Below, piece by piece: positions 1 to 64,000 of a stretch of 64,000 nt of DNA. A program made the position numbers and the translations under genes. The DNA is taken from positions 30,916 to 94,915 of the forward strand of contig JAFZSI010000017.1 of assembly GCA_017619445.1 (NCBI GenBank). Direction: 5' to 3'. This DNA is from Prevotella sp. (GTDB taxonomy: Bacteria; Bacteroidota; Bacteroidia; Bacteroidales; Bacteroidaceae). Position 1 is the first letter of the stretch; every line of letters starts with the position of its first letter. The notes beneath the pieces are model-generated. The model worked only from the letters and a program-made list of their open reading frames with translations. It was not told the DNA's origin and did not search any database.

Positions 1-1237
1 CGGGAGCCGTCTGCCGCATGTTGCCCTGTTGCCAGGTCGTGCGCTCAAGTTGTTCCTGAAAGCGCATCACACGCAACACATCGTCGCCTTCCACATCGTC
101 AGCCCGCAATTCCACCACCATACCACTATTGCTCCAGGCCGTTCCGCGGTTACTGGGGCTCATGCCGTTGACAACTATCTGTTCCTTGTCGGTGGCGGCA
201 GGAATGACGAAGCCACCTGGGCACATGCAGAACGAATAGACCCCTCGCCCGTCTATCTGAGTAACGAAACTATACTCGGCTGCGGGCAGATATCCGCCTC
301 GACCCTGACGCGAGTGATACTGAATCTGGTCTATCAACTCCGCAGGATGCTCCAGACGCACGCCAACGGCAATTCCTTTGGCTTCCATCTCAATTCTTGC
401 CTCGGCCAGATAGCGATATACATCGCGCGCACTATGTCCCGTGGCAAGAATCACAGGGCCAAGAAACACTTTTTCCTTCACCGACGAATTGTCTCCGCTC
501 GTTGTTTCCACCGCCTCAACACCCGTCACACATTCTTCCGAAGAAGCGCACACAGACGTTGCCAACTGACTGATAATCAGCCGTGTCATCTTGGTTTGGA
601 AATGCACCTCGCCCCCACATCTCAGAATGGTTTCGCGCATGTTCTCAATGACGCGCGGCAACTTGTCAGTTCCGATGTGGGGATGGGCATCTGCAAGGAT
701 ATTTGTCGATGCGCCGTGCTGACAGAACACATTCAGAATCTTCTCCGTAGGCCCGCGCTTCTTGCTTCGCGTGTAGAGCTTGCCGTCGCTATAGGCACCA
801 GCACCGCCCTCGCCGAAACAATAGTTGCTCTCGCCATCTACCTGCTGACTACGCGCAATCTGCGCCAAGTCTTTCTTGCGTTCGCGCACGTTCTTTCCAC
901 GTTCCAACACAATGGGTTTCAACCCCAGTTCGATGAGCCTCAACGCGGCAAACAAACCACCAGGACCTGCACCCACGACAATCACCTGTGGCGCGTCAGA
1001 GACGTCGCCATACGCAACGGGTGTGAATGGTTCGTCGGTGGGTTGCTCATTGATATAGACGCGCACCTTGAGGTTGACAAATATGTTGCGCTGACGGGCA
1101 TCTATGCTCCGCTTCAACACACGAATATGACAAATGTCGCGCACGTTGACGGCTGTCTCGTGCGATACATATTCTTTTAATAGGCTTTCCGTGGCAGCCG
1201 TTCGCGGAGCCACGCGCAACTGTAGTTCTTTTATCAT
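1..1237 (-). CDS. FAD-dependent dehydrogenase (COG2509-like), C-terminus cut off by window edge
   Basis: Reading the minus strand from the ATG at 1237 gives an open frame of 412 codons that runs off the left edge. The protein begins MIKELQLRVAP. A basic N-terminal region of about 80 residues precedes a Rossmann FAD-binding motif VIVVGAGPGG (residues about 85-94), followed by VLERGKNVRERKKD and a GEGGAGAYSDGKLYTR stretch. This order (N-terminal cap, GxGxxG, GEGGAG...SDGKL) is typical of the uncharacterised FAD-dependent dehydrogenases of COG2509, which are annotated as NAD(P)/FAD-dependent oxidoreductases; their substrate is unknown. The downstream minus-strand frame stays open with CPGGFVIPAA and NGMS motifs, also typical of the family. 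A plus-strand frame over 29-1180 is only its antisense shadow. The upstream spacer to the hydrolase gene carries TTTGAAC heptamer repeats, so co-transcription is uncertain. Confidence 0.85.
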   Translation of the reverse strand, partial: MIKELQLRVAPRTAATESLLKEYVSHETAVNVRDICHIRVLKRSIDARQRNIFVNLKVRVYINEQPTDEPFTPVAYGDVSDAPQVIVVGAGPGGLFAALRLIELGLKPIVLERGKNVRERKKDLAQIARSQQVDGESNYCFGEGGAGAYSDGKLYTRSKKRGPTEKILNVFCQHGASTNILADAHPHIGTDKLPRVIENMRETILRCGGEVHFQTKMTRLIISQLATSVCASSEECVTGVEAVETTSGDNSSVKEKVFLGPVILATGHSARDVYRYLAEARIEMEAKGIAVGVRLEHPAELIDQIQYHSRQGRGGYLPAAEYSFVTQIDGRGVYSFCMCPGGFVIPAATDKEQIVVNGMSPSNRGTAWSNSGMVVELRADDVEGDDVLRVMRFQEQLERTTWQQGNMRQTAP

Positions 1238-1242
1238 TGAAT

Positions 1243-1280
1243 TTTGAACTTTGAACTTTGAGCTTTGAACTTTGAACTTT
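1243..1280. repeat. TTTGAAC heptamer array
   Basis: Five tandem, slightly varied copies of a 7-nt unit (TTGAACT, with one TTGAGCT) lie in the 100-bp gap between two minus-strand genes. A T/C-rich tract and AATTGT units follow. The same unit appears at about 18030-18048. Confidence 0.8.
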
Positions 1281-1337
1281 CCTCTCTCCTCACTCCTTTT
1301 TAATTGTAAATTGTCAATTGTCAAATTGTAAATAAAT

Positions 1338-2582
1338 TTACTCCTTCAAGTGTTTACTAAAGAATTCCAGAATCATCTGCTGGTTCTTGAGGTTGCACTC
1401 GTGGGGCTGTTCCAGCGTATGGGTTTCCAAACGGTCGTCCGCATGTTGGCTCTGCCACACGCTGTGCATGGTGTTGAAAGCCGCCTCCACGCCCTCCAAG
1501 GGGAACAGCTTGTCGTTGGTGCCCGCCACAAAGAGCATGGCCTTCGGACAAGCCATAGAGGCGATGTGCGGATAATCCAAGTACTGGCGCAAGGCGGGAA
1601 TGCTGTTGGCAAAACCGCCGTTCTCCTTACGCCCGTAGCGGTTGGAGAGTTGGGCAAACGTGCTCCCCATCCAGCAGATGCACGCGCCGGCCTTCACACG
1701 GTCGCTCAGCGCGGCAAGCATCCAAGCACGGTAACCGCCCATCGAGCATCCGGCGCACCCAATGCGCGCCGCGTCAACCTCGGGCAACGTGGCAAGGAAG
1801 TCGGTGGCGGCCATATCGTCGTAGGTCATAAAGGCACTCAGGTCGCGCCCCAACATCATCATGTTACCCGCAATGATGTCGTACTTACTGCGGTCAACGC
1901 CCTCCTTGCGGCCACGTTCACCCCACAGAGGTGCGTCGGTGGAAAACACCACGTATCCATGCCGGGCCAGGAAGTCGCCCAGGTACTGCCCCTCGTAAAG
2001 CGTCTGTACCCACCCGTCGGCATCTGCCACCACAGCACTATCTACGGCAAACGGACGAATCATCTTTTCCTTGCCGATACTCAGGTGTGCCCCGTGGTCG
2101 TGCAACAGGTTGACGGCAGGAAAGGGGCCATTGCCGTCGGGTATCAGCACGTATGCCTTCACCCGATACCATCGACTGAGCGCAAACTCAATCTTCCGCG
2201 CACGGTAACCCTCGCGTTGCTCCTCGCCAATCACCCGCACATCATAACTTGCGGCGCGTGGCGGAGCCTCCATCATGCACTCAAGAACCTTCGCACGGGC
2301 TTTTTGCCGCCACTCGTCGAAGTTGTCAGTCGCGCAGTTGCCCCAAGCCAACGGGTAAGTGAGGCTTGCCTGGATACTGTCCACATAGACCGGAATCTCG
2401 TGCCAGTATTCGTGCCCCCACTCCGAGGATTTATCTGATGAAGGGGTTTTCTTAATCTGTTGAAGGGGATTTCCAAATCCCCGCCCGTCCTGTTCCTGCG
2501 CATGGGCGCTGGGCACGACTACAAACAGCAAATGCAACAGAAGCGCGGCATGAGCGAAGCGAAAAATGGTGTTTCTTAACAT
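1338..2582 (-). CDS. Secreted alpha/beta hydrolase (dienelactone hydrolase / acetyl-xylan-esterase-like)
   Basis: A 414-residue protein with a cleavable signal peptide (hydrophobic residues 8-25 ending SAHA-Q). The C-terminal two thirds show an alpha/beta-hydrolase fold: a nucleophile elbow GCSMGG with Ser280, an Asp in VAGTNDKLFPLEG (about residue 353) and a His in EQPHECN (about residue 392), giving a plausible Ser-Asp-His triad. A stretch around residues 155-165 (AVNLLHDHGAH) fits the oxyanion-side loop of the large prokaryotic Abhydrolase_7 type. Homologues are annotated as dienelactone hydrolase family proteins or acetyl esterases and are often near polysaccharide genes; the substrate cannot be told here. 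A TATTTTTG box at 2603-2610 (minus) lies about 20 nt upstream of the ATG. Export to periplasm or surface is inferred from the signal peptide. Confidence 0.85.
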   Translation of the reverse strand: MLRNTIFRFAHAALLLHLLFVVVPSAHAQEQDGRGFGNPLQQIKKTPSSDKSSEWGHEYWHEIPVYVDSIQASLTYPLAWGNCATDNFDEWRQKARAKVLECMMEAPPRAASYDVRVIGEEQREGYRARKIEFALSRWYRVKAYVLIPDGNGPFPAVNLLHDHGAHLSIGKEKMIRPFAVDSAVVADADGWVQTLYEGQYLGDFLARHGYVVFSTDAPLWGERGRKEGVDRSKYDIIAGNMMMLGRDLSAFMTYDDMAATDFLATLPEVDAARIGCAGCSMGGYRAWMLAALSDRVKAGACICWMGSTFAQLSNRYGRKENGGFANSIPALRQYLDYPHIASMACPKAMLFVAGTNDKLFPLEGVEAAFNTMHSVWQSQHADDRLETHTLEQPHECNLKNQQMILEFFSKHLKE

Positions 2583-2602
2583 GGCCTTGGCATTTTATGC
2601 TG

Positions 2603-2610
2603 CAAAAATA
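2603..2610 (-). promoter_or_regulatory. -7 box (TATTTTTG) of the hydrolase gene
   Basis: TATTTTTG on the minus strand, 20 nt before the ATG at 2582, matches the Bacteroidetes TAnnTTTG consensus. No clear TTTG is found about 20 nt further upstream. Confidence 0.5.
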
Positions 2611-2650
2611 AAAAAAATTATCGACATAACCGCTTCGATTCCTACAAAAT

Positions 2651-2857
2651 GTTTTTCTAGAAAATCTGAACGCAGAACTATGAGTTGTTTTCGTAAAGCG
2701 GCACTTTATTCTCGTAAAGTGGCACTTTGTTTCCGTAAAGTGGCACTTTGTTTCCGTAAAGTGGCACTTTATTCTCGTAAAGCATTACTTTGTTTTCGTA
2801 AAGCGATGAGTTATGTTCACAAAGCAATGGTTTACTTCCAAATTCTCTAGAAAATTT
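2651..2857. repeat. Array of seven 21-bp units bracketed by two CTAG-centred palindromes
   Basis: The 510-bp gap between the hydrolase gene and thrA holds no credible gene. A degenerate palindrome (TTTTCTAGAAAATCT, CTAG at 2657-2660) opens the repeat and a better copy, AAATTCTCTAGAAAATTT, closes it at 2840-2857. Between them, about 2690-2836, seven head-to-tail units of 21 nt begin with CGTAAAG. The four best (for example GTAAAGTGGCACTTTGTTTC) contain the small palindrome AAAGTGGCACTTT; later units drift (GTAAAGCGATGAGTTATG). Neither the units nor the intervals are constant, so this is not a CRISPR. Palindrome and unit recur in at least seven other gaps of the window. Confidence 0.85.
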
Positions 2858-2997
2858 GAATGTAAAGCAATGAGTTGTTTTCAGAATGCAATGCTATATA
2901 CTTATAAAGCATAGAAATAAGAGTCTGTTTATCCCGTGTTCTATGGTGTTTTCAACGTGTTTTCTGTCTGGTGAGCGCAAAAAAGGTTGGAAAATAT

Positions 2998-3028
2998 TTT
3001 GCCATGCGGCGATTTTGCTTTACCTTTG
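2998..3028 (+). promoter_or_regulatory. Promoter of the threonine operon
   Basis: TTTG at 2998-3001 and TACCTTTG at 3021-3028, separated by 19 nt, match the Bacteroidetes housekeeping promoter. The predicted transcript start is near 3035, giving a leader of about 58 nt with a short CCCCG/CGGGG hairpin (3047-3063). No threonine-rich leader peptide is visible, so classic attenuation is not supported. Confidence 0.8.
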
Positions 3029-3092
3029 CAAGCCGAATGGGTTATGCCCCGGTTGTTTCGGGGTTCCAGACGACATTAAATAATCATTAGCA

Positions 3093-5549
3093 ATGAAAGT
3101 ATTAAAATTTGGCGGAACGTCCGTAGGTTCCGTAAGCAGTATTCGCTGCTTGAAACGTATTGTAGAGACAGAGGCTCGGACGCAACCTGTCGTAGTAGTG
3201 GTCAGCGCATTGGACGGCATCACCGACAAGTTGATTGAAACCTCTGAGATTGCCCTGAAGGGCGACGAGCGATGGCGCGATGAGTTTGACGCAATGGTGG
3301 CGCGCCATCACCAGATGATAGACACCATCATCACCGACCCCAAAAAACGTGAGCACTTGTTCAACACCGTAGATCAGCTCTTCGAACAGCTGAAGAGCAT
3401 CTACTATGGCGTTTTCCTGATTCATGACCTGAGCGGGAAGACGATGGACGCTATTGAGAGCTATGGCGAGCGCCTGAGCTCGCACATCGTGGCGGCCTTG
3501 GTGAAGAACGGCAAGCGCATGAACGCGCGCGACTTCATCCGCACGGAGAAGAAGAACGGCAAGCACGCGCTCGACACCGACCTGACGGTACAACTGGTGC
3601 GCGAGGCGTTCGGAGAACTGTTCAACAACCCTGCCACTCAGAAGACCGTGGCCGTTGTGCCGGGTTTCATTTCAAGAGACCGCGACACCATGGAGACCAC
3701 CAACCTTGGAAGGGGCGGAAGCGACTACACAGCTGCCATCATTGCCGCCGCGCTCGACGCTGAGGTGCTGGAGATTTGGACCGATGTGGACGGATTTATG
3801 ACTGCCGACCCGAAGGTCATCAAGAGTGCCTACACCATCAACGAGCTGAGCTATGTGGAGGCCATGGAGCTGTGCAACTTTGGCGCAAAGGTGATTTACC
3901 CGCCTACCATCTATCCCGTTTGCATCAAGAATATTCCCATAAAGGTGAAGAACACCTTCAACCCTGAACACCCGGGCACGCTCATTAAGGAAAAGATTGA
4001 CGACGACATGAAGCCCATCAAGGGTATTTCGAGCATCAAGGGCACCACACTCATCACCGTGACGGGCCTTTCGATGGTGGGTGTGATTGGCGTGAACCGC
4101 CGCATCTTCACCACCCTGGCCGACCGCGGCATTTCGGTGTTCATGGTGAGCCAGGCATCGTCAGAGAACTCCACCTCTATCGGTGTGCGCGACGAAGACG
4201 CCGCTGCTGCCGTGGAAGTGCTTAACAAGGAGTTTGCCAAGGAGATTGAGACGGGTGCCATGTTCCCCATGCAGGCTGAGAGCGGCCTTGCCACCATCGC
4301 CATCGTGGGTGAGAACATGAAACACACGCCGGGCATTGCCGGAAAGTTGTTCGGAACCCTGGGACGCTCGGGAATCTCGGTGATTGCCTGCGCACAGGGT
4401 GCTTCAGAGACAAATATTTCGTTCGTGGTTGACGGGCGTTTCCTGCGCAAGTCGCTCAACGTGCTGCACGACTCGTTCTTCCTGTCAGAATACAAGGTGC
4501 TGAACCTTTTCATCTGCGGCATTGGTACCGTGGGCGGCATGTTGCTTGAGCAGATTCGCACCCAGCAGAAATTCCTCATGCAGTCGAGACGTTTGAAACT
4601 GAATGTTGTGGGCATCAGCGATGTCTATAACTTCATTCTCGACCGCGACGGCATTGACCTCGACAACTACGAGAAGATTCTCCGTGCGGGTGAACCGGCC
4701 AATACAGAGAAGATGCGCGACGAGATTGTGAAGATGAACATCTTCAACTCGGTGTTCGTAGATTGTACTGCCAGCCGTCAGATTGCCGGGCTTTATCAGA
4801 CTTTCCTTGAGCACAACATATCGGTGGTGGCTGCCAACAAGATTGCCGCCTCAAGCGACTACGACAGTTACCTGAAGCTGAAACAAACGGCCCGCGACCG
4901 AGGCGTTTGGTTCCGTTATGAGACCAACGTGGGCGCAGGACTGCCTATTATCGGCACCATCAACGACCTTTGCAACTCGGGCGACAAGATTCTGAAGATT
5001 GAGGCCATTCTTTCAGGTACGCTTAACTTCATTTTCAATGAGATAGCTGCCGACGTGCCCTTCTCAGAGACCGTGCGCAGAGCCAAGGAACAACGCTACT
5101 CGGAGCCCGACCCGCGCATCGACCTCAGCGGCACCGACGTTATCCGCAAGCTGGTTATTCTTACCCGCGAGGCTGGTTACAAGGTGGAGCAGGAAGACGT
5201 GGAGAAGCATCTTTTTGTGCCCGACAGCTACTTCGAGGGAAGTCTTGACGACTTCTGGGCTAAGTTGCCCGAGCTTGACGCTGACTTCGAGGCCCGCCGA
5301 AAAGTCTTAGAGGCCGAGGGAAAGCGTTGGCGCTTTGTGGCCACGATGGAGAACGGCAAGACAAATGTCGCTTTGAAGGAAGTGCCTTCCGACCATCCGT
5401 TCTTCCCGTTAGAAGGTTCCAACAACATTGTGCTGCTCACCACGGAGCGCTACAAGGAATATCCCATGCTGATTCAAGGTTATGGCGCAGGTGCTGCCGT
5501 CACCGCCGCTGGTGTGTTTGCCAATATCATGTCCATCGCCAACATCTAA
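3093..5549 (+). CDS. thrA: Bifunctional aspartokinase / homoserine dehydrogenase I
   Basis: An 818-residue fusion enzyme catalysing the first (aspartate to aspartyl phosphate) and third (aspartate semialdehyde to homoserine) steps of threonine and methionine synthesis. The kinase starts with KFGGTSVGS (residues 4-12) and has NLGRGGSDYTA and WTDVDGFMTADP. Two ACT regulatory repeats follow (GLSMVGVIGVNRRIF; ATIAIVGENMKHTPGIAGKLFGTLG). The dehydrogenase begins about residue 470 with the dinucleotide motif GIGTVGG and contains AANKIAAS and SGTLNFIFNE. The length matches the E. coli ThrA type. It is the first gene of an operon with apgM (30-nt gap) and thrC, and has its own canonical promoter. End-product control by threonine through the ACT domains is expected from the family; which effector acts here is not shown. 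Confidence 0.97.
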   Translation: MKVLKFGGTSVGSVSSIRCLKRIVETEARTQPVVVVVSALDGITDKLIETSEIALKGDERWRDEFDAMVARHHQMIDTIITDPKKREHLFNTVDQLFEQLKSIYYGVFLIHDLSGKTMDAIESYGERLSSHIVAALVKNGKRMNARDFIRTEKKNGKHALDTDLTVQLVREAFGELFNNPATQKTVAVVPGFISRDRDTMETTNLGRGGSDYTAAIIAAALDAEVLEIWTDVDGFMTADPKVIKSAYTINELSYVEAMELCNFGAKVIYPPTIYPVCIKNIPIKVKNTFNPEHPGTLIKEKIDDDMKPIKGISSIKGTTLITVTGLSMVGVIGVNRRIFTTLADRGISVFMVSQASSENSTSIGVRDEDAAAAVEVLNKEFAKEIETGAMFPMQAESGLATIAIVGENMKHTPGIAGKLFGTLGRSGISVIACAQGASETNISFVVDGRFLRKSLNVLHDSFFLSEYKVLNLFICGIGTVGGMLLEQIRTQQKFLMQSRRLKLNVVGISDVYNFILDRDGIDLDNYEKILRAGEPANTEKMRDEIVKMNIFNSVFVDCTASRQIAGLYQTFLEHNISVVAANKIAASSDYDSYLKLKQTARDRGVWFRYETNVGAGLPIIGTINDLCNSGDKILKIEAILSGTLNFIFNEIAADVPFSETVRRAKEQRYSEPDPRIDLSGTDVIRKLVILTREAGYKVEQEDVEKHLFVPDSYFEGSLDDFWAKLPELDADFEARRKVLEAEGKRWRFVATMENGKTNVALKEVPSDHPFFPLEGSNNIVLLTTERYKEYPMLIQGYGAGAAVTAAGVFANIMSIANI

Positions 5550-5579
5550 AAGATGGAAGCCGGTTAACACTGATTTGGT

Positions 5580-6839
5580 ATGAAACATATCATTATTCTT
5601 GGCGACGGTATGGCCGACCTGCCCGTTGAAAGACTGGGCGGGAAAACGCTGTTGCAATATGCCGACAAACCGATGATGGACATGCTGGCGCGCAAAGGGC
5701 GCACCGGCAGGCTCATCACCGTGCCCGAAGGTTTTCCTCCTGGCTCTGAGGTAGCAAACACCGCCATATTGGGTTATGACCTGAACAAGGTGTATGAAGG
5801 CCGCGGACCATTAGAGGCCGCAAGCATCGGCTACGAAATGGCTGACGACGATATGGCTATCCGATGCAACATCATCACCCTCGAAAACGGAAAAATCATC
5901 ACCCACAACGGCGGTAACCTGGAAACCAAAGACGGCGACGTGCTCATACGTTACCTGAACGAACACTTGGCAAAGCCTGTGAACGAGCAACTTGGCATCG
6001 AACGAGTGAAATTCATCACGGGCATTCAATACCGTCATTTGTTAGTTATCAAGGGCGGCTCGAAATATATTGAGTGCGCCCCACCCCACGACCATCCTAA
6101 CGAGCCTTGGCGACAGTTGTTGGTGAAGGCGGAGGAGAATGCACCCGTGGAGGAAGGGCGTATGACGGCACAAGAGACCGCTGACCTGATTAACGAACTC
6201 ATCCTGCGCTCCCAACAACTGCTGGCCGAACACCCGTTCAACAAGGCAAGAGCTGCACGCGGAGAGCGTCAGGCAAACAGCATCTGGCCGTGGAGCGGCG
6301 GCTACCGTCCGTCGATGGAGACACTCATGGAGCAATTCCCGCAAATCAAGTCGGGCACGGTGATTTCGGCTGTCGATTTGATTCGAGGCATCGGTCACTA
6401 CGCAGGTTTGAATATTGTGGAGGTTGAAGGTGCCACCGGACTTGCAGATACCAACTACGAAGGCAAGGCCGAGGCTGCCATCAAAGCCCTGCGTGAGGGT
6501 GACTTCGTGTTTGTGCATGTGGAAGCCAGCGACGAGGCTGGTCACGACGGTGATCTGGAACTGAAACTGAAAACCATCGAGTATCTCGACCAGCGGCTCA
6601 TTCGTCCCATCTACGAAGCGGTTCTGACTTGGGACGAACCCGTTTGCATCGCCATTCTTCCCGACCATCTGACGCCCGTTGAGAAGCGCATCCACGTGGG
6701 CGAGCCGGTGCCTTTCATCATCTGGCACCGCGACATTGAGCCTGACAACGTGCAGCGCTACGACGAGGTGGCTTGCGTCAACGGAAGCTACGGCATGTTG
6801 CGCCTGCGCGAATTCATGGAAGAACTGATGAAATATTAA
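5580..6839 (+). CDS. apgM: ApgM-type phosphoglycerate mutase homologue, candidate homoserine kinase substitute
   Basis: A 419-residue alkaline-phosphatase-superfamily protein of the archaeal cofactor-independent phosphoglycerate mutase family. Metal-site motifs are visible: ILGDGMADLP at the N-terminus with the phosphorylatable Thr/Ser region GSEVANTAILGYD, HVEASDEAGHDGD near residue 320, and ILPDHLTP with the metal-binding Asp-His. It sits between thrA and thrC with 30-nt and 12-nt spacers, and no GHMP-type thrB is present. In Bacteroidetes and some other phyla this gene replaces thrB in the thr operon, and comparative genomics has proposed it as a functional analogue of homoserine kinase. 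The family call is secure; the kinase role is inference from context. Confidence 0.9.
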   Translation: MKHIIILGDGMADLPVERLGGKTLLQYADKPMMDMLARKGRTGRLITVPEGFPPGSEVANTAILGYDLNKVYEGRGPLEAASIGYEMADDDMAIRCNIITLENGKIITHNGGNLETKDGDVLIRYLNEHLAKPVNEQLGIERVKFITGIQYRHLLVIKGGSKYIECAPPHDHPNEPWRQLLVKAEENAPVEEGRMTAQETADLINELILRSQQLLAEHPFNKARAARGERQANSIWPWSGGYRPSMETLMEQFPQIKSGTVISAVDLIRGIGHYAGLNIVEVEGATGLADTNYEGKAEAAIKALREGDFVFVHVEASDEAGHDGDLELKLKTIEYLDQRLIRPIYEAVLTWDEPVCIAILPDHLTPVEKRIHVGEPVPFIIWHRDIEPDNVQRYDEVACVNGSYGMLRLREFMEELMKY

Positions 6840-6851
6840 AAACATCCGAAT

Positions 6852-8168
6852 ATGCAATACTACAGCACCAACAAACAGGCCCCGATGGCCGACCTGCATA
6901 AGGCAGTAGTGAAAGGACTGGCCGAGGACCGCGGCCTCTATATGCCTGAAACCATCCACAAACTGCCCAAAGAGTTTTTCGACAACATTCAGGACATGTC
7001 GTTCCAGGACATTGCCTACAATGTGGCCAGCGCCTTCTTTGGCGAGGACGTTGATTTGGACGCATTGCAGGAGATTGTCTATGACACCCTGCGCTTCGAC
7101 TGCCCCGTGAAGAAAGTCACCGACAACATCTACGCCCTGGAACTCTTCCATGGTCCCACGCTCGCCTTCAAGGACGTGGGCGCACGTTTCATGGCACGAC
7201 TGCTGCAATACTTCATCAACATGGACGGCGAGCAACAGGTAAACGTGCTCGTGGCTACCAGCGGCGACACCGGCTCGGCAGTGGCCAACGGATTCCTCGG
7301 TGTGGAGGGCATTCACGTCTATGTGCTCTACCCCAAAGGCAAGGTGAGCCCCATTCAGGAATGCCAGTTCACAACGCTTGGAAAAAACATCACCGCCATC
7401 GAGGTTGATGGCGTGTTCGACGATTGCCAGGCTTTGGTGAAGGCAGCTTTCATGGACGAGGAACTCAACAAGCACATGAAACTCACCTCCGCCAACTCTA
7501 TCAACGTGGCACGTTTCCTTCCGCAGGCATTCTATTACTTCAATGCCTACGCAAGGATGAAAGAAATTGTAAATTGCAAAGAGTCAGATTGCAAATCCTT
7601 GGTGATGTGCGTGCCCAGCGGCAACTTCGGGAACATCTGCTCTGCCCTCTTCGGTCATGCCATGGGACTGCCCATCAAACGCTTCATCGCCGCCAACAAC
7701 GCCAACGACGTTTTCTACAACTTCCTGAAGACAGGTGAGTACAATCCCAAGCCCTCGGTACAGACACTCGCCAATGCAATGGACGTGGGCGACCCCAGTA
7801 ACTTCGCACGCATCTACGACCTTTACGGAGGCTCTCACGAGCGCATCAGCGACCTCATCAGTGGCGCCACCTATACAGACGACATGATTCGCGAGACCAT
7901 GCGCCAATGCTACGCTGAGACAGGTTATCTGCTCGACCCGCACGGCGCCTGCGGCTATCGCGCCCTGAAGGAACAACTTGCAGACGACGAGATTGGTGTG
8001 TTCTGCGAGACCGCCCACCCCGCCAAATTCAAGGAGAAAGTTGACGAAATCCTCGGCATAGACACCCCCATCCCCGACCGCTTAGCAGCATTTATGCAGG
8101 GCGAGAAGCAAAGCGTGCCAATGACCAAAGACTTTGCCGACTTCAAAGCCTATTTGATGAAACAATAA
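6852..8168 (+). CDS. thrC: Threonine synthase
   Basis: A 438-residue PLP enzyme converting O-phosphohomoserine to threonine. The N-terminus (YYSTNKQAP, GLAEDRGLYMPE) is typical of the short bacterial ThrC class. The PLP lysine lies in HGPTLAFKDVGARF (about residue 106), followed by LVATSGDTGSAVANGF and the PLP-phosphate loop region CVPSGNFGNICSALF. The gene ends the thr operon, 12 nt after the apgM homologue, and a strong hairpin at 8206-8243 separates it from the convergent pyrI. No frameshift or missing motif is seen. Confidence 0.97.
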   Translation: MQYYSTNKQAPMADLHKAVVKGLAEDRGLYMPETIHKLPKEFFDNIQDMSFQDIAYNVASAFFGEDVDLDALQEIVYDTLRFDCPVKKVTDNIYALELFHGPTLAFKDVGARFMARLLQYFINMDGEQQVNVLVATSGDTGSAVANGFLGVEGIHVYVLYPKGKVSPIQECQFTTLGKNITAIEVDGVFDDCQALVKAAFMDEELNKHMKLTSANSINVARFLPQAFYYFNAYARMKEIVNCKESDCKSLVMCVPSGNFGNICSALFGHAMGLPIKRFIAANNANDVFYNFLKTGEYNPKPSVQTLANAMDVGDPSNFARIYDLYGGSHERISDLISGATYTDDMIRETMRQCYAETGYLLDPHGACGYRALKEQLADDEIGVFCETAHPAKFKEKVDEILGIDTPIPDRLAAFMQGEKQSVPMTKDFADFKAYLMKQ

Positions 8169-8205
8169 AGAAGAAAAAACGTCAAGGATTATTTGACAAG
8201 ATACG

Positions 8206-8243
8206 ACAAAGGCCACCCTGCATCTACGCAAAGTGGCCTTTGT
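8206..8243. terminator. Bidirectional terminator between thrC and pyrI
   Basis: Perfect 11-bp inverted repeat ACAAAGGCCAC (8206-8216) / GTGGCCTTTGT (8233-8243) in the 103-bp gap of convergent genes, followed by TCTTATT on the plus strand. Confidence 0.85.
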
Positions 8244-8271
8244 TCTTATTCCAAAACCGAATGGACAAGCA

Positions 8272-8730
8272 CTACACCAATTCCACCTTGTTGATGGCCT
8301 GTTCCATCTCGCAATAATGGCATTTGAGGATACCCTGTTCCTTATCGACAATATTGAAGACCGTGTTCATGGGTTCATTGTTGGTGATGCACTTGGGATT
8401 GTTGCATTTCACAATACCGACCAGTTTGTCGGGTGTCTCAACGGTTTTCTTCTCCACCACCTCATAGTCGTGGATGATGTTGAGCACCACCTTGGGCGCA
8501 ACAACAGAAAGGCGCGAGATTTCATCGTCAGTGAAGAATTTGTCCTCCACCTTAATGATGCCCTTCATGCCCACCTTGTTCGAGTAGAGGTTATAACCGA
8601 TAGTGACATGGGTTTTCATCTTGTCGATGTTCAACAGATTGACCACCTGAAATGTTTTCTCGGTGGGTATGTGGTCGATTACGGTGCCGTTCTGAATGGC
8701 GGCCACGAGCATTTCTTTCTTTGACAACAT
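8272..8730 (-). CDS. pyrI: Aspartate carbamoyltransferase regulatory chain
   Basis: A 152-residue protein with the PyrI fold: an N-terminal allosteric domain ([23 protein letters not shown]) and a C-terminal zinc domain with CNNPKCITN and CHYCE, giving the four cysteines that bind zinc and contact the catalytic chain. PyrI carries nucleotide feedback onto PyrB in de novo pyrimidine synthesis. It lies 53 nt after pyrB on the same strand; the spacer is an ACAATTT repeat tract. Length and motifs match E. coli PyrI. Confidence 0.96.
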
Positions 8731-8734
8731 CTTT

Positions 8735-8770
8735 ATAATTTACAATTTGACAATTTACAATTTACAATTT
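8735..8770. repeat. ACAATTT heptamer tract
   Basis: Tandem 7-nt units (ACAATTT / ACAATTTG) fill the pyrB-pyrI spacer. Similar tracts occur near 11950-11980, 15603-15630, 17925-17990, 22247-22275, 24190-24205 and 43660-43690, always between genes. Confidence 0.75.
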
Positions 8771-8783
8771 CTCATTTTTCATT

Positions 8784-9719
8784 TTACATTTCTCCTTTCA
8801 CCTCGTCGAGCGTGATGCCGAGCACATCGCAGAAGATGGCCTCACGGGCATAGAGTCCGTTGCGAGCCTGCTGGATGTAGTAAGCATGTGGATTCTCGTC
8901 CACGTCGTAAGCAATTTCGTTGACACGTGGCAGGGGGTGCAGAATGCGCATGTTCGGACGCACGTTGCGCAACATATCGTTGCGCAGGATATAAACGTTT
9001 TTCACACGCTCGTATTCCATCAAGTCGCTGAACCGCTCTTTCTGCACGCGTGTCATGTATATAATGTCGGCATCAGCTATAATTTTATCGTTGAAGGCGG
9101 TATGCTCAGCGTATTTAATGCCATGCTCCTTGCAGTAGATTTTGTATTCGGCAGGCATGGCCAGTTCCTTGGGCGCAATGAAATGGAAGGTGGGGTTAAA
9201 ATGGCGCATCGCCATGATGAGCGAGTGCACCGTGCGGCCGTATTTCAGGTCGCCCACTAAATAGATGTTCAGGTTCTCCAGCGTGCCCTGCGTCTGATAG
9301 ATGGTGTAAAGGTCGAGCATACATTGTGAGGGGTGCTGATGGGCACCGTCGCCAGCGTTGACGATAGGCACGGGAGCCACCTCGCTGGCATATTGAGCTG
9401 CCCCCTCAATGTAATGGCGCATGACAATCACATCCGCATAGTTCGACACCATGAGCAGCGTGTCCTTGAGCGTCTCGCCTTTGGTGCCGCTGGTCACTTT
9501 AGGGTCAGCAAAACCAATCACCTTTGCGCCCAAGCGGTTGGCCGCAGTCTCGAAACTAAGTCGTGTTCGGGTGGAAGGCTCAAAGAAAAGCGTGGCAACG
9601 ATTTTTCCTTTCAGCAGTTCCCTATTGGGTTGTTTTTCAAATTCATGCGCCATTTCGATTAAGTAGAGGATTTTCTCTCTCGAAAGGTTCGCAATGGTTA
9701 CAAAATCATGTTTTTCCAT
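8784..9719 (-). CDS. pyrB: Aspartate carbamoyltransferase catalytic chain
   Basis: A 311-residue transcarbamoylase forming N-carbamoyl-aspartate from aspartate and carbamoyl phosphate. The carbamoyl-phosphate site [15 protein letters not shown] is intact, as are the downstream [18 protein letters not shown] and [14 protein letters not shown] motifs. It is the first gene of a pyrB-pyrI pair, the order seen in E. coli. A weak -7-like TACCTTAG lies at 9753-9760 on the minus strand, about 35 nt before the ATG. A strong hairpin at 9830-9864 isolates it from the upstream GH43 gene. Confidence 0.97.
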
Positions 9720-9829
9720 GCCGTGAATTGGGGTTGGTTGATAAATCAGCCGCTAAGGTACAACTATTTTTTGATATAGAGAGGAGAAATGCAAAAAAAA
9801 AGAACGAGCAAAGGAAGTTTATTCAAAAT

Positions 9830-9864
9830 GAATGGCAGAGCCCCTAACTGGGATTCTGCCATTC
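9830..9864 (-). terminator. Terminator downstream of the GH43 gene
   Basis: Perfect 10-bp stem GAATGGCAGA (9830-9839) / TCTGCCATTC (9855-9864), with CCC/GGG pairing inside the 15-nt loop. It lies 18 nt after the stop of the minus-strand glycosidase gene; a T9 tract follows about 30 nt later on that strand. Confidence 0.7.
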
Positions 9865-9881
9865 ACTCTATTGTCTCTGTG

Positions 9882-11936
9882 TCAGTTGACAAGATAAATC
9901 TTTGTCAGTCCTTTGTAAGTACATGTAATGGTGGAACGACCCTCCACCACGGGGCTCACCTTGATATCCACGCCCGGCACGTCGGACGTTGCCTGGAGTT
10001 TGGTGCCGCTGTTCAGCGGGCCGTACACCTGATAGCGGATGGCGTCGGTCAGTCCGTTGCCATTGGAGCAGCGGATGGGGGTTGTGGGCACGTTGAGCCG
10101 CTTGCCGTCGGCAGTGATGGTAATCTGCGGCACAGGCTCAGGCTTGCAAACATCGTTGCCACGCGAGAAACCGATACCGTGAAGGTCGAAGAGTCCTTCG
10201 GGGCGCTGCGGCTGCTGGGGGCGGCCCCATTGGCGGCGGTTGTTGGCGGGCTGCTCAACGTCTGCACCCTCGGCAACGAGGTATATGGCGTGCTTGCCCT
10301 TGAGTCCTTCCACAGCGGGCACGGCCACTTGCCATACTTTTGCGGTGCGCGGTGCATCGGCAGGCACTTCAATCACGCCAATCTCGCGCCCTTTCCAAGT
10401 GCTGTTGGCGTATGGGCCATCTAGCATCACATGAATCTTGAACGCGCCGTGTCCGCCTGGGGTTAGGTTGAGGTTGAGCATGGTGCCGTCGCCCTTCTTG
10501 GTGCCGGTAAAGGCGTTGATGCCTTTCTGATGCTTGGCCAGTCCGCCGAATCCGAAGTACTTGAATCCAACAATACCTTTGTTGCTGATACCGGCAAGGT
10601 CCATCGAGTTGTTCCAAACGTCGTGATTGTCCTGCATCCACTCGTTGCTATTCGGGCCTGCCATATAGCAGGCCAGGCCTGCAGAGTAGTAAGCGTATGG
10701 GGGAAGTCCGAAAATCTGGAAGCCCTCGCTGGTAACCTCGGCACCGGTGTAGGTGTAGCCGTCTGCTGCTGCAGCTGTCCATTCGTTGTTCTTGGTGTAT
10801 GGGTCATATGCAGTAATGCGCACCACACCACCATCGGCCACCTTCTTCTTGTCCCATGTGATTTTCACTGGAGCAACCATGGCCTGACGGGCATTGCCGA
10901 AGCCACGCGGCGGACGGTGATAGAAAACGTACCACTGGCCGTTGATTTCCTGAATGGAGCCGTGGGTGTTGTGGGCTGCGTTGGTGGTGGTGAGTTGCGA
11001 GCCGTCCTCATTGAGCACCACACCGCGCGAATCGACCAGCACACCTCCCGAACGCCAAGGACCGAGGGGCGAGTCGCCAAAAGCGTAGCGCAGGGCTGAG
11101 TTGGTGGCGTCGAGTCCGTATTCCTTGCCGCTATAGCCCGAGAACACCATCACATATTTATTGCCCACCTGACGAATGCTGCTGGCCTCGAAGAAGTTGA
11201 AGTCGAGCGGATTCTGGCCTTTGTAGAGTGCCTTGTACTCGCTACCCTCCTTGTCAAGCAGTTTGCCGTCGCGGCTACTGGCAGGGATGAAGGGGTCGAT
11301 GAGCTGGGTGCCGGGACGCTGTGAGTACATGGTGTTCTGATCAAGCTCACAAGCTGTAGAGTGCTGGAATCCGTAGAACACGTAGGCACGGAAGCCACGG
11401 TCGTAGTCGGGGTCGTTCTTGTCGGTAATGTTCTCGATGAACACCGATGGGTCGAAGTCAATCAGCGAGCCGGGCACACAACGCCGACCGTCCTCGGTCA
11501 TGTTGATGGGTGTGAAGGGACCGTCGGGGCGGTCGCTCTTGCAAACCATAGGCACACGCTGCCAACCGCGCGAATGGGGATACAAGTAGTAGGTTTTCTT
11601 GCCCGTTGCGCGGTCTTTCACCTCTACCAGGTCTGGGGCGAACATGGTGTCCCACTGTCCGTCAACGAAATACGAGAAGATGGGACCTTCGTCGCGCCAT
11701 TGGCTGAGATTCTCCACGGGTGCCGACCACATGCGGATGTCGTTGCCGCAATAGGCAGAGTAGGTAATGTCGTGCGAACCGATGATATAGGCACGATACT
11801 TCCCGGGATTGTCGGGGTCTTCAAATACGCGGGGCTCGCCGTCGGGCAGATGCTCCCACAAAGGCAGGTAAGGATTCTGCGCATTGGCCGTGATGACAGC
11901 CAAGAGAAACAGAATGCTGGTTAGAATTCTTTTCAT
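9882..11936 (-). CDS. Secreted GH43-like glycoside hydrolase with C-terminal carbohydrate-binding region
   Basis: A 684-residue protein with a signal peptide (MKRILTSILFLLAVITANA-Q). The N-terminal 330 residues look like a five-bladed GH43 beta-propeller: EPRVFEDPDNPGKYRAYIIGSHD carries the likely general-base Asp, MFAPDLVEVKD the pKa-modulating Asp, and FNFFEASSIRQVGNKYVMVFSG the likely acid Glu. The middle part (about 430-570: YKYFGFGG, PGGHGAFKIHVMLD, GKHAIYLVAEG, LFDLHGIGFSR) resembles a CBM6-type domain, and a bacterial Ig-like tail follows. GH43 enzymes act on arabinans, xylans or related glycans; which one cannot be read from sequence. No SusC/SusD pair is next to it, so it is not in an obvious polysaccharide utilisation locus. 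Leader includes AGTAAAGG repeats and a TATCTTTG box at 12126-12133. Confidence 0.82.
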   Translation of the reverse strand: MKRILTSILFLLAVITANAQNPYLPLWEHLPDGEPRVFEDPDNPGKYRAYIIGSHDITYSAYCGNDIRMWSAPVENLSQWRDEGPIFSYFVDGQWDTMFAPDLVEVKDRATGKKTYYLYPHSRGWQRVPMVCKSDRPDGPFTPINMTEDGRRCVPGSLIDFDPSVFIENITDKNDPDYDRGFRAYVFYGFQHSTACELDQNTMYSQRPGTQLIDPFIPASSRDGKLLDKEGSEYKALYKGQNPLDFNFFEASSIRQVGNKYVMVFSGYSGKEYGLDATNSALRYAFGDSPLGPWRSGGVLVDSRGVVLNEDGSQLTTTNAAHNTHGSIQEINGQWYVFYHRPPRGFGNARQAMVAPVKITWDKKKVADGGVVRITAYDPYTKNNEWTAAAADGYTYTGAEVTSEGFQIFGLPPYAYYSAGLACYMAGPNSNEWMQDNHDVWNNSMDLAGISNKGIVGFKYFGFGGLAKHQKGINAFTGTKKGDGTMLNLNLTPGGHGAFKIHVMLDGPYANSTWKGREIGVIEVPADAPRTAKVWQVAVPAVEGLKGKHAIYLVAEGADVEQPANNRRQWGRPQQPQRPEGLFDLHGIGFSRGNDVCKPEPVPQITITADGKRLNVPTTPIRCSNGNGLTDAIRYQVYGPLNSGTKLQATSDVPGVDIKVSPVVEGRSTITCTYKGLTKIYLVN

Positions 11937-12045
11937 AATAATTTTAATGATTTACAATTTAAGTATTTACAATTTACAATTTTGGGGAGGTACGGAGGTA
12001 CGGGGGTACGAGATATGCTCCTTTTTTCGCTTCGCTCAAGGAACT

Positions 12046-12118
12046 TCTCCTTTTCTCCTTTTCTCCTTTACTCCTTTACTCCTTTTCTTCTTTACTCCTT
12101 TACTCCTTTACTCCTTTT
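12046..12118. repeat. AGTAAAGG-type octamer array
   Basis: About nine units of 8 nt (CTCCTTTT / CTCCTTTA on the plus strand, AGTAAAGG or AGAAAAGG on the minus strand) lie in the leader of the GH43 gene. The 450-bp divergent gap to PBP1A also holds the ACAATTT tract and both promoters, and no gene. Sister arrays are at 14721-14755, 30284-30340 and 37004-37048. Confidence 0.8.
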
Positions 12119-12125
12119 CATTTTG

Positions 12126-12133
12126 CAAAGATA
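12126..12133 (-). promoter_or_regulatory. -7 box (TATCTTTG) of the GH43 gene
   Basis: TATCTTTG on the minus strand about 190 nt before the GH43 start. The transcript would carry the whole AGTAAAGG array as leader. No convincing -33 box. Confidence 0.5.
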
Positions 12134-12271
12134 ACTCTTTTGGCATGAAAAGCCTTTGCGAAATGTTTCATGTTCTTTCATATTTGTTACGCTGACGCAT
12201 CCGAAAGGCGTTCTTATGAACAAAAAAGAAGAAAAACATCTTTCTTTGCACCCACATACTCAGTTTTTTCT

Positions 12272-12362
12272 TATCTTTACATAGAATACTCACGTTCGAA
12301 AAAGAAAAACTGAAAAAATCTTTTTTTTCTCTTTCTTTTTTGCTCACTTAATCGTATCTTTG
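12272..12362 (+). promoter_or_regulatory. Double-box promoter element of PBP1A, shared with yidC
   Basis: A first box TATCTTTA (12272-12279) is followed by TACTCACGTTCGAAAAA (about 12288-12304) and by CTCACTTAATCGTATCTTTGC, whose -7 box TATCTTTG is at 12355-12362. The same order and nearly the same words recur upstream of yidC at 61953-62034. The second box places the transcript start near 12369, so the coding start must be the ATG at 12387. Confidence 0.65.
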
Positions 12363-12386
12363 CACCGTAAAACCAGTTTTTCTGTC

Positions 12387-14696
12387 ATGAGAAGAAAATT
12401 CATTCGCTTTCTTTGGATAGCCATGGCTTCCGTCGTGGGCATCATCTTGTTAGGATTCATTGCCATTTGGTTCGGATGGATTGGTTATATGCCCCCCGTT
12501 GAGGATTTGCAAAACCCCATCAGCCGCTCGGCATCCCAAGTGTACTCGGCCGACGGCAAGGTGATGGGCACCTGGAACTTCAACCGTGAGAACCGAATCA
12601 TGGTGGATTACAAAAGTCTATCGCCTCACTTGGTGAAGGCGCTCGTGGCCACCGAGGACGAACGATTCTACGAGCATTCGGGCATCGACTTCAAAGCCCT
12701 GGGACGCGCCATCGTGAAGCGCGGCATCATGGGAAAAGCAAGTGCGGGCGGAGGCTCCACACTCACCCAGCAGCTGGCCAAGCAGCTCTATTCAGAAAAA
12801 GCCCACAGCACCCTGGAGCGACTTCTGCAGAAGCCCATCGAATGGGTGATAGCCATCAAGCTGGAGCGCAACTACACCAAGGAGGAAATCATCACCATGT
12901 ATCTCAATTACTTTGATTTCCTGCACAACGCCGTGGGCATCAAGACAGCCTCTAATACCTATTATAATAAAGAGCCCAAAGACCTGAACCTCAACGAGTC
13001 GGCCACATTGATAGGCCTTTGCAAAAACCCGTCGCTGTTCAATCCCGTGCGCCATCCCGACCGTTGCCGAGAGCGCAGGGATGTGGTGCTCCAACAGATG
13101 TACAAGCACCGCAAGATTACCCGTGGAGAATACCTGCTGTGCAAAGACGAGCCCATCAAACTCAACTTCCGCCAGACCGACCATAAGGACGGCACTGCCA
13201 CCTACCTGCGCGAGTTCCTGCGCAAATACATGATGGCAAAGAAACCGTCGCCAAGCGACTATCCATCGTGGAACAAAGGCCAGTATTCGGTCGACTCCAC
13301 CGCCTGGGTGAACGACCCGCTATACGGATGGTGCAACAAGAACAAGAAGAAAAACGGCGAGCACTACAACATCTACACCGACGGCCTGAAAATCTACACC
13401 ACCATCGACACACGCATGCAGCAGTATGCCGAGGAAGCCGTCTATAAGCACGTGGCCAAGTTCCTGCAACCCGAATTCTTCAAGGAAAACCGCCGCAAGC
13501 CCAACGCACCCTTCACCAACGCACTCACCAAAGAGCAGGTGCGCCAGATCATGAACCGCTCCATGGTGCAAAGCGAACGCTACCGTGCCATGAAAGCCGC
13601 AGGAAAGACCGAGGAGCAAATCAAAGAAGCATTCCAGAAGCCCATAGAGATGACCGTGTTCACCTACCACGGCGACCTCGACACCATCATGTCGCCCATG
13701 GACTCCATACGCTACTACAAGTCGTTCCTGCGCTCAGGACTCATGAGCATGGACCCGAAGACAGGAGCCGTGAAAGCCTACGTGGGCGGATTGGACTATA
13801 CCCACTTCATGTACGACATGGCCATGCTCGGACGTCGGCAAGTGGGCTCCACCATCAAGCCATTCCTCTACTCGCTCGCCATGGAAAACGGCATGTCGCC
13901 CTGCGACTACGCCCCCAACGTGCAGCGCACCTACCGCGTGGCAGGCAAGCCCTGGACACCGCGCAACGGCAGCCGCAGCCGCTACGGGCAGAACGTGACG
14001 CTGAAATGGGGACTCGCCCAGTCCAACAACTGGATATCCGCCTACCTCATGAGCAAGCTCAACACCCAGGACTTCGTCCGCATACTCCGCGAGTTTGGCA
14101 TCACCTCGCCCGACATACACGCGTCCATGGCACTCTGCCTCGGCCCCTGTGACATTTCTGTGGGCGAAATGGTCAGCGCCTACACCACCTTCGCCAACCA
14201 CGGCATCCACTGCGCACCCATGTTCGTATCCCGCATCGAAGACCACGAGGGCAACGTCATCGTCAACTTCCAGCCACGCATGAACGAAGTCATCAGCGAG
14301 CAGAGCGCACTCAAGATGCTCGACATGCTCAAGGGAGTCGTCGAGCACGGCACAGCCCAGCGCATGCGCTCAAAATACAACGTCACCTGCGAGATGGGAG
14401 CCAAGACCGGAACAACCAACCGCAACAGCGACGCATGGTTCATGGGATTCACACCCGAGCTCGTCACCGGCTGCTGGGTGGGCGGCGAGGACCGCGACAT
14501 ACACTTCGACTCCACACGCATGGGACAAGGAGCCACCATGGCCCTCCCCATCTGGGCCTACTACATGCAGAAAGTGTTTGCCGACAAACTGCTCAACTAC
14601 GACCCCGAAGCCAAGTTCGAAGTGCCCGACGACTTCAACCCCTGCGCAGCCGAGCGCGACGAAGGCGAATACGGCATCGAGGAAGTGTATGAATAA
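12387..14696 (+). CDS. mrcA: Penicillin-binding protein 1A (bifunctional transglycosylase / transpeptidase)
   Basis: A 769-residue class A PBP that polymerises and cross-links peptidoglycan. After a short cytoplasmic tail and one membrane helix (about residues 8-30) comes the GT51 domain with ATEDERFYEHSGID and GGGSTLTQQLAKQLYSE. The transpeptidase has the active-site tetrad RQVGSTIKPFLY (SxxK), the SNN-type motif in AQSNNWISAY and the KTGTTNRNSD box. An insert of about 100 residues (13480-13700) separates the domains. The frame can be extended to an upstream TTG at 12360, but that codon lies inside the TATCTTTG promoter box, so the ATG at 12387 is chosen. The 3' part is unusually GC-rich and codon-biased compared with its 5' part. 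Confidence 0.95.
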   Translation: MRRKFIRFLWIAMASVVGIILLGFIAIWFGWIGYMPPVEDLQNPISRSASQVYSADGKVMGTWNFNRENRIMVDYKSLSPHLVKALVATEDERFYEHSGIDFKALGRAIVKRGIMGKASAGGGSTLTQQLAKQLYSEKAHSTLERLLQKPIEWVIAIKLERNYTKEEIITMYLNYFDFLHNAVGIKTASNTYYNKEPKDLNLNESATLIGLCKNPSLFNPVRHPDRCRERRDVVLQQMYKHRKITRGEYLLCKDEPIKLNFRQTDHKDGTATYLREFLRKYMMAKKPSPSDYPSWNKGQYSVDSTAWVNDPLYGWCNKNKKKNGEHYNIYTDGLKIYTTIDTRMQQYAEEAVYKHVAKFLQPEFFKENRRKPNAPFTNALTKEQVRQIMNRSMVQSERYRAMKAAGKTEEQIKEAFQKPIEMTVFTYHGDLDTIMSPMDSIRYYKSFLRSGLMSMDPKTGAVKAYVGGLDYTHFMYDMAMLGRRQVGSTIKPFLYSLAMENGMSPCDYAPNVQRTYRVAGKPWTPRNGSRSRYGQNVTLKWGLAQSNNWISAYLMSKLNTQDFVRILREFGITSPDIHASMALCLGPCDISVGEMVSAYTTFANHGIHCAPMFVSRIEDHEGNVIVNFQPRMNEVISEQSALKMLDMLKGVVEHGTAQRMRSKYNVTCEMGAKTGTTNRNSDAWFMGFTPELVTGCWVGGEDRDIHFDSTRMGQGATMALPIWAYYMQKVFADKLLNYDPEAKFEVPDDFNPCAAERDEGEYGIEEVYE

Positions 14697-14720
14697 AGAA
14701 GACTTCTGTCTGGGAGTATA

Positions 14721-14755
14721 GAAGTAAAGGAGTAATGTAGTAAAGGAGTAAAGCA
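14721..14755. repeat. AGTAAAGG octamer array
   Basis: About four units (AGTAAAGG, AGTAATGT) directly after the PBP1A stop, same family as at 12046 and 37004 but in plus orientation. Confidence 0.7.
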
Positions 14756-14781
14756 GAAACTCTGTTTTTGGAACTATAAGA

Positions 14782-14841
14782 ACAAAGCATAGGTTTACGT
14801 TCAAATTCTCTAGAGAATTTATGCGTAAACCTATGCTTTGT
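14782..14841. terminator. Nested palindrome between convergent PBP1A and LytTR genes
   Basis: Two 18-nt arms, ACAAAGCATAGGTTTACG (14782-14799) and its exact reverse complement (14824-14841), flank a perfect 18-nt palindrome AAATTCTCTAGAGAATTT (14803-14820). The whole 60-nt segment can fold into one long hairpin. Its position between convergent stops suggests bidirectional termination, although no long T tract follows. It is the cleanest copy of the dispersed CTAG-palindrome family. Confidence 0.75.
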
Positions 14842-14866
14842 TTATGTAAATGATGCAATTAGGGCG

Positions 14867-15601
14867 CTATAGCACGGTGTGGCTGTCGAGGAATGCCTGT
14901 ACGTCGTCCTTGTAACTGTCTGAGATGGGAATGAGGATGTTGTCGAAGGAGATGCGCTGGTGGTCGACGACGCGTACTTTGCTCATGTGGACGATGAAGG
15001 AGCGGTGTGTTCGCATAAACTCGGGGGTGGGCAGATGCTCCTCGAGTTTCTTCATGCTCATGAGCGACATGACGGGTTTCTTGCCATTGTCGAGATAGAC
15101 TTTGACGTAGTCTTTGACGCCCTCGATGTAGGTGATGTCGTCGAGGTTGATGCGCATGAGTTTGTACTCGCTCTTGAGGAACAGGAAACGGTCTTGCCCG
15201 ATTCTTGTTCCCGCATTGGCAGCATCCGCCGACTGTTCATCACTTGTGAACAGTTTCAGGGCCTTGTTGCAAACTTCCTTGAACTCCTCGAATGCGATGG
15301 GCTTGAGCATATAGCCAATGGCGTTGACTTTATAGCCGTCGATGGCATACTGACTGAATGCGGTGGTGAAAATCACCTTGGTGCGTGCAGGCAGAATCCT
15401 GGCGAACTCCAGTCCGCTGAGCTCAGGCATCTGAATGTCGAGGAAAATCAAATCTACAGGATTGTCGCGCAGCTGTCGCATGGCAGCAACGGCACTATTG
15501 AAAGAGCCTTGCAGCTTGAGAAAAGGCACTTTCTTGGCATAACTCTCGAGCAGGGCCGCAGCCAACGGCTCGTCGTCGATAATGGCACAAGTGATAATCA
15601 T
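14867..15601 (-). CDS. LytTR-family response regulator
   Basis: A 244-residue two-component regulator. The receiver domain (residues 1-120) has the acidic pocket IIDDEP, the phospho-acceptor Asp in LIFLDIQMPELSG and the conserved Lys in GYMLKPIAFEEF. A linker rich in Ala/Ser leads to a C-terminal LytTR DNA-binding domain (FLFLKSEYKLMRINLDDITYIEG, DYVKVYL, FMRTHRSFIV). It is the last gene of the efflux operon, 66 nt after the sensor kinase, the spacer being an ACAATTT tract. Likely controls the same operon, but its sites cannot be identified here. Confidence 0.93.
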   Translation of the reverse strand: MIITCAIIDDEPLAAALLESYAKKVPFLKLQGSFNSAVAAMRQLRDNPVDLIFLDIQMPELSGLEFARILPARTKVIFTTAFSQYAIDGYKVNAIGYMLKPIAFEEFKEVCNKALKLFTSDEQSADAANAGTRIGQDRFLFLKSEYKLMRINLDDITYIEGVKDYVKVYLDNGKKPVMSLMSMKKLEEHLPTPEFMRTHRSFIVHMSKVRVVDHQRISFDNILIPISDSYKDDVQAFLDSHTVL

Positions 15602-15667
15602 AGGTATTTACAATTTGATAATTTGCAATTCTGGGGGTACGGGGGGACGAGATATGCTCCTTCTCTC

Positions 15668-16702
15668 CTATCTCTGTATTTCAATTCTTGAGCGGTATTT
15701 CTTTCCGTCTTCGGAAACGCCTTTGGTCCATTGGTAACGCTGAGGATAGACAAGAGCCAACCGTCGTTCCACCTGCTGCAGACCGATTCCGTGGCCACTT
15801 CTGTCCTGTGCGTCTTTCGGGAAATTAGAATTTTCTATGTCGCACACGATGCGCTGGTCATCAGAGCTTAGCTGTATGTCGATGAAACTGGGCTCTGTGG
15901 AACTAACGCCATGCTTGAAGGCATTCTCTACCAGCGAGATGAAGATGAGCGGAGCCACCGGCACGTCGGGTGAGTCGCAATGGGCGCTGAACTTCACATC
16001 TACATTCGCGGGCAGGCGAAGCTTCATCAGGTTGACGTAATTCTCCATGAACTGCACCTCCTGTGAGAGGCTGACGAGCGGCTGCTGATTGTCGTAGAGC
16101 ATGTGGCGCAGCAGCTTGCTGAGCTCCTGAATGGCTTCTTGTGCCTTCTCTTTATCAAACGCAGTAAGTGCGTAAATATTATTCAACGTGTTCAACAAAA
16201 AGTGCGGATTGATTTGCGAGCGCAGGTTCTTCAGTTCAGCCTCTTTGGCTTCTGCCTCAGCATTCAGCTTTGCATCGAGACTTTCGTGCCATTGTTCGGA
16301 AAGCACAATGGTCAATGCGATTGCAGCAGCCATCGACAGGTTGAAAAGGTTGCGAAAAATGTAGACCAAATTCATTTTGACAGAGGAATCAGGGTTGGCC
16401 CTAAACTCCTCGTCCATCACCAGATACATCTTCCACAGAAAGAAATGCTCAGCAATGCCCACCGTCAAGATGAGCACAATGTTTACTATCCAGAAAAGGC
16501 GGTGGTTGCCCTCTACATACTTCTTGGGTATGAGCCAAAAGTAGTTGGTGTAGAACACCAGCATCAGCATGGACGTCAACACCCCAGCCTCCACGAAACG
16601 GACAAGACTAAGGGGCACGCTATGGTGGAAAGGCAACGCAGAGATGAAATAGAGTGCAATCCACACACATACGTGAAGCATATATGATGGGCGTCTATTC
16701 AT
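15668..16702 (-). CDS. LytS/YehU-type sensor histidine kinase
   Basis: A 344-residue membrane sensor. Four hydrophobic segments lie in the first 160 residues, followed by a coiled stretch (LDAKLNAEAEAKEAELKNLRSQ) and the His_kinase domain with the phospho-acceptor His in QINPHFLLNTLNNIYAL, then an ATPase domain (LVENAFKHGV, GHGIGLQQVERRL). The start is the ATG at 16702, MNRRPSYMLH; an in-frame extension upstream has no hydrophobic or conserved content and lies inside the permease gene. The ATG overlaps the end of the permease gene by 8 nt (ATGAATAG), which points to translational coupling. Partner of the LytTR regulator downstream; signal unknown. Confidence 0.92.
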   Translation of the reverse strand: MNRRPSYMLHVCVWIALYFISALPFHHSVPLSLVRFVEAGVLTSMLMLVFYTNYFWLIPKKYVEGNHRLFWIVNIVLILTVGIAEHFFLWKMYLVMDEEFRANPDSSVKMNLVYIFRNLFNLSMAAAIALTIVLSEQWHESLDAKLNAEAEAKEAELKNLRSQINPHFLLNTLNNIYALTAFDKEKAQEAIQELSKLLRHMLYDNQQPLVSLSQEVQFMENYVNLMKLRLPANVDVKFSAHCDSPDVPVAPLIFISLVENAFKHGVSSTEPSFIDIQLSSDDQRIVCDIENSNFPKDAQDRSGHGIGLQQVERRLALVYPQRYQWTKGVSEDGKKYRSRIEIQR

Positions 16703-17915
16703 GTCGGATGGCTTCAATGGGATCCATGTTGGCTGCTTTCTGGGCGGGGATGTAGCCAAACAGCACACCTATGCATACACAAACGAGGAACGACACGTAG
16801 ATGCTCCACGCAGGCACACTACTGGGCATTCCAAACATGGGTACAAGAAACTCACTCACACAACAGCCCACAAAGACCCCTAATAGGCCGCCGGTGAGAC
16901 TTATGAGCACCGACTCGATGAGGAACTGTAGCGAAATGACCAGCCCAGTGGCTCCCACAGCCATTCGCAGACCAATCTCCTTGGTACGCTCCGTGACGCT
17001 CACGAGCATGATGTTCATAATGCCGATACCAGCCACGAGCAGCGAGAATGCCGCAGCCACCACAAGGATGATGGTCACCGTGTCCATAGTGCTCGACATT
17101 GTCTCCATCATCTCTGCCTGCGAGCGGATGGTGAAGTCGTCATCGGCCTCGCCTTTCAGCTTGTGGTTCTCGCGCAGAATCTGCGTGAGTTCCTCAATGG
17201 CCGCGTCGCTCATCTCCTCGGTTACAGCCGAGCAGACGATGCTCGAGAAGTAGGTCTGCGCGGCTATGCGTTTCATGACGGTGGTGTAAGGAGCAATCAT
17301 CACATTGTCCTGGTCCATTCCCCACGAGTTGTAGCCCTTGGACTTCAGCACACCCACAATACGCATGGGAATGCTCTTGAAGCGAATGGTCTTGCCTATG
17401 GGGTCGGTGCCCTTGCCGAAGAGCTCATCCACGATGGTCTTACCAACCACCACCACTTTGGCGGCTTTCTTGATGTCCTCGTCGGTGAAGCACTCGCCGT
17501 CCTCCACCTCCCATTGCTTGATGTCCAGGTAGTCGGTACTCTCACCATACATCGAGGTATTGGTGTTGTTGTTGCCATAAATCACCTGACCGCTGGCCGT
17601 CACCTCGGGCGACACCTTGGTAACAAACTTCTTGTTGGCAAGAATGCTCTCATAGTCGGCCATCTTCAGCGTCTGCATGCTCGACGGGTCTTGACGCACA
17701 CCGCCACGCATGTCGGCACCTGGCCGTATGGTGAGCAGGTTGGTACCCATGGTTGACAGTTCCTTGCGGATGCTCTCCTTCGAGCCTTGTCCTATCGACA
17801 TCATGATGATGACGGCGGCCACACCCATGATGATGCCCAGCATAGAGAGAAACGAGCGCATCTTGTTGCTGGCCACAGCCCGCAGGCTTACTTTAAATAG
17901 ATTGAGTATATTCAC
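16695..17915 (-). CDS. MacB-type ABC transporter permease
   Basis: A 406-residue permease with one N-terminal membrane helix (MRSFLSMLGIIMGVAAVIIMMS), a large periplasmic MacB_PCD domain (about 45-270; MGTNLLTIRPG near its start) and three C-terminal helices (TVTIILVVAAAFSLLVAGIGIMN; ISLTGGLLGVFVG; YVSFLVCVCIGVLFGYIP). ERTKEIGLRMAVGAT is the FtsX-family coupling motif. Unlike E. coli MacB, the ATPase is a separate gene immediately upstream. Together with the ATPase, fusion protein and TolC homologue it forms a tripartite exporter, probably for a peptide, lipid or drug-like substrate; the substrate is not readable from sequence. Confidence 0.93.
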   Translation of the reverse strand: MNILNLFKVSLRAVASNKMRSFLSMLGIIMGVAAVIIMMSIGQGSKESIRKELSTMGTNLLTIRPGADMRGGVRQDPSSMQTLKMADYESILANKKFVTKVSPEVTASGQVIYGNNNTNTSMYGESTDYLDIKQWEVEDGECFTDEDIKKAAKVVVVGKTIVDELFGKGTDPIGKTIRFKSIPMRIVGVLKSKGYNSWGMDQDNVMIAPYTTVMKRIAAQTYFSSIVCSAVTEEMSDAAIEELTQILRENHKLKGEADDDFTIRSQAEMMETMSSTMDTVTIILVVAAAFSLLVAGIGIMNIMLVSVTERTKEIGLRMAVGATGLVISLQFLIESVLISLTGGLLGVFVGCCVSEFLVPMFGMPSSVPAWSIYVSFLVCVCIGVLFGYIPAQKAANMDPIEAIRHE

Positions 17916-18078
17916 CTTGTGTTATTTACGGATTTACTATTTACTATTTACGAATTATACTATTTGACAATTTTACTATTTCACAATTTTACTATTATCG
18001 AGATACCTCTTTTTTTCGCTTTGCTCAAGGAACTTTGAACTTTGAGCTATTCTCTCTCCTCTCTCCTCTTTTCTCTCC

Positions 18079-18828
18079 TCACTCATCCTGCACCACAGGC
18101 ATAGCGGCCAGTGCTTCGGCAGCCGACTTGATGTTGGTGTTGATGGTGTCCTCGCGAATCTTGCCGTCGCGCAGGTTGATGTTGCGGCTGCTGTATTCGG
18201 CAATCTCGGGGTTGTGGGTCACGAAGATGATGGTGTGGCCCTTATGGTAGAGCTCCTGGAAGAGCACGAGCATCTCGAACGATGTGCGCGTGTCGAGGTT
18301 ACCCGTTGCCTCGTCGGCCAGCAGCACGGCCGGATTGTTGACCAGCGCGCGGGCTATGGCCACTCGCTGCATCTGACCGCCGGACATTTGGTTGCTCTTG
18401 TGGTAGAGGCGGTCGCCGAGGCCTACGGCCTGCAGGGCCTTGATGGCAGCCTCGCGCCGCTCTTTGGCGCTGTACTCATTGTTATACATCAAGGGCAGCT
18501 CCACATTCTCCACAGCAGTGGTCTTAGCCAGCAGGTTGTAGTTCTGAAACACGAATCCAATCTTCCGGTTGCGCAGGTGTGCGCGCTGGTTTTTGGACAT
18601 CGTGCGCACGGGGATGCCGTCGAGGAAATACTCGCCACTGGTGGGCGTATCAAGACAACCCAACTGGTTGAGCAGGGTTGACTTGCCCGAGCCCGAGGTG
18701 CCCTGGATGGTGACAAACTCGCCCTCGTAGATTTTGAAGCTGACGCCCCGGAGGGCTTTCACAGTTTCGCTGCCCACCTGAAAGTAGCGTTTCACGTTTT
18801 GCAGCTCAATGACGCATTTTCTTTCCAT
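18079..18828 (-). CDS. MacB-type ABC transporter ATP-binding protein
   Basis: A 249-residue ATPase of the LolD/MacB family. Walker A GTSGSGKSTLLNQLG, Q-loop VFQNYNLLAKTTAVENVELPL, signature MSGGQMQRVAIARAL, Walker B AVLLADEATGNLD and the switch His in FVTHNPEIAEYS are all present. The ATG at 18828 (MERKCVIEL) is preferred over a TTG six nucleotides upstream; it lies 2 nt after the fusion-protein stop. The C-terminal 20 residues extend beyond the usual end. Gap of 163 nt to the permease filled by heptamer repeats. Confidence 0.95.
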   Translation of the reverse strand: MERKCVIELQNVKRYFQVGSETVKALRGVSFKIYEGEFVTIQGTSGSGKSTLLNQLGCLDTPTSGEYFLDGIPVRTMSKNQRAHLRNRKIGFVFQNYNLLAKTTAVENVELPLMYNNEYSAKERREAAIKALQAVGLGDRLYHKSNQMSGGQMQRVAIARALVNNPAVLLADEATGNLDTRTSFEMLVLFQELYHKGHTIIFVTHNPEIAEYSSRNINLRDGKIREDTINTNIKSAAEALAAMPVVQDE

Positions 18829-18830
18829 AA

Positions 18831-20087
18831 TCAATTAGGCCGCGGGCCCTGTTGTTGGTTATTGTTACTGCCGCCACCAGCGTTGCCTCCAGCACTATTG
18901 CCGCCGCTGCCACGGTTGCCGCGGTTGCCTGGTCTTGGCATAAAGGGATTGCCGCCCTCGCTGTTCATCTGGGGCATGTCGCCACCACTAATCTTGAAGT
19001 CCACCAACACTTCGGTGCCTTCCTTCAGTCCGCTGGTGATTTCGGTCATCGAGCCGTTGCTGATGCCCGTCTCCACCTTGTGGGCCTTGAAGGTGTTGCC
19101 CTCCAGCGTCCACACCTTAGCCTTTGCCTCGCAGTCCTCAATCTTCTGGTCCTTCTTCAGGATGGCCGCGTTGGGCATGAACCGGAGCGCTTTGGCGGGC
19201 ACAGCCAGCACATTGTTGCGCTCGAGGGTGAAGATGGTGACGTTGGCTGTGAGTCCCGGCTTCAGCTTCAGGTCGTTGTTGCGCGCCGAGATGACCACCT
19301 CGTAGGTCACCACATTGCTCTCGGTGGTTGCCTGCTGTCGCACCTGCGTAACGTGTCCCTCGAACGAGTCGTCGGGGAAGGCGTCGACGGTGAATGTGAC
19401 GCGCTGGCCTTGCTTCACGCCGCCGATGTCAGCCTCGTCGATGTTGGCTATCACACGCATGTCGGTCAGGTCTTTGGCGATGACAAACAGCTCGGGAGTG
19501 TTGAAGCTGGCGGCAACGGTCTGTCCTTCCTCCACAGCCTTCGAGAGCACCACGCCGTCGATGGGCGACGTGATGGTGGCGTAGCCCAGGTTAGTCTGTG
19601 CTCGCTTCACGGTCTCGCGCGACTGTGCCACCTGATCTTTGGCCTGCTGGTAGCTCAGGCGTGCACTCTCATACTCGTCGGCGCTCACGAGGCCCTTGTT
19701 GTAGAGCGTCTTATACCTGTTGAAGTTGGCCAGCTGGTAGTTCATCGAGCTCTGAGCGCTCGAGAGGTTGGCCTTGGCGGTGTTGAGCTCGCTCATCAGG
19801 TTGGTCTTGTCGAGCTCGGCAATCACCTGCCCCTTTTTCACGATGCTGTTGTAATCAACATAGAGTCGGCTGACGATACCCGACACTTGCGTACCCACGG
19901 TGACGCTGGTCACGGGCTCGATGGTGCCTGTGGCGGTGATGCTATTGTGAATGTCCGACGACTTCACCACAGCGGTCTCAAACGTCACTTCCTCCTTTTT
20001 CTTTTTTCCCGAAAGCAGAAAGACTGCTAAGAGGGCCACAGCTACGGCTGCTGCCACAGCTATCCATAATTTCTTGTTTTTCTTCAT
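18831..20087 (-). CDS. MacA/RND-type periplasmic membrane fusion protein
   Basis: A 418-residue adaptor protein starting MKKNKKLWIAVAAAVAVALL, whose N-terminal helix anchors it in the inner membrane. It has a biotinyl-lipoyl-like half motif (TGTIEPVTSVTVGTQVSG), a helical hairpin (about 100-180; TNLMSELNTAKANLSSAQ, YKTLYNKGLVSADEYESARL), the second half (ITSPIDGVVLSKAVEEGQTV) and beta-barrel domains. The last 40 residues are a Gly/Asn/Pro/Gln-rich low-complexity tail (GNRGNRGSGGNSAGGN), unusual for the family. The frame stays open for 149 codons upstream of the Met, but that stretch lies inside the TolC gene and reads as Ala/Gln/Arg-rich antisense-like composition, so it is rejected. Confidence 0.94.
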   Translation of the reverse strand: MKKNKKLWIAVAAAVAVALLAVFLLSGKKKKEEVTFETAVVKSSDIHNSITATGTIEPVTSVTVGTQVSGIVSRLYVDYNSIVKKGQVIAELDKTNLMSELNTAKANLSSAQSSMNYQLANFNRYKTLYNKGLVSADEYESARLSYQQAKDQVAQSRETVKRAQTNLGYATITSPIDGVVLSKAVEEGQTVAASFNTPELFVIAKDLTDMRVIANIDEADIGGVKQGQRVTFTVDAFPDDSFEGHVTQVRQQATTESNVVTYEVVISARNNDLKLKPGLTANVTIFTLERNNVLAVPAKALRFMPNAAILKKDQKIEDCEAKAKVWTLEGNTFKAHKVETGISNGSMTEITSGLKEGTEVLVDFKISGGDMPQMNSEGGNPFMPRPGNRGNRGSGGNSAGGNAGGGSNNNQQQGPRPN

Positions 20088-20113
20088 ATTTATTCCTTTT
20101 TTTTTTCCTAAAC

Positions 20114-21496
20114 CTACAAACTCAACTTCTCTCCCTGGTAGAACTTCAGCATCTGCAGGTTGAGAATGGTGAGGTATTTGCTTTGCAGCTCGTTCTGCTG
20201 AGCGCTGAGCAGTTTGTCCTTGCCGGTCATCAGCTCGATGATGTTCTTCAGTCCCAGGCGGAACTGCTCGCTCAGCAGATGATAGCTTGCCTGCTCGCTC
20301 TGCACGCTGATGCGCGCTGCCTTGTATTTGTTCTGGTTGTTCAGGGCCTGCAGCCAGTAGTTCTCTATGTTGCTGTAGAGCGTTGTCTGCTGGTCGCGCA
20401 GGTCGAGCAGGGCCGACTCGCGCTGCAGCGTAGCTTTGCTGATGGCAGTTTTTGTCTTGCGTCCGTCGATGAGCGGGATGCTCAGCGTCACGCCCGCACC
20501 CATATTGAAATTGTTTTTCGACTGCTCGCCCCACGATGTGCTGCTCATGGTGGTCGTGTTGGTCGAGGCCGACGCGCTCACGCCCACGGTGGGCAGTTTG
20601 CCGGCCTTTGCAATCTTCATGCTGAGTTCGCTGTTCTGAATGTTGAGCTTGGTGTTCTGTATCTCAGGACGGTTTTCCAAAGCTGCCTCATAAACGCTCT
20701 GCATGGAGGGAATCTCTGCCAGGGCTTGTGCGTCGGTGGTTTCAGGAACAGCCACCTCAAAGTCCACGTTGTCAGTAATTTGCAGCAGTTGTTTCAACTG
20801 GCGCTTGTAGTTCAGCTCGTTACTCTCGGCAGCCACCACGTTGTATTCGTCCTGAGCCCTTTGGGCAGTAAGCTGTGCCAGGTCGGCCTTCGACATCTTG
20901 CCCACCTTCACCATCTCGCTACCGCGCTCCTCGTTTTTCATGCTCGTGGCCAGGCTTTCCTTGCTCACACGGATGGCTTCGTTGCTATAGAGAATCTGCA
21001 CGTACAACTGGGCTATCTGCTCCTGAATATTGTTGGCGGTGATGGCCGAGTCGAGTTCAGCCTGCTGCCGTGCGAGTTTGTTCTGAAGAATGGCGTTGCG
21101 GTTCTGGTTGCCGTTCCACACCGTCCAGTTCATGTTCAGTCCGTAGTTGCCGCTGTAATAGACCTTGTCAACACTCGACTGCACATAGCCGTTGGACACG
21201 GTGCTCATGCCGCTGGCCACCCAGGGACGGTAAGTCAGGTTCTGGCTGGTGTTGGCGTTGAGCGTGGGCAGCAGGGCTGCTTCACTCTGCAGCACGTCCT
21301 GTTCGGCTGACAACCGGCTGATGCGTGTCTTCTGCAGTTGTATGTTGTTCTTCAGCGCATACTCTATGCAGTCGCTCAGCGTCCAGGCCTTTGCCGTCTT
21401 TGCGGGCTCTTGTGCAGCCTCTTTTGCCGGCTCTTGTGCGTTTCCGATGCCAATGCCCGTCAGCATCAGCACAAATATCAGTACTGTCTTTCTCAT
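20114..21496 (-). CDS. TolC-family outer membrane efflux protein
   Basis: A 460-residue outer-membrane channel with a signal peptide (MRKTVLIFVLMLTGIGIGNA-Q), an unusual repeat EPAKEAAQEPAKTAK just after it, then two long helical outer-membrane-efflux repeats (WTLSDCIEYALKNNIQLQKTR opens the first; ENRPEIQNTKLNIQNSELSMKIAKAGKLPTVG the second). It is the first gene of the exporter operon; the fusion protein begins 26 nt after its stop. A TACTTTTG -7 box lies at 21531-21538. Length fits the TolC family. Confidence 0.94.
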   Translation of the reverse strand: MRKTVLIFVLMLTGIGIGNAQEPAKEAAQEPAKTAKAWTLSDCIEYALKNNIQLQKTRISRLSAEQDVLQSEAALLPTLNANTSQNLTYRPWVASGMSTVSNGYVQSSVDKVYYSGNYGLNMNWTVWNGNQNRNAILQNKLARQQAELDSAITANNIQEQIAQLYVQILYSNEAIRVSKESLATSMKNEERGSEMVKVGKMSKADLAQLTAQRAQDEYNVVAAESNELNYKRQLKQLLQITDNVDFEVAVPETTDAQALAEIPSMQSVYEAALENRPEIQNTKLNIQNSELSMKIAKAGKLPTVGVSASASTNTTTMSSTSWGEQSKNNFNMGAGVTLSIPLIDGRKTKTAISKATLQRESALLDLRDQQTTLYSNIENYWLQALNNQNKYKAARISVQSEQASYHLLSEQFRLGLKNIIELMTGKDKLLSAQQNELQSKYLTILNLQMLKFYQGEKLSL

Positions 21497-21530
21497 TCTT
21501 TATATGCTGGTTTATACAATCTATGTTATG

Positions 21531-21538
21531 CAAAAGTA
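21531..21538 (-). promoter_or_regulatory. -7 box (TACTTTTG) of the efflux / two-component operon
   Basis: TACTTTTG on the minus strand, 35 nt before the TolC ATG. A CAAA at 21551-21554 would give a TTTG only 12 nt upstream, shorter than usual. Confidence 0.5.
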
Positions 21539-21591
21539 AGAAAAAACCGCCAAACGTGAAAATGAAATCTATTTCCCTACGCGTTTAGTAG

Positions 21592-21621
21592 AAAAAAGCG
21601 GCTGTTTTGCCGACAACCGCT
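21592..21621 (-). terminator. Intrinsic terminator after ribE
   Basis: On the minus strand, AGCGG (21621-21617) pairs with CCGCT (21601-21597), with further TGT/ACA pairing inside, followed directly by a T6 tract. It begins 15 nt after the ribE stop. Confidence 0.8.
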
Positions 21622-21635
21622 CTGCTCATTAACAT

Positions 21636-22238
21636 TTATTTCAGTTCCTGCAGCCTGGCGATGTATTTGCCCAGGATGTCGAACTCCAGGTTCACCACCG
21701 AGCCCACACGGATGTCGCAGAAGTTAGTATGCTCCATCGTGTAGGGGATGATGGCCACCTCGAACGAATTCTCCGTTGGGTTGCAAACGGTAAGCGAAAC
21801 ACCATTTACCGTCACGCTGCCCTTATCTACTGTGAAATAGCCGCGACGCGCCATCACAGGGTCGTATGCATACTCGAACGTGAAGTACGTGCTGCCGTCG
21901 GCATCAGCCATAGCCACACAACGGGCCGTCATATCCACATGGCCCTGCACTATGTGGCCGTCAAGCCTGCCGTTCATCAACATAGACCGCTCCACGTTCA
22001 CCTTGTCGCCCACCTTGAGCAGGCCCAGATTGGAGCGCAGCAGCGTCTCTTTCATAGCTGTCACCACATACTCGTTGCCCTCGATGCTCACCACCGTCAG
22101 GCACACGCCGTTGTGAGCCACGCTTTGGTCAATTTTCAACTCGCCCGTAAACGAGCACGTCAGCGTGAAGTCAATATTCTCCTGATACTTCCTGATGGCG
22201 ACAACAGTCGCAAATTCTTCAATAATGCCAGAAAACAT
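21636..22238 (-). CDS. ribE: Riboflavin synthase alpha chain
   Basis: A 200-residue enzyme that dismutates two 6,7-dimethyl-8-ribityllumazine molecules to riboflavin. It begins with the diagnostic MFSGIIEE and has two lumazine-binding repeats: SVAHNGVCLTVVS, LMNGRLDGHIVQGHVD and SVTVNGVSLTVCNP, PYTMEHTN. The length is normal for the trimeric family. The gene stands alone, with its own terminator, about 145 nt downstream of a candidate structured RNA gene on the same strand. I see no FMN riboswitch in front of it. Confidence 0.96.
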   Translation of the reverse strand: MFSGIIEEFATVVAIRKYQENIDFTLTCSFTGELKIDQSVAHNGVCLTVVSIEGNEYVVTAMKETLLRSNLGLLKVGDKVNVERSMLMNGRLDGHIVQGHVDMTARCVAMADADGSTYFTFEYAYDPVMARRGYFTVDKGSVTVNGVSLTVCNPTENSFEVAIIPYTMEHTNFCDIRVGSVVNLEFDILGKYIARLQELK

Positions 22239-22280
22239 AAAAAGATTTACGGATTTACAATTTACAGATTTACTATTATA

Positions 22281-22380
22281 TCACCCTCCCTTGGAGGGCT
22301 GGGGATGGGTTCCTTACAATATAAATCACCCTCCCTTGGGGAGGATTATGGGTTCCCTTTTCCATTACGGGCAGGAGGGC
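22281..22380. repeat. Two CCCTCC...GGAGG repeat copies between ribE and the RNA gene
   Basis: Two tandem relatives of the GC-rich repeat (CACCCTCCCTTGGAGGG at 22282-22298 and CACCCTCCCTTGGGGAGG at about 22327-22344), each followed by a variant of ATGGGTTCC. The same vocabulary occurs at 42549-42646, in valS and at 60104-60190. Confidence 0.75.
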
Positions 22381-22382
22381 AA

Positions 22383-22592
22383 AAAAAAGAGGCCGTACCG
22401 TGATTGTGATGAAAACTCCGAGTATAAGAAGAGTTGAGTGCCCTAAGCCTTTGTAATCCACCGGCATATAGCTGTCCCTGTTGCCAAGGATGTGGCCCGC
22501 CATCAGCAAAAGAAGCGACCTCGGTTTTTCTGATTATTTGATGAGTATCCCGATCTAACCGATACGGCCCATATTTCTTTTTTCTGTTTTTC
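22383..22592 (-). ncRNA. ssrS: Structured small RNA, candidate 6S RNA
   Basis: A stand-alone RNA gene on the minus strand. The structured part starts at 22570 (GGGCCGTATCG) and ends near 22388. A 10-bp closing stem joins GGCCGTATCG (22569-22560) to CGGTACGGCC (about 22400-22391), followed by TC and a T8 tract. Further in, AAAACCGAG pairs with CTCGG-AG-TTTT, leaving a large bulge, and GCCAC / GTGG plus GGCA / TGCC form the distal stem. A long single hairpin of about 180-190 nt with a central bubble, strong promoter and own terminator is the plan of 6S RNA, the RNA polymerase regulator; the Bacteroidales-1 RNA has been related to 6S in the literature, as far as I recall. It lacks the SRP RNA, RNase P and tmRNA signatures. 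The symbol is provisional. A 77-codon frame across it is considered non-coding. Confidence 0.6.
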
Positions 22593-22598
22593 TTTCTG

Positions 22599-22630
22599 CA
22601 AAGATAATACTTTCTTACTTATCTTCCAAA
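22599..22630 (-). promoter_or_regulatory. Promoter of the candidate 6S RNA
   Basis: TTTG (22630-22627) and TATCTTTG (22606-22599) on the minus strand with an exact 20-nt spacer. Predicted start near 22592, some 22 nt before the closing stem. Confidence 0.8.
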
Positions 22631-22740
22631 TTTTTTGGCATTTTTCTCATTCTCTCCGCATCCGCACACCCTGCTTCTCCACCCAAAATGCCATCTGGGG
22701 AAACAGTTCTGATACCCCGAGGAGACAAACCTGCACTTTG

Positions 22741-22845
22741 CGAATAAATTCTCTAGAGAATTTGAACGTAAACCTGCACTTTACGTTCGTAAAGCGTATG
22801 TTTGTTGAAACAAAGCGGATATTTAGCAAAACAAAGCGTATATAT
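22741..22845. repeat. CTAG palindrome and GTAAAG units upstream of the 6S-like RNA
   Basis: A perfect palindrome AAATTCTCTAGAGAATTT at 22746-22763 is followed by GAACGTAAACCTGCACTTTACG and units of about 21 nt (TTCGTAAAGCGTATGTTTGTTG, AAACAAAGCGGATATTTAGC, AAAACAAAGCG). The rest of the 665-bp gap holds a GC-rich CCCCATACCCCACTCAGGGGG hairpin at about 22858-22878 and no gene. Confidence 0.8.
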
Positions 22846-22904
22846 ATAAAAAGAATCCCCCATACCCCACTCAGGGGGCAGGGGGACAACTATTGATTTG
22901 AGAT

Positions 22905-24104
22905 TTACCGCAAATCGTGGTCGACCATAGCACAGACGCAGGAATCAGACCATACGTTTTCGGCTGTTTCCACCATATCGATGATGGTGTAGATGGGCAG
23001 GATGATGCCAAGGATGGCTACAGGTGCTCCGATGCCCGACATCAGCGAGAGCGTCAGGAAGAAACAACCCATGGGCACTCCGGCATTGCCGATGGCCGAG
23101 ACGACGGAGATGAGTATCCACAGCAGTATTGTGCTGAGGGTGATGGGCGTTCCGCCATTCTGCATCACAAAGAGCGAGGTGACGAGTATGAAGGCCGCAC
23201 AGCCGTTCATGTTGATGGTTGTGCAGACGGGCAACACAAAACGGGCGATGTCTTTGCGCACACCGAGGCGTTTTTCTGCACTCTGCATGGTGACGGGCAA
23301 CGTGGCGGCGCTGCTCTTGGTGAAAAGTGCCATCAACACGGCGGGCATCATACGCCCCAGCACATGGATGGGATTCATACCGCGAGCCAAAAGGAACAGA
23401 GGGAGAACAACAAAGAACTGAATGACGTTGCCACCCAGCACAACTGCCACATACTTGCCTATGGAACCGGCCACTACTCCTGCGCTGACCTGTGCCGACA
23501 ACTGGGCAGAGAAGGCCACGATGCCCAGGGGAAGCGTCCAAATAAGTCCACGAATCAGCACAAAGAGCAGGTCTTGCAGTCCTGACAAACCTTTCACCAC
23601 CACGGCCTTGTTTTCCGATTCAGGCAGTTTGGATAGTCCAATGCCTACAGCAAAGGCTATCAACAACAGCGAGAGCACATTGCCCTCGAGCAAAGGCTTG
23701 ATGATGTTGTTGGGAATCACAGAGAGAATGTGCTCGTAGTAGGAAGTTCCCCCTACTGCCCCCGAGGGGGCTTCTACAGCCATTGTGCTCCCTTCGGGGA
23801 GCGAAGAAGGCGCCACCACCACATACAGCAAAGCTCCTACAGCAGCAGCGGCTACGGTGGTCAGAAACGTGTATATTAAGGTACGCCCGAAAATCTTGCC
23901 AGAACCCTTTGAGCCAAACGTGGCAAACGTTGTTATCACAGCCAGCACGATGGTAGGCACCGCCAACAGTTGGAACAGTCGCGTATAGACTGTTGCCACA
24001 AACTCCATCAGACGGTCAAGCCAATGAATGCCCAACACTCCCAAAATGACACCCAACACAAGTGCCCCAATCCATATCATTATTTTTTTCATCTCTGTAT
24101 GCAA
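22905..24104 (-). CDS. Dicarboxylate/amino acid:cation symporter (DAACS family)
   Basis: A 399-residue inner-membrane carrier with about eight hydrophobic segments. The substrate-binding helical-hairpin motifs are recognisable: FTKSSAATLPVT (usual SSSATLP) and TINMNGCAAF (usual NMDGTA, with Asp replaced by Asn), and SAIGNAGVPMGCFF near the C-terminus. Family members take up glutamate, aspartate, serine/threonine or C4-dicarboxylates with Na+ or H+; the Asn in NMNG makes the exact substrate uncertain. An extra Ser/Gly/Pro-rich loop at about residues 98-120 (PSSLPEGSTMAVEAPSGAVGG) is encoded by two GC-rich palindromes and looks like a repeat taken into the frame. Start at the ATG of MHTEMKK or at its Met5 (24092); both plausible. 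Confidence 0.9.
   Translation of the reverse strand: MHTEMKKIMIWIGALVLGVILGVLGIHWLDRLMEFVATVYTRLFQLLAVPTIVLAVITTFATFGSKGSGKIFGRTLIYTFLTTVAAAAVGALLYVVVAPSSLPEGSTMAVEAPSGAVGGTSYYEHILSVIPNNIIKPLLEGNVLSLLLIAFAVGIGLSKLPESENKAVVVKGLSGLQDLLFVLIRGLIWTLPLGIVAFSAQLSAQVSAGVVAGSIGKYVAVVLGGNVIQFFVVLPLFLLARGMNPIHVLGRMMPAVLMALFTKSSAATLPVTMQSAEKRLGVRKDIARFVLPVCTTINMNGCAAFILVTSLFVMQNGGTPITLSTILLWILISVVSAIGNAGVPMGCFFLTLSLMSGIGAPVAILGIILPIYTIIDMVETAENVWSDSCVCAMVDHDLR
23756..23802. repeat. Pair of GC-rich palindromes inside the symporter gene
   Basis: GCCCCCGAGGGGGC (23758-23771) and GCTCCCTTCGGGGAGC (23787-23802) lie 15 nt apart inside the reading frame, flanked by GGAAGTTCCCCCTACT on one side and GAAGAAGG on the other. 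The encoded loop is not part of the conserved DAACS fold. Confidence 0.6.
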
Positions 24105-24227
24105 ATAGATTATTGAGAATTGAGAATTAACTTCGTTGATTTTTGTCGCGACTCAGCCAATCATGCAAGCATGTTGGCGTTCGCTGCTCCAAAAATTTAC
24201 AATTTCTCATTCCTCATCCCTTATTTC

Positions 24228-25535
24228 TTACAACCTCTTTTCAAATTTGAAGAGTCCGTCTTCCTGGTCAAACTGCTCAGGCATATTTGGGTCTGGATAA
24301 TGTTCGTTAAAGAACTCCACGGCATGGAAACCACAGCGGTTGATGTAGAAGTGTATGTTGCGTCGGTCGAAATACGGGGTGCAGGTTTCCCACACTTTTA
24401 TCTCCGGGTGCATGGACTCTATGGTTTTCCAGATGGCCTGGCCGATGCCTTTGCTCTGAACACCCACCTTTACATAAAGGAAAGCGAGTTCGCCAAGACG
24501 GTCTGCCTTGCTTATCGACAGGATGGCACCACCCACCCGCTGGCCGTTCTCGTTGATGGCCTCGTAAGCCTCAGCACCTTGTGCCTCCAACGACTGGTAG
24601 AAATCCAGGTCAGGCAACACCTGCCATTGGTTGGTGCTTTCGCCACCTTCTTTGTTGTAGGCTTCGAAACCATATTGGAACGCCTCTTGCATCTCTTCTT
24701 TGAAAGCGATGATTTCTTCAGACCTTAAAGGCAACAGCAGAATTCCTCCTTTGTGCTTTCCGCATTTGAATTGCTGAATCTGCTCATTCATCACTATCCG
24801 CATCACCTCAAACACACCATCGCCCGTGCAATGGCTGGTATAAAACTGCGTATTGGGGTAATTGGCTTTCAGTCTTTGCGCCAATTCCGTTAATTCCTGA
24901 TCAGACTCATACCCGTCAAGAAGATGGAATCCGCCCACAACGGTATTGACAGGCCCTGGACAAGCCGCAAGAATGTTTTCAATACCACTATGCGCACAAC
25001 CCGTGAACAAGAAACCGTCGGCATATAGTGCCAGTTCGTGACGGAAATCGTCGTGGACATAATCCCCGTTGGCGTCTTGTACAAAGAGATTCTGGTTTCC
25101 CTTGGGCATCGGGCGAACCAGCGGGATGCGGGCAATGACATGAATGCCGTCGGCAATCTCCCTCGTTTCATTTACAAGCAGCAATCTGTCTTGCATATAC
25201 CTTGGCCACTCTGTCGTAATGCTATGCAGGCCTCCACGCTTTGAATAAAACCTGCCGGTGAGGGCATCAGGCGAAACAACAATCTTGGCCCGATTGTTGA
25301 TGTTCAGAAGGTGACTCAGCCCGCCCGCATGGTCGTTGTGCCCGTGAGAGATGAACACACAGTCAACCCCACTCAAGTCAACACCCATACGCTCCGCATT
25401 ACGGATAAAGACATCGCTGGCTCCTGTATCGAGCAAGACTCGATGGTGTTCTGTCTCAAACAGGATTGACAGCCCATGCTCTGTTTCAAGCCGGCTGTCA
25501 ATACTCCTGTTGTCTGATAATACCGTCCACCTCAT
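24228..25535 (-). CDS. Metallo-beta-lactamase-fold hydrolase fused to a GNAT acetyltransferase
   Basis: A 435-residue protein starting MRWTVLSDNRS at 25535, 13 nt after the lpd stop; the frame continues upstream without a start but lies inside lpd. The N-terminal 265 residues are an MBL-fold hydrolase of the type annotated as 7,8-dihydropterin-6-yl-methyl-4-(beta-D-ribofuranosyl)aminobenzene 5'-phosphate synthase: LLDTGAS, SHGHNDHAGG (His64, His66, Asp68, His69), FTGCAHSGIENI and a late His in TSHCTGDGV. Residues about 275-435 form a GNAT domain (AYEAINENGQRVGGAILSIS, LAFLYVKVGVQSKGIGQAIW, FYINRCGFHAVEFFNEHY). The two domains are normally separate proteins. It ends the glycine cleavage operon; its substrates are unknown. 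Confidence 0.85.
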   Translation of the reverse strand: MRWTVLSDNRSIDSRLETEHGLSILFETEHHRVLLDTGASDVFIRNAERMGVDLSGVDCVFISHGHNDHAGGLSHLLNINNRAKIVVSPDALTGRFYSKRGGLHSITTEWPRYMQDRLLLVNETREIADGIHVIARIPLVRPMPKGNQNLFVQDANGDYVHDDFRHELALYADGFLFTGCAHSGIENILAACPGPVNTVVGGFHLLDGYESDQELTELAQRLKANYPNTQFYTSHCTGDGVFEVMRIVMNEQIQQFKCGKHKGGILLLPLRSEEIIAFKEEMQEAFQYGFEAYNKEGGESTNQWQVLPDLDFYQSLEAQGAEAYEAINENGQRVGGAILSISKADRLGELAFLYVKVGVQSKGIGQAIWKTIESMHPEIKVWETCTPYFDRRNIHFYINRCGFHAVEFFNEHYPDPNMPEQFDQEDGLFKFEKRL

Positions 25536-25548
25536 CGGCTTTGAAATC

Positions 25549-27003
25549 TTACATCTCCGCGGCGGCAAGAAGCACCTCGCTGAGCGTGGGATGGATGTGC
25601 ACCATGTGGCGCAGTTGGCTGACGGTGGTCTGTCGGCAGATGAGCACACTTACTTCCTGCACAAGGTCGGCGGCATGTGCCCCGAAGACGTGGCAACCGA
25701 TGATGCGGTCGTCAGCATCAGCAAGAAGTTTGAGCATCCCCTCAGACTCGTTCATGGCCAGGGCCTTACCGTTGGCGCGGTAGAAACTCTTGCGGCACGA
25801 GTAGGTGATGCCCTGCTCGCGGCATTGGTCTTCAGAGAGTCCCACGCAGGCTGCCTCGGGATAGGTGAAGATGGCTGCGGGAATCACCTCACGGCTGAGT
25901 TCCTCAACGCTGTTCATGGCGCACAATAGTTTGTCGGAAGGTGCCTGCAACTGTTCGGGCGCCGCTTTCCCACCCTTTTTCTCGGCCTCCGCACAGCGTT
26001 GTTTGAGGATGCTGCCCACCACATAGAGGGCCTGCATCTCGGCGGCATGGGCAAGCATGTGTCGGCCATTGACGTCGCCCACAGCATAGATGCCAGGCAC
26101 GGTGGTCTGGAAATGCTCGTCCACGTGAATGCCGCTACGCTGGTCGTACTCAAATCCTGCACAGGCAAAGTCGGGACTGATGCGCGGTGTGCGCCCCACG
26201 GCCATGAGCACCATGTCGGCCTCAACCGTTTCTTCCCTGCCCTTGCGGGTGTAGGTGACACGGCGCAAAGGCTCTTCGCCAGAATCGGGAACGAAGGTGA
26301 TGGAGTTGACGGCTGCCTGCATGATGAAACTCACGCCACGGCGTTCGAGTGTCTTGCGCAACCGTTTGGCAATATCGCTGTCGAGGGCAGGCAGACATTC
26401 CTTGAGGAACTCCACCACGATGACCTCCACACCAAAAGCACTCAGAATGCTGGCAAACTCCATGCCGATGACGCCTGCCCCAACGATGCACAAACTGCCC
26501 GGCAGGGTGTCCATGCTGAGCAACTCGTCAGACTGAATAGCAGCACCCTCGTCGTAGTGCTCCAGTCGCAACTGCTTGGGTTCCGAGCCTGTGGCCACGA
26601 TGATGTGCGGGGCTGTGTATTCGTTGCCTTCGTCGTCGGCCACGGTATGGCTGTCTTTGAAGTGTGCAGCTTGTCGCACAAGGGTGATGTTGGGGTTTGA
26701 GAGCAGCGTCTCAATACCGCTGCGCAACGAAGCCACCACCTGTTCCTTGCGGGTCATGACACGCTTGAAATCGAGGCTGTAGTGCAGTCCGTCGAGCCCA
26801 TAAGCCTCAGCCTCATGGAGCGTCTGCACCACCTCTGCATTACGGGCCAGCGCCTTGGTGGGTATGCAGCCGCGGTTAAGGCAGGTGCCTCCAAGCTGTG
26901 CAGGTTCAAACACCACAACCTTCAACCCGTGGATGGCGGCAAAGGATGCCGCACGATAGCCTCCGGGGCCTGCGCCGATAACGATGAGGTCAGTTCTGGT
27001 CAT
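25549..27003 (-). CDS. lpdA: Dihydrolipoyl dehydrogenase (L-protein of glycine cleavage)
   Basis: A 484-residue flavoprotein disulfide reductase that reoxidises dihydrolipoyl-GcvH with NAD+. FAD motif VIGAGPGGYRAA (8-19), redox-active disulfide GGTCLNRGCIPTK (Cys41, Cys46), NAD motif IVGAGVIGMEFASIL, second FAD motif YAVGDVNG and the C-terminal catalytic HIHPTLSE are intact. The gene overlaps the end of gcvPB by 14 nt. An insert of Lys/Glu/Ala (AEAEKKGGKAAPEQLQAPSDK) before the dimerisation domain is longer than usual. Could also serve 2-oxoacid dehydrogenases, but the operon points to glycine cleavage. Confidence 0.95.
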   Translation of the reverse strand: MTRTDLIVIGAGPGGYRAASFAAIHGLKVVVFEPAQLGGTCLNRGCIPTKALARNAEVVQTLHEAEAYGLDGLHYSLDFKRVMTRKEQVVASLRSGIETLLSNPNITLVRQAAHFKDSHTVADDEGNEYTAPHIIVATGSEPKQLRLEHYDEGAAIQSDELLSMDTLPGSLCIVGAGVIGMEFASILSAFGVEVIVVEFLKECLPALDSDIAKRLRKTLERRGVSFIMQAAVNSITFVPDSGEEPLRRVTYTRKGREETVEADMVLMAVGRTPRISPDFACAGFEYDQRSGIHVDEHFQTTVPGIYAVGDVNGRHMLAHAAEMQALYVVGSILKQRCAEAEKKGGKAAPEQLQAPSDKLLCAMNSVEELSREVIPAAIFTYPEAACVGLSEDQCREQGITYSCRKSFYRANGKALAMNESEGMLKLLADADDRIIGCHVFGAHAADLVQEVSVLICRQTTVSQLRHMVHIHPTLSEVLLAAAEM

Positions 27004-28483
27004 TTTTCATCTGTTTGTAGGTGACAATGGGATGCTTGGCGGCGAGCACGTCGTCCACACGTCCGATGGGTGTGTTGTGGGGCGCGCCCTTCACCACGTC
27101 GGGGTTCTCGCGTGCTTCCTGGGCAATGGTGCGCATCACGCTGATGAACGCGTCGATGGTTTCCTTGCTCTCGTTCTCGGTAGGCTCAATCATGAGGCTC
27201 TCGTGGAACAGCAGGGGGAAATAGATGGTCGGCGCATGATAGCCGTAGTCCAGCAGCCGCTTGGCCACATCCATCGTGGTGACACCCGTGGACTTGTCGG
27301 CCAGTCCGTCGAACACAAACTCGTGCATGCAAAGTCCGTCGATGGGCAGTTTGAAGTCATCCTTCAACTGTTCCTTGATGTAGTTGGCGTTGAGTGTTGC
27401 CAACGGTCCCACCATCTTGATGTTCTCGCGCCCGAGTGAAAGAATGTAAGCGTATGCACGCAGCACCACGGCGAAGTTGCCGAAGAACTGACCGATGCTG
27501 CCGAGGGTCTGTTCGTATTCGCCCGTCTCCACATGCAACATGCCGTTGGCCTGGTCGGCCACCACGCGCGGTGTGGGCAGGAACGGTTCCAGGCCTTCGC
27601 GCACGCCGATGGGTCCAGAGCCTGGGCCTCCGCCGCCGTGAGGAGTTGCAAAGGTCTTGTGCAGGTTGATGTGCATCACGTCGAAGCCCATGTCGCCCGG
27701 ACGGCAAACGCCGAGCATGGGGTTGAGGTTGGCCCCGTCGTAGTACATCAGTCCGCCGCAGGCATGAATCATGCTGGCAATCTCGGGAATATCCTTCTCA
27801 AACAGTCCGAGCGTGTTGGGGTTGGTCATCATCATGGCGGCGATGTTGGGCCCTTCGGCCTCCACAAGACGCTTCAGGTCGTCAAGGTCAACCAAACCTT
27901 CGGAAGTGCTTTTCACCTCCAACACCTCCAGCCCACAGACGGCCGCCGAGGCGGGATTGGTGCCGTGGGCCGAGTCGGGAATCACCACCTTGGTGCGCAG
28001 CGCGTCGTTACGGCTGTTGTGGTAAGCACGTATGACCATGAGTCCTGTCAACTCGCCGTGCGCTCCGGCACAGGGATTGAGCGTGAACTCGCTCAGTCCT
28101 GTCAGTTCGGAGAGCAACTCCTGTATGCTGTAGTACACCTCAAGCGCTCCCTGACACGTGTCGGCAGGCTGCAGGGGATGAAGCGAGGCGAACTCGTTCA
28201 TGGCGGCCACCTCCTCGTCAATCACGGGGTTGTACTTCATGGTGCAGCTGCCCAGGGGATAGAAACCGTTGTTCACGCCGAAGTTGTTGGCGCTGTGGTT
28301 GGTGTAGTGGCGCACCACGGTGAGTTCGTCGCACTCGGGCAGTTCCGCGTCTTCCGCACGTCGCAGGTTCTGGGGCAGCTGTCCGGTGGTGTAATCCTCA
28401 AAGTTGTTGCGGGGCAACGAGTAGCCGCGTCGTCCAGGATGCGACAACTCGAAAATCAGTTGTCCGTAAAGCTTGTTATTCAT
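26990..28483 (-). CDS. gcvPB: Glycine dehydrogenase (decarboxylating) subunit 2
   Basis: A 497-residue PLP subunit of the split P-protein. The cofactor lysine is in INLHKTFATPHGGGGPGSGP, with the preceding DGANLNPMLGVCRPGDMGFD. Together with GcvPA it decarboxylates glycine and passes the aminomethyl group to lipoyl-GcvH. It starts 8 nt inside the end of gcvPA and overlaps lpd by 14 nt, so translation of the three is probably coupled. The split form is the thermophile/anaerobe type; E. coli has one fused 950-residue chain. Confidence 0.96.
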   Translation of the reverse strand: MNNKLYGQLIFELSHPGRRGYSLPRNNFEDYTTGQLPQNLRRAEDAELPECDELTVVRHYTNHSANNFGVNNGFYPLGSCTMKYNPVIDEEVAAMNEFASLHPLQPADTCQGALEVYYSIQELLSELTGLSEFTLNPCAGAHGELTGLMVIRAYHNSRNDALRTKVVIPDSAHGTNPASAAVCGLEVLEVKSTSEGLVDLDDLKRLVEAEGPNIAAMMMTNPNTLGLFEKDIPEIASMIHACGGLMYYDGANLNPMLGVCRPGDMGFDVMHINLHKTFATPHGGGGPGSGPIGVREGLEPFLPTPRVVADQANGMLHVETGEYEQTLGSIGQFFGNFAVVLRAYAYILSLGRENIKMVGPLATLNANYIKEQLKDDFKLPIDGLCMHEFVFDGLADKSTGVTTMDVAKRLLDYGYHAPTIYFPLLFHESLMIEPTENESKETIDAFISVMRTIAQEARENPDVVKGAPHNTPIGRVDDVLAAKHPIVTYKQMKNDQN

Positions 28484-29813
28484 GGTGCTGTTCCTCCTTG
28501 GTTAAGATTTCTACCAGTTCGTCAATATCCTCCTTGCTGCGTTTCTCGGTAACGGCCAGCATAAGGGTGTGCTGGTCAATCTTCACGCCAGCCAGATAGC
28601 CGTATTCAAGACTCGTGCGCAACAACAAGTCAACATCGTCGTCGGAGGTGACGCAGAACTCGTTGAAGAAAGGCTGATTGTAAGTCAGGCGGAACTTGCC
28701 TGAAGCCACGAGACGGTCCATCAGATAGTGGGCGCCGGCGTAGGAAAGCTCGGCAGCCTCTTTCAATCCCTGTTTGCCCATGAGTGCCAAATAGATGGTG
28801 GCGTAGAGCGCCATGAGACTTTGGTTCGAGCAGATGTTGCTGGTGGCCTTCTGTCGGCGTATGTGTTGTTCGCGCGCCTGCAGGGTGAGCACAAAGGCGC
28901 GGTTGCCGCGGTTGTCGCGCGTCATGCCTACGATGCGCCCTGGCATCTTGCGGATGAGCTTGTCTGTGCAGCACATATAGCCCACGCCGGGGCCTCCAAA
29001 CGACATGGGCATGCCCAGGCTCTGCCCGTCGCCGACGGCAATGTCGGCACCCCACTCTTTCGGGGTCTTGAGCACAGCCAGGTCGGCAGCCACGCTGTTG
29101 ATGATGAACAGCGCCTTGTGGTTGTGGATGTCGTCGGCAAAGCCGCTGAAATCCTCCACGATGCCGTAGTAGTTGGGCATCTGCACCACCACGCCAGCCA
29201 CGCCGCCCTCGTCGAGCAACTGCTGCATGTGGGCGCGGTCTGTTGTGCCCTCGCTTTGCCTGATGGTCTGAATGTCTATGCCCTGATAACGGGCGTAGGT
29301 GTCCACCACGCGGCGAATCTTCGGGTCAACGGTTTCGCTCACAAGCACACGGTTCACCTTCTTGCCTGCCGCCACAGCCATCATCACAGCCTCGGCGGTG
29401 GCCGTGGCACCATCGTACATCGACGCGTTGGCCACATCCATGCCGGTCAGTTCGGCCATCATGCTCTGGAACTCGAAGATGTAGTGCAGCGTGCCCTGCG
29501 ATATTTCGGCCTGATAAGGCGTGTAACTTGTGAGGAACTCCGACCGCTGCACGATGTTCTGCACCACGGAGGGCGAATAGTGGTCATAGACACCCGCTCC
29601 GGCAAAGCAGGTTAGCTGGTCGTTCAGCATGCCGAGGGTCTGCATGAACTGGCGTATCTCCAACTCGCTCAGGGCCTCGGGCAAGTCGTATTCGCCGCGG
29701 AAGCGTATGCTTTCGGGAATGTCGGCGTAGAGTGCGTCGAGCGATTCGGCGCCTGCCACGCTGAGCATCTGGCGAATGTCGTCGTCAGTATGTGGAAAGA
29801 ACTTGTAATTCAT
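28476..29813 (-). CDS. gcvPA: Glycine dehydrogenase (decarboxylating) subunit 1
   Basis: A 445-residue non-catalytic partner subunit of the split P-protein. It starts MNYKFFPHTDDDIRQML and has the family blocks FAGAGVYDHYSPSVV, TPYQAEISQGTLHYIFEFQSMMAELTGMDVANASMYDG and GDGQSLGMPMSFGGPGVGYM. It precedes and overlaps gcvPB; the H-protein gene is 42 nt upstream. No anomalies. Confidence 0.96.
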   Translation of the reverse strand: MNYKFFPHTDDDIRQMLSVAGAESLDALYADIPESIRFRGEYDLPEALSELEIRQFMQTLGMLNDQLTCFAGAGVYDHYSPSVVQNIVQRSEFLTSYTPYQAEISQGTLHYIFEFQSMMAELTGMDVANASMYDGATATAEAVMMAVAAGKKVNRVLVSETVDPKIRRVVDTYARYQGIDIQTIRQSEGTTDRAHMQQLLDEGGVAGVVVQMPNYYGIVEDFSGFADDIHNHKALFIINSVAADLAVLKTPKEWGADIAVGDGQSLGMPMSFGGPGVGYMCCTDKLIRKMPGRIVGMTRDNRGNRAFVLTLQAREQHIRRQKATSNICSNQSLMALYATIYLALMGKQGLKEAAELSYAGAHYLMDRLVASGKFRLTYNQPFFNEFCVTSDDDVDLLLRTSLEYGYLAGVKIDQHTLMLAVTEKRSKEDIDELVEILTKEEQHHE

Positions 29814-29855
29814 GTGGGTCTGTGTGTGTGAACCATAGATTCAATTCCAAGTCTT

Positions 29856-30242
29856 TCAGCCCTCTTTCTCGCAGAAGGCAGCATAGTCTGCCGCGGTCAT
29901 CAGGTTGTCGAGCTCTGAGGGGTCGTTCATCTCCACCTTGATAATCCAGTTCTCAAAGGCATCGTTATTCACCAGTTCGGGCTCGTCTTCCAGGGCCTCG
30001 TTCACCTCGACCACCGTACCCGTGACGGGCGAGATGAGGTCGCTGGCAGCCTTGACGCTCTCCACGGCACCAAACTCCTCGCCAGCCTCCACTTCGTCAT
30101 CCACTTCGGGCATATCCACATAGACAATGTTGCCGAGGGCATGCTGGGCATAGTCGGTGATGCCGATGTAGCCAAAATTGCCTTCAACGCGTACAAACTC
30201 GTGACTCTCGCTGTAATAGAGTCCTTCAATTACTTTTGCCAT
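29856..30242 (-). CDS. gcvH: Glycine cleavage system H protein
   Basis: A 128-residue lipoyl carrier that shuttles the aminomethyl group between P, T and L proteins. The lipoylated lysine is Lys64 in AVESVKAASDL, preceded by the typical YIGITDYAQHALGNIVYVDMP. Length and motif are normal. Its modification could be done by the lipoate ligase that heads the operon. Confidence 0.97.
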   Translation of the reverse strand: MAKVIEGLYYSESHEFVRVEGNFGYIGITDYAQHALGNIVYVDMPEVDDEVEAGEEFGAVESVKAASDLISPVTGTVVEVNEALEDEPELVNNDAFENWIIKVEMNDPSELDNLMTAADYAAFCEKEG

Positions 30243-30283
30243 AATTCTTCTTGTTTTTATTGTTTGTTGATTCTTTTTATCTG

Positions 30284-30340
30284 CTCTTCCTTTTCTCCCC
30301 CCTCCTTTTCTCCTTTACTCCTTCTCTCCTTTACTCCTTC
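30284..30340. repeat. CTCCTTTA octamer array between gcvT and gcvH
   Basis: About five 8-nt units (CTCCTTTT, CTCCTTTA) in the 88-bp spacer; same family as 12046-12118. Confidence 0.7.
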
Positions 30341-31440
30341 TTATACCTCTTCTCGTAGAACCGTTTCTTCACCACCACGCCTGCGAAGGTCTTCTTTCTG
30401 ATTTGAATCTCCAGTTCGGTTCCCAGTTTGGCGAAGGGTGTTTCCACGAGTGCCATACACACGCTCTTGTCGGTACTGATGGTGTGGTAGCCCGTGGTCA
30501 CCTCGCCCACCTGCCGTCCGTCTTTCAGCACGGGGTAGCCGTGGCGCGGAATGGCCTTGCCTGCCAGTTCGATGCCGATGACGCGGCGGGCCACGCCCTC
30601 CTGCTTCTGCTGTTGCAGGGCTTCCTTACCTATGAACTCGGGCTTGTCAAACTTACAGAACATGCTCAGCCCGGCCATCACAGGCGATATCTCTGCGCTC
30701 AGTTCGTCGCCATACAACGGCAGTCCCACCTCAAAGCGCAGGGTGTCGCGGCAACCCAGTCCGCAGGGCTTGCAACGTCCGCTTGCCATGAGTTTGTCCC
30801 ACAAATCGCGAATAAAGTCGGCCGTGCCGTAAATCTCAAAACCGTCCTCACCCGTATAGCCTGTGCGGCTGATGATGGTCTCCACACCGCCCGGCTCGTC
30901 AACACGCGCGGACAGCCTGCGGCCCGTGTAGAACACCAGGTCCTTGCACCCGATGCCCAGCACCTCCTCCACAACAGCCTCGGCCTCTGGTCCCTGTACG
31001 GCTATCTGGGCGTAGTTGTCCGAGCGGTTCTGCAGGTCGATGTCAAAACCTGCTGCCTGTTGCTGCATCCACGCCCTGTCCTTGTCTATGTTGGCGGCGT
31101 TGATGACCAGGAAGAAATCCTGTACGCCCATCTTATACACCAGCAGGTCGTCCACGGTGCCTCCGTCGGGATAGCACATCATGCCGTAGAAAATCTGTCC
31201 GTCGGGCGCGTTGGTCACGTCGTTGGTGAAGATGTGGTTCACGTAGCGCTCCGCATCCTTGCCGCGCACGGTTACCTCGCCCATGTGGCTCACGTCGAAC
31301 ACGCCGCAGGCCTGACGCACCGCCGTGTGCTCGTCTATGATGGTGGAATACTGAATGGGCATGTCGAAGCCTCCGAACGGCGAGATGAGCGCGCCCAGGG
31401 CCACGTGTTTGTCATAAAGACATGTTCTTTTGTTCTCCAT
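30331..31440 (-). CDS. gcvT: Glycine cleavage system T protein (aminomethyltransferase)
   Basis: A 369-residue folate enzyme releasing ammonia and forming 5,10-methylene-THF from aminomethyl-GcvH. Family blocks: FGGFDMPIQYSTIIDEH, FDVSHMGEV, GMMCYPDGGTVDDLLVYK, SRTGYTGEDGFEIY, CGLGCRDTLRFEVGLPLYGDEL and EVTTGYHTIS. It lies 37 nt after the stop-side repeat tract of lplA and before gcvH. Its final product feeds the folate pool also used by GlyA at 33.8 kb. Confidence 0.96.
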   Translation of the reverse strand: MENKRTCLYDKHVALGALISPFGGFDMPIQYSTIIDEHTAVRQACGVFDVSHMGEVTVRGKDAERYVNHIFTNDVTNAPDGQIFYGMMCYPDGGTVDDLLVYKMGVQDFFLVINAANIDKDRAWMQQQAAGFDIDLQNRSDNYAQIAVQGPEAEAVVEEVLGIGCKDLVFYTGRRLSARVDEPGGVETIISRTGYTGEDGFEIYGTADFIRDLWDKLMASGRCKPCGLGCRDTLRFEVGLPLYGDELSAEISPVMAGLSMFCKFDKPEFIGKEALQQQKQEGVARRVIGIELAGKAIPRHGYPVLKDGRQVGEVTTGYHTISTDKSVCMALVETPFAKLGTELEIQIRKKTFAGVVVKKRFYEKRYKKE

Positions 31441-31493
31441 ATATTTAAGGTTTGAGGTTTAAGATTTGAGATTTGAGGGTTATTTGTTATTGG

Positions 31494-32477
31494 TTATTGT
31501 TTATTGTTTATTGTCAACACTTCCACCAGTTGCTCGCGGCTCAGCCTGTGCACCACGTCGTCCACCCTTTCGGGCAGCGCCTCTCTGATGGCCTCCGCTT
31601 GCAGGGGCACACCTTTCAGCCGTTGGAGCAGCGCGCCCAGGTCGCCCGTGAGGAAGAAGTCGCCCAGCAGGTTCACCTCCTTTATAATATTGTTCTTCAG
31701 CTCCATCCGCGCCTCAAAGTCGCCCACACCCTCAATGCGGCGGCGGCGCACAATGGTGTAGCGCGGGTTCTTGCCGTAGATGAACGCGTCGCTCAGATAC
31801 TCGTCGCGCATCTTCCGCTCAATCTGCTCCACGTCGGCCTCTGTCAGCCTCCGCTCACCCACACAGAGCTGCTGTCTCACAAAGCGCTTGAAGTCGTCCA
31901 AGCCGATGCTGATGTAGTCCTTCAGCAGGGCCACGTGCTGGCGTACACTCTCCACACCCTTGCTCAGCAGTTTCTCGTCGCTGGGCGTAATGCTGCCCAC
32001 CATGTGGCGCATGTTCGTGTCGTAGAGCATGGTGCCGTGCACGATGCTGCGCCCCGGTATGTGGTAGAACGCGTTGCCCGACACCTTGCGGCCGTCAATC
32101 AGAATGTCGTTCCTGCCCGTGGCCTTCGCCTCCACGCCCAGCTTGCACAACACCAGCGCCACCATGTTCACGTAGCGGTTGAACGTGAAGTTCACATTCT
32201 CGTCCTTTGTCACATACGACATCATCACGTTGCCCATGTCCGAGTACACACACCCGCCCCCACTCTTGCGGCGGTACATCCTGATGCCGTGACGGCGGCA
32301 GTAGGCAGTGTTCACCTCGTTCTCTATCAGCTGGTTGCGCCCGAAAATCACCGAGGGTTCCGTCTGCCACATGAAGAAGCAATGCTCCTCGTCAACATGG
32401 CGCGCCACAAACTCCTCCATCGCCAGGTAGAAAGCCAGCGGGCGGCTCTTCTCCTCGGGCAGCGAAACATAAATCAT
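31494..32477 (-). CDS. lplA: Lipoate--protein ligase
   Basis: A 327-residue protein of the LplA family, with the biotin/lipoate-ligase motif RRKSGGGCVYSDMGN (usual RRxSGGGAVYHD), GRKVSGNAFYHIPGRSIVHGTML and a C-terminal accessory domain. It activates lipoate (or octanoate) and attaches it to GcvH. The ATG at 32477 (MIYVSLPEEK) is chosen because the -7 box of the operon ends at 32499, so an upstream TTG at 32501 would precede the transcript start. First gene of the glycine cleavage operon. Confidence 0.9.
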   Translation of the reverse strand: MIYVSLPEEKSRPLAFYLAMEEFVARHVDEEHCFFMWQTEPSVIFGRNQLIENEVNTAYCRRHGIRMYRRKSGGGCVYSDMGNVMMSYVTKDENVNFTFNRYVNMVALVLCKLGVEAKATGRNDILIDGRKVSGNAFYHIPGRSIVHGTMLYDTNMRHMVGSITPSDEKLLSKGVESVRQHVALLKDYISIGLDDFKRFVRQQLCVGERRLTEADVEQIERKMRDEYLSDAFIYGKNPRYTIVRRRRIEGVGDFEARMELKNNIIKEVNLLGDFFLTGDLGALLQRLKGVPLQAEAIREALPERVDDVVHRLSREQLVEVLTINNKQ

Positions 32478-32498
32478 GCGCCTTGTGTTTTTGCTGTG

Positions 32499-32506
32499 CA
32501 AATATA
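32499..32506 (-). promoter_or_regulatory. -7 box (TATATTTG) of the glycine cleavage operon
   Basis: TATATTTG on the minus strand, 22 nt before the chosen lplA ATG; a TTG lies 17 nt further upstream. No glycine riboswitch is visible in the short leader. Confidence 0.6.
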
Positions 32507-32784
32507 ATAAAATATTATCATAACAACCATCTTTTTCCCGAAAAAAATCATGCCCCGGACAAAGATATTTTCACCCCACTTACAGTTTGCAGCAAAACCC
32601 GCGCCTTTGCTTTCTTTTTCATGCTTTACACCCTTTTCTGCTACAAATCCGTTTCCCGACTGGTTTTGTGTCAGGAGTTAACTGGAGTTATCTGAAGTTA
32701 AGAGGTCTTTGATCTCTGGAGTTATCGGACAAAAGCTTTTTCAAACCAAAACGAATGCTATTACATAATCCGCCCTGGTTTTTT

Positions 32785-33070
32785 CACGCAGAGGCACAGA
32801 GGTTGCAGAGAACCACATATTGATGACGCTGAAAGCTTCGCCACTCAGTAACCGAGGGTACGAGCGAAGCGAGCCCCCCCGGAAACAAACGGAGTAAAAA
32901 AAAGCACTCTAAAGGAGTGCCCCAATACTCAGAGATGTACAAGCGATGAGATGGGCGACCCCGATAGGGTCGGGATAAAGCTTGTCGGTCCCCTTATCCG
33001 CAGGTCCTTCGGACACTACGGTTACTGATAGGAGATGCTTTCAGCATCTTTCTGCCTCCGTTCCTCTGTG
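32785..33070. mobile_element. MITE-like element with imperfect terminal inverted repeats
   Basis: Ends CACGCAGAGGCACAGAGG (from 32785) and CCTCCGTTCCTCTGTG (to 33070) are imperfect inverted repeats. Just inside, GCTGAAAGC ... CAGTAACCG is mirrored by CGGTTACTGATAGG ... GCTTTCAGC. The middle holds hairpins CGACCC/GGGTCG (32956-32972) and GCACTC/GAGTGC (32904-32920), the latter next to A8, like a minus-strand terminator. There is no transposase and no credible ORF. A non-autonomous element is inferred; target duplication was not found. It occupies part of the 1.37-kb gap 32478-33843, which holds no gene. Confidence 0.5.
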
Positions 33071-33153
33071 TAATCCCCCACCGGGGGGTAAGGGGGGCTC
33101 ACCATGCTATGAGTTATTCTCTACAAAATTTGCTTGGCAGAAACACCATAATC

Positions 33154-33530
33154 CTTTACGTACAAATTCTCTAGAAAATTTCATAATAAACCTACACTTT
33201 GTTGTCGTAAAGCATAGGTATATGATTGCAAAGCGTATCTTTACAAACGTTACACACGGGTTTGAGGTTCAAATGTTAAAATTGAAAATTCTGTGCACAA
33301 TTGTGCACAAAATTGGGAGAACTGCATTGTTATGGCGGGTTTACATGAGTGCAAGATTATTGTTTGACAGGAAGAAAACAAAAACGTGGAGGATATGGAA
33401 CAGGGCTTTGCATGGGCATATATACAGTTTAGAATCATAAACCTGCACTTTACGATTGCAAAGTGCTGGTTTACGGTCGTAAAGTTTAGGTTTACGCATA
33501 AATTCTTTAGAAAATTTGAACGTAACTCTT
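33154..33530. repeat. CTAG palindromes, GTAAAG units and a TGTGCACA palindrome before glyA
   Basis: Palindrome cores AAATTCTCTAGAAAATTT (33164-33181) and AAATTCTTTAGAAAATTT (33500-33517) bracket about 320 nt. Each core is next to degenerate units (ACACTTTGTTGTCGTAAAGC; CACTTTACGATTGCAAAGTG; GGTTTACGGTCGTAAAG). At 33292-33309 lies the 18-nt perfect palindrome TGTGCACAATTGTGCACA. Frames crossing the region look random. Confidence 0.75.
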
Positions 33531-33781
33531 AAATGTATGAAAACAATGCTAAGAGCTCTGAGAGCAAAGCAATGGTTTACGCGCAGAAACGGGCAACTTT
33601 TTCTGTTGGTGGCTCACCCCACCGACACAGGCGTAACATTCGGGTTACTGATTCGGGTTAATAGTCTGCAAACGCATCGGGTGGGTATCATTTTGAATTT
33701 GCCGAGTACTGGCAAGGATTGTTTCTGCAAAAAAACAGCGAAATAATTGTCGATTGAGTGGGTTATTCGGGATTTTTTCAG

Positions 33782-33789
33782 TACCTTTG
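33782..33789 (+). promoter_or_regulatory. -7 box (TACCTTTG) of glyA
   Basis: TACCTTTG 54 nt before the glyA ATG; transcript start expected near 33796. The best upstream TTG lies 25 nt away, longer than usual. Confidence 0.65.
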
Positions 33790-33843
33790 CAAACCAAATA
33801 GAAACCAGAACAGATTTACAGAACAAAAACTCATTTTCAGGTT

Positions 33844-35124
33844 ATGAAAAAAGACCAAGAGGTGTTTGACCTCATCGAGCGCGAGCATCAGCGCCAGCTC
33901 AAGGGCATGGAGCTTATCGCATCAGAAAACTTCGTGAGTGACCAGGTGATGGCGGCCATGGGCAGCTATCTGACCAACAAGTATGCTGAGGGCTATCCCG
34001 GCAAACGCTACTACGGCGGCTGCCAGGTGGTGGACCAGGTGGAGCAGCTGGCCATCGACCGTGTGTGTCAACTGTTTGGCGCCGAGTATGCCAACGTGCA
34101 GCCCCACTCGGGCGCTCAGGCCAACGCTGCCGTGCTGCTGGCTGTGCTGAAGCCGGGCGACACGTTCATGGGCATGAACCTCGATCACGGCGGCCACCTC
34201 TCGCATGGCTCGCACGTGAACACGAGCGGCATTCTGTATAACCCCATCGGCTACAACCTGAACCGTGAGACGGGTCGTGTGGACTACGACGAGATGGAGC
34301 AGCTGGCATTGGAACACAAGCCGAAGCTGATTATCGGCGGTGGCTCAGCCTACAGCCGCGAGTGGGACTACAAGCGCATGCGCGAGATTGCCGACAAGGT
34401 GGGCGCGCTGCTGATGATTGACATGGCTCACCCTGCTGGTCTGATTGCCGCAGGGCTGCTGGAGAATCCCGTGAAGTGGGCGCACATCGTGACCTCAACC
34501 ACGCACAAGACGCTGCGCGGACCGCGTGGCGGCATCATTCTCATGGGCAAGGACTTTGAGAACCCGTGGGGACTGAAGACACCGAAGGGCCAGGTGAAGA
34601 TGATGAGCCAGCTGCTGAACAGCGCCGTGTTCCCCGGACAGCAGGGCGGACCGCTGGAGCATGTCATCGCTGCCAAGGCGGTGGCTTTTGGCGAGGCTCT
34701 GCAGCCCGAGTTCAAGGAGTGGGCCAAGCAGGTGCAGAAGAACGCGAAGGTGCTGGCCGAGGAGCTGGTGAAGCGTGGCTTCCACATTGTGAGCGGCGGC
34801 ACAGACAACCACTCGATGCTGGTTGACCTGCGCTCGAAATATCCCGAGCTGACGGGCAAGGTGGCCGAGAACGCCCTGGTGGCTGCGGACATCACCGTGA
34901 ACAAGAACATGGTGCCCTTTGACACCCGCTCGGCTTTCCAGACTTCAGGATTGCGCTTAGGCACTCCCGCCATTACGACGCGCGGCGCCAAGGAGGACCT
35001 GATGGTGCTTATCGCCGAACTGATTGAGCAGGTGCTGAACGACCCCGAGAACGAGGAGGTAATCAAGGCAGTGCGCGCACGCGTGAACGACACGATGAAG
35101 GACTACCCGTTGTTTGCCTATTGA
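33844..35124 (+). CDS. glyA: Serine hydroxymethyltransferase
   Basis: A 426-residue PLP enzyme interconverting serine and glycine with THF. PLP lysine in [17 protein letters not shown]; other family blocks are [48 protein letters not shown]-type (here [15 protein letters not shown]) and [11 protein letters not shown]. It is monocistronic, with its own promoter and a strong terminator at 35163-35205. Functionally paired with the divergent glycine cleavage operon 1.4 kb away. Confidence 0.97.
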
Positions 35125-35162
35125 TTCGGGGCAAGCAAAAATTGCACACCAACACACAAAAT

Positions 35163-35205
35163 GAGCGAAACTGATGCGGATTTTTGCACAGTTTCGCTCT
35201 TTTTA
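35163..35205 (+). terminator. Intrinsic terminator of glyA
   Basis: Perfect 11-bp stem GAGCGAAACTG (35163-35173) / CAGTTTCGCTC (35189-35199), followed by T5. Confidence 0.92.
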
Positions 35206-35289
35206 TGCACTCTGATTGTTCTGTTTTTCCATAAAAGTAGCAAAAAACACACTAAAAGCGCAGAAAGAGGCAAAAAACTGCACATTTTT

Positions 35290-35321
35290 TTTGGAAACGT
35301 GCATGGAAGTACTTATCTTTG
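35290..35321 (+). promoter_or_regulatory. Promoter of the first acyl-CoA synthetase gene
   Basis: TTTG (35290-35293), 20-nt spacer, TATCTTTG (35314-35321). It fixes the coding start at the ATG 35345 and excludes an open upstream extension of 43 codons. Confidence 0.85.
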
Positions 35322-35344
35322 CACAAAGTTTTTTGAATTGTGCA

Positions 35345-37003
35345 ATGGAAGAACAATTAAGCTTCAATCAACGCATACAGAAAAGTATCATTGACAACTG
35401 GAACTTTGATGCGCTGACCGACTACAAGGGTGCCACGCTGCAATACAACGACGTGGCACGCAAAATAGAAAAGGTCCACATCATCTTTAAAAGCAGCGGC
35501 ATTGAGCAGGGCGACAAGATTGCCATCTGCGGACGCAACAGCGCCCACTGGGCCGTGGCGTTCCTCGCCACACTCACCTACGGCGCCGTGGCTGTGCCCA
35601 TCCTCAACGAGTTCAACGCCGACCAGATTCACAACATCGTGAACCACTCGGGGGCAAAATTGCTGTTCACAGGCGACTACGTGGCCAAGGACATCAACGC
35701 CGACAACATGCCGGAGCTGGAGGGCATCATCTACCTGCCCGACTTCTCGCTGACGCTGTCGCGAACAGAAAAGCTGACCTTCGCCCGCGAGCACCTGAAC
35801 GAACTGTTCGGGCACAAATATCCCAAGTATTTCAGAAAAGAGCACATTGCCTACCACATAGACGAGCCCGAGGAACTGGCCATCATCAACTACACCAGCG
35901 GCACAACGGGATTCTCGAAGGGTGTGATGATTCCCTACCGCGCCCTGCAGGGCAACGTGGAATTCTGCCTGCGCAGGCTGAGCAACCACATGCCCCAGCA
36001 TTGCAACATGCTGAGCATGCTGCCTATGGCACACACCTACGGCATGGCCGTGGAGTTTCTGTTCCCAATAGCCTACGGAAGCCACATCTTCTTCCTCAAC
36101 CGCCTGCCCTCGCCTGCCATCATAGCACAAGCACTGCAGGACGTGAAGCCCGCTGTCGTGGTGGCTGTGCCCCTCATCGTGGAGAAAATCATCCGCAAGC
36201 GCGTGTTCCCGAAGGTGCAGAACAACTTGCTGAAACTGCTGCTCAACATGCCTATGGTGAGCAAGAAGGTAAAGCATCAGATTTGCGTCATGGTGCTGCA
36301 GGCCTTTGGAGGAAACATGTACGAGCTCATCGTGGGCGGCGCGCCGCTCAACCAGGAAGTAGAGCAGTTCCTCATAGGCATCGGATTCCCGCTCACGGTG
36401 GGATATGGCACAACGGAATGCGCTCCGCTCATCGCCTATAGCGACTACCACGAGTTTGCCCCAGGCTCTTGCGGACAGCCCGTGGACAACATGGAGGTGA
36501 AGATTGCCTCAGCCGACCCCGCCATCATTCCCGGCGAGATTATCACACGAGGCAAGAACGTGATGCTTGGATACTACAAGAACGAGGAGGCTACACAACT
36601 GGCCCTGGACGAGGACGGATGGTATCACACAGGCGACACAGGAACTATGGACTATCAGGGCAACATCTTCATCCGTGGACGCATCAAGAACATGCTGCTC
36701 GGTGCCAACGGACAGAACATCTACCCGGAGGAAATTGAGGACAAACTCAGCTCAATGGCTATGGTAAGCGAGTGCATCGTGGTGCAACGTGAGCAGAAAC
36801 TCGTGGCGCTCGTCTATCCCGACTACGAGGAAGCCCGCAACATGGGATTCACAAACGAGGAACTGCAAGACATCATGGAGCAAAACCGAAACCAACTGAA
36901 CACACAACTGCCCGCCTACTGCAAAATCACAGCCATCAACATACACGAGGAAGAATTCGCAAAAACACCGAAGAAAAGCATAAAGAGGTATTTATATCAG
37001 TAA
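35345..37003 (+). CDS. AMP-dependent long-chain acyl-CoA synthetase, copy 1
   Basis: A 552-residue adenylate-forming ligase that activates a fatty acid (or other carboxylate) to its CoA thioester. AMP-binding P-loop INYTSGTTGFSKGVMIPYRA, A5 motif GYGTTECAPLI, A7/A8 DGWYHTGDTGTMDYQGNIFIRGRIKNMLLGANGQNIYPEEIEDKL and the A10 lysine in TPKKSIKRYLY are present. It resembles FadD15-type long-chain ligases of Bacteroidetes. Start ATG 35345 (MEEQLSFNQ) lies 24 nt after the promoter box. A second copy follows after 134 nt. Substrate chain length is not predictable. Confidence 0.93.
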   Translation: MEEQLSFNQRIQKSIIDNWNFDALTDYKGATLQYNDVARKIEKVHIIFKSSGIEQGDKIAICGRNSAHWAVAFLATLTYGAVAVPILNEFNADQIHNIVNHSGAKLLFTGDYVAKDINADNMPELEGIIYLPDFSLTLSRTEKLTFAREHLNELFGHKYPKYFRKEHIAYHIDEPEELAIINYTSGTTGFSKGVMIPYRALQGNVEFCLRRLSNHMPQHCNMLSMLPMAHTYGMAVEFLFPIAYGSHIFFLNRLPSPAIIAQALQDVKPAVVVAVPLIVEKIIRKRVFPKVQNNLLKLLLNMPMVSKKVKHQICVMVLQAFGGNMYELIVGGAPLNQEVEQFLIGIGFPLTVGYGTTECAPLIAYSDYHEFAPGSCGQPVDNMEVKIASADPAIIPGEIITRGKNVMLGYYKNEEATQLALDEDGWYHTGDTGTMDYQGNIFIRGRIKNMLLGANGQNIYPEEIEDKLSSMAMVSECIVVQREQKLVALVYPDYEEARNMGFTNEELQDIMEQNRNQLNTQLPAYCKITAINIHEEEFAKTPKKSIKRYLYQ

Positions 37004-37130
37004 AGGAGTAAAGAAGTAAAGAAGTAAAGAAGAAAAGGAGAGAAGGAGTTCTAATAAACTAAGTAAATCTCAAACCTCAATTCTCAAATCTCTTTTCTCT
37101 TTCCTCAACTCTCAAACCTCAAATAAAACG
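37004..37130. repeat. AGTAAAGA octamers and TCTCAAA heptamers between the two ligase genes
   Basis: About five AGTAAAGA/AGTAAAGG units (37004-37048) are followed by TCTCAAACC/TCTCAAATC units (37067-37120). No promoter is recognisable, so the paralogues may be one operon. Confidence 0.75.
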
Positions 37131-37137
37131 ATTAGAT

Positions 37138-38802
37138 ATGGAAGTTCCCAGCTTTAATGCCATTATCGAAAAAAGCATCATCGACAACTGGAACCTTGAT
37201 GCATTGACAGACTACAAAGGAGCAACCCTGCAATACCATGACGTTGCCCGTAAAATAGAAAAACTGCACATCATGTTCGAGAATTCGGGCGTGGTGAAGG
37301 GTGACAAGATTGCTCTCTGTGGGCGCAATAGTGCAAACTGGGCCGTGGCATTCCTTGCCACACTCACCTACGGGGCCGTGGCTGTACCCATCCTGCATGA
37401 GTTCACTCCCGACCAGGTGCACAACATTGTCAACCACTCAGACGCCAAGCTGCTCTTTGTGGGCGACATTGTGGCCACCACCATCGACGCCACCAAAATG
37501 CCGGCACTCGAGGGCATTATCTATATTCCCGACTACTCGCTCGTCATTTCGCGTACCGACAAGCTCACTTATGCTCGCGAGCACCTGAACGAGATGTTCG
37601 GACAGAAATACCCCAAGTACTTCCGCGCAGAGCACGTGCACTACTACCGCGAGGCTGACGGCAACGAGCTGGCCATGATTAACTACACCAGCGGAACAAC
37701 GGGATTCTCGAAGGGCGTGATGATTCCCTACCGCGCCATCTGGAGCAACTACGACTTCGCTGAACAGGTGCTCGGCAAAACCATCAAGCGCGGCGACAAC
37801 GTCATCAGCATCCTGCCCATGGCCCACATGTATGGCATGGCCTTCGAACTGACATTCGAGTTCATGCACGGATGCCACGTGTTCTTCCTCACACGTGTAC
37901 CCTCGCCCGCCATCATCGCACAGGCATTTGCCGACGTGAAACCTTCCATCATCATTGCCGTACCACTCGTTATTGAGAAAATCATACGCAAGCGCGTGTT
38001 CCCAAAGATACAGAACAACCGCATGAGACTGCTCCTCAACATGCCCGTCATCAACAAGAAAGTGCAGGAGAAAATCTGCGAGCAGGTGGTGCAGGCATTC
38101 GGCGGCAAATTCTACCAGGTCATCATTGGAGGTGCAGCCTTCAACCAGGAAGTTGAGCAGTTCCTCCACCGCATCAACTTCCCCTACACCGTGGGGTACG
38201 GAGCCACAGAGTGCGCACCCATCATCACCTACGCCGACTGGCACGAGTTCGCTCCAGGCTCCTGTGGACGCGCCGTGGTGCACATGGAGGTGAAGATAGA
38301 CTCTCCCGACCCGGCCAACGTGCCTGGCGAGATTCTCGCACGCGGACTCAACGTGATGCTCGGATACTACAAGAACGAGGAGGCCACACGCCAGACCATC
38401 GACGCGCAAGGCTGGTATCACACGGGCGACCTCGGCACCATCGACGAACGCGGCAACGTGTTCATCAAAGGACGCTCAAAGAACATGCTTCTTAGTGCCA
38501 ACGGACAGAACATCTACCCGGAGGAAATTGAGGACAAGCTCAACTCCCTGCCAATGGTTGTGGAGAGCGTGGTCATACAGAAAGACGACAAGCTTGTGGC
38601 ACTCATCTATCCCGACTACGACGAGGCGAAGAACATTGGACTTGCTTCCGACGACCTGCTGAAAATCATGGAGCAGAACCGACAGGAAATCAACCAGACG
38701 CTGCCCGCCTACAGCAAGATTGCAGCCGTGAAACTGCAGAAGGAAGAATTTGCAAAGACTCCCAAAAAGAGCATCAAGCGTTTCCTGTATCAGGACGCAT
38801 AA
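37138..38802 (+). CDS. AMP-dependent long-chain acyl-CoA synthetase, copy 2
   Basis: A 554-residue paralogue of the preceding ligase. The sequences align end to end (for example both have SIIDNWNxDALTDYKGATLQY, INYTSGTTGFSKGVMIPYRA, GWYHTGDxGT and the C-terminal TPKKSIKRFLY), so they arose by tandem duplication. Differences cluster in the central substrate-side part (KTIKRGDNVISILPMAHMYGMAFELTFEF against NHMPQHCNMLSMLPMAHTYGMAVEFLF), consistent with divergent acyl preference, which is inference. It ends in front of a strong hairpin. Confidence 0.93.
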   Translation: MEVPSFNAIIEKSIIDNWNLDALTDYKGATLQYHDVARKIEKLHIMFENSGVVKGDKIALCGRNSANWAVAFLATLTYGAVAVPILHEFTPDQVHNIVNHSDAKLLFVGDIVATTIDATKMPALEGIIYIPDYSLVISRTDKLTYAREHLNEMFGQKYPKYFRAEHVHYYREADGNELAMINYTSGTTGFSKGVMIPYRAIWSNYDFAEQVLGKTIKRGDNVISILPMAHMYGMAFELTFEFMHGCHVFFLTRVPSPAIIAQAFADVKPSIIIAVPLVIEKIIRKRVFPKIQNNRMRLLLNMPVINKKVQEKICEQVVQAFGGKFYQVIIGGAAFNQEVEQFLHRINFPYTVGYGATECAPIITYADWHEFAPGSCGRAVVHMEVKIDSPDPANVPGEILARGLNVMLGYYKNEEATRQTIDAQGWYHTGDLGTIDERGNVFIKGRSKNMLLSANGQNIYPEEIEDKLNSLPMVVESVVIQKDDKLVALIYPDYDEAKNIGLASDDLLKIMEQNRQEINQTLPAYSKIAAVKLQKEEFAKTPKKSIKRFLYQDA

Positions 38803-38833
38803 ACACTTGACACTCAACAGTCACAGAAAAGAA

Positions 38834-38871
38834 CAGAAGGCACAAGCCCCAATCGGAGCATGTGCCTTCTG
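38834..38871. terminator. Terminator between ligase copy 2 and the Crp-family gene
   Basis: Perfect 11-bp stem CAGAAGGCACA (38834-38844) / TGTGCCTTCTG (38861-38871) between convergent stops. Confidence 0.8.
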
Positions 38872-38921
38872 CTGTTTATCATCCCAAAGGACAATGTTCT
38901 TTTTGTATGGCAAAGGACGCG

Positions 38922-39521
38922 TTAGTCAATGAGTGTGGATGCACGTACACGGCTGAGCGTTTCGGGTGTCATCTGCAGATAGCTGGCAATATAAACCAGC
39001 GGGGAGCGCAGGATGACCTGCGGGGAGAGCTTGCACATCTTCTTGTAGCGGTCCTGTGCTGACTCAAAACGCACCAGGTCGGCATGTACCTGACTGAGGA
39101 TGAGCGACTCCTCGAGTATCTTGCGGTAGAGAATCTGTATGTTGACGTTGTGGAGGGCCACCTCCTCGAGCCTGCGCTTGGGCAGACAATAGACGATGGT
39201 GGGCTCAAGGGCCTCAATCTGCAAATGCGTGGGTTCCTCGCGGAAAAGGCTCTCAATACACATGACAATGTTTCCCTCAACGGCCATGTATTCGGTTAGC
39301 TCCTTGGCGTTTTTGTAGTAGAACTGCCGCAGCATACCTTTGTGCACGTAGTAGATGTTACGGCAGGTGTCGCCCTCGCGGAGCACCGCCTCGCCCTTTG
39401 CAAACTTCATGGGCACGAGAACGCTCTCGAGAATGTCGAGCTCGTCGTGGGTCATGGTGCTGTACTTGCGTGCCAGTTCTCTGGCCACATCGCGGGTGGT
39501 GGTGGTTAGTTGTTCTTTCAT
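38922..39521 (-). CDS. Crp/Fnr-family transcription regulator
   Basis: A 199-residue protein with a cyclic-nucleotide-binding-type jelly roll (residues about 35-125; FAKGEAVLREGDTCRNIYYVHKGMLRQF) and a short C-terminal helix-turn-helix ending SYLQMTPETLSRVRAS, the recognition helix of the Crp fold. It lacks the Fnr cysteine cluster and the Arg/Ser cAMP phosphate-cassette consensus of E. coli Crp, so its ligand is unknown. An AAAGGAG just before the ATG is one of the few Shine-Dalgarno-like sites here. Located between acyl-CoA synthetases and lepA; no target is apparent. Confidence 0.88.
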   Translation of the reverse strand: MKEQLTTTTRDVARELARKYSTMTHDELDILESVLVPMKFAKGEAVLREGDTCRNIYYVHKGMLRQFYYKNAKELTEYMAVEGNIVMCIESLFREEPTHLQIEALEPTIVYCLPKRRLEEVALHNVNIQILYRKILEESLILSQVHADLVRFESAQDRYKKMCKLSPQVILRSPLVYIASYLQMTPETLSRVRASTLID

Positions 39522-39612
39522 TGTTTCTCCTTTCCAAATTATATGCTTGTAGTTTAATTGTCTGGGGTAAGGACTCCTCCTCTCTCCTCTCTCCTCTACT
39601 CCAAAATTAAAA

Positions 39613-41394
39613 CTAATCCAACTTCAGTACGGCGAGGAAGGCTTTCTGCGGCACTTCCACGTTGCCGATTTGCTTCATGCGTTTCTTGCCTTTTTTCTGT
39701 TTCTCCAAGAGCTTGCGCTTGCGGCTCACATCACCTCCATAACATTTGGCGGTAACGTCCTTGCGCACCTGCTTGACGGTTTCACGGGCAACAATTTTAG
39801 CGCCAATGGCAGCCTGAATGGCAATGTCGAACTGCTGGCGCGGAATGAGTTCCTTGAGCTTCTCGCACATACGACGTCCGAAGGCTACGGCATTATCCTG
39901 ATGGGTAAGCGTAGAGAGGGCGTCAACAGGCTCACCATTGAGCAGTATGTCGAGTTTGATGAGCTTCGAGGGGCGGAAGCTGTCGATGTGGTAGTCGAAC
40001 GAGGCATAGCCCTTTGAGATGCTCTTCAGTTTGTCGTAGAAGTCGATGACAATCTCGCCCAGAGGCAGCATGAAATGCAGCTCCACACGGTTGCCGCTGA
40101 CGTAGTCCTGATTGATGAGCTCGCCGCGCTTGTCGAGGCAGAGTGTCATAATGGGGCCGATGTAGTTGGCGTCGGTGATGATGCTGGCGCGGATATAAGG
40201 CTCCTCAATATGGTCGATGAGCGTCTGGTCAGGCAATCCCGAGGGGTTATGCACCTCGCGGCTGCCCCCCTGCTTGTCATACACCATGTAGGACACGTTG
40301 GGAACGGTGGTAATGACATCCATGTTGAACTCGCGGTCGAGACGCTCCTGGACGATTTCCATGTGCAGCAGTCCGAGGAAACCGCAACGGAATCCGAAGC
40401 CAAGTGCCACAGACGACTCGGGGGTGAACGTAAGCGAAGCATCGTTCAACTGGAGTTTCTCGAGCGAGGCACGGAGGTTCTCGTAATCCGTAGGGTCAAT
40501 GGGATAGACGCCGGCAAACACCATGGGCTTCACCTCCTGGAAGCCGTCGATGGCCTCACTACAGGGGCGCGCCACATGGGTAATGGTGTCTCCCACCTTC
40601 ACTTCCTTGCTGTCCTTGATGCCGCTGATGATGTAGCCCACATCGCCTGTGCCCAGCTCCTTGCGGGGAATCATGTCCATCTTCAGTACGCCCACCTCAT
40701 CGGCATCGTATTCCATGCCGGTGTTGAAGAATTTCACTTTGTCGCCCTTGCGGATTACTCCGTTCTCAATCTTGAAATAGGCGATGATGCCGCGGAAGGA
40801 ATTGAACACCGAGTCGAATATCAGAGCCTGCAACGGAGCATTCGGGTCACCCTCGGGGTGCGGGATGCGCTCTACCACGGCATGAAGAATCTGCTCAACG
40901 CCCTCGCCCGTCTTTCCGCTCGCACGGATAATGTCGTCACGGTTGCATCCGAGCAGGTCCACGATTTCGTCTTCCACCTCCTCGGGCATGGCGCTGGGCA
41001 TGTCTATTTTGTTGACCACTGGAATAATCTCCAGATTGTTGTCAATGGCCATGTAAAGGTTGGAAATGGTCTGTGCCTGAACGCCCTGCGTGGCATCCAC
41101 CACGAGTATGGCCCCCTCGCAGGCGGCAATACTGCGCGACACCTCGTAGGAGAAGTCAACATGTCCCGGTGTGTCAATCAAGTTCAGTATATACTTCTCA
41201 CCGCCCTCTGTGTATTCCATCTGTATGGCGTGGCTCTTAATGGTGATGCCGCGCTCCTTCTCCAAGTCCATGTCGTCGAGCATTTGGCCCTCGGTAATCT
41301 GAATGGTCTTGGTGTACTCCAGCAAACGGTCGGCAAGGGTTGACTTACCGTGGTCTATGTGGGCAATGATGCAGAAGTTACGTATGTTGTTCAC
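39613..41394 (-). CDS. lepA: Elongation factor 4 (back-translocase)
   Basis: A 593-residue translational GTPase. G1 [14 protein letters not shown]2 RGITIKS, G3 DTPGHVDF, G4 NKIDMPSA and the LepA-specific C-terminal domain ([22 protein letters not shown]) are all present. It acts on stalled or mistranslocated ribosomes. Monocistronic, with a promoter at 41530-41561 and a leader of about 130 nt. Length is standard (about 600). Confidence 0.98.
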
Positions 41395-41529
41395 CTTTAT
41401 ATTTCGATTTACGGATTTGCTATTATTTCTATATTTGAGTTCTGAGGTTTAGACGTATGAGAATAGTTGAGAGGCTCTTGTCCGAACTCCTATACTCCTT
41501 ATACTACTTTACTACTTGTATATTGGTTA

Positions 41530-41561
41530 CAAAAATACAACAATTTATTCCGTTAAGCAAA
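41530..41561 (-). promoter_or_regulatory. Promoter of lepA
   Basis: TTTG (41561-41558), 20-nt spacer, TATTTTTG (41537-41530) on the minus strand. The 324-bp divergent gap 41395-41718 otherwise holds only AT-rich sequence and the promoter of the lipoprotein genes. Confidence 0.8.
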
Positions 41562-41645
41562 AAAAAACTGTTATTTTTGCTTTCACTCACTCGTTTTTTT
41601 TTCATTTTTTTTGGAGAAAAACGCAACAAATACGAATAATATGTT

Positions 41646-41653
41646 TATTTTTG
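41646..41653 (+). promoter_or_regulatory. -7 box (TATTTTTG) of the tandem lipoprotein genes
   Basis: TATTTTTG about 66 nt before the first lipoprotein ATG; the best TTTG lies 32 nt upstream, so only the -7 element is convincing. Confidence 0.55.
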
Positions 41654-41718
41654 CACAGAAATCATTGAGTAGTTAACCTCAACGTGAACGTGAACATCAA
41701 CAAAAAGACCTGAATATT

Positions 41719-42117
41719 ATGAGAAAAGTATTTGTTTTATTGATGGCAGGCATGCTTTTTACCGCATGCAACATCAGCACAGAAGACTACGCCAAGCAAC
41801 AAGCTAAGGCGTACACCGAGAAGAACTGCCCCACCCCCATCAGGGGCAACATGCGCACCGACAGTCTCGTATATGACGAGGACACTCGCACCATGCACTA
41901 TTATTACTCGCTCTATGGCACTTTGGACAATCCCGACAGTCTTAACGGCCGCGGCGATGGTATGCGGGAGCGTATGCTACAAGCGCTCAAAAATGCCGGC
42001 AGCATGGAGCAGTTCAAGAAAGCCGACATGAACTTCACCTACACCTATCACTCCAGCAGCAACCCCGACACCGTGCTCTTCGAGGTGACATTCCGCCCAT
42101 CGGAGTATAATAAATGA
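41719..42117 (+). CDS. Small lipoprotein of unknown function, paralogue A
   Basis: A 132-residue protein with a lipoprotein signal (MRKVFVLLMAGMLFTAC, lipobox LFTAC), so the mature protein starts at Cys17 and is membrane-anchored. The rest shows CPTPIRGNMRTDSLVYDEDTRTM followed by a beta-rich YYYSLYG and a C-terminal FEVTFRPSEYNK. It shares the CPTP-xx-N-xRTDS-x(5)-D-x-x-T block and overall plan with the next gene, indicating duplication. I do not recognise a named family and assign no function. Convergent end is not close; the second copy begins 23 nt after its stop. Confidence 0.8.
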   Translation: MRKVFVLLMAGMLFTACNISTEDYAKQQAKAYTEKNCPTPIRGNMRTDSLVYDEDTRTMHYYYSLYGTLDNPDSLNGRGDGMRERMLQALKNAGSMEQFKKADMNFTYTYHSSSNPDTVLFEVTFRPSEYNK

Positions 42118-42140
42118 TTGGAAGGAGTAAAGGCTTCAAT

Positions 42141-42533
42141 ATGAAAAAACTATTGATACTTGCTTGCCTGGCATTGTTTGTGGCATCATGCCAGGAGAGT
42201 CTTGAGGAAAGGGCTGAGCGCGAATGTAAAGAGTTCACACAGCGCATGTGCCCGACACCTGTGGTCAACAACACGCGCACGGACAGCGTGACGTTCGACA
42301 AAGCCACAAAAACCTATACTTACCATTGTTCGTTCCTCAACGAGCTGGACGACTCTGCGGCCATCAACCGTGTAAGGGGTCAGCTGCACGACGCTCTCAA
42401 GAAGGGTGTCATGGAGGACACGCACACCAAGGCTTACAAAGAGGCTGGCTTCAAATTCCGCTACCTCTGCAGTTCAGCCAAGAACCCGAAAACAGTTCTG
42501 TTCGACGACACATTCACAGGCAAGGCAGAGTAA
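42141..42533 (+). CDS. Small lipoprotein of unknown function, paralogue B
   Basis: A 130-residue lipoprotein beginning MKKLLILACLALFVASC (lipobox VASC). Mature sequence QESLEERAERECKEFTQR leads to CPTPVVNNTRTDSVTFDKATKTYTYH, parallel to paralogue A, and ends NPKTVLFDDTFTG against NPDTVLFEVTFRP in A. The ATG at 42141 is preferred to one nine codons upstream (42114) that overlaps the stop of copy A and would place charged residues before the signal. Function unknown; membrane anchoring is the only firm prediction. Confidence 0.8.
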   Translation: MKKLLILACLALFVASCQESLEERAERECKEFTQRMCPTPVVNNTRTDSVTFDKATKTYTYHCSFLNELDDSAAINRVRGQLHDALKKGVMEDTHTKAYKEAGFKFRYLCSSAKNPKTVLFDDTFTGKAE

Positions 42534-42548
42534 GTAAACAAGAAGAAG

Positions 42549-42646
42549 AACCCACCCCCGCCCTCCCAAAGGGAGGGAGCTTTTAATACCTTTACTATTA
42601 CAGTAGTATTATTGGCTCCCTCCCTTTGGGAGGGCGGGGGTGGGTT
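42549..42646. terminator. 32-bp perfect inverted repeat between convergent genes, CCCTCCC/GGGAGGG family
   Basis: Arms at 42549-42580 and 42615-42646 are exact reverse complements over 32 nt (AACCCACCCCCGCCCTCCC and onwards), with a 34-nt AT-rich loop and T5 after the second arm. Each arm contains the smaller palindrome CTCCCAAAGGGAG. Works plausibly as a bidirectional terminator; it belongs to the GC-rich repeat family also present inside valS. Confidence 0.85.
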
Positions 42647-42679
42647 GTTTTTGCCTTTCTTCTTCCTATTCTACCTCTG

Positions 42680-42928
42680 TCAGTCGAGCTGGTCGAGCGC
42701 CCGCGCCAACTGGTCGGGGCAACTTGTGGGCTTCAATCCACAAGTTATTCCCCTGAGTTTCTCTTTAACTTGCTCCACGCTCATGCCTCTCACCAGCGTG
42801 CAGATGCCTTTCAGGTTGCCGTTGCATCCGCCTGTGAAATACACTTGCTGAATGATGTTGTTGTCATCCACGTCAATGTCGATGAACTGGCTGCAAGTGC
42901 CTTGGGTTTTGTAACTGATATGACGCAT
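42680..42928 (-). CDS. TSCPD-domain protein (TIGR03905-like)
   Basis: An 82-residue protein beginning MRHISYKTQGTCSQFIDI with GGCNGNLKGIC and GLKPTSCPDQLARAL. The TSCPD signature (here TSCPDQLARAL) is also found at the C-terminus of class II ribonucleotide reductases; stand-alone versions are of unknown function and may bind metal through the three conserved Cys positions. Its ATG overlaps the stop of the YebC gene by one base (TGATG), so translation is probably coupled. Last gene of the pheT-yebC operon. Confidence 0.88.
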   Translation of the reverse strand: MRHISYKTQGTCSQFIDIDVDDNNIIQQVYFTGGCNGNLKGICTLVRGMSVEQVKEKLRGITCGLKPTSCPDQLARALDQLD

Positions 42929-43659
42929 CAGGCTTCCTCCGGCTTCATGTTGGTATAGACGGTCTGCACGTCGTCAAAGTCCTCCAGCTTCTCCACCATC
43001 TTGTCGATAGTCTCACGCTGCTCGGCGGTCACGTCCTTCAAGTCGTTGGGGATGCGGGTGAACTCAGCACCAGTCACTTCGAAGCCGTTTTCCTCGAGGT
43101 ATTTCTGAATGGCACCAAACGACTGCGGGTCGCCATAGATGGTGATGCTCTCTTCTTCCTCGTCCTCGTCGAACTCGTCTTCCACGCCAAAGTCAATGAG
43201 TTCCAGAATCAGGTCGTCCATGTCCAGACCGTCCTTCTTCTTGAAGGTGAACACGGCCTTGTGGTCGAACAGGAATGCCAGGCTGCCCTGCGTTCCCAGG
43301 TTGCCATTGAACTTGTTGAAAACTGAGCGCACATCACCCACGGTGCGGGTGGTGTTGTCGGTCAGCGTCTCCACAAAGATGGCGATGCCGTGGGGGCCGT
43401 AGCCCTCATAAGTCACTTCCTTGTAGTCGGCATGGTCTTTTCCCATTGCGTTTTTGATGGCACGCTCAATGTTGTCCTTCGGCATGTTCTCGCGCTTGGC
43501 ATTGGCAATAATGGCACGAAGCGTGGGGTTCATGTCGGGGTCGGGACCGCCAGCTTTTACGGCAATGGCTATCTGCTTGCCGATTTTGGTGAATGTCTTG
43601 GCCATGTGGCCCCATCTTTTCAGCTTTGCTGCTTTACGATATTCAAATGCTCTTCCCAT
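42928..43659 (-). CDS. yebC: YebC/PmpR-family regulator
   Basis: A 243-residue protein of the three-domain YebC fold: MGRAFEYRKAAKLKRWGHMAKTF opening, GGPDPDMNPTLRAIIANAKRENMPKDNIERAIKNA, YEGYGPHGIAIFVE and a late acidic insert (EDEFDEDEEEES). YebC proteins are annotated as transcription regulators; some have been linked to ribosome rescue at polyproline stretches. It lies 37 nt after pheT, which suggests joint control with translation genes. No anomaly other than the longer acidic run. Confidence 0.93.
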   Translation of the reverse strand: MGRAFEYRKAAKLKRWGHMAKTFTKIGKQIAIAVKAGGPDPDMNPTLRAIIANAKRENMPKDNIERAIKNAMGKDHADYKEVTYEGYGPHGIAIFVETLTDNTTRTVGDVRSVFNKFNGNLGTQGSLAFLFDHKAVFTFKKKDGLDMDDLILELIDFGVEDEFDEDEEEESITIYGDPQSFGAIQKYLEENGFEVTGAEFTRIPNDLKDVTAEQRETIDKMVEKLEDFDDVQTVYTNMKPEEA

Positions 43660-43696
43660 ATTATTTACTATTTACTGATTTACAATTCACGATTTT

Positions 43697-46159
43697 TTAT
43701 CTAAGTTCAGCATTCAACTGCTTTTTCAAGTTCTGGATAAGTTTCTGCATGATGGCGTCAATCTGTTTGTCGTTGAGCGTTTTGGTCTCATCCTGCAGAA
43801 TGAAGTTCACGGCGTATGATTTTTTGCCTGCGGGCAGGTTTTTGCCCTCATACACGTCGAACAGCTCCACGCTCTTCAGCAGTTTCTTCTCGGTCTGACG
43901 AGCAATGGCCTCTATCTGGCTGAACGCAACGCTCTCATCGAGCAACAATGCCAGGTCGCGGCTCACAGCGGGATACTTGCTCACCTCGCTGAACTCCACT
44001 TTGTTCTTGCGAACCACCTTCATCAGTTGTGTCCAGTTCAAGTCGGCATAATAGACGGGGTTGTCGATGCCTGCTTTCTTCTGCTGCGCACGGCTCACCA
44101 CACCCATCTCGCAGAGCAGTTTGCCGCCGCGGCTCTCCAAAGCCAATGCCTTGTCGAAGATGTTGTTCTCGCTGGCTTTCATCACCACTTGTCCCTGCAG
44201 CAGACCAATGCGGCGCAGAATGTTCTGCACATAGGCTTTCAGCTCATAGAAGCTGCTTTCCTCGTTGGGATGAGCCCAGCTGCCTTCCACGCGCTTGCCT
44301 GTAACCCACAGCCCAAGGTGTGTTTCCTCTTTGTAGGCGCGCATGGGTTCGTCGTCGTTCTGTTTCTCGGGGTCCAGCTCGTAGCAGTTGCCGAATTCAA
44401 AGAAACGCAGGTTGGGATTCTTGCGATTGGCATTGTGGGCAATGCTCTCCAGTCCGCCAAACAGCAGCGACTGGCGCATGACGTTGAGGTCGGAGCTCAG
44501 CGGATTCATGATTCTCACCAGACGCTCCTCAGGATAGCTGTTCAGCCCGTCGTAGTAGGCAGCCTTGGTGAGCGAGTTGTTCATAATCTCGTTGAAGCCG
44601 CATCCAAGGAGCTGCTCGCCAGCCAGGTTCTCCAGCTTGTGTTTCTGGTCCTCGTCGCCTTTAATCACAAGCGAGCTTTTCAGCTGTGTGGGAATCTCCA
44701 CGTTGTTATAGCCATAGATGCGCAAGATGTCCTCCACCACGTCGCAGGGGCGCTGAACATCCACACGGTAAGGCGGCACGAGCAGCTTGAGCCCCTCGCT
44801 GTTCTCCTCCACAATCTTCATTTCCAACGAACTGACGATGCTCTTGATGGTTTCCGCACCAATTTCCTTGCCGATGAGCTGGTGAACATAGTCGTAGCGC
44901 AAATCCACCTCGAAGTCCTGCATCGGGTTGGGATAAACATCGTTGATTTCCATCGAAACCTTGCCGCCAGCCAATTGTATGCAAAGAATGGCAGCCTGTT
45001 TCAGCGCGTAGATGGTGCCGTTGGGGTCGATACCGCGCTCAAAGCGGAACGACGAGTCGGTGCTCAGACCGTGGCGGCGCGCACTCTTGCGAATCCATGT
45101 GGGATGGAAGTAGGCACTCTCAAGCACCACATTCTTCGTGGTCTCGTAGGTGCCGCTACCCTTGCCTCCAAACACGCCGGCAATGCACATGGGCTCCTCG
45201 GCGTTGCAGATGGCCAGGTCGTGCTCGCCCAGCGTGTGCTCAACACCGTCGAGGGTAACGAACAGTTTGCCCTCGTTCTTGTCTTTCACGATGATGTGGC
45301 GGCCGGTCACCATGTCTGCGTCGAAACAATGCAGCGGCTGTCCGTAGGCCATCATCACGTAGTTGGTGATATCCACGATATTGTTGATGGGACGCAGGCC
45401 GATGGTGGTCAGTTTGTTCTTCAGCCAGTCGGGACTCTCCTTCACCTCGCAATCCGTGATGCTCACGCAAGCATAACGCTTGCAGGCCTCGGCATTCTCT
45501 ATGGTTACCTCGACGGGCAGGTCGTGATTGTCCACCGTAAACGCTTCGCAGTCAGGGCGGTGCAGGCTTGTCTCGTAGCCGTTCTGCACTAACCACGCAT
45601 ACAGGTCGCGGGCCACACCCCAGTGGCTCAGCGCGTCGGCACGGTTGGCAGTAATGTCAACCTCAATCAGCCAATCGCTCTCCAAATGATAGTATTCTGC
45701 AGCGGGCTGGCCCACGGGCGCGTCGTCGGGCAAAACAATAATGCCGTCGTGGCTGCTGCCCACGCCAATCTCGTCCTCTGCGCAAATCATGCCGCACGAC
45801 TCCACGCCGCGCAACTTTGACTTCTTAATCAGAAACTCCTTGTCGCCGTCGTAGAGCACACAGCCCAGGTCGGCAACAATCACCTTCTGGCCCGCAGCCA
45901 CATTGGGCGCGCCGCAAACAATCTGCGACGGCTCACCATGACCAAGGTCAACGGTCGTCACATGCAGGTGGTCGCTGTTGGGATGGGGCTCGCACGTGAG
46001 CACGTGGCCCACAAACAAGCCTTTCAGACCACCACGGATGCTCTGAACTTCTTCGAGCGCGCCAACTTCCAAACCCTCGGAAGTCAGCGCGGCGCACACT
46101 TCCTCGGGACTAAGGCTGAAATCAACATATTCCTTCAGCCATTTGTAGGATATATTCAT
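43697..46159 (-). CDS. pheT: Phenylalanyl-tRNA synthetase beta subunit
   Basis: An 820-residue subunit of the heterotetrameric PheRS. Order of domains: N-terminal tRNA-binding EMAP-like domain (residues about 40-155; VGHVLTCEPHPNSDHLHVTTVD), B3/B4 editing domain (about 210-400; GVFGGKGSGTYETTKNVVLESAYF), B5 (about 405-480), catalytic-like core and C-terminal anticodon-binding FDX-ACB domain (FSEVSKYPAVSRDLALLLDESV). It starts MNISYKWLKEYVD, has a canonical promoter and heads the operon with yebC and the TSCPD gene. pheS is not in the window. Confidence 0.97.
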   Translation of the reverse strand: MNISYKWLKEYVDFSLSPEEVCAALTSEGLEVGALEEVQSIRGGLKGLFVGHVLTCEPHPNSDHLHVTTVDLGHGEPSQIVCGAPNVAAGQKVIVADLGCVLYDGDKEFLIKKSKLRGVESCGMICAEDEIGVGSSHDGIIVLPDDAPVGQPAAEYYHLESDWLIEVDITANRADALSHWGVARDLYAWLVQNGYETSLHRPDCEAFTVDNHDLPVEVTIENAEACKRYACVSITDCEVKESPDWLKNKLTTIGLRPINNIVDITNYVMMAYGQPLHCFDADMVTGRHIIVKDKNEGKLFVTLDGVEHTLGEHDLAICNAEEPMCIAGVFGGKGSGTYETTKNVVLESAYFHPTWIRKSARRHGLSTDSSFRFERGIDPNGTIYALKQAAILCIQLAGGKVSMEINDVYPNPMQDFEVDLRYDYVHQLIGKEIGAETIKSIVSSLEMKIVEENSEGLKLLVPPYRVDVQRPCDVVEDILRIYGYNNVEIPTQLKSSLVIKGDEDQKHKLENLAGEQLLGCGFNEIMNNSLTKAAYYDGLNSYPEERLVRIMNPLSSDLNVMRQSLLFGGLESIAHNANRKNPNLRFFEFGNCYELDPEKQNDDEPMRAYKEETHLGLWVTGKRVEGSWAHPNEESSFYELKAYVQNILRRIGLLQGQVVMKASENNIFDKALALESRGGKLLCEMGVVSRAQQKKAGIDNPVYYADLNWTQLMKVVRKNKVEFSEVSKYPAVSRDLALLLDESVAFSQIEAIARQTEKKLLKSVELFDVYEGKNLPAGKKSYAVNFILQDETKTLNDKQIDAIMQKLIQNLKKQLNAELR

Positions 46160-46209
46160 CAGTATATAATGATTTTAAGTAATTACTCCTATTTTCGAAA
46201 ATTCGGATG

Positions 46210-46241
46210 CAAAATTACTAAAAAAACACCTTATACACAAA
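46210..46241 (-). promoter_or_regulatory. Promoter of the pheT operon
   Basis: TTTG (46241-46238), 20-nt spacer, TAATTTTG (46217-46210) on the minus strand; leader of about 45 nt. A degenerate CTAG-type core (AAATTCTCTAAAAAACTT) sits directly upstream at 46241-46258. Confidence 0.82.
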
Positions 46242-46383
46242 AAATTCTCTAAAAAACTTACGAACACATGCCTCGGACAGACACTCGCCACTTTCCTCGC
46301 GTCTTTCAGGTTTGCCCCCATCCTCTTGGCTATGCCAGCGTATTGTTCTGGAATCGGCAAGCAAAACGCCCAAAACACAACTC

Positions 46384-46430
46384 ATTGCTTTACGCGCAAA
46401 TTCTCTAGAAAATTTGTGCGTAAAGCATCA
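46384..46430. repeat. CTAG palindrome with GCTTTACGC/GCGTAAAGC arms
   Basis: Core AAATTCTCTAGAAAATTT (46398-46415) flanked by TTGCTTTACGCGC and GTGCGTAAAGCA, which are themselves inverted repeats. The 565-bp gap 46160-46724 holds this, the TGTGCACA hairpin and the pheT promoter, and no gene. Confidence 0.8.
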
Positions 46431-46537
46431 CTTTAGCATCGCCATTGCCACATTTACCGAAATAAAGCGATGAGTTATGGCTCCAACACGCAGGTTTATG
46501 GCTATGAAACCCACGGTTTTGCTGCCTGCAAGTCAAT

Positions 46538-46627
46538 TTGTGCACAAAATGTGCACAGCCGAAATGTTAAATCCGAAAAAACTGTGCACAATATGTTCAC
46601 AAATTTCCTGTGAACATATTGTGCACA
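46538..46627. repeat. TGTGCACA cluster with a 19-bp perfect hairpin
   Basis: Two TGTGCACA copies (about 46540-46558) precede a hairpin with arms TGTGCACAATATGTTCACA (46583-46601) and its exact complement (46609-46627), loop AATTTCC. The stretch AAATGTTAAATCCGAAAAAACTGTGCACA closely matches the sequence at 33271-33299. Location is between pheT and the kinase-like gene, without a T tract. Confidence 0.85.
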
Positions 46628-46724
46628 CCATCAAATCGTCTCTCTTGGAACGATTTCTCTATGTCTTTCTGTCGAGTTCCTTTGTCTCTCTGTCGAAAGA
46701 CTCTGAGTCTCTCTGTCAAAACCA

Positions 46725-47345
46725 CTACTCAATCAGCCGCATGATGTAGTCAACGGCCCCGTTCACACCGAAGCGCGCCACATTGAGCGTCAGGTCGTAG
46801 TTGCGTGCATCATAGCGGTCCTGCCCCGTGAAAGTCTTGGTGTAGAGTTCGCGCGAAACGTCGTTATCCACGAGCATCATCTTCGCATCGCCCGGCGTAA
46901 CGCCATATTTCTCCACAATGCGGCGCACACGCACCTCGTCGGGACTGTGGACAAAAATCTTCAGCGCATTGGGATGGTCGCGGAAGATGTCGAACGCACA
47001 ACGGCCTATCACCACGCACGACTCCTCGCTGGCAATCTTCTTGATTACCTGTGCCTGCGCGTCAAACAGCTGCTGCGAGGTAATCTCGTTGCCCTCAGCG
47101 CGATAGTCGTTCTCGCTCATATAGCCTTGATAAAACTCCGTGAAATCGTCTTGCCACGACTCGTTGCGTGCCTCAAGTTTCTCAACAGCCTCCTCAGACA
47201 CGCCAAAATAGTCGGCCATCGCCTTCAGCACCTGCTTGTCGAGCAGTTTCACGCCCAAGCGCTCGGCCAACGCCACTCCTATCTCATGGCCGCCTGTTCC
47301 AAACTGGCGGTTGATGGTAATAACAAACCTGTCCTTCCTGTTCAT
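46725..47345 (-). CDS. Cytidylate-kinase-like family protein
   Basis: A 206-residue P-loop protein of the AAA_26 / Cytidylate_kin2 type. N-terminal VITINRQFGTGGHEIGVALAERL is a variant P-loop (GTGGHEIG instead of GxxGxGKS/T), followed by LLDKQVLKAMADYFG, CVVIGRCAFDIFRDHPNALKIFVHSP and an ARYD-like DRYDARNYDLTLN. Such proteins are distinct from Cmk and their substrate is not established; a nucleoside or other small-molecule kinase role is likely from the fold. Monocistronic; -7 box TATCTTTG at 47411-47418. Confidence 0.85.
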   Translation of the reverse strand: MNRKDRFVITINRQFGTGGHEIGVALAERLGVKLLDKQVLKAMADYFGVSEEAVEKLEARNESWQDDFTEFYQGYMSENDYRAEGNEITSQQLFDAQAQVIKKIASEESCVVIGRCAFDIFRDHPNALKIFVHSPDEVRVRRIVEKYGVTPGDAKMMLVDNDVSRELYTKTFTGQDRYDARNYDLTLNVARFGVNGAVDYIMRLIE

Positions 47346-47410
47346 AAAGCATCGATTCTTTAGTTAACAATGTTTTTCGGCTTCAAGCCTGCTACGGCTT
47401 CTTTTCCCTA

Positions 47411-47441
47411 CAAAGATAAAGATAATTTTTCAAACATGCAA
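47411..47441 (-). promoter_or_regulatory. Promoter of the kinase-like gene
   Basis: TATCTTTG (47418-47411) on the minus strand with a TTG 20 nt upstream (47441-47439). Leader about 60 nt. Confidence 0.65.
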
Positions 47442-47478
47442 TAGGCAGGCAGATAAAAAATAAATTTTCATGTAATTA

Positions 47479-47510
47479 TTTGGATTTCCGCCAAAAAAGA
47501 ATTAATTTTG
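47479..47510 (+). promoter_or_regulatory. Promoter of tRNA-Arg
   Basis: TTTG (47479-47482), 20-nt spacer, TAATTTTG (47503-47510), 23 nt before the mature tRNA 5' end. Confidence 0.85.
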
Positions 47511-47532
47511 CACCCGATTTTCTAAGAAGGCT

Positions 47533-47606
47533 GGTTCCGTAGCTCAGCTGGATAGAGCAACTGCCTTCTAAGCAGTAGGTCTTGGGTTCGAGCCCCAACG
47601 GAATCA
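47533..47606 (+). tRNA. tRNA-Arg (anticodon TCT)
   Basis: A 74-nt cloverleaf: acceptor GGTTCCG pairs with CGGAATC, D-arm with AGCTCAGCTGGATAGAGC, anticodon stem ACTGC/GCAGT with loop CTTCTAA (anticodon TCT at 47567-47569, reads AGA), T-arm TTGGGTTCGAGCCCCAA. The discriminator is A; CCA is not encoded. Own canonical promoter. Confidence 0.97.
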
Positions 47607-47683
47607 CATACAACAAAAGAGAGTTCAAACGAGCCCTCTTTTTCTTTTGATGGCAGGATAGCTCTCCCACCAAAGCGCAATAT

Positions 47684-47722
47684 GTCTTGGGAATTGAGCC
47701 CCAACGGAATCACATACAACAA
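47684..47722 (+). repeat. Duplicated 3' end of tRNA-Arg
   Basis: A 39-nt near-copy of 47579-47616: GTCTTGGG, then AATTG in place of TTCG, then AGCCCCAACGG plus 15 further identical nucleotides running past the tRNA end. It starts 78 nt after the tRNA. The first half of the tRNA is not recognisable in front of it, so it is not a functional tRNA. It may be an integration scar or a decayed tandem copy. Confidence 0.85.
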
Positions 47723-47807
47723 TTATCTCACACAGAGGAACAGAGTATAAAGAGTATTTCAGAAAAGAAGGAAACTCTTTTGCCTCTGTTCCTCTGTGTG
47801 AGATAAT
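47722..47807. terminator. 24-bp perfect inverted repeat with T6, between tRNA-Arg and the CotH gene
   Basis: Arms 47722-47745 (ATTATCTCACACAGAGG and onwards) and 47784-47807 are exact complements; the second ends in TAATTTTTT. The loop is 38 nt. The CACAGAGGAACAGAG word also occurs at the ends of the MITE-like element at 32785-33070. Confidence 0.75.
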
Positions 47808-47828
47808 TTTTTACCCGTCTCTCAAGAA

Positions 47829-49688
47829 TCAGCGCACAACAACTTTCCGGCCGCCAGTAATGTAAAGACCGGCGGGCAGGTTTTCAAGACTGTTGCCGCA
47901 GCGACGGCCGTCGGGCAAATAGACGGAAGTGTTTTGCGACTTTGAAGTGGTAATGATTGTTGGGGATATGGCTGAAGGGTCGAATTGATAGCCCAGTTTG
48001 TTGTCCATCCAAGCAATACGCTCCTTCATATAGCGGCGCACGTTCTGTACCTCGGCCTTATAGCTGCCCCAAATGTGAGGATTCTGGTGAACATAGTCGT
48101 TCATGATGGGCCAGCGCATGAAATTGAGCGTTTGCGACTGCTGCAGTTTCTGTTCCATCTTGTCGATGTAGTCCGTCATGTATTCCTCGGTCAGTCCGGC
48201 ACGACGTACCTCATCCCAAATCTCAAGGAGTTGGGCGCGGGCTTTTGTGTCGTTCACCACAATGCGGTCAACAAATGACTTCATATTGCCCGCGCAGCTA
48301 CCGCCGCTCCTGTAGATATAATCGCCCTTGTCCATAATGGGATAAGTGCGGCTGTCGTTTTCGAAGGCAAGGTCGAAATCCCACACAGGGCCCGTGTAAA
48401 CGAGGTCATCATCACGATCTTTGTACATATAGACACTCCAGTAGGTGTCGGTGTTTCCCGACAACTCCCCCACCAGGAAATGGCGCAGGAACGTGTTCAA
48501 ATCAAGAATGGACCTCCATTGGCTCTCCATTTTGTTGAAATAATTCTTGATGTATTTCGTTTGCTCTTCGGTAATCTCATCTTCATCGGGCGACTTGATG
48601 GTAACCGGGTTACCCTGAGCCGAGTAAAACATCGAAGCCTCCTCGTAAGCGTATGCATCAATCTCGAAGAAATAACCGCCCGTAAGGGCACTCCCGCTTA
48701 CGTCATCGGGCGTCATCTCGGTAATCTCCACACGCCCAGGATTCACCTCTACTTGGTCGCACAACTGATAGCAACCTTTGTACTCGCCATTGAGCAGCAC
48801 GTCAACCGCCGTACCATACGGAGTGTAGGGCATTCCCATGCGGCGACTCAGCTCAAAGGCCAGCAAATTGCGCATCAGCGTCTTGTCGCCGTAGTTATTG
48901 ATTAATGTCCACTTTTTTGCCTTGGCTGGAGCATCCAGCACCCGCTGTTTCTTGTCGAACTTAATGCGATAGGGTTTCTTCGGGAAAGTCCGCGAGAAAT
49001 TCCCTCGCTCGCGCACACCTCCAGGCTCCGACATCAGCGTCTGGCCATCGTCTGAAATGATGGTAATCTGCGAAGCAATATCGGTTTCTTTATCGTATGG
49101 AATCACACCGTCCTTCGTATGGATGCTCACCGTCGGCAAGTTGGTCAGTTGATAGAGATGCGAGTTGTCGCCCGCGCCCTCATAGCCGTAGAACTCCAGC
49201 TCGGCTATGTTGCAACGTGCGTCTGACGGGCCGATGTAGCGAACATAGCGGAACCCCGCGGAGCAGTTGACATCGGCATACGACATCTGCCCAATGGTGC
49301 CTTTCTCAGTAATGACATAAATGGGAAGCGCGTCCATGAAATCCTCACGGTTGGCACCTTCAAACACACCCAGCACCACGCGTTTCTCACCCTGGCTGTC
49401 GTTGCGCGGCGACCATCCTACTCTCGTTATCACATGCTTTGAGCCGAGGTCGAGCCCAGTCCATGTGTAGCTGCGCTCCCAAGAGGCGAAGCATGTGTTC
49501 AGGTTGCCGTCGAAAGCCATTTCGCGCGTGTTTGCGGTGGTTGACTTCTGGAAAGTTGAATAATCCACGGTCTCAGTCGTGCCTATTACCGTTCCGGTAA
49601 GTTTGCTGCCACCGTCGGCCAACGCAGAAAGTGCCGACAGCTGTAGCAGCATCAGAAAAACAATACGAATCATTTTTGAATTCATCAT
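47829..49688 (-). CDS. Secreted CotH-family protein with discoidin-like domain and possible T9SS tail
   Basis: A 619-residue protein with a signal peptide (hydrophobic IRIVFLMLLQLSALSALA). Residues about 20-170 look like an F5/8 (discoidin) carbohydrate-binding domain (AFDGNLNTCFASWERSYTWTGLDLG, FRYVRYIGPSDARCNIAELEFYGYEG). Residues about 200-530 match the CotH atypical kinase fold (RERGNFSRTFPKKPYRIKFDKKQ, KKWTLINNYGDKTLMRNLLAFELSRRMG, GPVWDFDLAFEND). The C-terminal 30 residues (VYLPDGRR, LPAGLYITGGRKVVVR) resemble a type IX secretion sorting tail, so surface export is inferred. A frame extension to a TTG at 49715 is not needed. Kinase activity has been shown for some CotH proteins; substrate here unknown. 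Confidence 0.85.
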   Translation of the reverse strand: MMNSKMIRIVFLMLLQLSALSALADGGSKLTGTVIGTTETVDYSTFQKSTTANTREMAFDGNLNTCFASWERSYTWTGLDLGSKHVITRVGWSPRNDSQGEKRVVLGVFEGANREDFMDALPIYVITEKGTIGQMSYADVNCSAGFRYVRYIGPSDARCNIAELEFYGYEGAGDNSHLYQLTNLPTVSIHTKDGVIPYDKETDIASQITIISDDGQTLMSEPGGVRERGNFSRTFPKKPYRIKFDKKQRVLDAPAKAKKWTLINNYGDKTLMRNLLAFELSRRMGMPYTPYGTAVDVLLNGEYKGCYQLCDQVEVNPGRVEITEMTPDDVSGSALTGGYFFEIDAYAYEEASMFYSAQGNPVTIKSPDEDEITEEQTKYIKNYFNKMESQWRSILDLNTFLRHFLVGELSGNTDTYWSVYMYKDRDDDLVYTGPVWDFDLAFENDSRTYPIMDKGDYIYRSGGSCAGNMKSFVDRIVVNDTKARAQLLEIWDEVRRAGLTEEYMTDYIDKMEQKLQQSQTLNFMRWPIMNDYVHQNPHIWGSYKAEVQNVRRYMKERIAWMDNKLGYQFDPSAISPTIITTSKSQNTSVYLPDGRRCGNSLENLPAGLYITGGRKVVVR

Positions 49689-49766
49689 AAAAATGGGAAA
49701 TCTTTGATATAACAATAAAAACCTTATAGAAAAGATATTCTTTCATAAAAAAAGGTAGCCCTCGGG

Positions 49767-50189
49767 CTACCATCTCCTGGCGTTTCTAAACATTTGCCGG
49801 TGGAAGCTGTCCTCTGCCTTAATGACATCGTAAACCTTGCTGGCAGGCAACACCTTCATGAATTTGTTGTGATAGAGTTGCTGCAGTTCTTTCATCTGCA
49901 GTTCAATCTCGTCGCGCCTTTTCAGATTCTCCTTACATTCTTTTTCCGTGGTGGGTTTGATGCGCTTCAGGTTGTGAAGCTCGCCAAACAGCGCACGAAC
50001 CTTCTTGTTCATCTCGTCGTAAAGGGGAAAGAACGCTTCTGCCTGCTGGGGCGTTAATCCCGCCTCACGGGTAATGTACTGCTGAAGTGCAAAATTGAAC
50101 CTCGCAGGATCGAACTTATGGTTCCTCTGTGCTACTGCCGCAGTGAACGACAGGGTGACAAGCATGAACAGAATGCATATTTTCTTCAT
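49767..50189 (-). CDS. Periplasmic Spy/CpxP-like protein
   Basis: A 140-residue protein with a signal peptide (MKKICILFMLVTLSFTAAVA-Q). The mature part is almost all helical and contains LTPQQAEAFFPLYDEMNKKVR, the LTxxQ type of motif seen in Spy/CpxP periplasmic stress proteins, and a basic helix (LKRRDEIELQMKELQQLYHNKFMKVLP). It ends the sigma-factor operon. In Bacteroidetes, similar proteins often lie after an ECF sigma / anti-sigma pair and may buffer envelope stress; that role is inferred from context. Confidence 0.75.
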   Translation of the reverse strand: MKKICILFMLVTLSFTAAVAQRNHKFDPARFNFALQQYITREAGLTPQQAEAFFPLYDEMNKKVRALFGELHNLKRIKPTTEKECKENLKRRDEIELQMKELQQLYHNKFMKVLPASKVYDVIKAEDSFHRQMFRNARRW

Positions 50190-50238
50190 AGGTGCTGATG
50201 TTGAGACTGTTGTCTTTAGAACTGTAGGCTACGATTCC

Positions 50239-50613
50239 TCACTCGCCGACCATGAGGGCATACATTTCGGCATTGTCTATCATGGCGTAGTCGGCAGCCT
50301 GGTCAAGGGTGTAGTCAGAAGTCAGCTGCTGCTGATGGTCAACGGCTGCTGTAGAAACAGAAGGCGTTTCGCCCTGCCAAGGGCCAAACACAGTACCGAG
50401 CACGAACATCGCGCCACAGAAGCCTGCGGCTGCGTATGCCCACGGACGCCATCGCATCCATTTAGTGCGTGGCATCTGCACCTCTTTGGCTGTTTTCCTT
50501 TCGGGCAGGTTTTCCATCAGCGATTGCTCGATGGACTGGAAATATCCCTCGGGCACCTTGAATGGAGCCTGCTTGCCAAAGCGCTCAACCAATGTTTCTT
50601 CTTCAATTTTCAT
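50239..50613 (-). CDS. Probable anti-sigma or sigma-associated membrane protein
   Basis: A 124-residue protein with cytoplasmic N-terminal residues 1-55 (KQAPFKVPEGYFQSIEQSLMENLPE, a motif common in small proteins after Bacteroidetes ECF sigma genes), one membrane helix (about 59-80, AYAAAGFCGAMFVLGTVF) and a short periplasmic tail. It lacks a zinc-binding ZAS motif. It lies 50 nt after the sigma gene. An anti-sigma role is inferred from topology and position, not from a recognised domain. Confidence 0.65.
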   Translation of the reverse strand: MKIEEETLVERFGKQAPFKVPEGYFQSIEQSLMENLPERKTAKEVQMPRTKWMRWRPWAYAAAGFCGAMFVLGTVFGPWQGETPSVSTAAVDHQQQLTSDYTLDQAADYAMIDNAEMYALMVGE

Positions 50614-50663
50614 ACGTGTAATTTGCTTCTTTTATCTGTTAGACGATAGTGTTTGTTGAAAGT

Positions 50664-51203
50664 TTAATCGTGTTTGTTAAAAAACTCTGAAATTTTCTGA
50701 ACAGCAATGTGATAGGATGCTTTGAGGGCCCCTTCGGTGGTTCCGAGAATCTTGCTGATGTCGCTGTACTTCATTTCGTCGTAGTAGCGCAGCGTGAAAA
50801 CGGTGCGCTGCACGTCGGGCAACCGTGCTATGGCTTCCTGAAGCAATGCCTGCGCCTCGTCGCCGTCGAAATACTGGTCGGCCATAAGCGAGTTAGCCAC
50901 GCTGAGGTCGGCATCGGCACTTATTTTGTTCTTCTGCCGCCTCACGAAGTCGAGTGCCTCGTTCACGGCAATGCGGTAGAGCCATGTGGAGATTTTTGAT
51001 TTGTTCTGGAAATCGTCCAGATTGTTCCATGCTTTGAGGAAAGCGTTTTGCAACACGTCGTTAGCATCCTCGTGCGAGAGCACAATACGGCGTATTTTCC
51101 AGTACAGCGGCTCGCTGTACTGGTGCACCACTTTTCCGAAAGCCTCGCGCTGTGTGGCGGGGTCGGACAGCAGCCGTTGCACTTCGTTTTCCTCGTATGT
51201 CAT
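50664..51203 (-). CDS. ECF-family RNA polymerase sigma factor
   Basis: A 179-residue sigma-70 family protein with region 2 (KIRRIVLSHEDANDVLQNAFLKAWNNLDDFQNKSKISTWLYRIAVNEALDFVRRQK) and region 4 (LPDVQRTVFTLRYYDEMKYSDISKILGTTEGALKASYHIAVQKI). It starts MTYEENEVQ at 51203; further upstream codons lie in the transpeptidase stop region and read as Ser/Thr/Pro nonsense. Located between the L,D-transpeptidase gene (55-nt gap) and the probable anti-sigma gene. The operon suggests it controls envelope genes; its promoter sites are not identified. Confidence 0.93.
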   Translation of the reverse strand: MTYEENEVQRLLSDPATQREAFGKVVHQYSEPLYWKIRRIVLSHEDANDVLQNAFLKAWNNLDDFQNKSKISTWLYRIAVNEALDFVRRQKNKISADADLSVANSLMADQYFDGDEAQALLQEAIARLPDVQRTVFTLRYYDEMKYSDISKILGTTEGALKASYHIAVQKISEFFNKHD

Positions 51204-51258
51204 GTTGTTTTTTTGCTTGTGAAAGTTTGCTCTTTGCCAATTTCCTTTCAGCGGTTTC

Positions 51259-52842
51259 CTACTCCAAGTAGTTGCGCAACTGACGATAGATGACGCGGTC
51301 GTAGCCATAAACGTCGGGATAGTCGCGCAGCTGGCCCTCCAAGTCGGGATAGATGGTGTAATAGGCAATGAACAGCGGCACCTTAGGCTCCACGTTCACC
51401 GATTTTATGAGCATCGAGCGGTCGATGGGGTCGTCATCCATAAAGTCGTCCTCACCGTCGCCGTCCTCGTCGGCTTTCAGATGGCGCCGGTCGAGTTTTG
51501 CCGTTATCGAATAGGTCACCTTCTCAATGGTCTCGTAGTCCTGTCCCTCAAGCAGGAACAGGGCAAGGTCGAGCGGCCGCTCCACACGCACACACCCGTG
51601 AGACACGCCTCGGTTGTCGCGCGAGAAGAAAGCCCGCGACGATGTGTCGTGCAGGAATACCGAGAAATTGTTCTCGAACCGGAAGATGACACGTCCGAGC
51701 GAATTGCCCTCGCCACCTTCCTGGATGACCAGATAGCGGTTGTTGTGCAACATGCCCCAAGTCACAGCGTATGGGGGTATGCGTTTGCCGGTATGGCGGT
51801 CGCGAACATACATGCGCTGCCGCTCGAAATAGCGCACATTGCCCGCATGGCGTGCCACGTCTTTCTCAATGATGCTGCGGGGGACTATCCACTCGGGGTT
51901 AATGTCCATGCGCATGATTTCGCTTCTCAGCAATGGCGTCTTGGTCTTGTAGGTTCCGCAACCCACGCGCATCTCCATCGTGCTGTCGGGGCATACGGCG
52001 CGCAATTTGAAGGCGGGAATGTTGACCAGCACATAGCGATTCAACTTGTCAATGTCGGCCCCTTCGCGCCATCGGCACCGTTCCATGTTGCAGAGCAGTT
52101 TCACCCGTTCGGCTGGCGTGACATCGGCACTCTGCAGCCGCCGCTGCAACTGCTCGTAGAGCGAGCCGTGGGGCTGAATGGAGCGCAGGAACAGGCCAAG
52201 GCTGTCGTGAGCCACCTTACCAATGGCACTGGCATAGAACTGGTCGCCCGCGCGGTCGATTTTCACGTCGTAGAGCTTGTGATAGGTTACTCGCACCGAA
52301 TCGGAGTCGCGCACATCGTAGGTGTTCAGCACCTTTGCGGGATTGACAAAGCCGAAACTCAACCCCGAAGCATAGCGGAAATAAGCCTTGGTGAGGTTAT
52401 ACTCCAGCCGTGCCAGCACGCGGTTGATGTTTCTCACGCTGTCAGAACTGCTAACGTCGAGCGTGCGAACACGTTGCAGGTCTCTCTGCATCTGCGACAG
52501 CCGGAATTTCTCTGCCGAAAAGCCCATGTCGGCCACCTGTGCTATATAATATAATAAGGTGTCGGCCCTGTGGTCAACGCCATGACGGTCAATCCACATA
52601 AAACTGTTGCGTTCGCGGTAGTAGCCGCGCGTACGCTGGTCGGGCGACATGGCATCGTTGTCGGCCCGCACCATACCCTCCAAATACTCACGTATGCGAT
52701 GGGAATTCACCGCATAGTCCGAGGTGCTCAACGACTGGAAATCGTCAAGCGAAATATTGGTATATGGATTTTGTTTTTCTTCCTGACACGATATCAGGCA
52801 TGTGCACATAAGGATAATAGTGGAAATAAACAGCAGCCGCAC
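51259..52842 (-). CDS. L,D-transpeptidase lipoprotein (YcbB/LdtD-like)
   Basis: A 527-residue protein with a lipoprotein-type N-terminus (MRLLFISTIILMCTCLISCQ, lipobox LISC). The C-terminal YkuD catalytic domain has the catalytic SHGCVRVERP (about residues 411-420, Cys nucleophile), preceded by KTPLLRSEIMRMDINPEWIVPRSI and FRFENNFSVFLHD. The region between is the scaffold and peptidoglycan-binding part of LdtD-like enzymes (VKLLCNMERCRWREGADIDKLNRYVLVNIPAFKL). Such enzymes form 3-3 cross-links in peptidoglycan. An acidic insert (KADEDGDGEDDFMDDDPIDRS) interrupts the fold near the C-terminus. It starts 34 nt after the small secreted protein and shares its promoter. Confidence 0.9.
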   Translation of the reverse strand: MRLLFISTIILMCTCLISCQEEKQNPYTNISLDDFQSLSTSDYAVNSHRIREYLEGMVRADNDAMSPDQRTRGYYRERNSFMWIDRHGVDHRADTLLYYIAQVADMGFSAEKFRLSQMQRDLQRVRTLDVSSSDSVRNINRVLARLEYNLTKAYFRYASGLSFGFVNPAKVLNTYDVRDSDSVRVTYHKLYDVKIDRAGDQFYASAIGKVAHDSLGLFLRSIQPHGSLYEQLQRRLQSADVTPAERVKLLCNMERCRWREGADIDKLNRYVLVNIPAFKLRAVCPDSTMEMRVGCGTYKTKTPLLRSEIMRMDINPEWIVPRSIIEKDVARHAGNVRYFERQRMYVRDRHTGKRIPPYAVTWGMLHNNRYLVIQEGGEGNSLGRVIFRFENNFSVFLHDTSSRAFFSRDNRGVSHGCVRVERPLDLALFLLEGQDYETIEKVTYSITAKLDRRHLKADEDGDGEDDFMDDDPIDRSMLIKSVNVEPKVPLFIAYYTIYPDLEGQLRDYPDVYGYDRVIYRQLRNYLE

Positions 52843-52876
52843 GGACAGGCAATGTTTATAAGGGGAAACAAGATGC

Positions 52877-53185
52877 CTACTTGATGGAAATCTTTCTCAC
52901 CACCTTGCCCACCTTCACAATGTAACAACCCTTGGGAAGGTTCAGCTCAATCAGTTTGTCGGCACCCTCAATCTTCACGCTCATCACGCGCACGCCAGCC
53001 ACATTATAGACAAACAGCGTCTGGCCGCTGGCACCTGTCACACGCAGCGTGGTCTCGTTCACGCTGATATTGATGTTCTGGAAATCATTGTCAATGATTT
53101 CCACCGACTGCGAGGCATACAAGGCCACTGGCGTACCGAGCAGTAATGCCGCAGAGAATATGAGTAAAAAAAGTTTCCTTGTCAT
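52877..53185 (-). CDS. Small secreted protein resembling a T9SS C-terminal domain
   Basis: A 102-residue protein starting MTRKLFLLIFSAALLLGTPVALYA (signal peptide), then one small beta-sandwich: TLRVTGASGQTLFVYNVAGVRVMSVKIEG and LNLPKGCYIVKVGKVVRKISIK. That layout is the one seen in type IX secretion sorting domains (Por-tail) and DUF3244-like proteins, but here it is nearly the whole mature protein. Its job is unknown; it may be a small surface protein. It is the first gene of the L,D-transpeptidase/sigma operon. Upstream in-frame Met codons fall before the predicted transcript start. Confidence 0.7.
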   Translation of the reverse strand: MTRKLFLLIFSAALLLGTPVALYASQSVEIIDNDFQNINISVNETTLRVTGASGQTLFVYNVAGVRVMSVKIEGADKLIELNLPKGCYIVKVGKVVRKISIK

Positions 53186-53209
53186 AATATGTGCACTATT
53201 TATCCGTTG

Positions 53210-53241
53210 CAAAGATATGTTTTTTCCCTGAAACCTCCAAA
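53210..53241 (-). promoter_or_regulatory. Promoter of the L,D-transpeptidase / sigma-factor operon
   Basis: TTTG (53241-53238), 20-nt spacer, TATCTTTG (53217-53210) on the minus strand; start near 53203, leader about 18 nt. Confidence 0.85.
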
Positions 53242-53361
53242 CTTTTCGGCAATTATTTTGCGCCGAGCCTCATTTTAGCGTTTTTTCATTCTGTTTTCGC
53301 TAAGCGGCACATAGAATCAATGGTTTTCTGGAACAGCACCATAATGCCGCGCCCCATACGC

Positions 53362-53485
53362 AAATTTTCTAGAGAATTTCGTCGTAAACCTAAGCTTTGT
53401 TGCCGTAAAGTGCCACTCTGTTGCAGTAAAGTGCCACCCTGTTGCAGTAAAGCGATGCTTTACGCGCAAATTTTCTAGAAAATCT
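53362..53485. repeat. Second array of 21-bp units between two CTAG palindromes
   Basis: Cores AAATTTTCTAGAGAATTT (53362-53379) and AAATTTTCTAGAAAATCT (53468-53485) flank four units with 21-nt period, starting GTCGTAAACC, GCCGTAAAGTGCCACTCTGTT, GCAGTAAAGTGCCACCCTGTT and GCAGTAAAGCGATGCTTTACGC. The same design as 2651-2857. The 413-bp gap 53186-53598 has no gene; the right part has only the imperfect repeat GTGCGGTTACTTC. Confidence 0.85.
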
Positions 53486-53598
53486 GAACGTAAAGCAAAG
53501 AGTTGTATTAGCAATGTTTAGAATGGTGGAAATAACTCACGGTGCGAAGGACAGGAATCTGCACCGGAGTGTGCAGTTACTTCTCGATGAGCGTGCGG

Positions 53599-54516
53599 TT
53601 ACTTCACGCTGAACGTGCGGTTCTCTGTTGAAAGGAGGGTGTTTGGGAAAATCTGCCGCGCTTCGTTGAGCAGAAGCTCCTCGTTCTCGTATCGGGCTGA
53701 GTAGTGTCCGAGCAGTAGGGTACCAACGCCTGCATCGCGGGCCACGGTGGCTGCCTGGGCGGCGGTGCTGTGGTGGTAGAGCTCGGCACGGTCGGCATGG
53801 GCGGTGTCGTAGGTTGACTCGTGGTAGAGCATGTTGACGCCATGCAGCTGCTGGTGCAGGTTGGGCATGTACTTCGTGTCGCTGCAGTAGGCATACGAGC
53901 GCGGAGGATGGGCAGGCGTGGTCAGCTGGCTGTTGGGCACAACTGTGCCGTCTTCCAGTGTCCAGTCGGCTCCGGCCTTGATGTTGTTAATCTGGCTGAC
54001 TGGAATGCCGTAGAAGTCAATCATGTCGCGGCGGATGTGGGGCATAAGCGGTTTCTCGCGGAACAGAAATCCGCAGCATGGAGTGCGGTGGTTGAGCGGA
54101 ATGCTCTCAACCGTGAGGCTGCGGTCTTCATAAATGACGGTGCTGACGGTGGTGTCTATGGGATGGAAAACCACCTCGTAGTCGAGCCCGTTGCAGAACA
54201 TGTCGAGCTGCGACTGCAACATGGGACCGTACTCGGCGGTGGCGTAGATGTGAAGCGGAGCGGTGCGCCCCATCATGCCGAAAGTGGAAATCATGCCAAT
54301 GAGCCCGAAGCAATGGTCGCCGTGCAAATGGGAAAGAAACACGGCTACGATGCGGTTGAACCCCACATGCGAGCGGCGCAACTGCATCTGTGTTCCTTCG
54401 CCACAGTCAATCATGAAGAGTTTTTCACGAATCTCCACCACCTGCGACGAAGGATTGTGCTTGGAAGTGGGCAACGCACTACCACAACCAAGGATATGGA
54501 TGTTGAAGGGCTCCAT
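53599..54516 (-). CDS. rnz: Ribonuclease Z
   Basis: A 305-residue MBL-fold endonuclease that trims tRNA 3' trailers. The metal-binding motif is FLSHLHGDHCFGL, with further ligands in YCSDTKYMP, ESTYDTAHADRAELYHHSTAAQAA and the late His in LLGHYSARY. N-terminal ILGCGSALPTSKHNPSSQ is typical. The gene starts 4 nt after the lipoprotein stop and ends the mazG operon. Confidence 0.96.
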   Translation of the reverse strand: MEPFNIHILGCGSALPTSKHNPSSQVVEIREKLFMIDCGEGTQMQLRRSHVGFNRIVAVFLSHLHGDHCFGLIGMISTFGMMGRTAPLHIYATAEYGPMLQSQLDMFCNGLDYEVVFHPIDTTVSTVIYEDRSLTVESIPLNHRTPCCGFLFREKPLMPHIRRDMIDFYGIPVSQINNIKAGADWTLEDGTVVPNSQLTTPAHPPRSYAYCSDTKYMPNLHQQLHGVNMLYHESTYDTAHADRAELYHHSTAAQAATVARDAGVGTLLLGHYSARYENEELLLNEARQIFPNTLLSTENRTFSVK

Positions 54517-54520
54517 TGGG

Positions 54521-55084
54521 TTATTTCATGCGCTTGTAGGCAAAAATGCCGTTCTCGTTCTCAAGATAGAGAGAGTCGGCTCCGAGGCTGTAGATGCTGA
54601 ACGTGTCGGCAGAGAGCACCAGATTGGCGTTGCATATCTTCCATTCTGTGAGCGGTTTAGGCTCGGTGATGGTCGATACCACTACCCCGCCCTCCTGAAT
54701 CTCAAAGTTCTTGTCTATGCTGCTCCATTTGCCGAGCAACGTGGTGAGGTTGACGGCATTGTCGGCGGTCCAAAAACCTTCGGCGTCTTTGTGGCCCACC
54801 ACAGCCATGCGGTCGCCCACGGTCATGCCGCCCTTCACTTCGCCAGCCTCCTCGATGTTGACCCTGAACGTGAGGGTGTCGCCCTCGGCAGTCACGAGTT
54901 CCAACATGTGCATGGAGCAACCGTCGCCGCAAACTCCATAGATGGTTGAGTCGGGAACTTCTTCCACAAGTATGGAATCAACCACGGGAACCACCACTTT
55001 GGTAGGGGCTTTCTTTTCGTCACAGCCCACCATCACACAGACGGCAAGCAACGCACATAAGATGGGATTAAGAATTTTCTTCAT
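54521..55084 (-). CDS. Lipoprotein of unknown function, lipocalin-like tail
   Basis: A 187-residue protein starting MKKILNPILCALLAVCVMVGC (lipobox VMVGC). The mature part contains YGVCGDGCSMHMLELV, with two further cysteines in a short loop, a first beta region (RVNIEEAGEVKGGMTVGDRMAVVGH) and a second half (LTEWKICNANLVLSADTFSIYSLGADSLYLENENG) of the kind found in lipocalin-like or NlpE-like small barrels. No family can be named with confidence. Its start overlaps the mazG end by 17 nt and the next gene, rnz, follows after 4 nt. Membrane-anchored by prediction; function unknown. Confidence 0.7.
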   Translation of the reverse strand: MKKILNPILCALLAVCVMVGCDEKKAPTKVVVPVVDSILVEEVPDSTIYGVCGDGCSMHMLELVTAEGDTLTFRVNIEEAGEVKGGMTVGDRMAVVGHKDAEGFWTADNAVNLTTLLGKWSSIDKNFEIQEGGVVVSTITEPKPLTEWKICNANLVLSADTFSIYSLGADSLYLENENGIFAYKRMK

Positions 55085-55925
55085 ATAGCTTTGCTTCATT
55101 CCATAATTTATCCATTTCTTCCAAAGTCATATCTTTCAGCGGTTTACCTTCTTTAATGCTGTGCTGTTCAATATAGTTGAACCGCCGAATGAATTTTTGG
55201 TTTGTATGCTCAAGGGCATTGTCGGGATTGAGTTTGTAGAGGCGCGCGGCATTGATGACGCTGAACAGGAAATCGCCCAGTTCGCGGGTGCTCTGCTCCT
55301 TGTCTTCGCGTGCCAGTTCGGCCTCCAGTTCGCGCAGTTCCTCGTGCACTTTCTCCCACACATCCTCGCGGCGCTGCCAGTCGAAGCCCACGTTGCGCGC
55401 TTTGTCCTGAATGCGGTAGGCTTTGATAAGACTGGGCAGGGAATTGGGCACTCCGCTGAGCACAGACTTGTTGCCGTCTTTCTCCCTGAGCTTGATTTGC
55501 TCCCAGTTCTGCAGCACTTGCTCGGTGGTCTTCGCATCGGCAAACTCGCGGTGCTCCTGCTGCTCGCCGTATGGCAACGGCTTGGGCTCGGGGGCACCTA
55601 CCTGTGACGGATGATAAACATGGGGATGGCGGAAAATGAGTTTGTCGGCCTGAATGTTGCAAATGTCGGCCATATCGAAATCGTCGGTCTCGCTACCGAT
55701 GCGTGCATAGAATACCACATGCATCAGCACGTCGCCCAGCTCCTTGCAGATGTTTTTCGTGTCGTTGTTCATCAACGCGTCGCATAGCTCAAAGGTCTCT
55801 TCGATGGTGTTGGGGCGCAGACTCTCGAAAGTCTGCTTCTTGTCCCACGGACACTTCTCGCGCAACTGGTCGAGCACGTCGAGCAATCGGCCAAACGCCT
55901 GCAGTTTTTCTTCTCTTGTGTGCAT
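55068..55925 (-). CDS. mazG: Nucleoside triphosphate pyrophosphohydrolase
   Basis: A 285-residue tandem MazG protein hydrolysing (d)NTPs to monophosphates and pyrophosphate. First domain: LREKCPWDKKQTFESLRPNTIEETFELCDAL (ExxE) and KELGDVLMHVVFYARIG (ExxD). Second domain: VHEELRELEAEL and TRELGDFLFSVINAARLY. Start MHTREEKLQ at 55925; an open extension of ten codons lies in the promoter region. -7 box TACTTTTG at 55945-55952. Divergent from valS. Confidence 0.94.
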   Translation of the reverse strand: MHTREEKLQAFGRLLDVLDQLREKCPWDKKQTFESLRPNTIEETFELCDALMNNDTKNICKELGDVLMHVVFYARIGSETDDFDMADICNIQADKLIFRHPHVYHPSQVGAPEPKPLPYGEQQEHREFADAKTTEQVLQNWEQIKLREKDGNKSVLSGVPNSLPSLIKAYRIQDKARNVGFDWQRREDVWEKVHEELRELEAELAREDKEQSTRELGDFLFSVINAARLYKLNPDNALEHTNQKFIRRFNYIEQHSIKEGKPLKDMTLEEMDKLWNEAKLYEENS

Positions 55926-55944
55926 TTTATAAAGATTTATGATG

Positions 55945-55952
55945 CAAAAGTA
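55945..55952 (-). promoter_or_regulatory. -7 box (TACTTTTG) of the mazG operon
   Basis: TACTTTTG on the minus strand, 20 nt before the mazG ATG, in the 123-bp divergent gap to valS. No clear -33 box. Confidence 0.55.
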
Positions 55953-55974
55953 CAATAATTTAATGGAAATTTAG

Positions 55975-55982
55975 TAATTTTG
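55975..55982 (+). promoter_or_regulatory. -7 box (TAATTTTG) of valS
   Basis: TAATTTTG 66 nt before the valS ATG; the -33 element is not clear. It makes an upstream TTG at 55980 an unlikely start. Confidence 0.55.
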
Positions 55983-56048
55983 CAGCGTTTTTCTGCGCCA
56001 AGGGCGTCATTTTCTCAAGAAAACATAAAAAAACATCATCATATACAA

Positions 56049-58820
56049 ATGGAATTAGCAAGTAAATACGATCCGCAAAACGTTGAATCGAAATGGTATC
56101 AGTACTGGCTTGACAACAAGCTGTTCGCAAGTAAGCCCGATGAGCGGGAACCCTATACAATAGTCATTCCGCCGCCCAACGTGACGGGTGTGCTGCACAT
56201 GGGCCACATGCTTAACAACACCATTCAGGACATCCTGGTGCGCCGTGCTCGCATGGAGGGCAAAAACGCATGTTGGGTGCCGGGCACCGACCACGCCTCT
56301 ATTGCAACCGAGGCCAAGGTGGTGAAGAAACTGGCTGGCGAGGGCATCAAGAAAAGCGACCTCAGCCGCGAACAGTTCCTTGAGCATGCGTGGGACTGGA
56401 CTCACGAGCACGGAGGCATCATTTTGAAACAGCTGCGACGTCTGGGAGCCAGCTGCGACTGGGACCGCACAGCCTTCACCATGGATGAAAAGCGCTCTAT
56501 GAGCGTCATCAAGGTGTTTGTTGACCTCTATAACAAAGGCCTCATCTATCGTGGCCTGCGCATGGTGAACTGGGACCCGAAGGCTTTGACTGCCCTTTCG
56601 ACCGAGGAAGTGATTTACAAGGAAGAGCACTCCAAACTATACCACCTGAAATACTACGTGGATGGCCTTACCACGCTTGAGAACGAAGAACAGCTGAAGG
56701 CCGACGGCAACGTGATTCACAAGGATGAGAAAGGCTACTATGCCGTGGTTGCCACCACACGACCGGAAACCATCATGGGCGACACCGCCATGTGCATCAA
56801 CCCCAAGGACCCCAAGAACCAATGGCTCAAGGGTCGCAAGGTGATTGTGCCGCTGGTGAACCGTGTCATCAAGGTGATTGAAGACCGCTACGTGGACATT
56901 GAATTCGGTACAGGCTGTCTGAAAGTCACTCCCGCCCACGACACCAACGACTACATGCTGGGCAAAACCCACGACTTGGAGACCATAGACATCTTCAACC
57001 CCGACGGCACCATCAGCGACCAGAGCCCTCTCTATGTTGGCATGGACCGCTTCGACTGCCGCAAGCAGATAGTTGAAGACTTGCAGGCTGCAGCACTCAT
57101 GGAGCGCATGGAAGAATACACCAACAAGGTTGGCTATTCGGAGCGCAATCCCGATACTGCCATCGAGCCGAGACTCTCGCTGCAGTGGTTCCTCAAGATG
57201 AAGCACTTTGCCGACATCGCTCTGCCTCCCGTGTTGAACGGCGAAATGAAATTCTATCCGCAGAAGTATGTCAACACCTACAAGAACTGGCTTGAGAACA
57301 TTCAAGACTGGTGCATCTCGCGTCAGCTGTGGTGGGGTCACCGCATACCGGCTTACTATATTGAAACCTCCCCCAACCCCTCCCAAGGAGGGGAGTCTGT
57401 GATTCCTGAGGGTAGTTTCGTTGTGGCAGAGAATGAAGAGAAAGCTCGCAAACTGGCGATAGAGAAGTTCCCCTCCTTGGGAGGGGTTGGGGGAGGTTTC
57501 ACCCTGCGTCAGGATGAGGACGCGCTCGACACGTGGTTCTCATCATGGCTTTGGCCAGTGTCGCTGTTCGACGGCATCAACAACCCCGGCAACGAGGAAA
57601 TCAACTATTACTACCCCACCAGCGACCTCGTGACGGCTCCCGACATCATCTTCTTCTGGGTGGCCCGTATGATTATGGCCGGTGAGGAATACATGGGCAA
57701 ATATCCGTTCAAGAATGTATATTTCACAGGCATCGTCCGCGACAAACTGGGACGAAAGATGTCCAAATCGCTCGGCAACAGTCCCGACCCCATCGAGCTG
57801 ATTGAGAAATTCGGTGCCGACGGTGTGCGCATGGGCATGATGCTCTCCGCTCCCGCAGGCAACGACATTCTGTTTGACGAGGCTCTCTGCGAACAGGGAC
57901 GCAACTTCAACAATAAAATTTGGAACGCTTTCCGACTGGTGAAAGGATGGGCTGTTACTGACAGTCCTGTTAGTGACGATACAACCGCAACAAACCAGAC
58001 GGCTGTTGCCTGGTTTGAAGCCAAGCTTAAGCAAACCAACGCCGAAATTGACGACCTGTTCAAGAAATACCGCATCTCAGAGGCTTTGATGGCTGTCTAT
58101 AAACTGTTCTGGGACGAGTTCTCGAGCTGGTATCTGGAAATGGTGAAACCCGCCTACGTCAACGGACAGGCACAACCCATCGACAAAACAACCTACGACG
58201 CAACCCTGAATTTCTTTGATGCTCTGCTCAAGATGCTGCATCCGTTCATGCCGTTCATCACCGAGGAACTGTGGCAGGCTCTCTATGAACGCCAGCCCGG
58301 CGACAGCATCATGCGCGAGAAACTGGAGATTGAAGCACCCACAGAGGCCGACGCCCAACTGACGGAGGCCATAGAGCAGGTGAAACAGATTGTCAGCGGT
58401 GTGCGCATGGTGCGCAACCAGAAGAACATCGCCCCCAAAGAGGCTTTGGAGCTGCAAGTGGTGGGCAGCAACCGCCACGAGCGGTTTAACGCCGTTGTTA
58501 CCAAGATGGCCAACCTGAAAGCCATCAGCGTGGTGGCAGAAAAGAGTGCTGATGCCAGTGCTTTCATGGTGGGCACCGACGAGTTTGCCGTTCCTCTGGG
58601 CAACCTCATCGATGTGGCTGCCGAGATTGAAAAGCAGGAAGCACAGCTGAAACACCTTGAAGGCTTCCTCACAGGCGTCATGAAGAAACTCTCCAACGAA
58701 AAGTTTGTTGCCAATGCTCCCGAAGCAGTGGTGACACTCGAGCGGAAGAAACAGAGCGACGCAGAAGAAAAGATTGCTGCCCTGAAAGAGTCAATCACCG
58801 AACTGAAAAAGAAACTATGA
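56049..58820 (+). CDS. valS: Valyl-tRNA synthetase, with a repeat pair inside the frame
   Basis: A 923-residue class Ia synthetase charging tRNA-Val. HIGH motif in [13 protein letters not shown] (about residues 43-55), CP1 editing domain ([12 protein letters not shown]), KMSKS motif in [10 protein letters not shown] (about 567-576), anticodon-binding region and C-terminal coiled-coil arm ([23 protein letters not shown]). Start [10 protein letters not shown]; the ORF is open 23 codons further but from a TTG in the promoter. Residues 439-484 are encoded by a 32-nt repeat, 74 nt of ordinary sequence and the exact inverted repeat; they read [11 protein letters not shown] and [10 protein letters not shown]. 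The next gene overlaps its stop by 4 nt. Confidence 0.97.
57363..57500. repeat. Perfect 32-nt inverted repeat inside valS
   Basis: GAAACCTCCCCCAACCCCTC and 12 more nt at 57363-57394 are the exact reverse complement of 57469-57500, with 74 nt between. The same 32-mer occurs at 60104-60135. The arms code for Pro/Ser/Gly-rich residues within the frame. Confidence 0.95.
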
Positions 58821-60094
58821 ACATCATCCAAACCATCCTGGGCGCACGAAAAAGTGCGTCCATGATTCTTTTCATCCTATTGGCAAGCATGGTGCTCACA
58901 GCCTGCAACGACGAAGCTGAGAGCATTGACGAGGTCAACAAGCAAACCGTGCTGGTGTTTCTTCCCTGGTCGGGTTCAAACACTCACACTGGCCTTCTGC
59001 CAGAAATCAAAGCCAACCTCGACAGCATTGAGACATCCATTGTAGGCGGCAAGGGACTTGACGGAACACGGGCACTGGTGTATTTCTGTGAGACGGCCAA
59101 CTCTGCCACACTCTATGAGATTACCTTCAACGAGCAGAAAAACGTCTGCGAGCACACCACGCTGAAAACTTATACTGGCCACGACTATACCACCGCCGAA
59201 GGAATGAAGGCCATCTTAGAGGACATGAAATCCATGGCTCCCGCCCTGAACTATGCCATGATGGTGGGCTGCCACGGCACAGGATGGACCTATACCGACA
59301 GCTGGGAGAAATACCCCTACTATGCCAAGCCTTTCAGCTACGAGGAAAATGACGGAAGCCCCCAGACACGTGCATACGTTAGCAATGGCGAAGACCCTGA
59401 GACACGTTTCTACGGCAGTGTGGACGACATCAAGACCTTCAGTACCGACATTCCCACGCTGGTAGAAGCCATCAAGCTGGCAGGCATCAAGATGCAGTTC
59501 ATCATGTTCGACGACTGCTACATGGCCAATGTGGAAGTGGCCTACCAATTGCGCGATGTCACAAACTTCCTTATTGCCTCCACCTGCGAGGTGATGGCCA
59601 TTGGATTCCCCTATCAGACCATGTTTCCCAAGCTTGCCAATTGGCAGCCCAATTATACAAGCGCCATCGATGCCTTCGGGGACTTTTACAAGAACTACGT
59701 CTATCCTTTCGGCACCGCCGCTGCCATCGACTGCCGCAAGATGGAAGAGCTGGCTGCTGCCATGAAGGCCATCAACAACAAATACACCTTCGACGAGACA
59801 TTGTTAGACAGCATTCAGGTGCTCGACGGGTTCAAAACCCACGTCTTCTACGATTTTGGCGACTATGTGGACCACCTGTGCCCAGAGCGTGCATTGAAAA
59901 ACCGCATTGAGTCGGCGCTGAGCAATGCGGTTACAAGAAAAGCCTGCACCGACGAGTTCTACACCAACCTCTATGGGTATGGCTACTCGGTGAAAATAAA
60001 CAAGTTTTCTGGCCTGACCATCTCCGACCCCAGCCAAAGCAGCGTGGTGAAGAAAAGCATCCAGCGCACCGACTGGTATAAGGCCACACACTGA
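58817..60094 (+). CDS. Clostripain-family (C11) cysteine peptidase, lipoprotein
   Basis: A 425-residue protein with a lipoprotein signal ([14 protein letters not shown], Cys30). The C11 catalytic pair is visible: His153 in MVGCHGTGW and Cys234 in [17 protein letters not shown], followed by [15 protein letters not shown]. Peptidases of this family cut after Arg or Lys and are common in gut Bacteroidales; the target is unknown. The ATG overlaps the valS stop by 4 nt (ATGA), so it is translationally coupled to valS, an odd partner for an exported protease. It ends in front of the GC-rich repeat at 60104. Confidence 0.88.
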
Positions 60095-60103
60095 TTTGAT
60101 ATT

Positions 60104-60190
60104 GAAACCTCCCCCAACCCCTCCCAAGGAGGGGAGTCTGTTTTTCTCCCTCCCTTTGGGAGGGTTGGGGTGGGTTCCTGGGGTGGGTTC
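60104..60190. repeat. Third copy of the valS 32-mer plus a CCCTCCC/GGGAGGG palindrome
   Basis: GAAACCTCCCCCAACCCCTC and 12 further nt (60104-60135) are identical to the left arm in valS, and the matching extends about 8 nt on each side. After GTCTGTTTTT comes CTCCCTCCCTTTGGGAGGG and twice GGGGTGGGTTCCT. It lies between convergent stops and may end transcription. Confidence 0.9.
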
Positions 60191-60191
60191 C

Positions 60192-61445
60192 TCAGAACGT
60201 ATAGTTGAATCCCAGCGACAGATATTCTTTCAGCTGCCAGTAGCCGTGGTCGCCGTCGCGCTTGGCACCGTCGTCAAAGCGCGGATAGATGAAGAGGTTC
60301 GACGAGATGTATTTGTTGAACTTGAAAGTAAAGGTGTTTTCCCATTCCCACTCCACGCGCTTGTAGGACGAGAATCCGTACATGCGAGTTTTCCAGTTGA
60401 TGTTTTCAGAAATCTTCCATTCCAAGTCAATGGTGAAAAGCGAGCCAAGCTCGTGCAACACGTGCTTTCCCTCTTTCAGGCTGTTGCGCGTGGCCAGTGC
60501 ACCACGGTCCACATAAATCATGTTGTAGGCCAACGGGCTGAGGTGAATGCTTCCGGTGAGTTTCTTGTTCAGCGCCTCCACGGCATAGTCCATACCAAGC
60601 GACACGTTGAGCTTGAAGGGCGAGAGGAAGTCGGAATACACAAACAGGTCGTTGCTCTTATAGCCTCGCACAAACTGCGTCTGCGCCACCACCTGCAGCG
60701 TGTAGTACCACCGTTTGGTGGCCTGCAAGCCCAGTTTACTCGTCAGACGCAACAAGTCGTCCGTGCTCTTGAACTCATGCAGGCTGTCGCCCTTACTTGT
60801 CATGAATCCCAGTTTCATTTCCAGCTTGTTGTCCCACTTCACCTTCTGTTTATTGTTGTAGTTAGCCTCCATGGTGATGCTTCCCAGCATCGAGTAGTTG
60901 CTTTCGCCACCCTTATACCAGTTGCCACTGATGTAGTTTTGCAGGAACTGCAGGAAGTAGTCGCCCTTATGAGTCCAGAACTTCGGTTTCTGCACCTCAA
61001 TCTCCAGGGGCACCGTGTCCTCGGCAAGCGGCTCGGGTGCGATGCGCTCAACCAGGTCAACCGAGTTCCTGATGGGCTCGTCGGCTCCCCGTCGAATGCT
61101 CCCGGCCTCGCTGAGCCTGTTCTGGCTGTTCACAACCAGGTCAGGGCGGTTCATATACACGCGCATCAGCGCACGGTCTATCTCATCCACCACCGCATCC
61201 TTGCCCGACAGATTGCCATCTAAGCGCAGCAGTTTGTTCGCCGCCGTATGATAGAACGTGGTGGGGCCAAACAGCCTGTAGAACCTTGCGTTTGCTGCAG
61301 GCTGACGGTTTTGGCCGATGTTCACTTGCTGAATGGAGTCCAGCCTCTGCTTCAGAATGGCCAGCGAGTCGGCATAGTTGCCCATAGCCGTGGCCATTGT
61401 CGTGCTCAGCAATGCTGCTGAAAGAAAAAGATAGCGTAGTTTCAT
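60192..61445 (-). CDS. DUF3078 family protein
   Basis: A 417-residue protein starting MKLRYLFLSAALLSTTMATAM (signal peptide) at 61445; the frame remains open upstream but into repeats. The body resembles the DUF3078 family of Bacteroidetes (NYISGNWYKGGESNYSMLGSITMEANYNN, QKVKWDNKLEMKLGFMTSKGD, SVYSDFLSPFKLNVSLGMDYA-like blocks) and ends in a beta-rich KEYLSLGFNYTF with a terminal Phe, typical of outer-membrane beta-barrels. Outer membrane location is therefore likely; the molecular function of the family is unknown. Confidence 0.82.
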   Translation of the reverse strand: MKLRYLFLSAALLSTTMATAMGNYADSLAILKQRLDSIQQVNIGQNRQPAANARFYRLFGPTTFYHTAANKLLRLDGNLSGKDAVVDEIDRALMRVYMNRPDLVVNSQNRLSEAGSIRRGADEPIRNSVDLVERIAPEPLAEDTVPLEIEVQKPKFWTHKGDYFLQFLQNYISGNWYKGGESNYSMLGSITMEANYNNKQKVKWDNKLEMKLGFMTSKGDSLHEFKSTDDLLRLTSKLGLQATKRWYYTLQVVAQTQFVRGYKSNDLFVYSDFLSPFKLNVSLGMDYAVEALNKKLTGSIHLSPLAYNMIYVDRGALATRNSLKEGKHVLHELGSLFTIDLEWKISENINWKTRMYGFSSYKRVEWEWENTFTFKFNKYISSNLFIYPRFDDGAKRDGDHGYWQLKEYLSLGFNYTF

Positions 61446-61609
61446 ATCGTTATTGTTTTTTGTTGTTTTCTGTATGAATTGCCACCGCACCCCCGTACCC
61501 CCGTACCTCCACACCTCCAGCGTTTCTTGTGGCAAAGATAGCAAATCTTTTCTTTGCCAGCAAATATGCGGCAACATTTTTCGCAGAGAAGCAACCATTG
61601 CATGGGTTT

Positions 61610-61830
61610 TGACACGCAAAGCATCACTTTGTGATGCCAAAGTGCAGGGTTACGACAACAAAGCATTGCTTTACCACAGCAAAGCATAGGGTTACGGTGA
61701 AATTCTCTAAAGAATTCATGCGCAAAGCATGGGTTTACGTTTCTGACTGCAAGCACAGTTTTTGCAAAGTGTAGGTTTACGATGAAATTCTCTAGAAAAT
61801 TCAGCTCTAAAGTGCGGGTTTATGAGAATG
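61610..61830. repeat. CTAG palindromes and AAAGC units before yidC
   Basis: Cores AAATTCTCTAAAGAATTC (61700-61717) and AAATTCTCTAGAAAATTC (61785-61802) are accompanied by units such as GCAAAGCATCACTTTGTGATGCC, CAACAAAGCATTGCTTTACC and GGGTTTACGTTTC. Core spacing is 67 nt, so about three units lie between. The 640-bp gap 61446-62086 has no gene. Confidence 0.8.
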
Positions 61831-61952
61831 AGGGCAGACCATGCTGCCGTGAAATAAAGAATTGCGGTGTTCCCGCACGGAAATATAATGTTCTCATGCG
61901 AGAAAAATGAAAAATAAAAGCCTTCTATTTTCATTATTTGCTCACTAAATCG

Positions 61953-62034
61953 TACCTTTGACTTCGTCGAAGGTACTCACGCTCGAAAAAACTCAAGATT
62001 CTCTTGGTTTTTTACTCGCTTAATCGTACCTTTG
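61953..62034 (+). promoter_or_regulatory. Double-box promoter element of yidC
   Basis: First box TACCTTTG (61953-61960) after CTCACTAAATCG, then TACTCACGCTCGAAAAA (about 61975-61991), then TTG (62004-62006), 20-nt spacer and TACCTTTG (62027-62034) in CTCGCTTAATCGTACCTTTGC. Architecture shared with the PBP1A element at 12272-12362. Transcript start near 62041. Confidence 0.75.
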
Positions 62035-62086
62035 CACCTTGTATAATTGTAAACACCCCTAAAAGAAAACCAAACAACCAAAAGAA

Positions 62087-63973
62087 ATGGACAAGAATAC
62101 GATTACAGGCTTCATTCTGATAGCCCTTGTGATGATTGCTTTCAGCTGGTGGCAGCAACCTTCGGCCGAGGAGATTGCGGCTCAGCGCAAACAGGACTCC
62201 ATCGCTCTGGCTGCCAAGCAGAAGGCTGAAAAGGAAATGAAAGCGGCAGAGGCCGCCAAGAAAGACTCTGCAGAGAGGGCACAGCAGGACTCAACAGCGG
62301 CTTTCTTCCAGGCTATGAACGGCACGGCTGCCAACGTGGTGCTGAAAAACGAGAAGGTGGAACTGACGCTCTCCACCAAGGGCGGCACCGTGACGAAAGC
62401 CTTGCTGAAGGACTTCAAAAACCATGAGGGCAAGAACGAGGTGACGCTCTTTGAGGAGAAAGACCAGAAACTGAAATTCATGCTGGCGGGAAAGGAGCAG
62501 AACATCATCAGCACGGACTTGTTCTTCACCCCATCGAACCAGACCGACTCCACCGTCACCATGACGGCCGATGCGGGCAACGGACGGCAACTGGTCATCG
62601 ACTGGCTGCTGGGGCGCGACTATATGCTGCACATGAAGATGCAGGCCGTGGGTATGGAGGGCATGTTTGCGCCTAACTACTCGCAGATGGACATAGAATG
62701 GACCGACCAGGCAAGGCAACAGGAGCGCGGATTCAACTTTGAGAACCAGCGTTCGTCGCTCACCTACCATCTGACCGAGGGCGGCACCGACTATCTGAAC
62801 GAAATGAAAGAGGCTGTGGACAAGCCCGTAGAGGAATCCATAGACTGGGTGGCCTTCAAGAACCAGTATTTCTCGGCCGTGATGATTGCCAAGGACAATT
62901 TTGCCCAGAACGCGCTCATGACCAGCCTGCCGCTGAAGAAAGAAACGCACTACCTGAAGCAATACGCAGCCAAGCTGAAAACCGCGTTCGACCCCACGGG
63001 CAAGAAACCTTCGGAGTTTGAGTTCTACTATGGTCCCAACGACTTCCGTCTGTTGCAGAAGGTGGAGAAACAGAGCACCTTCGGCAAGAACCTGCAGATG
63101 GAGCGGCTTGTTTATCTGGGTTGGCCGCTCATTCGCATCATCAACCGCTGGTTTACCATCTATGTGTTTGACTGGCTCACAAAATTCGGCTTCAACATGG
63201 GCATTGTGCTCATTCTCATCACACTGTTGCTCAAGGTCATCACATTCCCCCTGGTGAAAAGGAGCTACATGAGCTCGGCCAAGATGCGCGTGCTGAAACC
63301 AAAGTTTGACGAGGCCACCAAACAGTTTGACAAGCCTGAGGACCAGATGCAGAAACAGCAGGCCATGATGCAGATGTACTCGCAGTATGGCGTAAGCCCG
63401 CTTGGCGGATGCCTGCCGGCCATCATACAGATGCCCATCTGGATTGCCATGTTCAACTACGTGCCCAACGCCATTCAGCTGCGCGGCGAGAGTTTCCTGT
63501 GGATGAAGGACCTTTCCACGTTCGACCCGATTATTCAGTGGGGTAAGGACATCTGGCTCATAGGCGACCACCTCTCGCTTACCTGTATTCTGTTCTGCGT
63601 GGCCAACTTGCTCTACTCGTGGCTCACCATGCGCCAGCAGAAAGACCAGATGGTGGGTCAGCAGGCCGACCAGCTGAAAATGATGCAATGGATGATGTAC
63701 CTCATGCCCGTCATGTTCTTCTTCATGTTCACCGAGTATTCATCGGGACTTAACTTCTACTACTTCCTCTCGCTGTTCTTCTCTGCCGCCATCATGTGGA
63801 CACTGCGCAAAACCACCAACGACGAGAAGCTGCTGGCCATCCTCGAAGCCAAATACGAGGAGAACAAGAAGAATCCCAAGAAAACCGGAGGACTGGCTGC
63901 CCGTCTGGAAGCCATGCAGAAGCAGGCTGCCGAGCTGCAGAAGCAGAACGAGAAATTAAAAATGAAAAATTAA
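62087..63973 (+). CDS. yidC: YidC membrane protein insertase
   Basis: A 628-residue Gram-negative-type insertase. N-terminal membrane helix (ITGFILIALVMIAFSWW), an Ala/Lys/Glu-rich linker (QKAEKEMKAAEAAKKDSAERAQ), a large periplasmic beta domain (residues about 80-345) and the 60KD_IMP core with at least four helices (ILITLLLKVITFPLVKRSYMSSAKMR, SPLGGCLPAIIQMPIWIAMFNYVPNA, LTCILFCVANLLYSW, MMYLMPVMFFFMFTEYSSGLNFYYFLSLFFSAAIMW). The conserved core Arg is in the KRSYMSSAKMRVLKP region. It inserts and folds inner membrane proteins with or without SecYEG. The C-terminal tail is rich in Lys, Gln and Glu. The window ends 27 nt later. Confidence 0.97.
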   Translation: MDKNTITGFILIALVMIAFSWWQQPSAEEIAAQRKQDSIALAAKQKAEKEMKAAEAAKKDSAERAQQDSTAAFFQAMNGTAANVVLKNEKVELTLSTKGGTVTKALLKDFKNHEGKNEVTLFEEKDQKLKFMLAGKEQNIISTDLFFTPSNQTDSTVTMTADAGNGRQLVIDWLLGRDYMLHMKMQAVGMEGMFAPNYSQMDIEWTDQARQQERGFNFENQRSSLTYHLTEGGTDYLNEMKEAVDKPVEESIDWVAFKNQYFSAVMIAKDNFAQNALMTSLPLKKETHYLKQYAAKLKTAFDPTGKKPSEFEFYYGPNDFRLLQKVEKQSTFGKNLQMERLVYLGWPLIRIINRWFTIYVFDWLTKFGFNMGIVLILITLLLKVITFPLVKRSYMSSAKMRVLKPKFDEATKQFDKPEDQMQKQQAMMQMYSQYGVSPLGGCLPAIIQMPIWIAMFNYVPNAIQLRGESFLWMKDLSTFDPIIQWGKDIWLIGDHLSLTCILFCVANLLYSWLTMRQQKDQMVGQQADQLKMMQWMMYLMPVMFFFMFTEYSSGLNFYYFLSLFFSAAIMWTLRKTTNDEKLLAILEAKYEENKKNPKKTGGLAARLEAMQKQAAELQKQNEKLKMKN

Positions 63974-64000
63974 AGATTAAAAATTCAGATTATAAAATGA

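What the first reader, a model, noticed from the sequence alone, without database searches (positions are those of the whole stretch)
2651..61802. Dispersed intergenic repeat: 18-nt CTAG-centred palindrome with 21-bp GTAAAG units
Seen directly: cores of the form AAATTCTCTAGAGAATTT occur at 2651-2670 (degenerate), 2840, 14803, 22746, 33164, 33500, 46241 (degenerate), 46398, 53362, 53468, 61700 and 61785. All are in gaps between genes and none in a coding region. They are flanked by CGTAAAGC / GGTTTACG words in opposite orientation on the two sides. About one copy per 5 kb in 64 kb is far more than expected for an 18-nt palindrome. Inference: a REP-like or RNA element, or the binding site of a chromosome-organising or transcription protein. 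I do not recall a named family with this consensus.
Basis: partly seen in the sequence, partly recalled or inferred. Interest (0 to 1): 0.78.

Follow-up and report, generated by a model that had tools for sequence, protein, structure and literature searches.

The report
HU-linked repeats every ten kilobases
Some Prevotella-type gut bacteria carry hundreds of small palindromic DNA arrays set roughly ten to fifteen thousand bases apart between their genes, and these arrays occur together with one particular family of HU-like DNA-binding proteins, which suggests an undescribed way of organising a bacterial chromosome.

Summary
The repeat is real: 11 cores (3 mismatches or fewer) in the window against 0.02 expected, and 329 (2 or fewer) in the 2.87-Mb genome against 0 for the reversed pattern. 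Cores are flanked by 19-bp two-half units at a 21-22-bp period. Sister genome G502 keeps the core, and some positions, with different units. In G000, element clusters are evenly spaced: 0 of 60 gaps under 4 kb (9.6-18 expected), CV 0.49 against 0.74-0.87; G502 has 0 of 38, with a weaker CV result. The likely partner is one HU-HIG clade: in 12 of 12 core-rich genomes (one copy broken) and 0 of 18 without an exact core. A core lies within 600 bp upstream of 15 of 20 testable HU genes, and a core pair upstream of 18 of 18 vapE genes with that HU neighbour. No Rfam match; no named family in my searches. Best reading: chromosome-wide binding arrays of an HU-family architectural protein; a mobile HU cassette is the main rival. 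Binding and function are inferred.

The parts
2653..2914 (.). Element cluster 1: degenerate core at 2651-2668, an array of about seven 21-bp units, core 2840-2857, then further units
   Evidence: (21-bp tandem array 2685-2805)
14767..14881 (.). Element cluster 2: core 14803-14820 with 19-bp inverted units on both sides; the orthologous gap in G502 lacks it
22713..22825 (.). Element cluster 3: core 22746-22763; the orthologous gap in G502 holds a core with different units
33102..33581 (.). Element cluster 4: cores 33164-33181 and 33500-33517 with units, upstream of a serine hydroxymethyltransferase gene
46338..46502 (.). Element cluster 5: core 46398-46415 with units; the degenerate core-like site 46242-46259 nearby is not recognised by the HMM
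53302..53542 (.). Element cluster 6: cores 53362-53379 and 53468-53485, 106 bp apart, with units between them
61616..61865 (.). Element cluster 7: cores 61700-61717 and 61785-61802, 85 bp apart, with units, upstream of a YidC-family gene

Best explanation
The repeat is a chromosome-wide set of site arrays for one clade of HU-HIG (HU/IHF-superfamily) DNA-binding proteins. Shown by computation: a strongly conserved 18-bp palindromic core; 19-bp units of two inverted half-sites repeating every 21-22 bp (two helical turns); the same core upstream of most HU-clade genes tested; co-occurrence of core and HU clade; even spacing in the two high-copy genomes (mean 10.6 kb in G000, 16.4 kb in G502); unit sequences largely replaced between sister species while the core and some positions stay. 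Inferred: HU-clade dimers occupy the units on one face of the helix, nucleating at the core, and control their own gene through the upstream copy. Each array becomes a bent nucleoprotein node that marks or anchors an interval of about 10 kb. Unit sequences change when protein specificity or paralogue set changes. New arrays may arise with duplicated HU cassettes (element plus HU gene), because at two positions G000 has an HU cassette where G502 has a solo element. My odds: HU clade is the partner, about 0.8; it binds core and units, about 0.65; the role is chromosome architecture rather than self-spread, about 0.45.
For: Co-occurrence: the best HU hit per genome is 5.3e-31 or better and 43% identity or more in 12 of 12 genomes chosen for 6 or more exact cores (in G418 only as two adjacent fragments, 56% and 45% identity, best E 3e-12); in 0 of 18 genomes without an exact core, where the best hit is 36% at 1.4e-14 (Fisher p 1.2e-8, or 2.2e-7 counting intact copies only). 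Linkage: of 22 HU-clade loci, one sits at a contig edge and one is broken; of the other 20, 15 have a core (3 mismatches or fewer) within 600 bp upstream, in G000 at -162, -162, -163, -163 and -195. In a search by vapE protein alone, all 18 examined vapE loci with the HU neighbour carry a core pair 65-66 bp apart, against 1 of 12 without a detected HU (p 2.2e-7). Copy number: G000 7 HU loci and 329 cores, G502 4 and 194. Spacing: G000, 72 clusters in 791 kb, 0 of 60 gaps under 4 kb against 9.6-18 expected, CV 0.49 against 0.74-0.87, 0 of 1000 simulations at each of five gap-size thresholds; at 3 mismatches it holds separately in a first 439-kb and a second 352-kb set (0 of 2000 each). G502: 0 of 38 gaps under 4 kb, p 0.002 or less. 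Unit turnover: AAAGTGGCACTTT 23 in G000 and 0 in G502, CGTGAGTTA 2 and 53. Positions: 5 of 8 compared slots hold the element in both species.
Against: No binding, expression or chromosome-conformation data exist here. HU-family proteins are usually weakly specific (recalled). Spearman of HU paralogue number against exact core count is 0.53, p 0.10. Five of 20 tested HU loci have no core within 600 bp: G000 C74, G529, G502 C17 (only a degenerate site by eye), G122 and G513 (pair 2.2-2.4 kb away); three of the 15 positives are 3-mismatch sites. The 25 genomes with 1-4 exact cores were not, and relatedness was not corrected for. Spacing depends on how cores are called: with 2 mismatches the first G000 set has CV 0.60, p 0.01; with 4 mismatches 1 and 2 G000 gaps under 3 kb appear, and the second G502 set then has 3 of 27 under 3 kb, as expected by chance (p 0.28-0.41). 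G502 CV p ranges 0.009-0.117 and one gap is 66.9 kb. G529 and G351 hold too few cores to test. Of 249 genus genomes 213 lack an exact core, so the system is optional. Three of eight compared slots lack the element in G502; for the five slots mapped without other selection it is 2 of 5 shared, p 0.15.
Confidence: 0.5

Rival explanations
1. A mobile element family. The HU cassette (element plus HU gene, about 620 bp) is the autonomous form, the solo arrays are its MITE-like derivatives, and the minimum spacing reflects target immunity of the Tn7 or Mu kind (recalled comparison) rather than a chromosome role.
For: Four G000 HU cassettes share about -238 to +385 at 84-92% identity with unrelated flanks. 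Two positions hold an HU cassette in G000 and a solo element in G502. Many species carry a compact form, core-25-core or core-47-core. In G233 a larger repeat occurs with the pair, with one core and without it. The exact core is patchy: 36 of 249 genus genomes.
Against: I saw no transposase or recombinase in the cassette and, by eye, no target-site duplication at the junctions read; transposases of the DDE or AAA+ kinds were not searched for. Few weak relics: HMM clusters rise only from 70 to 73 between E 1e-5 and 0.01. 5 of 8 positions are shared between species at 75-86% DNA identity. In G000 long gaps are scarce as well as short ones.
Confidence: 0.27
2. Operators of an HU-clade regulon: the arrays regulate transcription of neighbouring genes.
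For: The core lies upstream of most HU-clade genes tested and in the vapE-HU divergent region. Nearly all copies are in gaps between genes.
Against: No clear orientation bias: convergent 31, divergent 26, tandem 46 of 103 classified clusters, background 74, 84 and 151 of 309 (42 further clusters lay at locus ends or inside called ORFs and were left out). Convergent gaps hold 12 of 65 and 10 of 39. Even spacing is not expected of operators.
Confidence: 0.1
3. REP/BIME-type palindromes spread by a RAYT (Y1 transposase).
For: Mosaic of alternating palindromic units between genes; Y1_Tnp matches over the Pfam cut-off exist in G122 and G233.
Against: The window genome, with the most copies found, has only a sub-threshold Y1 match (20.8 bits, cut-off 23), G108 and G164, without an exact core, have better ones, and none of the ten Y1 loci has a core in the fetched flanks of about 1.5 kb (one 4-mismatch site).
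Confidence: 0.03
4. Structured RNA or bidirectional terminators.
For: The core and some arms are inverted repeats that could fold; matching changes on both arms in L063/L126.
Against: Unit halves are complementary at chance or below, no clear orientation bias, no Rfam match.
Confidence: 0.03
5. The even spacing is a by-product: close copies are lost because recombination between them deletes genes, and no node function exists.
For: Pairs of cores may collapse: the single-core copy L181 in G233 looks like a 65-bp deletion. Five short control words in G000 gave CV 0.55-0.89 over 6-15 gaps with 0-1 gaps under 3 kb, too few to show that other repeats differ.
Against: Four repeated 12-mers in G502 (three overlap, so about two families) show CV 0.97-1.27 with 2-4 of 13-14 gaps under 4 kb. 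Loss of close copies does not explain the lack of long gaps in G000.
Confidence: 0.07

Closest known systems
REP/BIME elements with RAYT transposases
   Same: Hundreds of short palindromic, intergenic copies, mosaic composition, a partner gene with the same repeat beside it
   Different: Likely partner is an HU-HIG protein, not a Y1 transposase; conserved core with species-specific units; even spacing
BrickBuilt MITE of Porphyromonas gingivalis (PMC4596501; outline, abstract and passages seen)
   Same: Bacteroidota, intergenic, minisatellite units of about two helical turns
   Different: BrickBuilt has 23-nt units, 19 copies in ATCC 33277 and IS-like terminal inverted repeats; here 21-22-bp two-half units, a palindromic core, up to 329 cores and an HU partner
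Dispersed sites of chromosome-organising proteins (MatP/matS, Noc sites, SlmA sites, parS; recalled)
   Same: A palindrome repeated over the chromosome and read by a dedicated DNA-binding protein (here inferred)
   Different: Here the protein is of the HU/IHF superfamily, sites are arrays, and spacing is even; no extra ParB goes with the core (17 of 20 genomes have one ParB_N match)
HU-HIG proteins (PF18291; Burroughs et al. 2017, Cell Cycle, seen only as a reference in PMC5906684, not read)
   Same: Six of six HU-clade proteins scanned match PF18291 above its cut-off, as does L046
   Different: No cognate DNA element is known to me for any member; all five NCBIfam HU_rel matches are below that model's cut-off; genomes without an exact core have other HU-HIG-like matches (25 in G092)
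Target-immune transposons such as Tn7 and Mu (recalled)
   Same: Arrays of about 22-bp binding sites; immunity would space copies
   Different: No transposase or AAA+ partner seen, but neither was searched for systematically

Membership tests
REP/BIME-RAYT | Many intergenic palindromic copies in one genome | tested here: met
   329 cores; 6 of 72 cluster centres in ORFs of 120 aa or more
REP/BIME-RAYT | RAYT (Y1_Tnp) gene flanked by the repeats | tested here: not met
   10 Y1 loci from 14 genomes, no core in flanks of about 1.5 kb
REP/BIME-RAYT | GTAG or CGTC foot beside the hairpin | not tested
   feature taken from the listed title and abstract start of PMC3733652 only
MITE / BrickBuilt | Terminal inverted repeats matching a resident transposon | tested here: inconclusive
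   pairs of cores could act as inverted ends but I saw no transposon with such ends and did not search for one systematically
MITE / BrickBuilt | Target-site duplication and empty sites | tested here: inconclusive
   filled and empty repeats in G233 without a clear duplication by eye; window 14803 absent in G502 but without a clean junction
HU-HIG (PF18291) | Match above the curated cut-off | tested here: met
   50.9 to 71.8 bits against 26.2 in 7 of 7 proteins scanned
HU-HIG (PF18291) | HU fold with DNA-bending arms | not testable with these tools
   structure job interrupted and the tool then switched off; PDB sequence search gives only weak HU hits, E 0.19 and above
Noc/ParB-type system | Extra ParB paralogue in core-bearing genomes | tested here: not met
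   of 10 genomes with cores 9 have one ParB_N match and G418 five; of 10 without an exact core 8 have one and G033 and G178 two
Known RNA family | Rfam match at gathering score | tested here: not met
   only 6S-Bacteroidales-1 and a tRNA in the window

The most novel reading that the evidence does not exclude
A chromosome-wide ruler made of HU-family proteins. Several HU-HIG paralogues, each reading its own half-site word, pair as homo- or heterodimers on 21-bp units around a universal core and build a node every 10 kb or so. As in PRDM9 hotspots (recalled), protein specificity and perhaps a thousand half-sites (my estimate) turn over together between sister species, while the core and part of the node positions persist. 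In G502 the two halves of a unit use different words (inner AACGT-like, outer ATCTC- or AACTC-like; 1 of 95 identical against 7.5 expected), as heterodimers would.
Probability: 0.22. Interest if true: 0.93.

Novelty: new variant of a known kind. Interest (0 to 1): 0.8.

Why it matters
HU-family proteins are abundant in bacteria but are usually regarded as weakly specific packers of DNA (recalled); here one clade is tied to a sequence-defined, evenly spaced set of arrays. That would give a natural, testable system for what sets bacterial chromosomal intervals near 10 kb, and a bacterial case of a DNA-binding protein and its many sites changing together between sister species. Records titled as isolates carry both core and HU gene (Xylanibacter ruminicola Ga6B6, Prevotella ruminicola KHT3), so binding, knock-out and Hi-C are feasible in principle. 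Hallella mizrahii carries cores; its HU gene was not looked for.

Tried and rejected
RAYT partner: not linked. Noc-like ParB paralogue: not linked. VapE as the general partner: rejected, since the window genome (85% complete) has no vapE hit, other vapE relatives lack the core (29 of 30 loci), and vapE without a detected HU mostly lacks the pair. RNA hairpin or terminator: disfavoured. Phased A-tract curvature as the common feature: dropped by eye because G502 units lack the AAA/TTT tracts; not computed. Phage origin: 4 IMG/VR stretches carry the core; L142, L143 and parts of L144 match named bacterial contigs at 95-98%, L145 matched none in that comparison, so at least three look like host DNA. 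BrickBuilt: different units and ends. First spacing controls (five short words) gave too few copies in G000 (CV 0.55-0.89, 6-15 gaps, 0-1 under 3 kb) and the script stopped before finishing G502; replaced, where four G502 12-mers qualified and none in G000. G529 and G351 were fetched to repeat the spacing test but have too few cores. Left and right first units more alike within a copy: supported in VUNG, ONHQ and DLDU (p 0.0025, 0.013, 0.035), not in CAMCBZ, JAFTFC, OMZS or G000 (p 0.13, 0.99, 0.96, 0.65). Short words such as GTAAAGC and GTAAACC are common in both G000 and G502 and do not separate them; only the longer unit words do. Printed 'rcL' rows are reversed but not complemented (a lower-case bug) and were not used. 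My notebook gives 15 of 19 for HU loci with a core; the recount is 15 of 20.
Full report
1. Observation. The core matches 11 times at 3 mismatches or fewer in the window against 0.02 expected, and 329 times at 2 or fewer in the window's genome (G000; 2,865,063 bases, 81 contigs, 85% complete), against 0 for the reversed pattern. Of these, 115 fit the Y/R consensus exactly. An HMM built from copies in 791 kb finds 73 clusters at E 0.01, seven of them in the window. Rfam gives nothing on the repeat.

2. Anatomy. From the core outwards: about 3 bp, then 19-bp units separated by 2-3 bp, so most core-to-core distances are 42-43, 64-66, 85, 106, 127 or 148 bp, with some others such as 21, 50 and 170. 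Each unit has an inverted half-site at either end. In G000 the common half-site words are AAAGC, AAACC, AAAGT, AACTC and AACGT, and the two halves combine at chance (26 of 165 identical, 24.8 expected). In G502 inner and outer halves use different words (1 of 95 identical, 7.5 expected). Units 1 and 3 carry more information than unit 2. In many species the element is compact: core-47-core (51 pairs at 65 bp, one locus counted twice) or core-25-core (19 pairs at 43 bp).

3. Distribution. By record title 113 are Prevotella, Prevotellaceae, Xylanibacter, Hallella, Bacteroidaceae or Bacteroidales; one is 'uncultured bacterium', and single cores in Aquimarina, a Saprospiraceae and a Nanoarchaeota bin may be chance. 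Of 249 genomes of the window's genus 36 have an exact core, and of 301 in the family sample 4. Exact matching undercounts degenerate cores.

4. Position and spacing. Elements lie between genes without clear regard to gene direction: 31 convergent, 26 divergent and 46 tandem of 103 classified clusters, background 74, 84 and 151 of 309; 28 clusters at locus ends and 14 inside called ORFs of 80 aa or more were left out (G000 and G502 again). In G000 they are over-dispersed. With cores called at 3 mismatches, a first 439 kb (window included) gave CV 0.45 against 0.85 (sd 0.12) for random intergenic placement and a second 352 kb gave 0.39 against 0.81 (sd 0.12), 0 of 2000 simulations each; at 2 mismatches the first set gave 0.60, p 0.01, and at 4 mismatches one and two gaps under 3 kb appear. 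Pooled and HMM-defined, 0 of 60 gaps are under 4 kb (minimum 4.2 kb, mean 10.6 kb) against 9.6-18 expected at five intergenic-length thresholds. G502 has 0 of 38 gaps under 4 kb against 4.2-6.8 expected (p 0.002 or less), with CV 0.64, p 0.009-0.117 and one gap of 66.9 kb; at 4 mismatches its second set shows 3 of 27 gaps under 3 kb, as chance would give. Controls are thin: four repeated 12-mers in G502 (about two families) have CV 0.97-1.27 and 2-4 of 13-14 gaps under 4 kb; in G000 no 12-mer qualified and five shorter words gave CV 0.55-0.89 over 6-15 gaps.

5. Turnover. G502 has contigs of the same length as OMZS01000002.1 and OMZS01000001.1 (RUG107), and is syntenic with the window at 75-86% identity. 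It keeps the core but has other units: GTCGTGAGATA 22 against 0 in G000, CGTGAGTTA 53 against 2, AAAGTGGCACTTT 0 against 23. Of eight orthologous slots compared, five hold the element in both: G000 C6:31859 and window 22746, the gap of L007/L220 (chosen because it matched), and the HU loci C15 and C79b (looked up because they hold HU cassettes). Three do not: window 14803, C1:36057 and C1:46316 (the last mapped only by a flank 1.7 kb away). Against 39 of 280 gaps in G502 that hold an element, 5 of 8 has p 0.002, 4 of 7 without L007 p 0.009, and the 2 of 5 mapped without other selection p 0.15.

6. The HU link. All-against-all comparison of the core loci showed one recurring neighbourhood: a vapE-like gene (BT4734-like_N plus VapE domains) divergent from a 132-aa HU-HIG protein. 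Because those loci had been picked by the core, I searched 249 genomes by vapE protein alone. Of 49 genomes with a match at 1e-150, the loci of 30 were examined: 18 had the HU neighbour and all 18 have a core pair 65-66 bp apart, 272-469 bp upstream of vapE; of 12 without detectable HU, 1 has a pair, 3 a single core-like site and 8 none. VapE itself is not general: G000 has none. I then searched the HU protein in 12 genomes with 6 or more exact cores and 18 without an exact core. Clade members are in all 12 (broken in G418), 7 loci in G000 and 4 in G502, and in none of the 18. I chose the genomes; the 25 with 1-4 cores were not included, and relatedness was not corrected for. Of the 22 HU-clade loci, C79a sits at a contig edge and G418 is broken; of the other 20, 15 have a core (3 mismatches or fewer; three of them at exactly 3) within 600 bp upstream, G122 and G513 have a pair 2.2-2.4 kb away (as has G418), and C74, G529 and G502 C17 have none at that threshold.

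7. The cassette. G000 HU copies C45, C47, C15 and C79b share about -238 to +385 around the HU start at 84-92% identity with unrelated flanks; the shared stretch ends before a stop codon, so the frames run into flanking DNA. C47 and C14 have syntenic HU copies in G502 (C17, C38). At the C15 and C79b positions G502 has solo elements instead.

8. Mechanism. The common thread is one HU-HIG clade. Dimers of an HU-type protein on phased two-half units, nucleated at a conserved core, would explain the two-turn period, the copy upstream of the HU gene (self-control) and the turnover of units with protein specificity. Even spacing then suggests a chromosome-wide role; target immunity of a mobile cassette is the main rival. 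Binding, self-control and node function are inference.

9. Literature. The answered searches brought up no named family with this core; most subscription papers are not held, and no search was made with the core sequence itself. Seen: PMC4596501 (outline, abstract, passages), PMC5771137 (passages), PMC8040213 (passages), PMC5906684 (passages), PMC2817692, PMC3733652 and PMC6379681 (listing and abstract start). Burroughs et al. 2017 on HU/IHF clades could not be opened.

Noticed in passing
window 22385-22569 (-): 6S-Bacteroidales-1 RNA (Rfam RF01693, 126 bits) beside element cluster 3
   Followed up: no
window 17925-17996, 15905-15955 and 32669-32741: Other short stretches that match many places in G502, so probably other dispersed repeats
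   Followed up: no
L417 reverse strand 2578-2754: A separate stretch of about 177 bp next to the C15 HU cassette with about 20 matches, many partial, across G502 contigs
   Followed up: no
L046 2723-5881 and relatives: Divergent vapE-HU locus with a core pair, found in 18 of 30 genomes examined; its own function is unknown
   Followed up: partly
L176-L184 (G233): A larger dispersed repeat family of G233 occurs with the core pair, with one core, or without it
   Followed up: partly
G233 (L179, L180), L033, L037, L075, L080: Core variant with CGAG in place of CTAG at the centre; in L179 and L180 both cores carry it in mirror orientation
   Followed up: no
G092: 25 HU-HIG-like matches in one genome without an exact core: paralogue expansion also happens outside the clade
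   Followed up: no
G000 HU loci C15, C45, C47, C79b: HU frames lack a shared stop codon and run roughly 70-200 codons into unrelated flanking DNA
   Followed up: no
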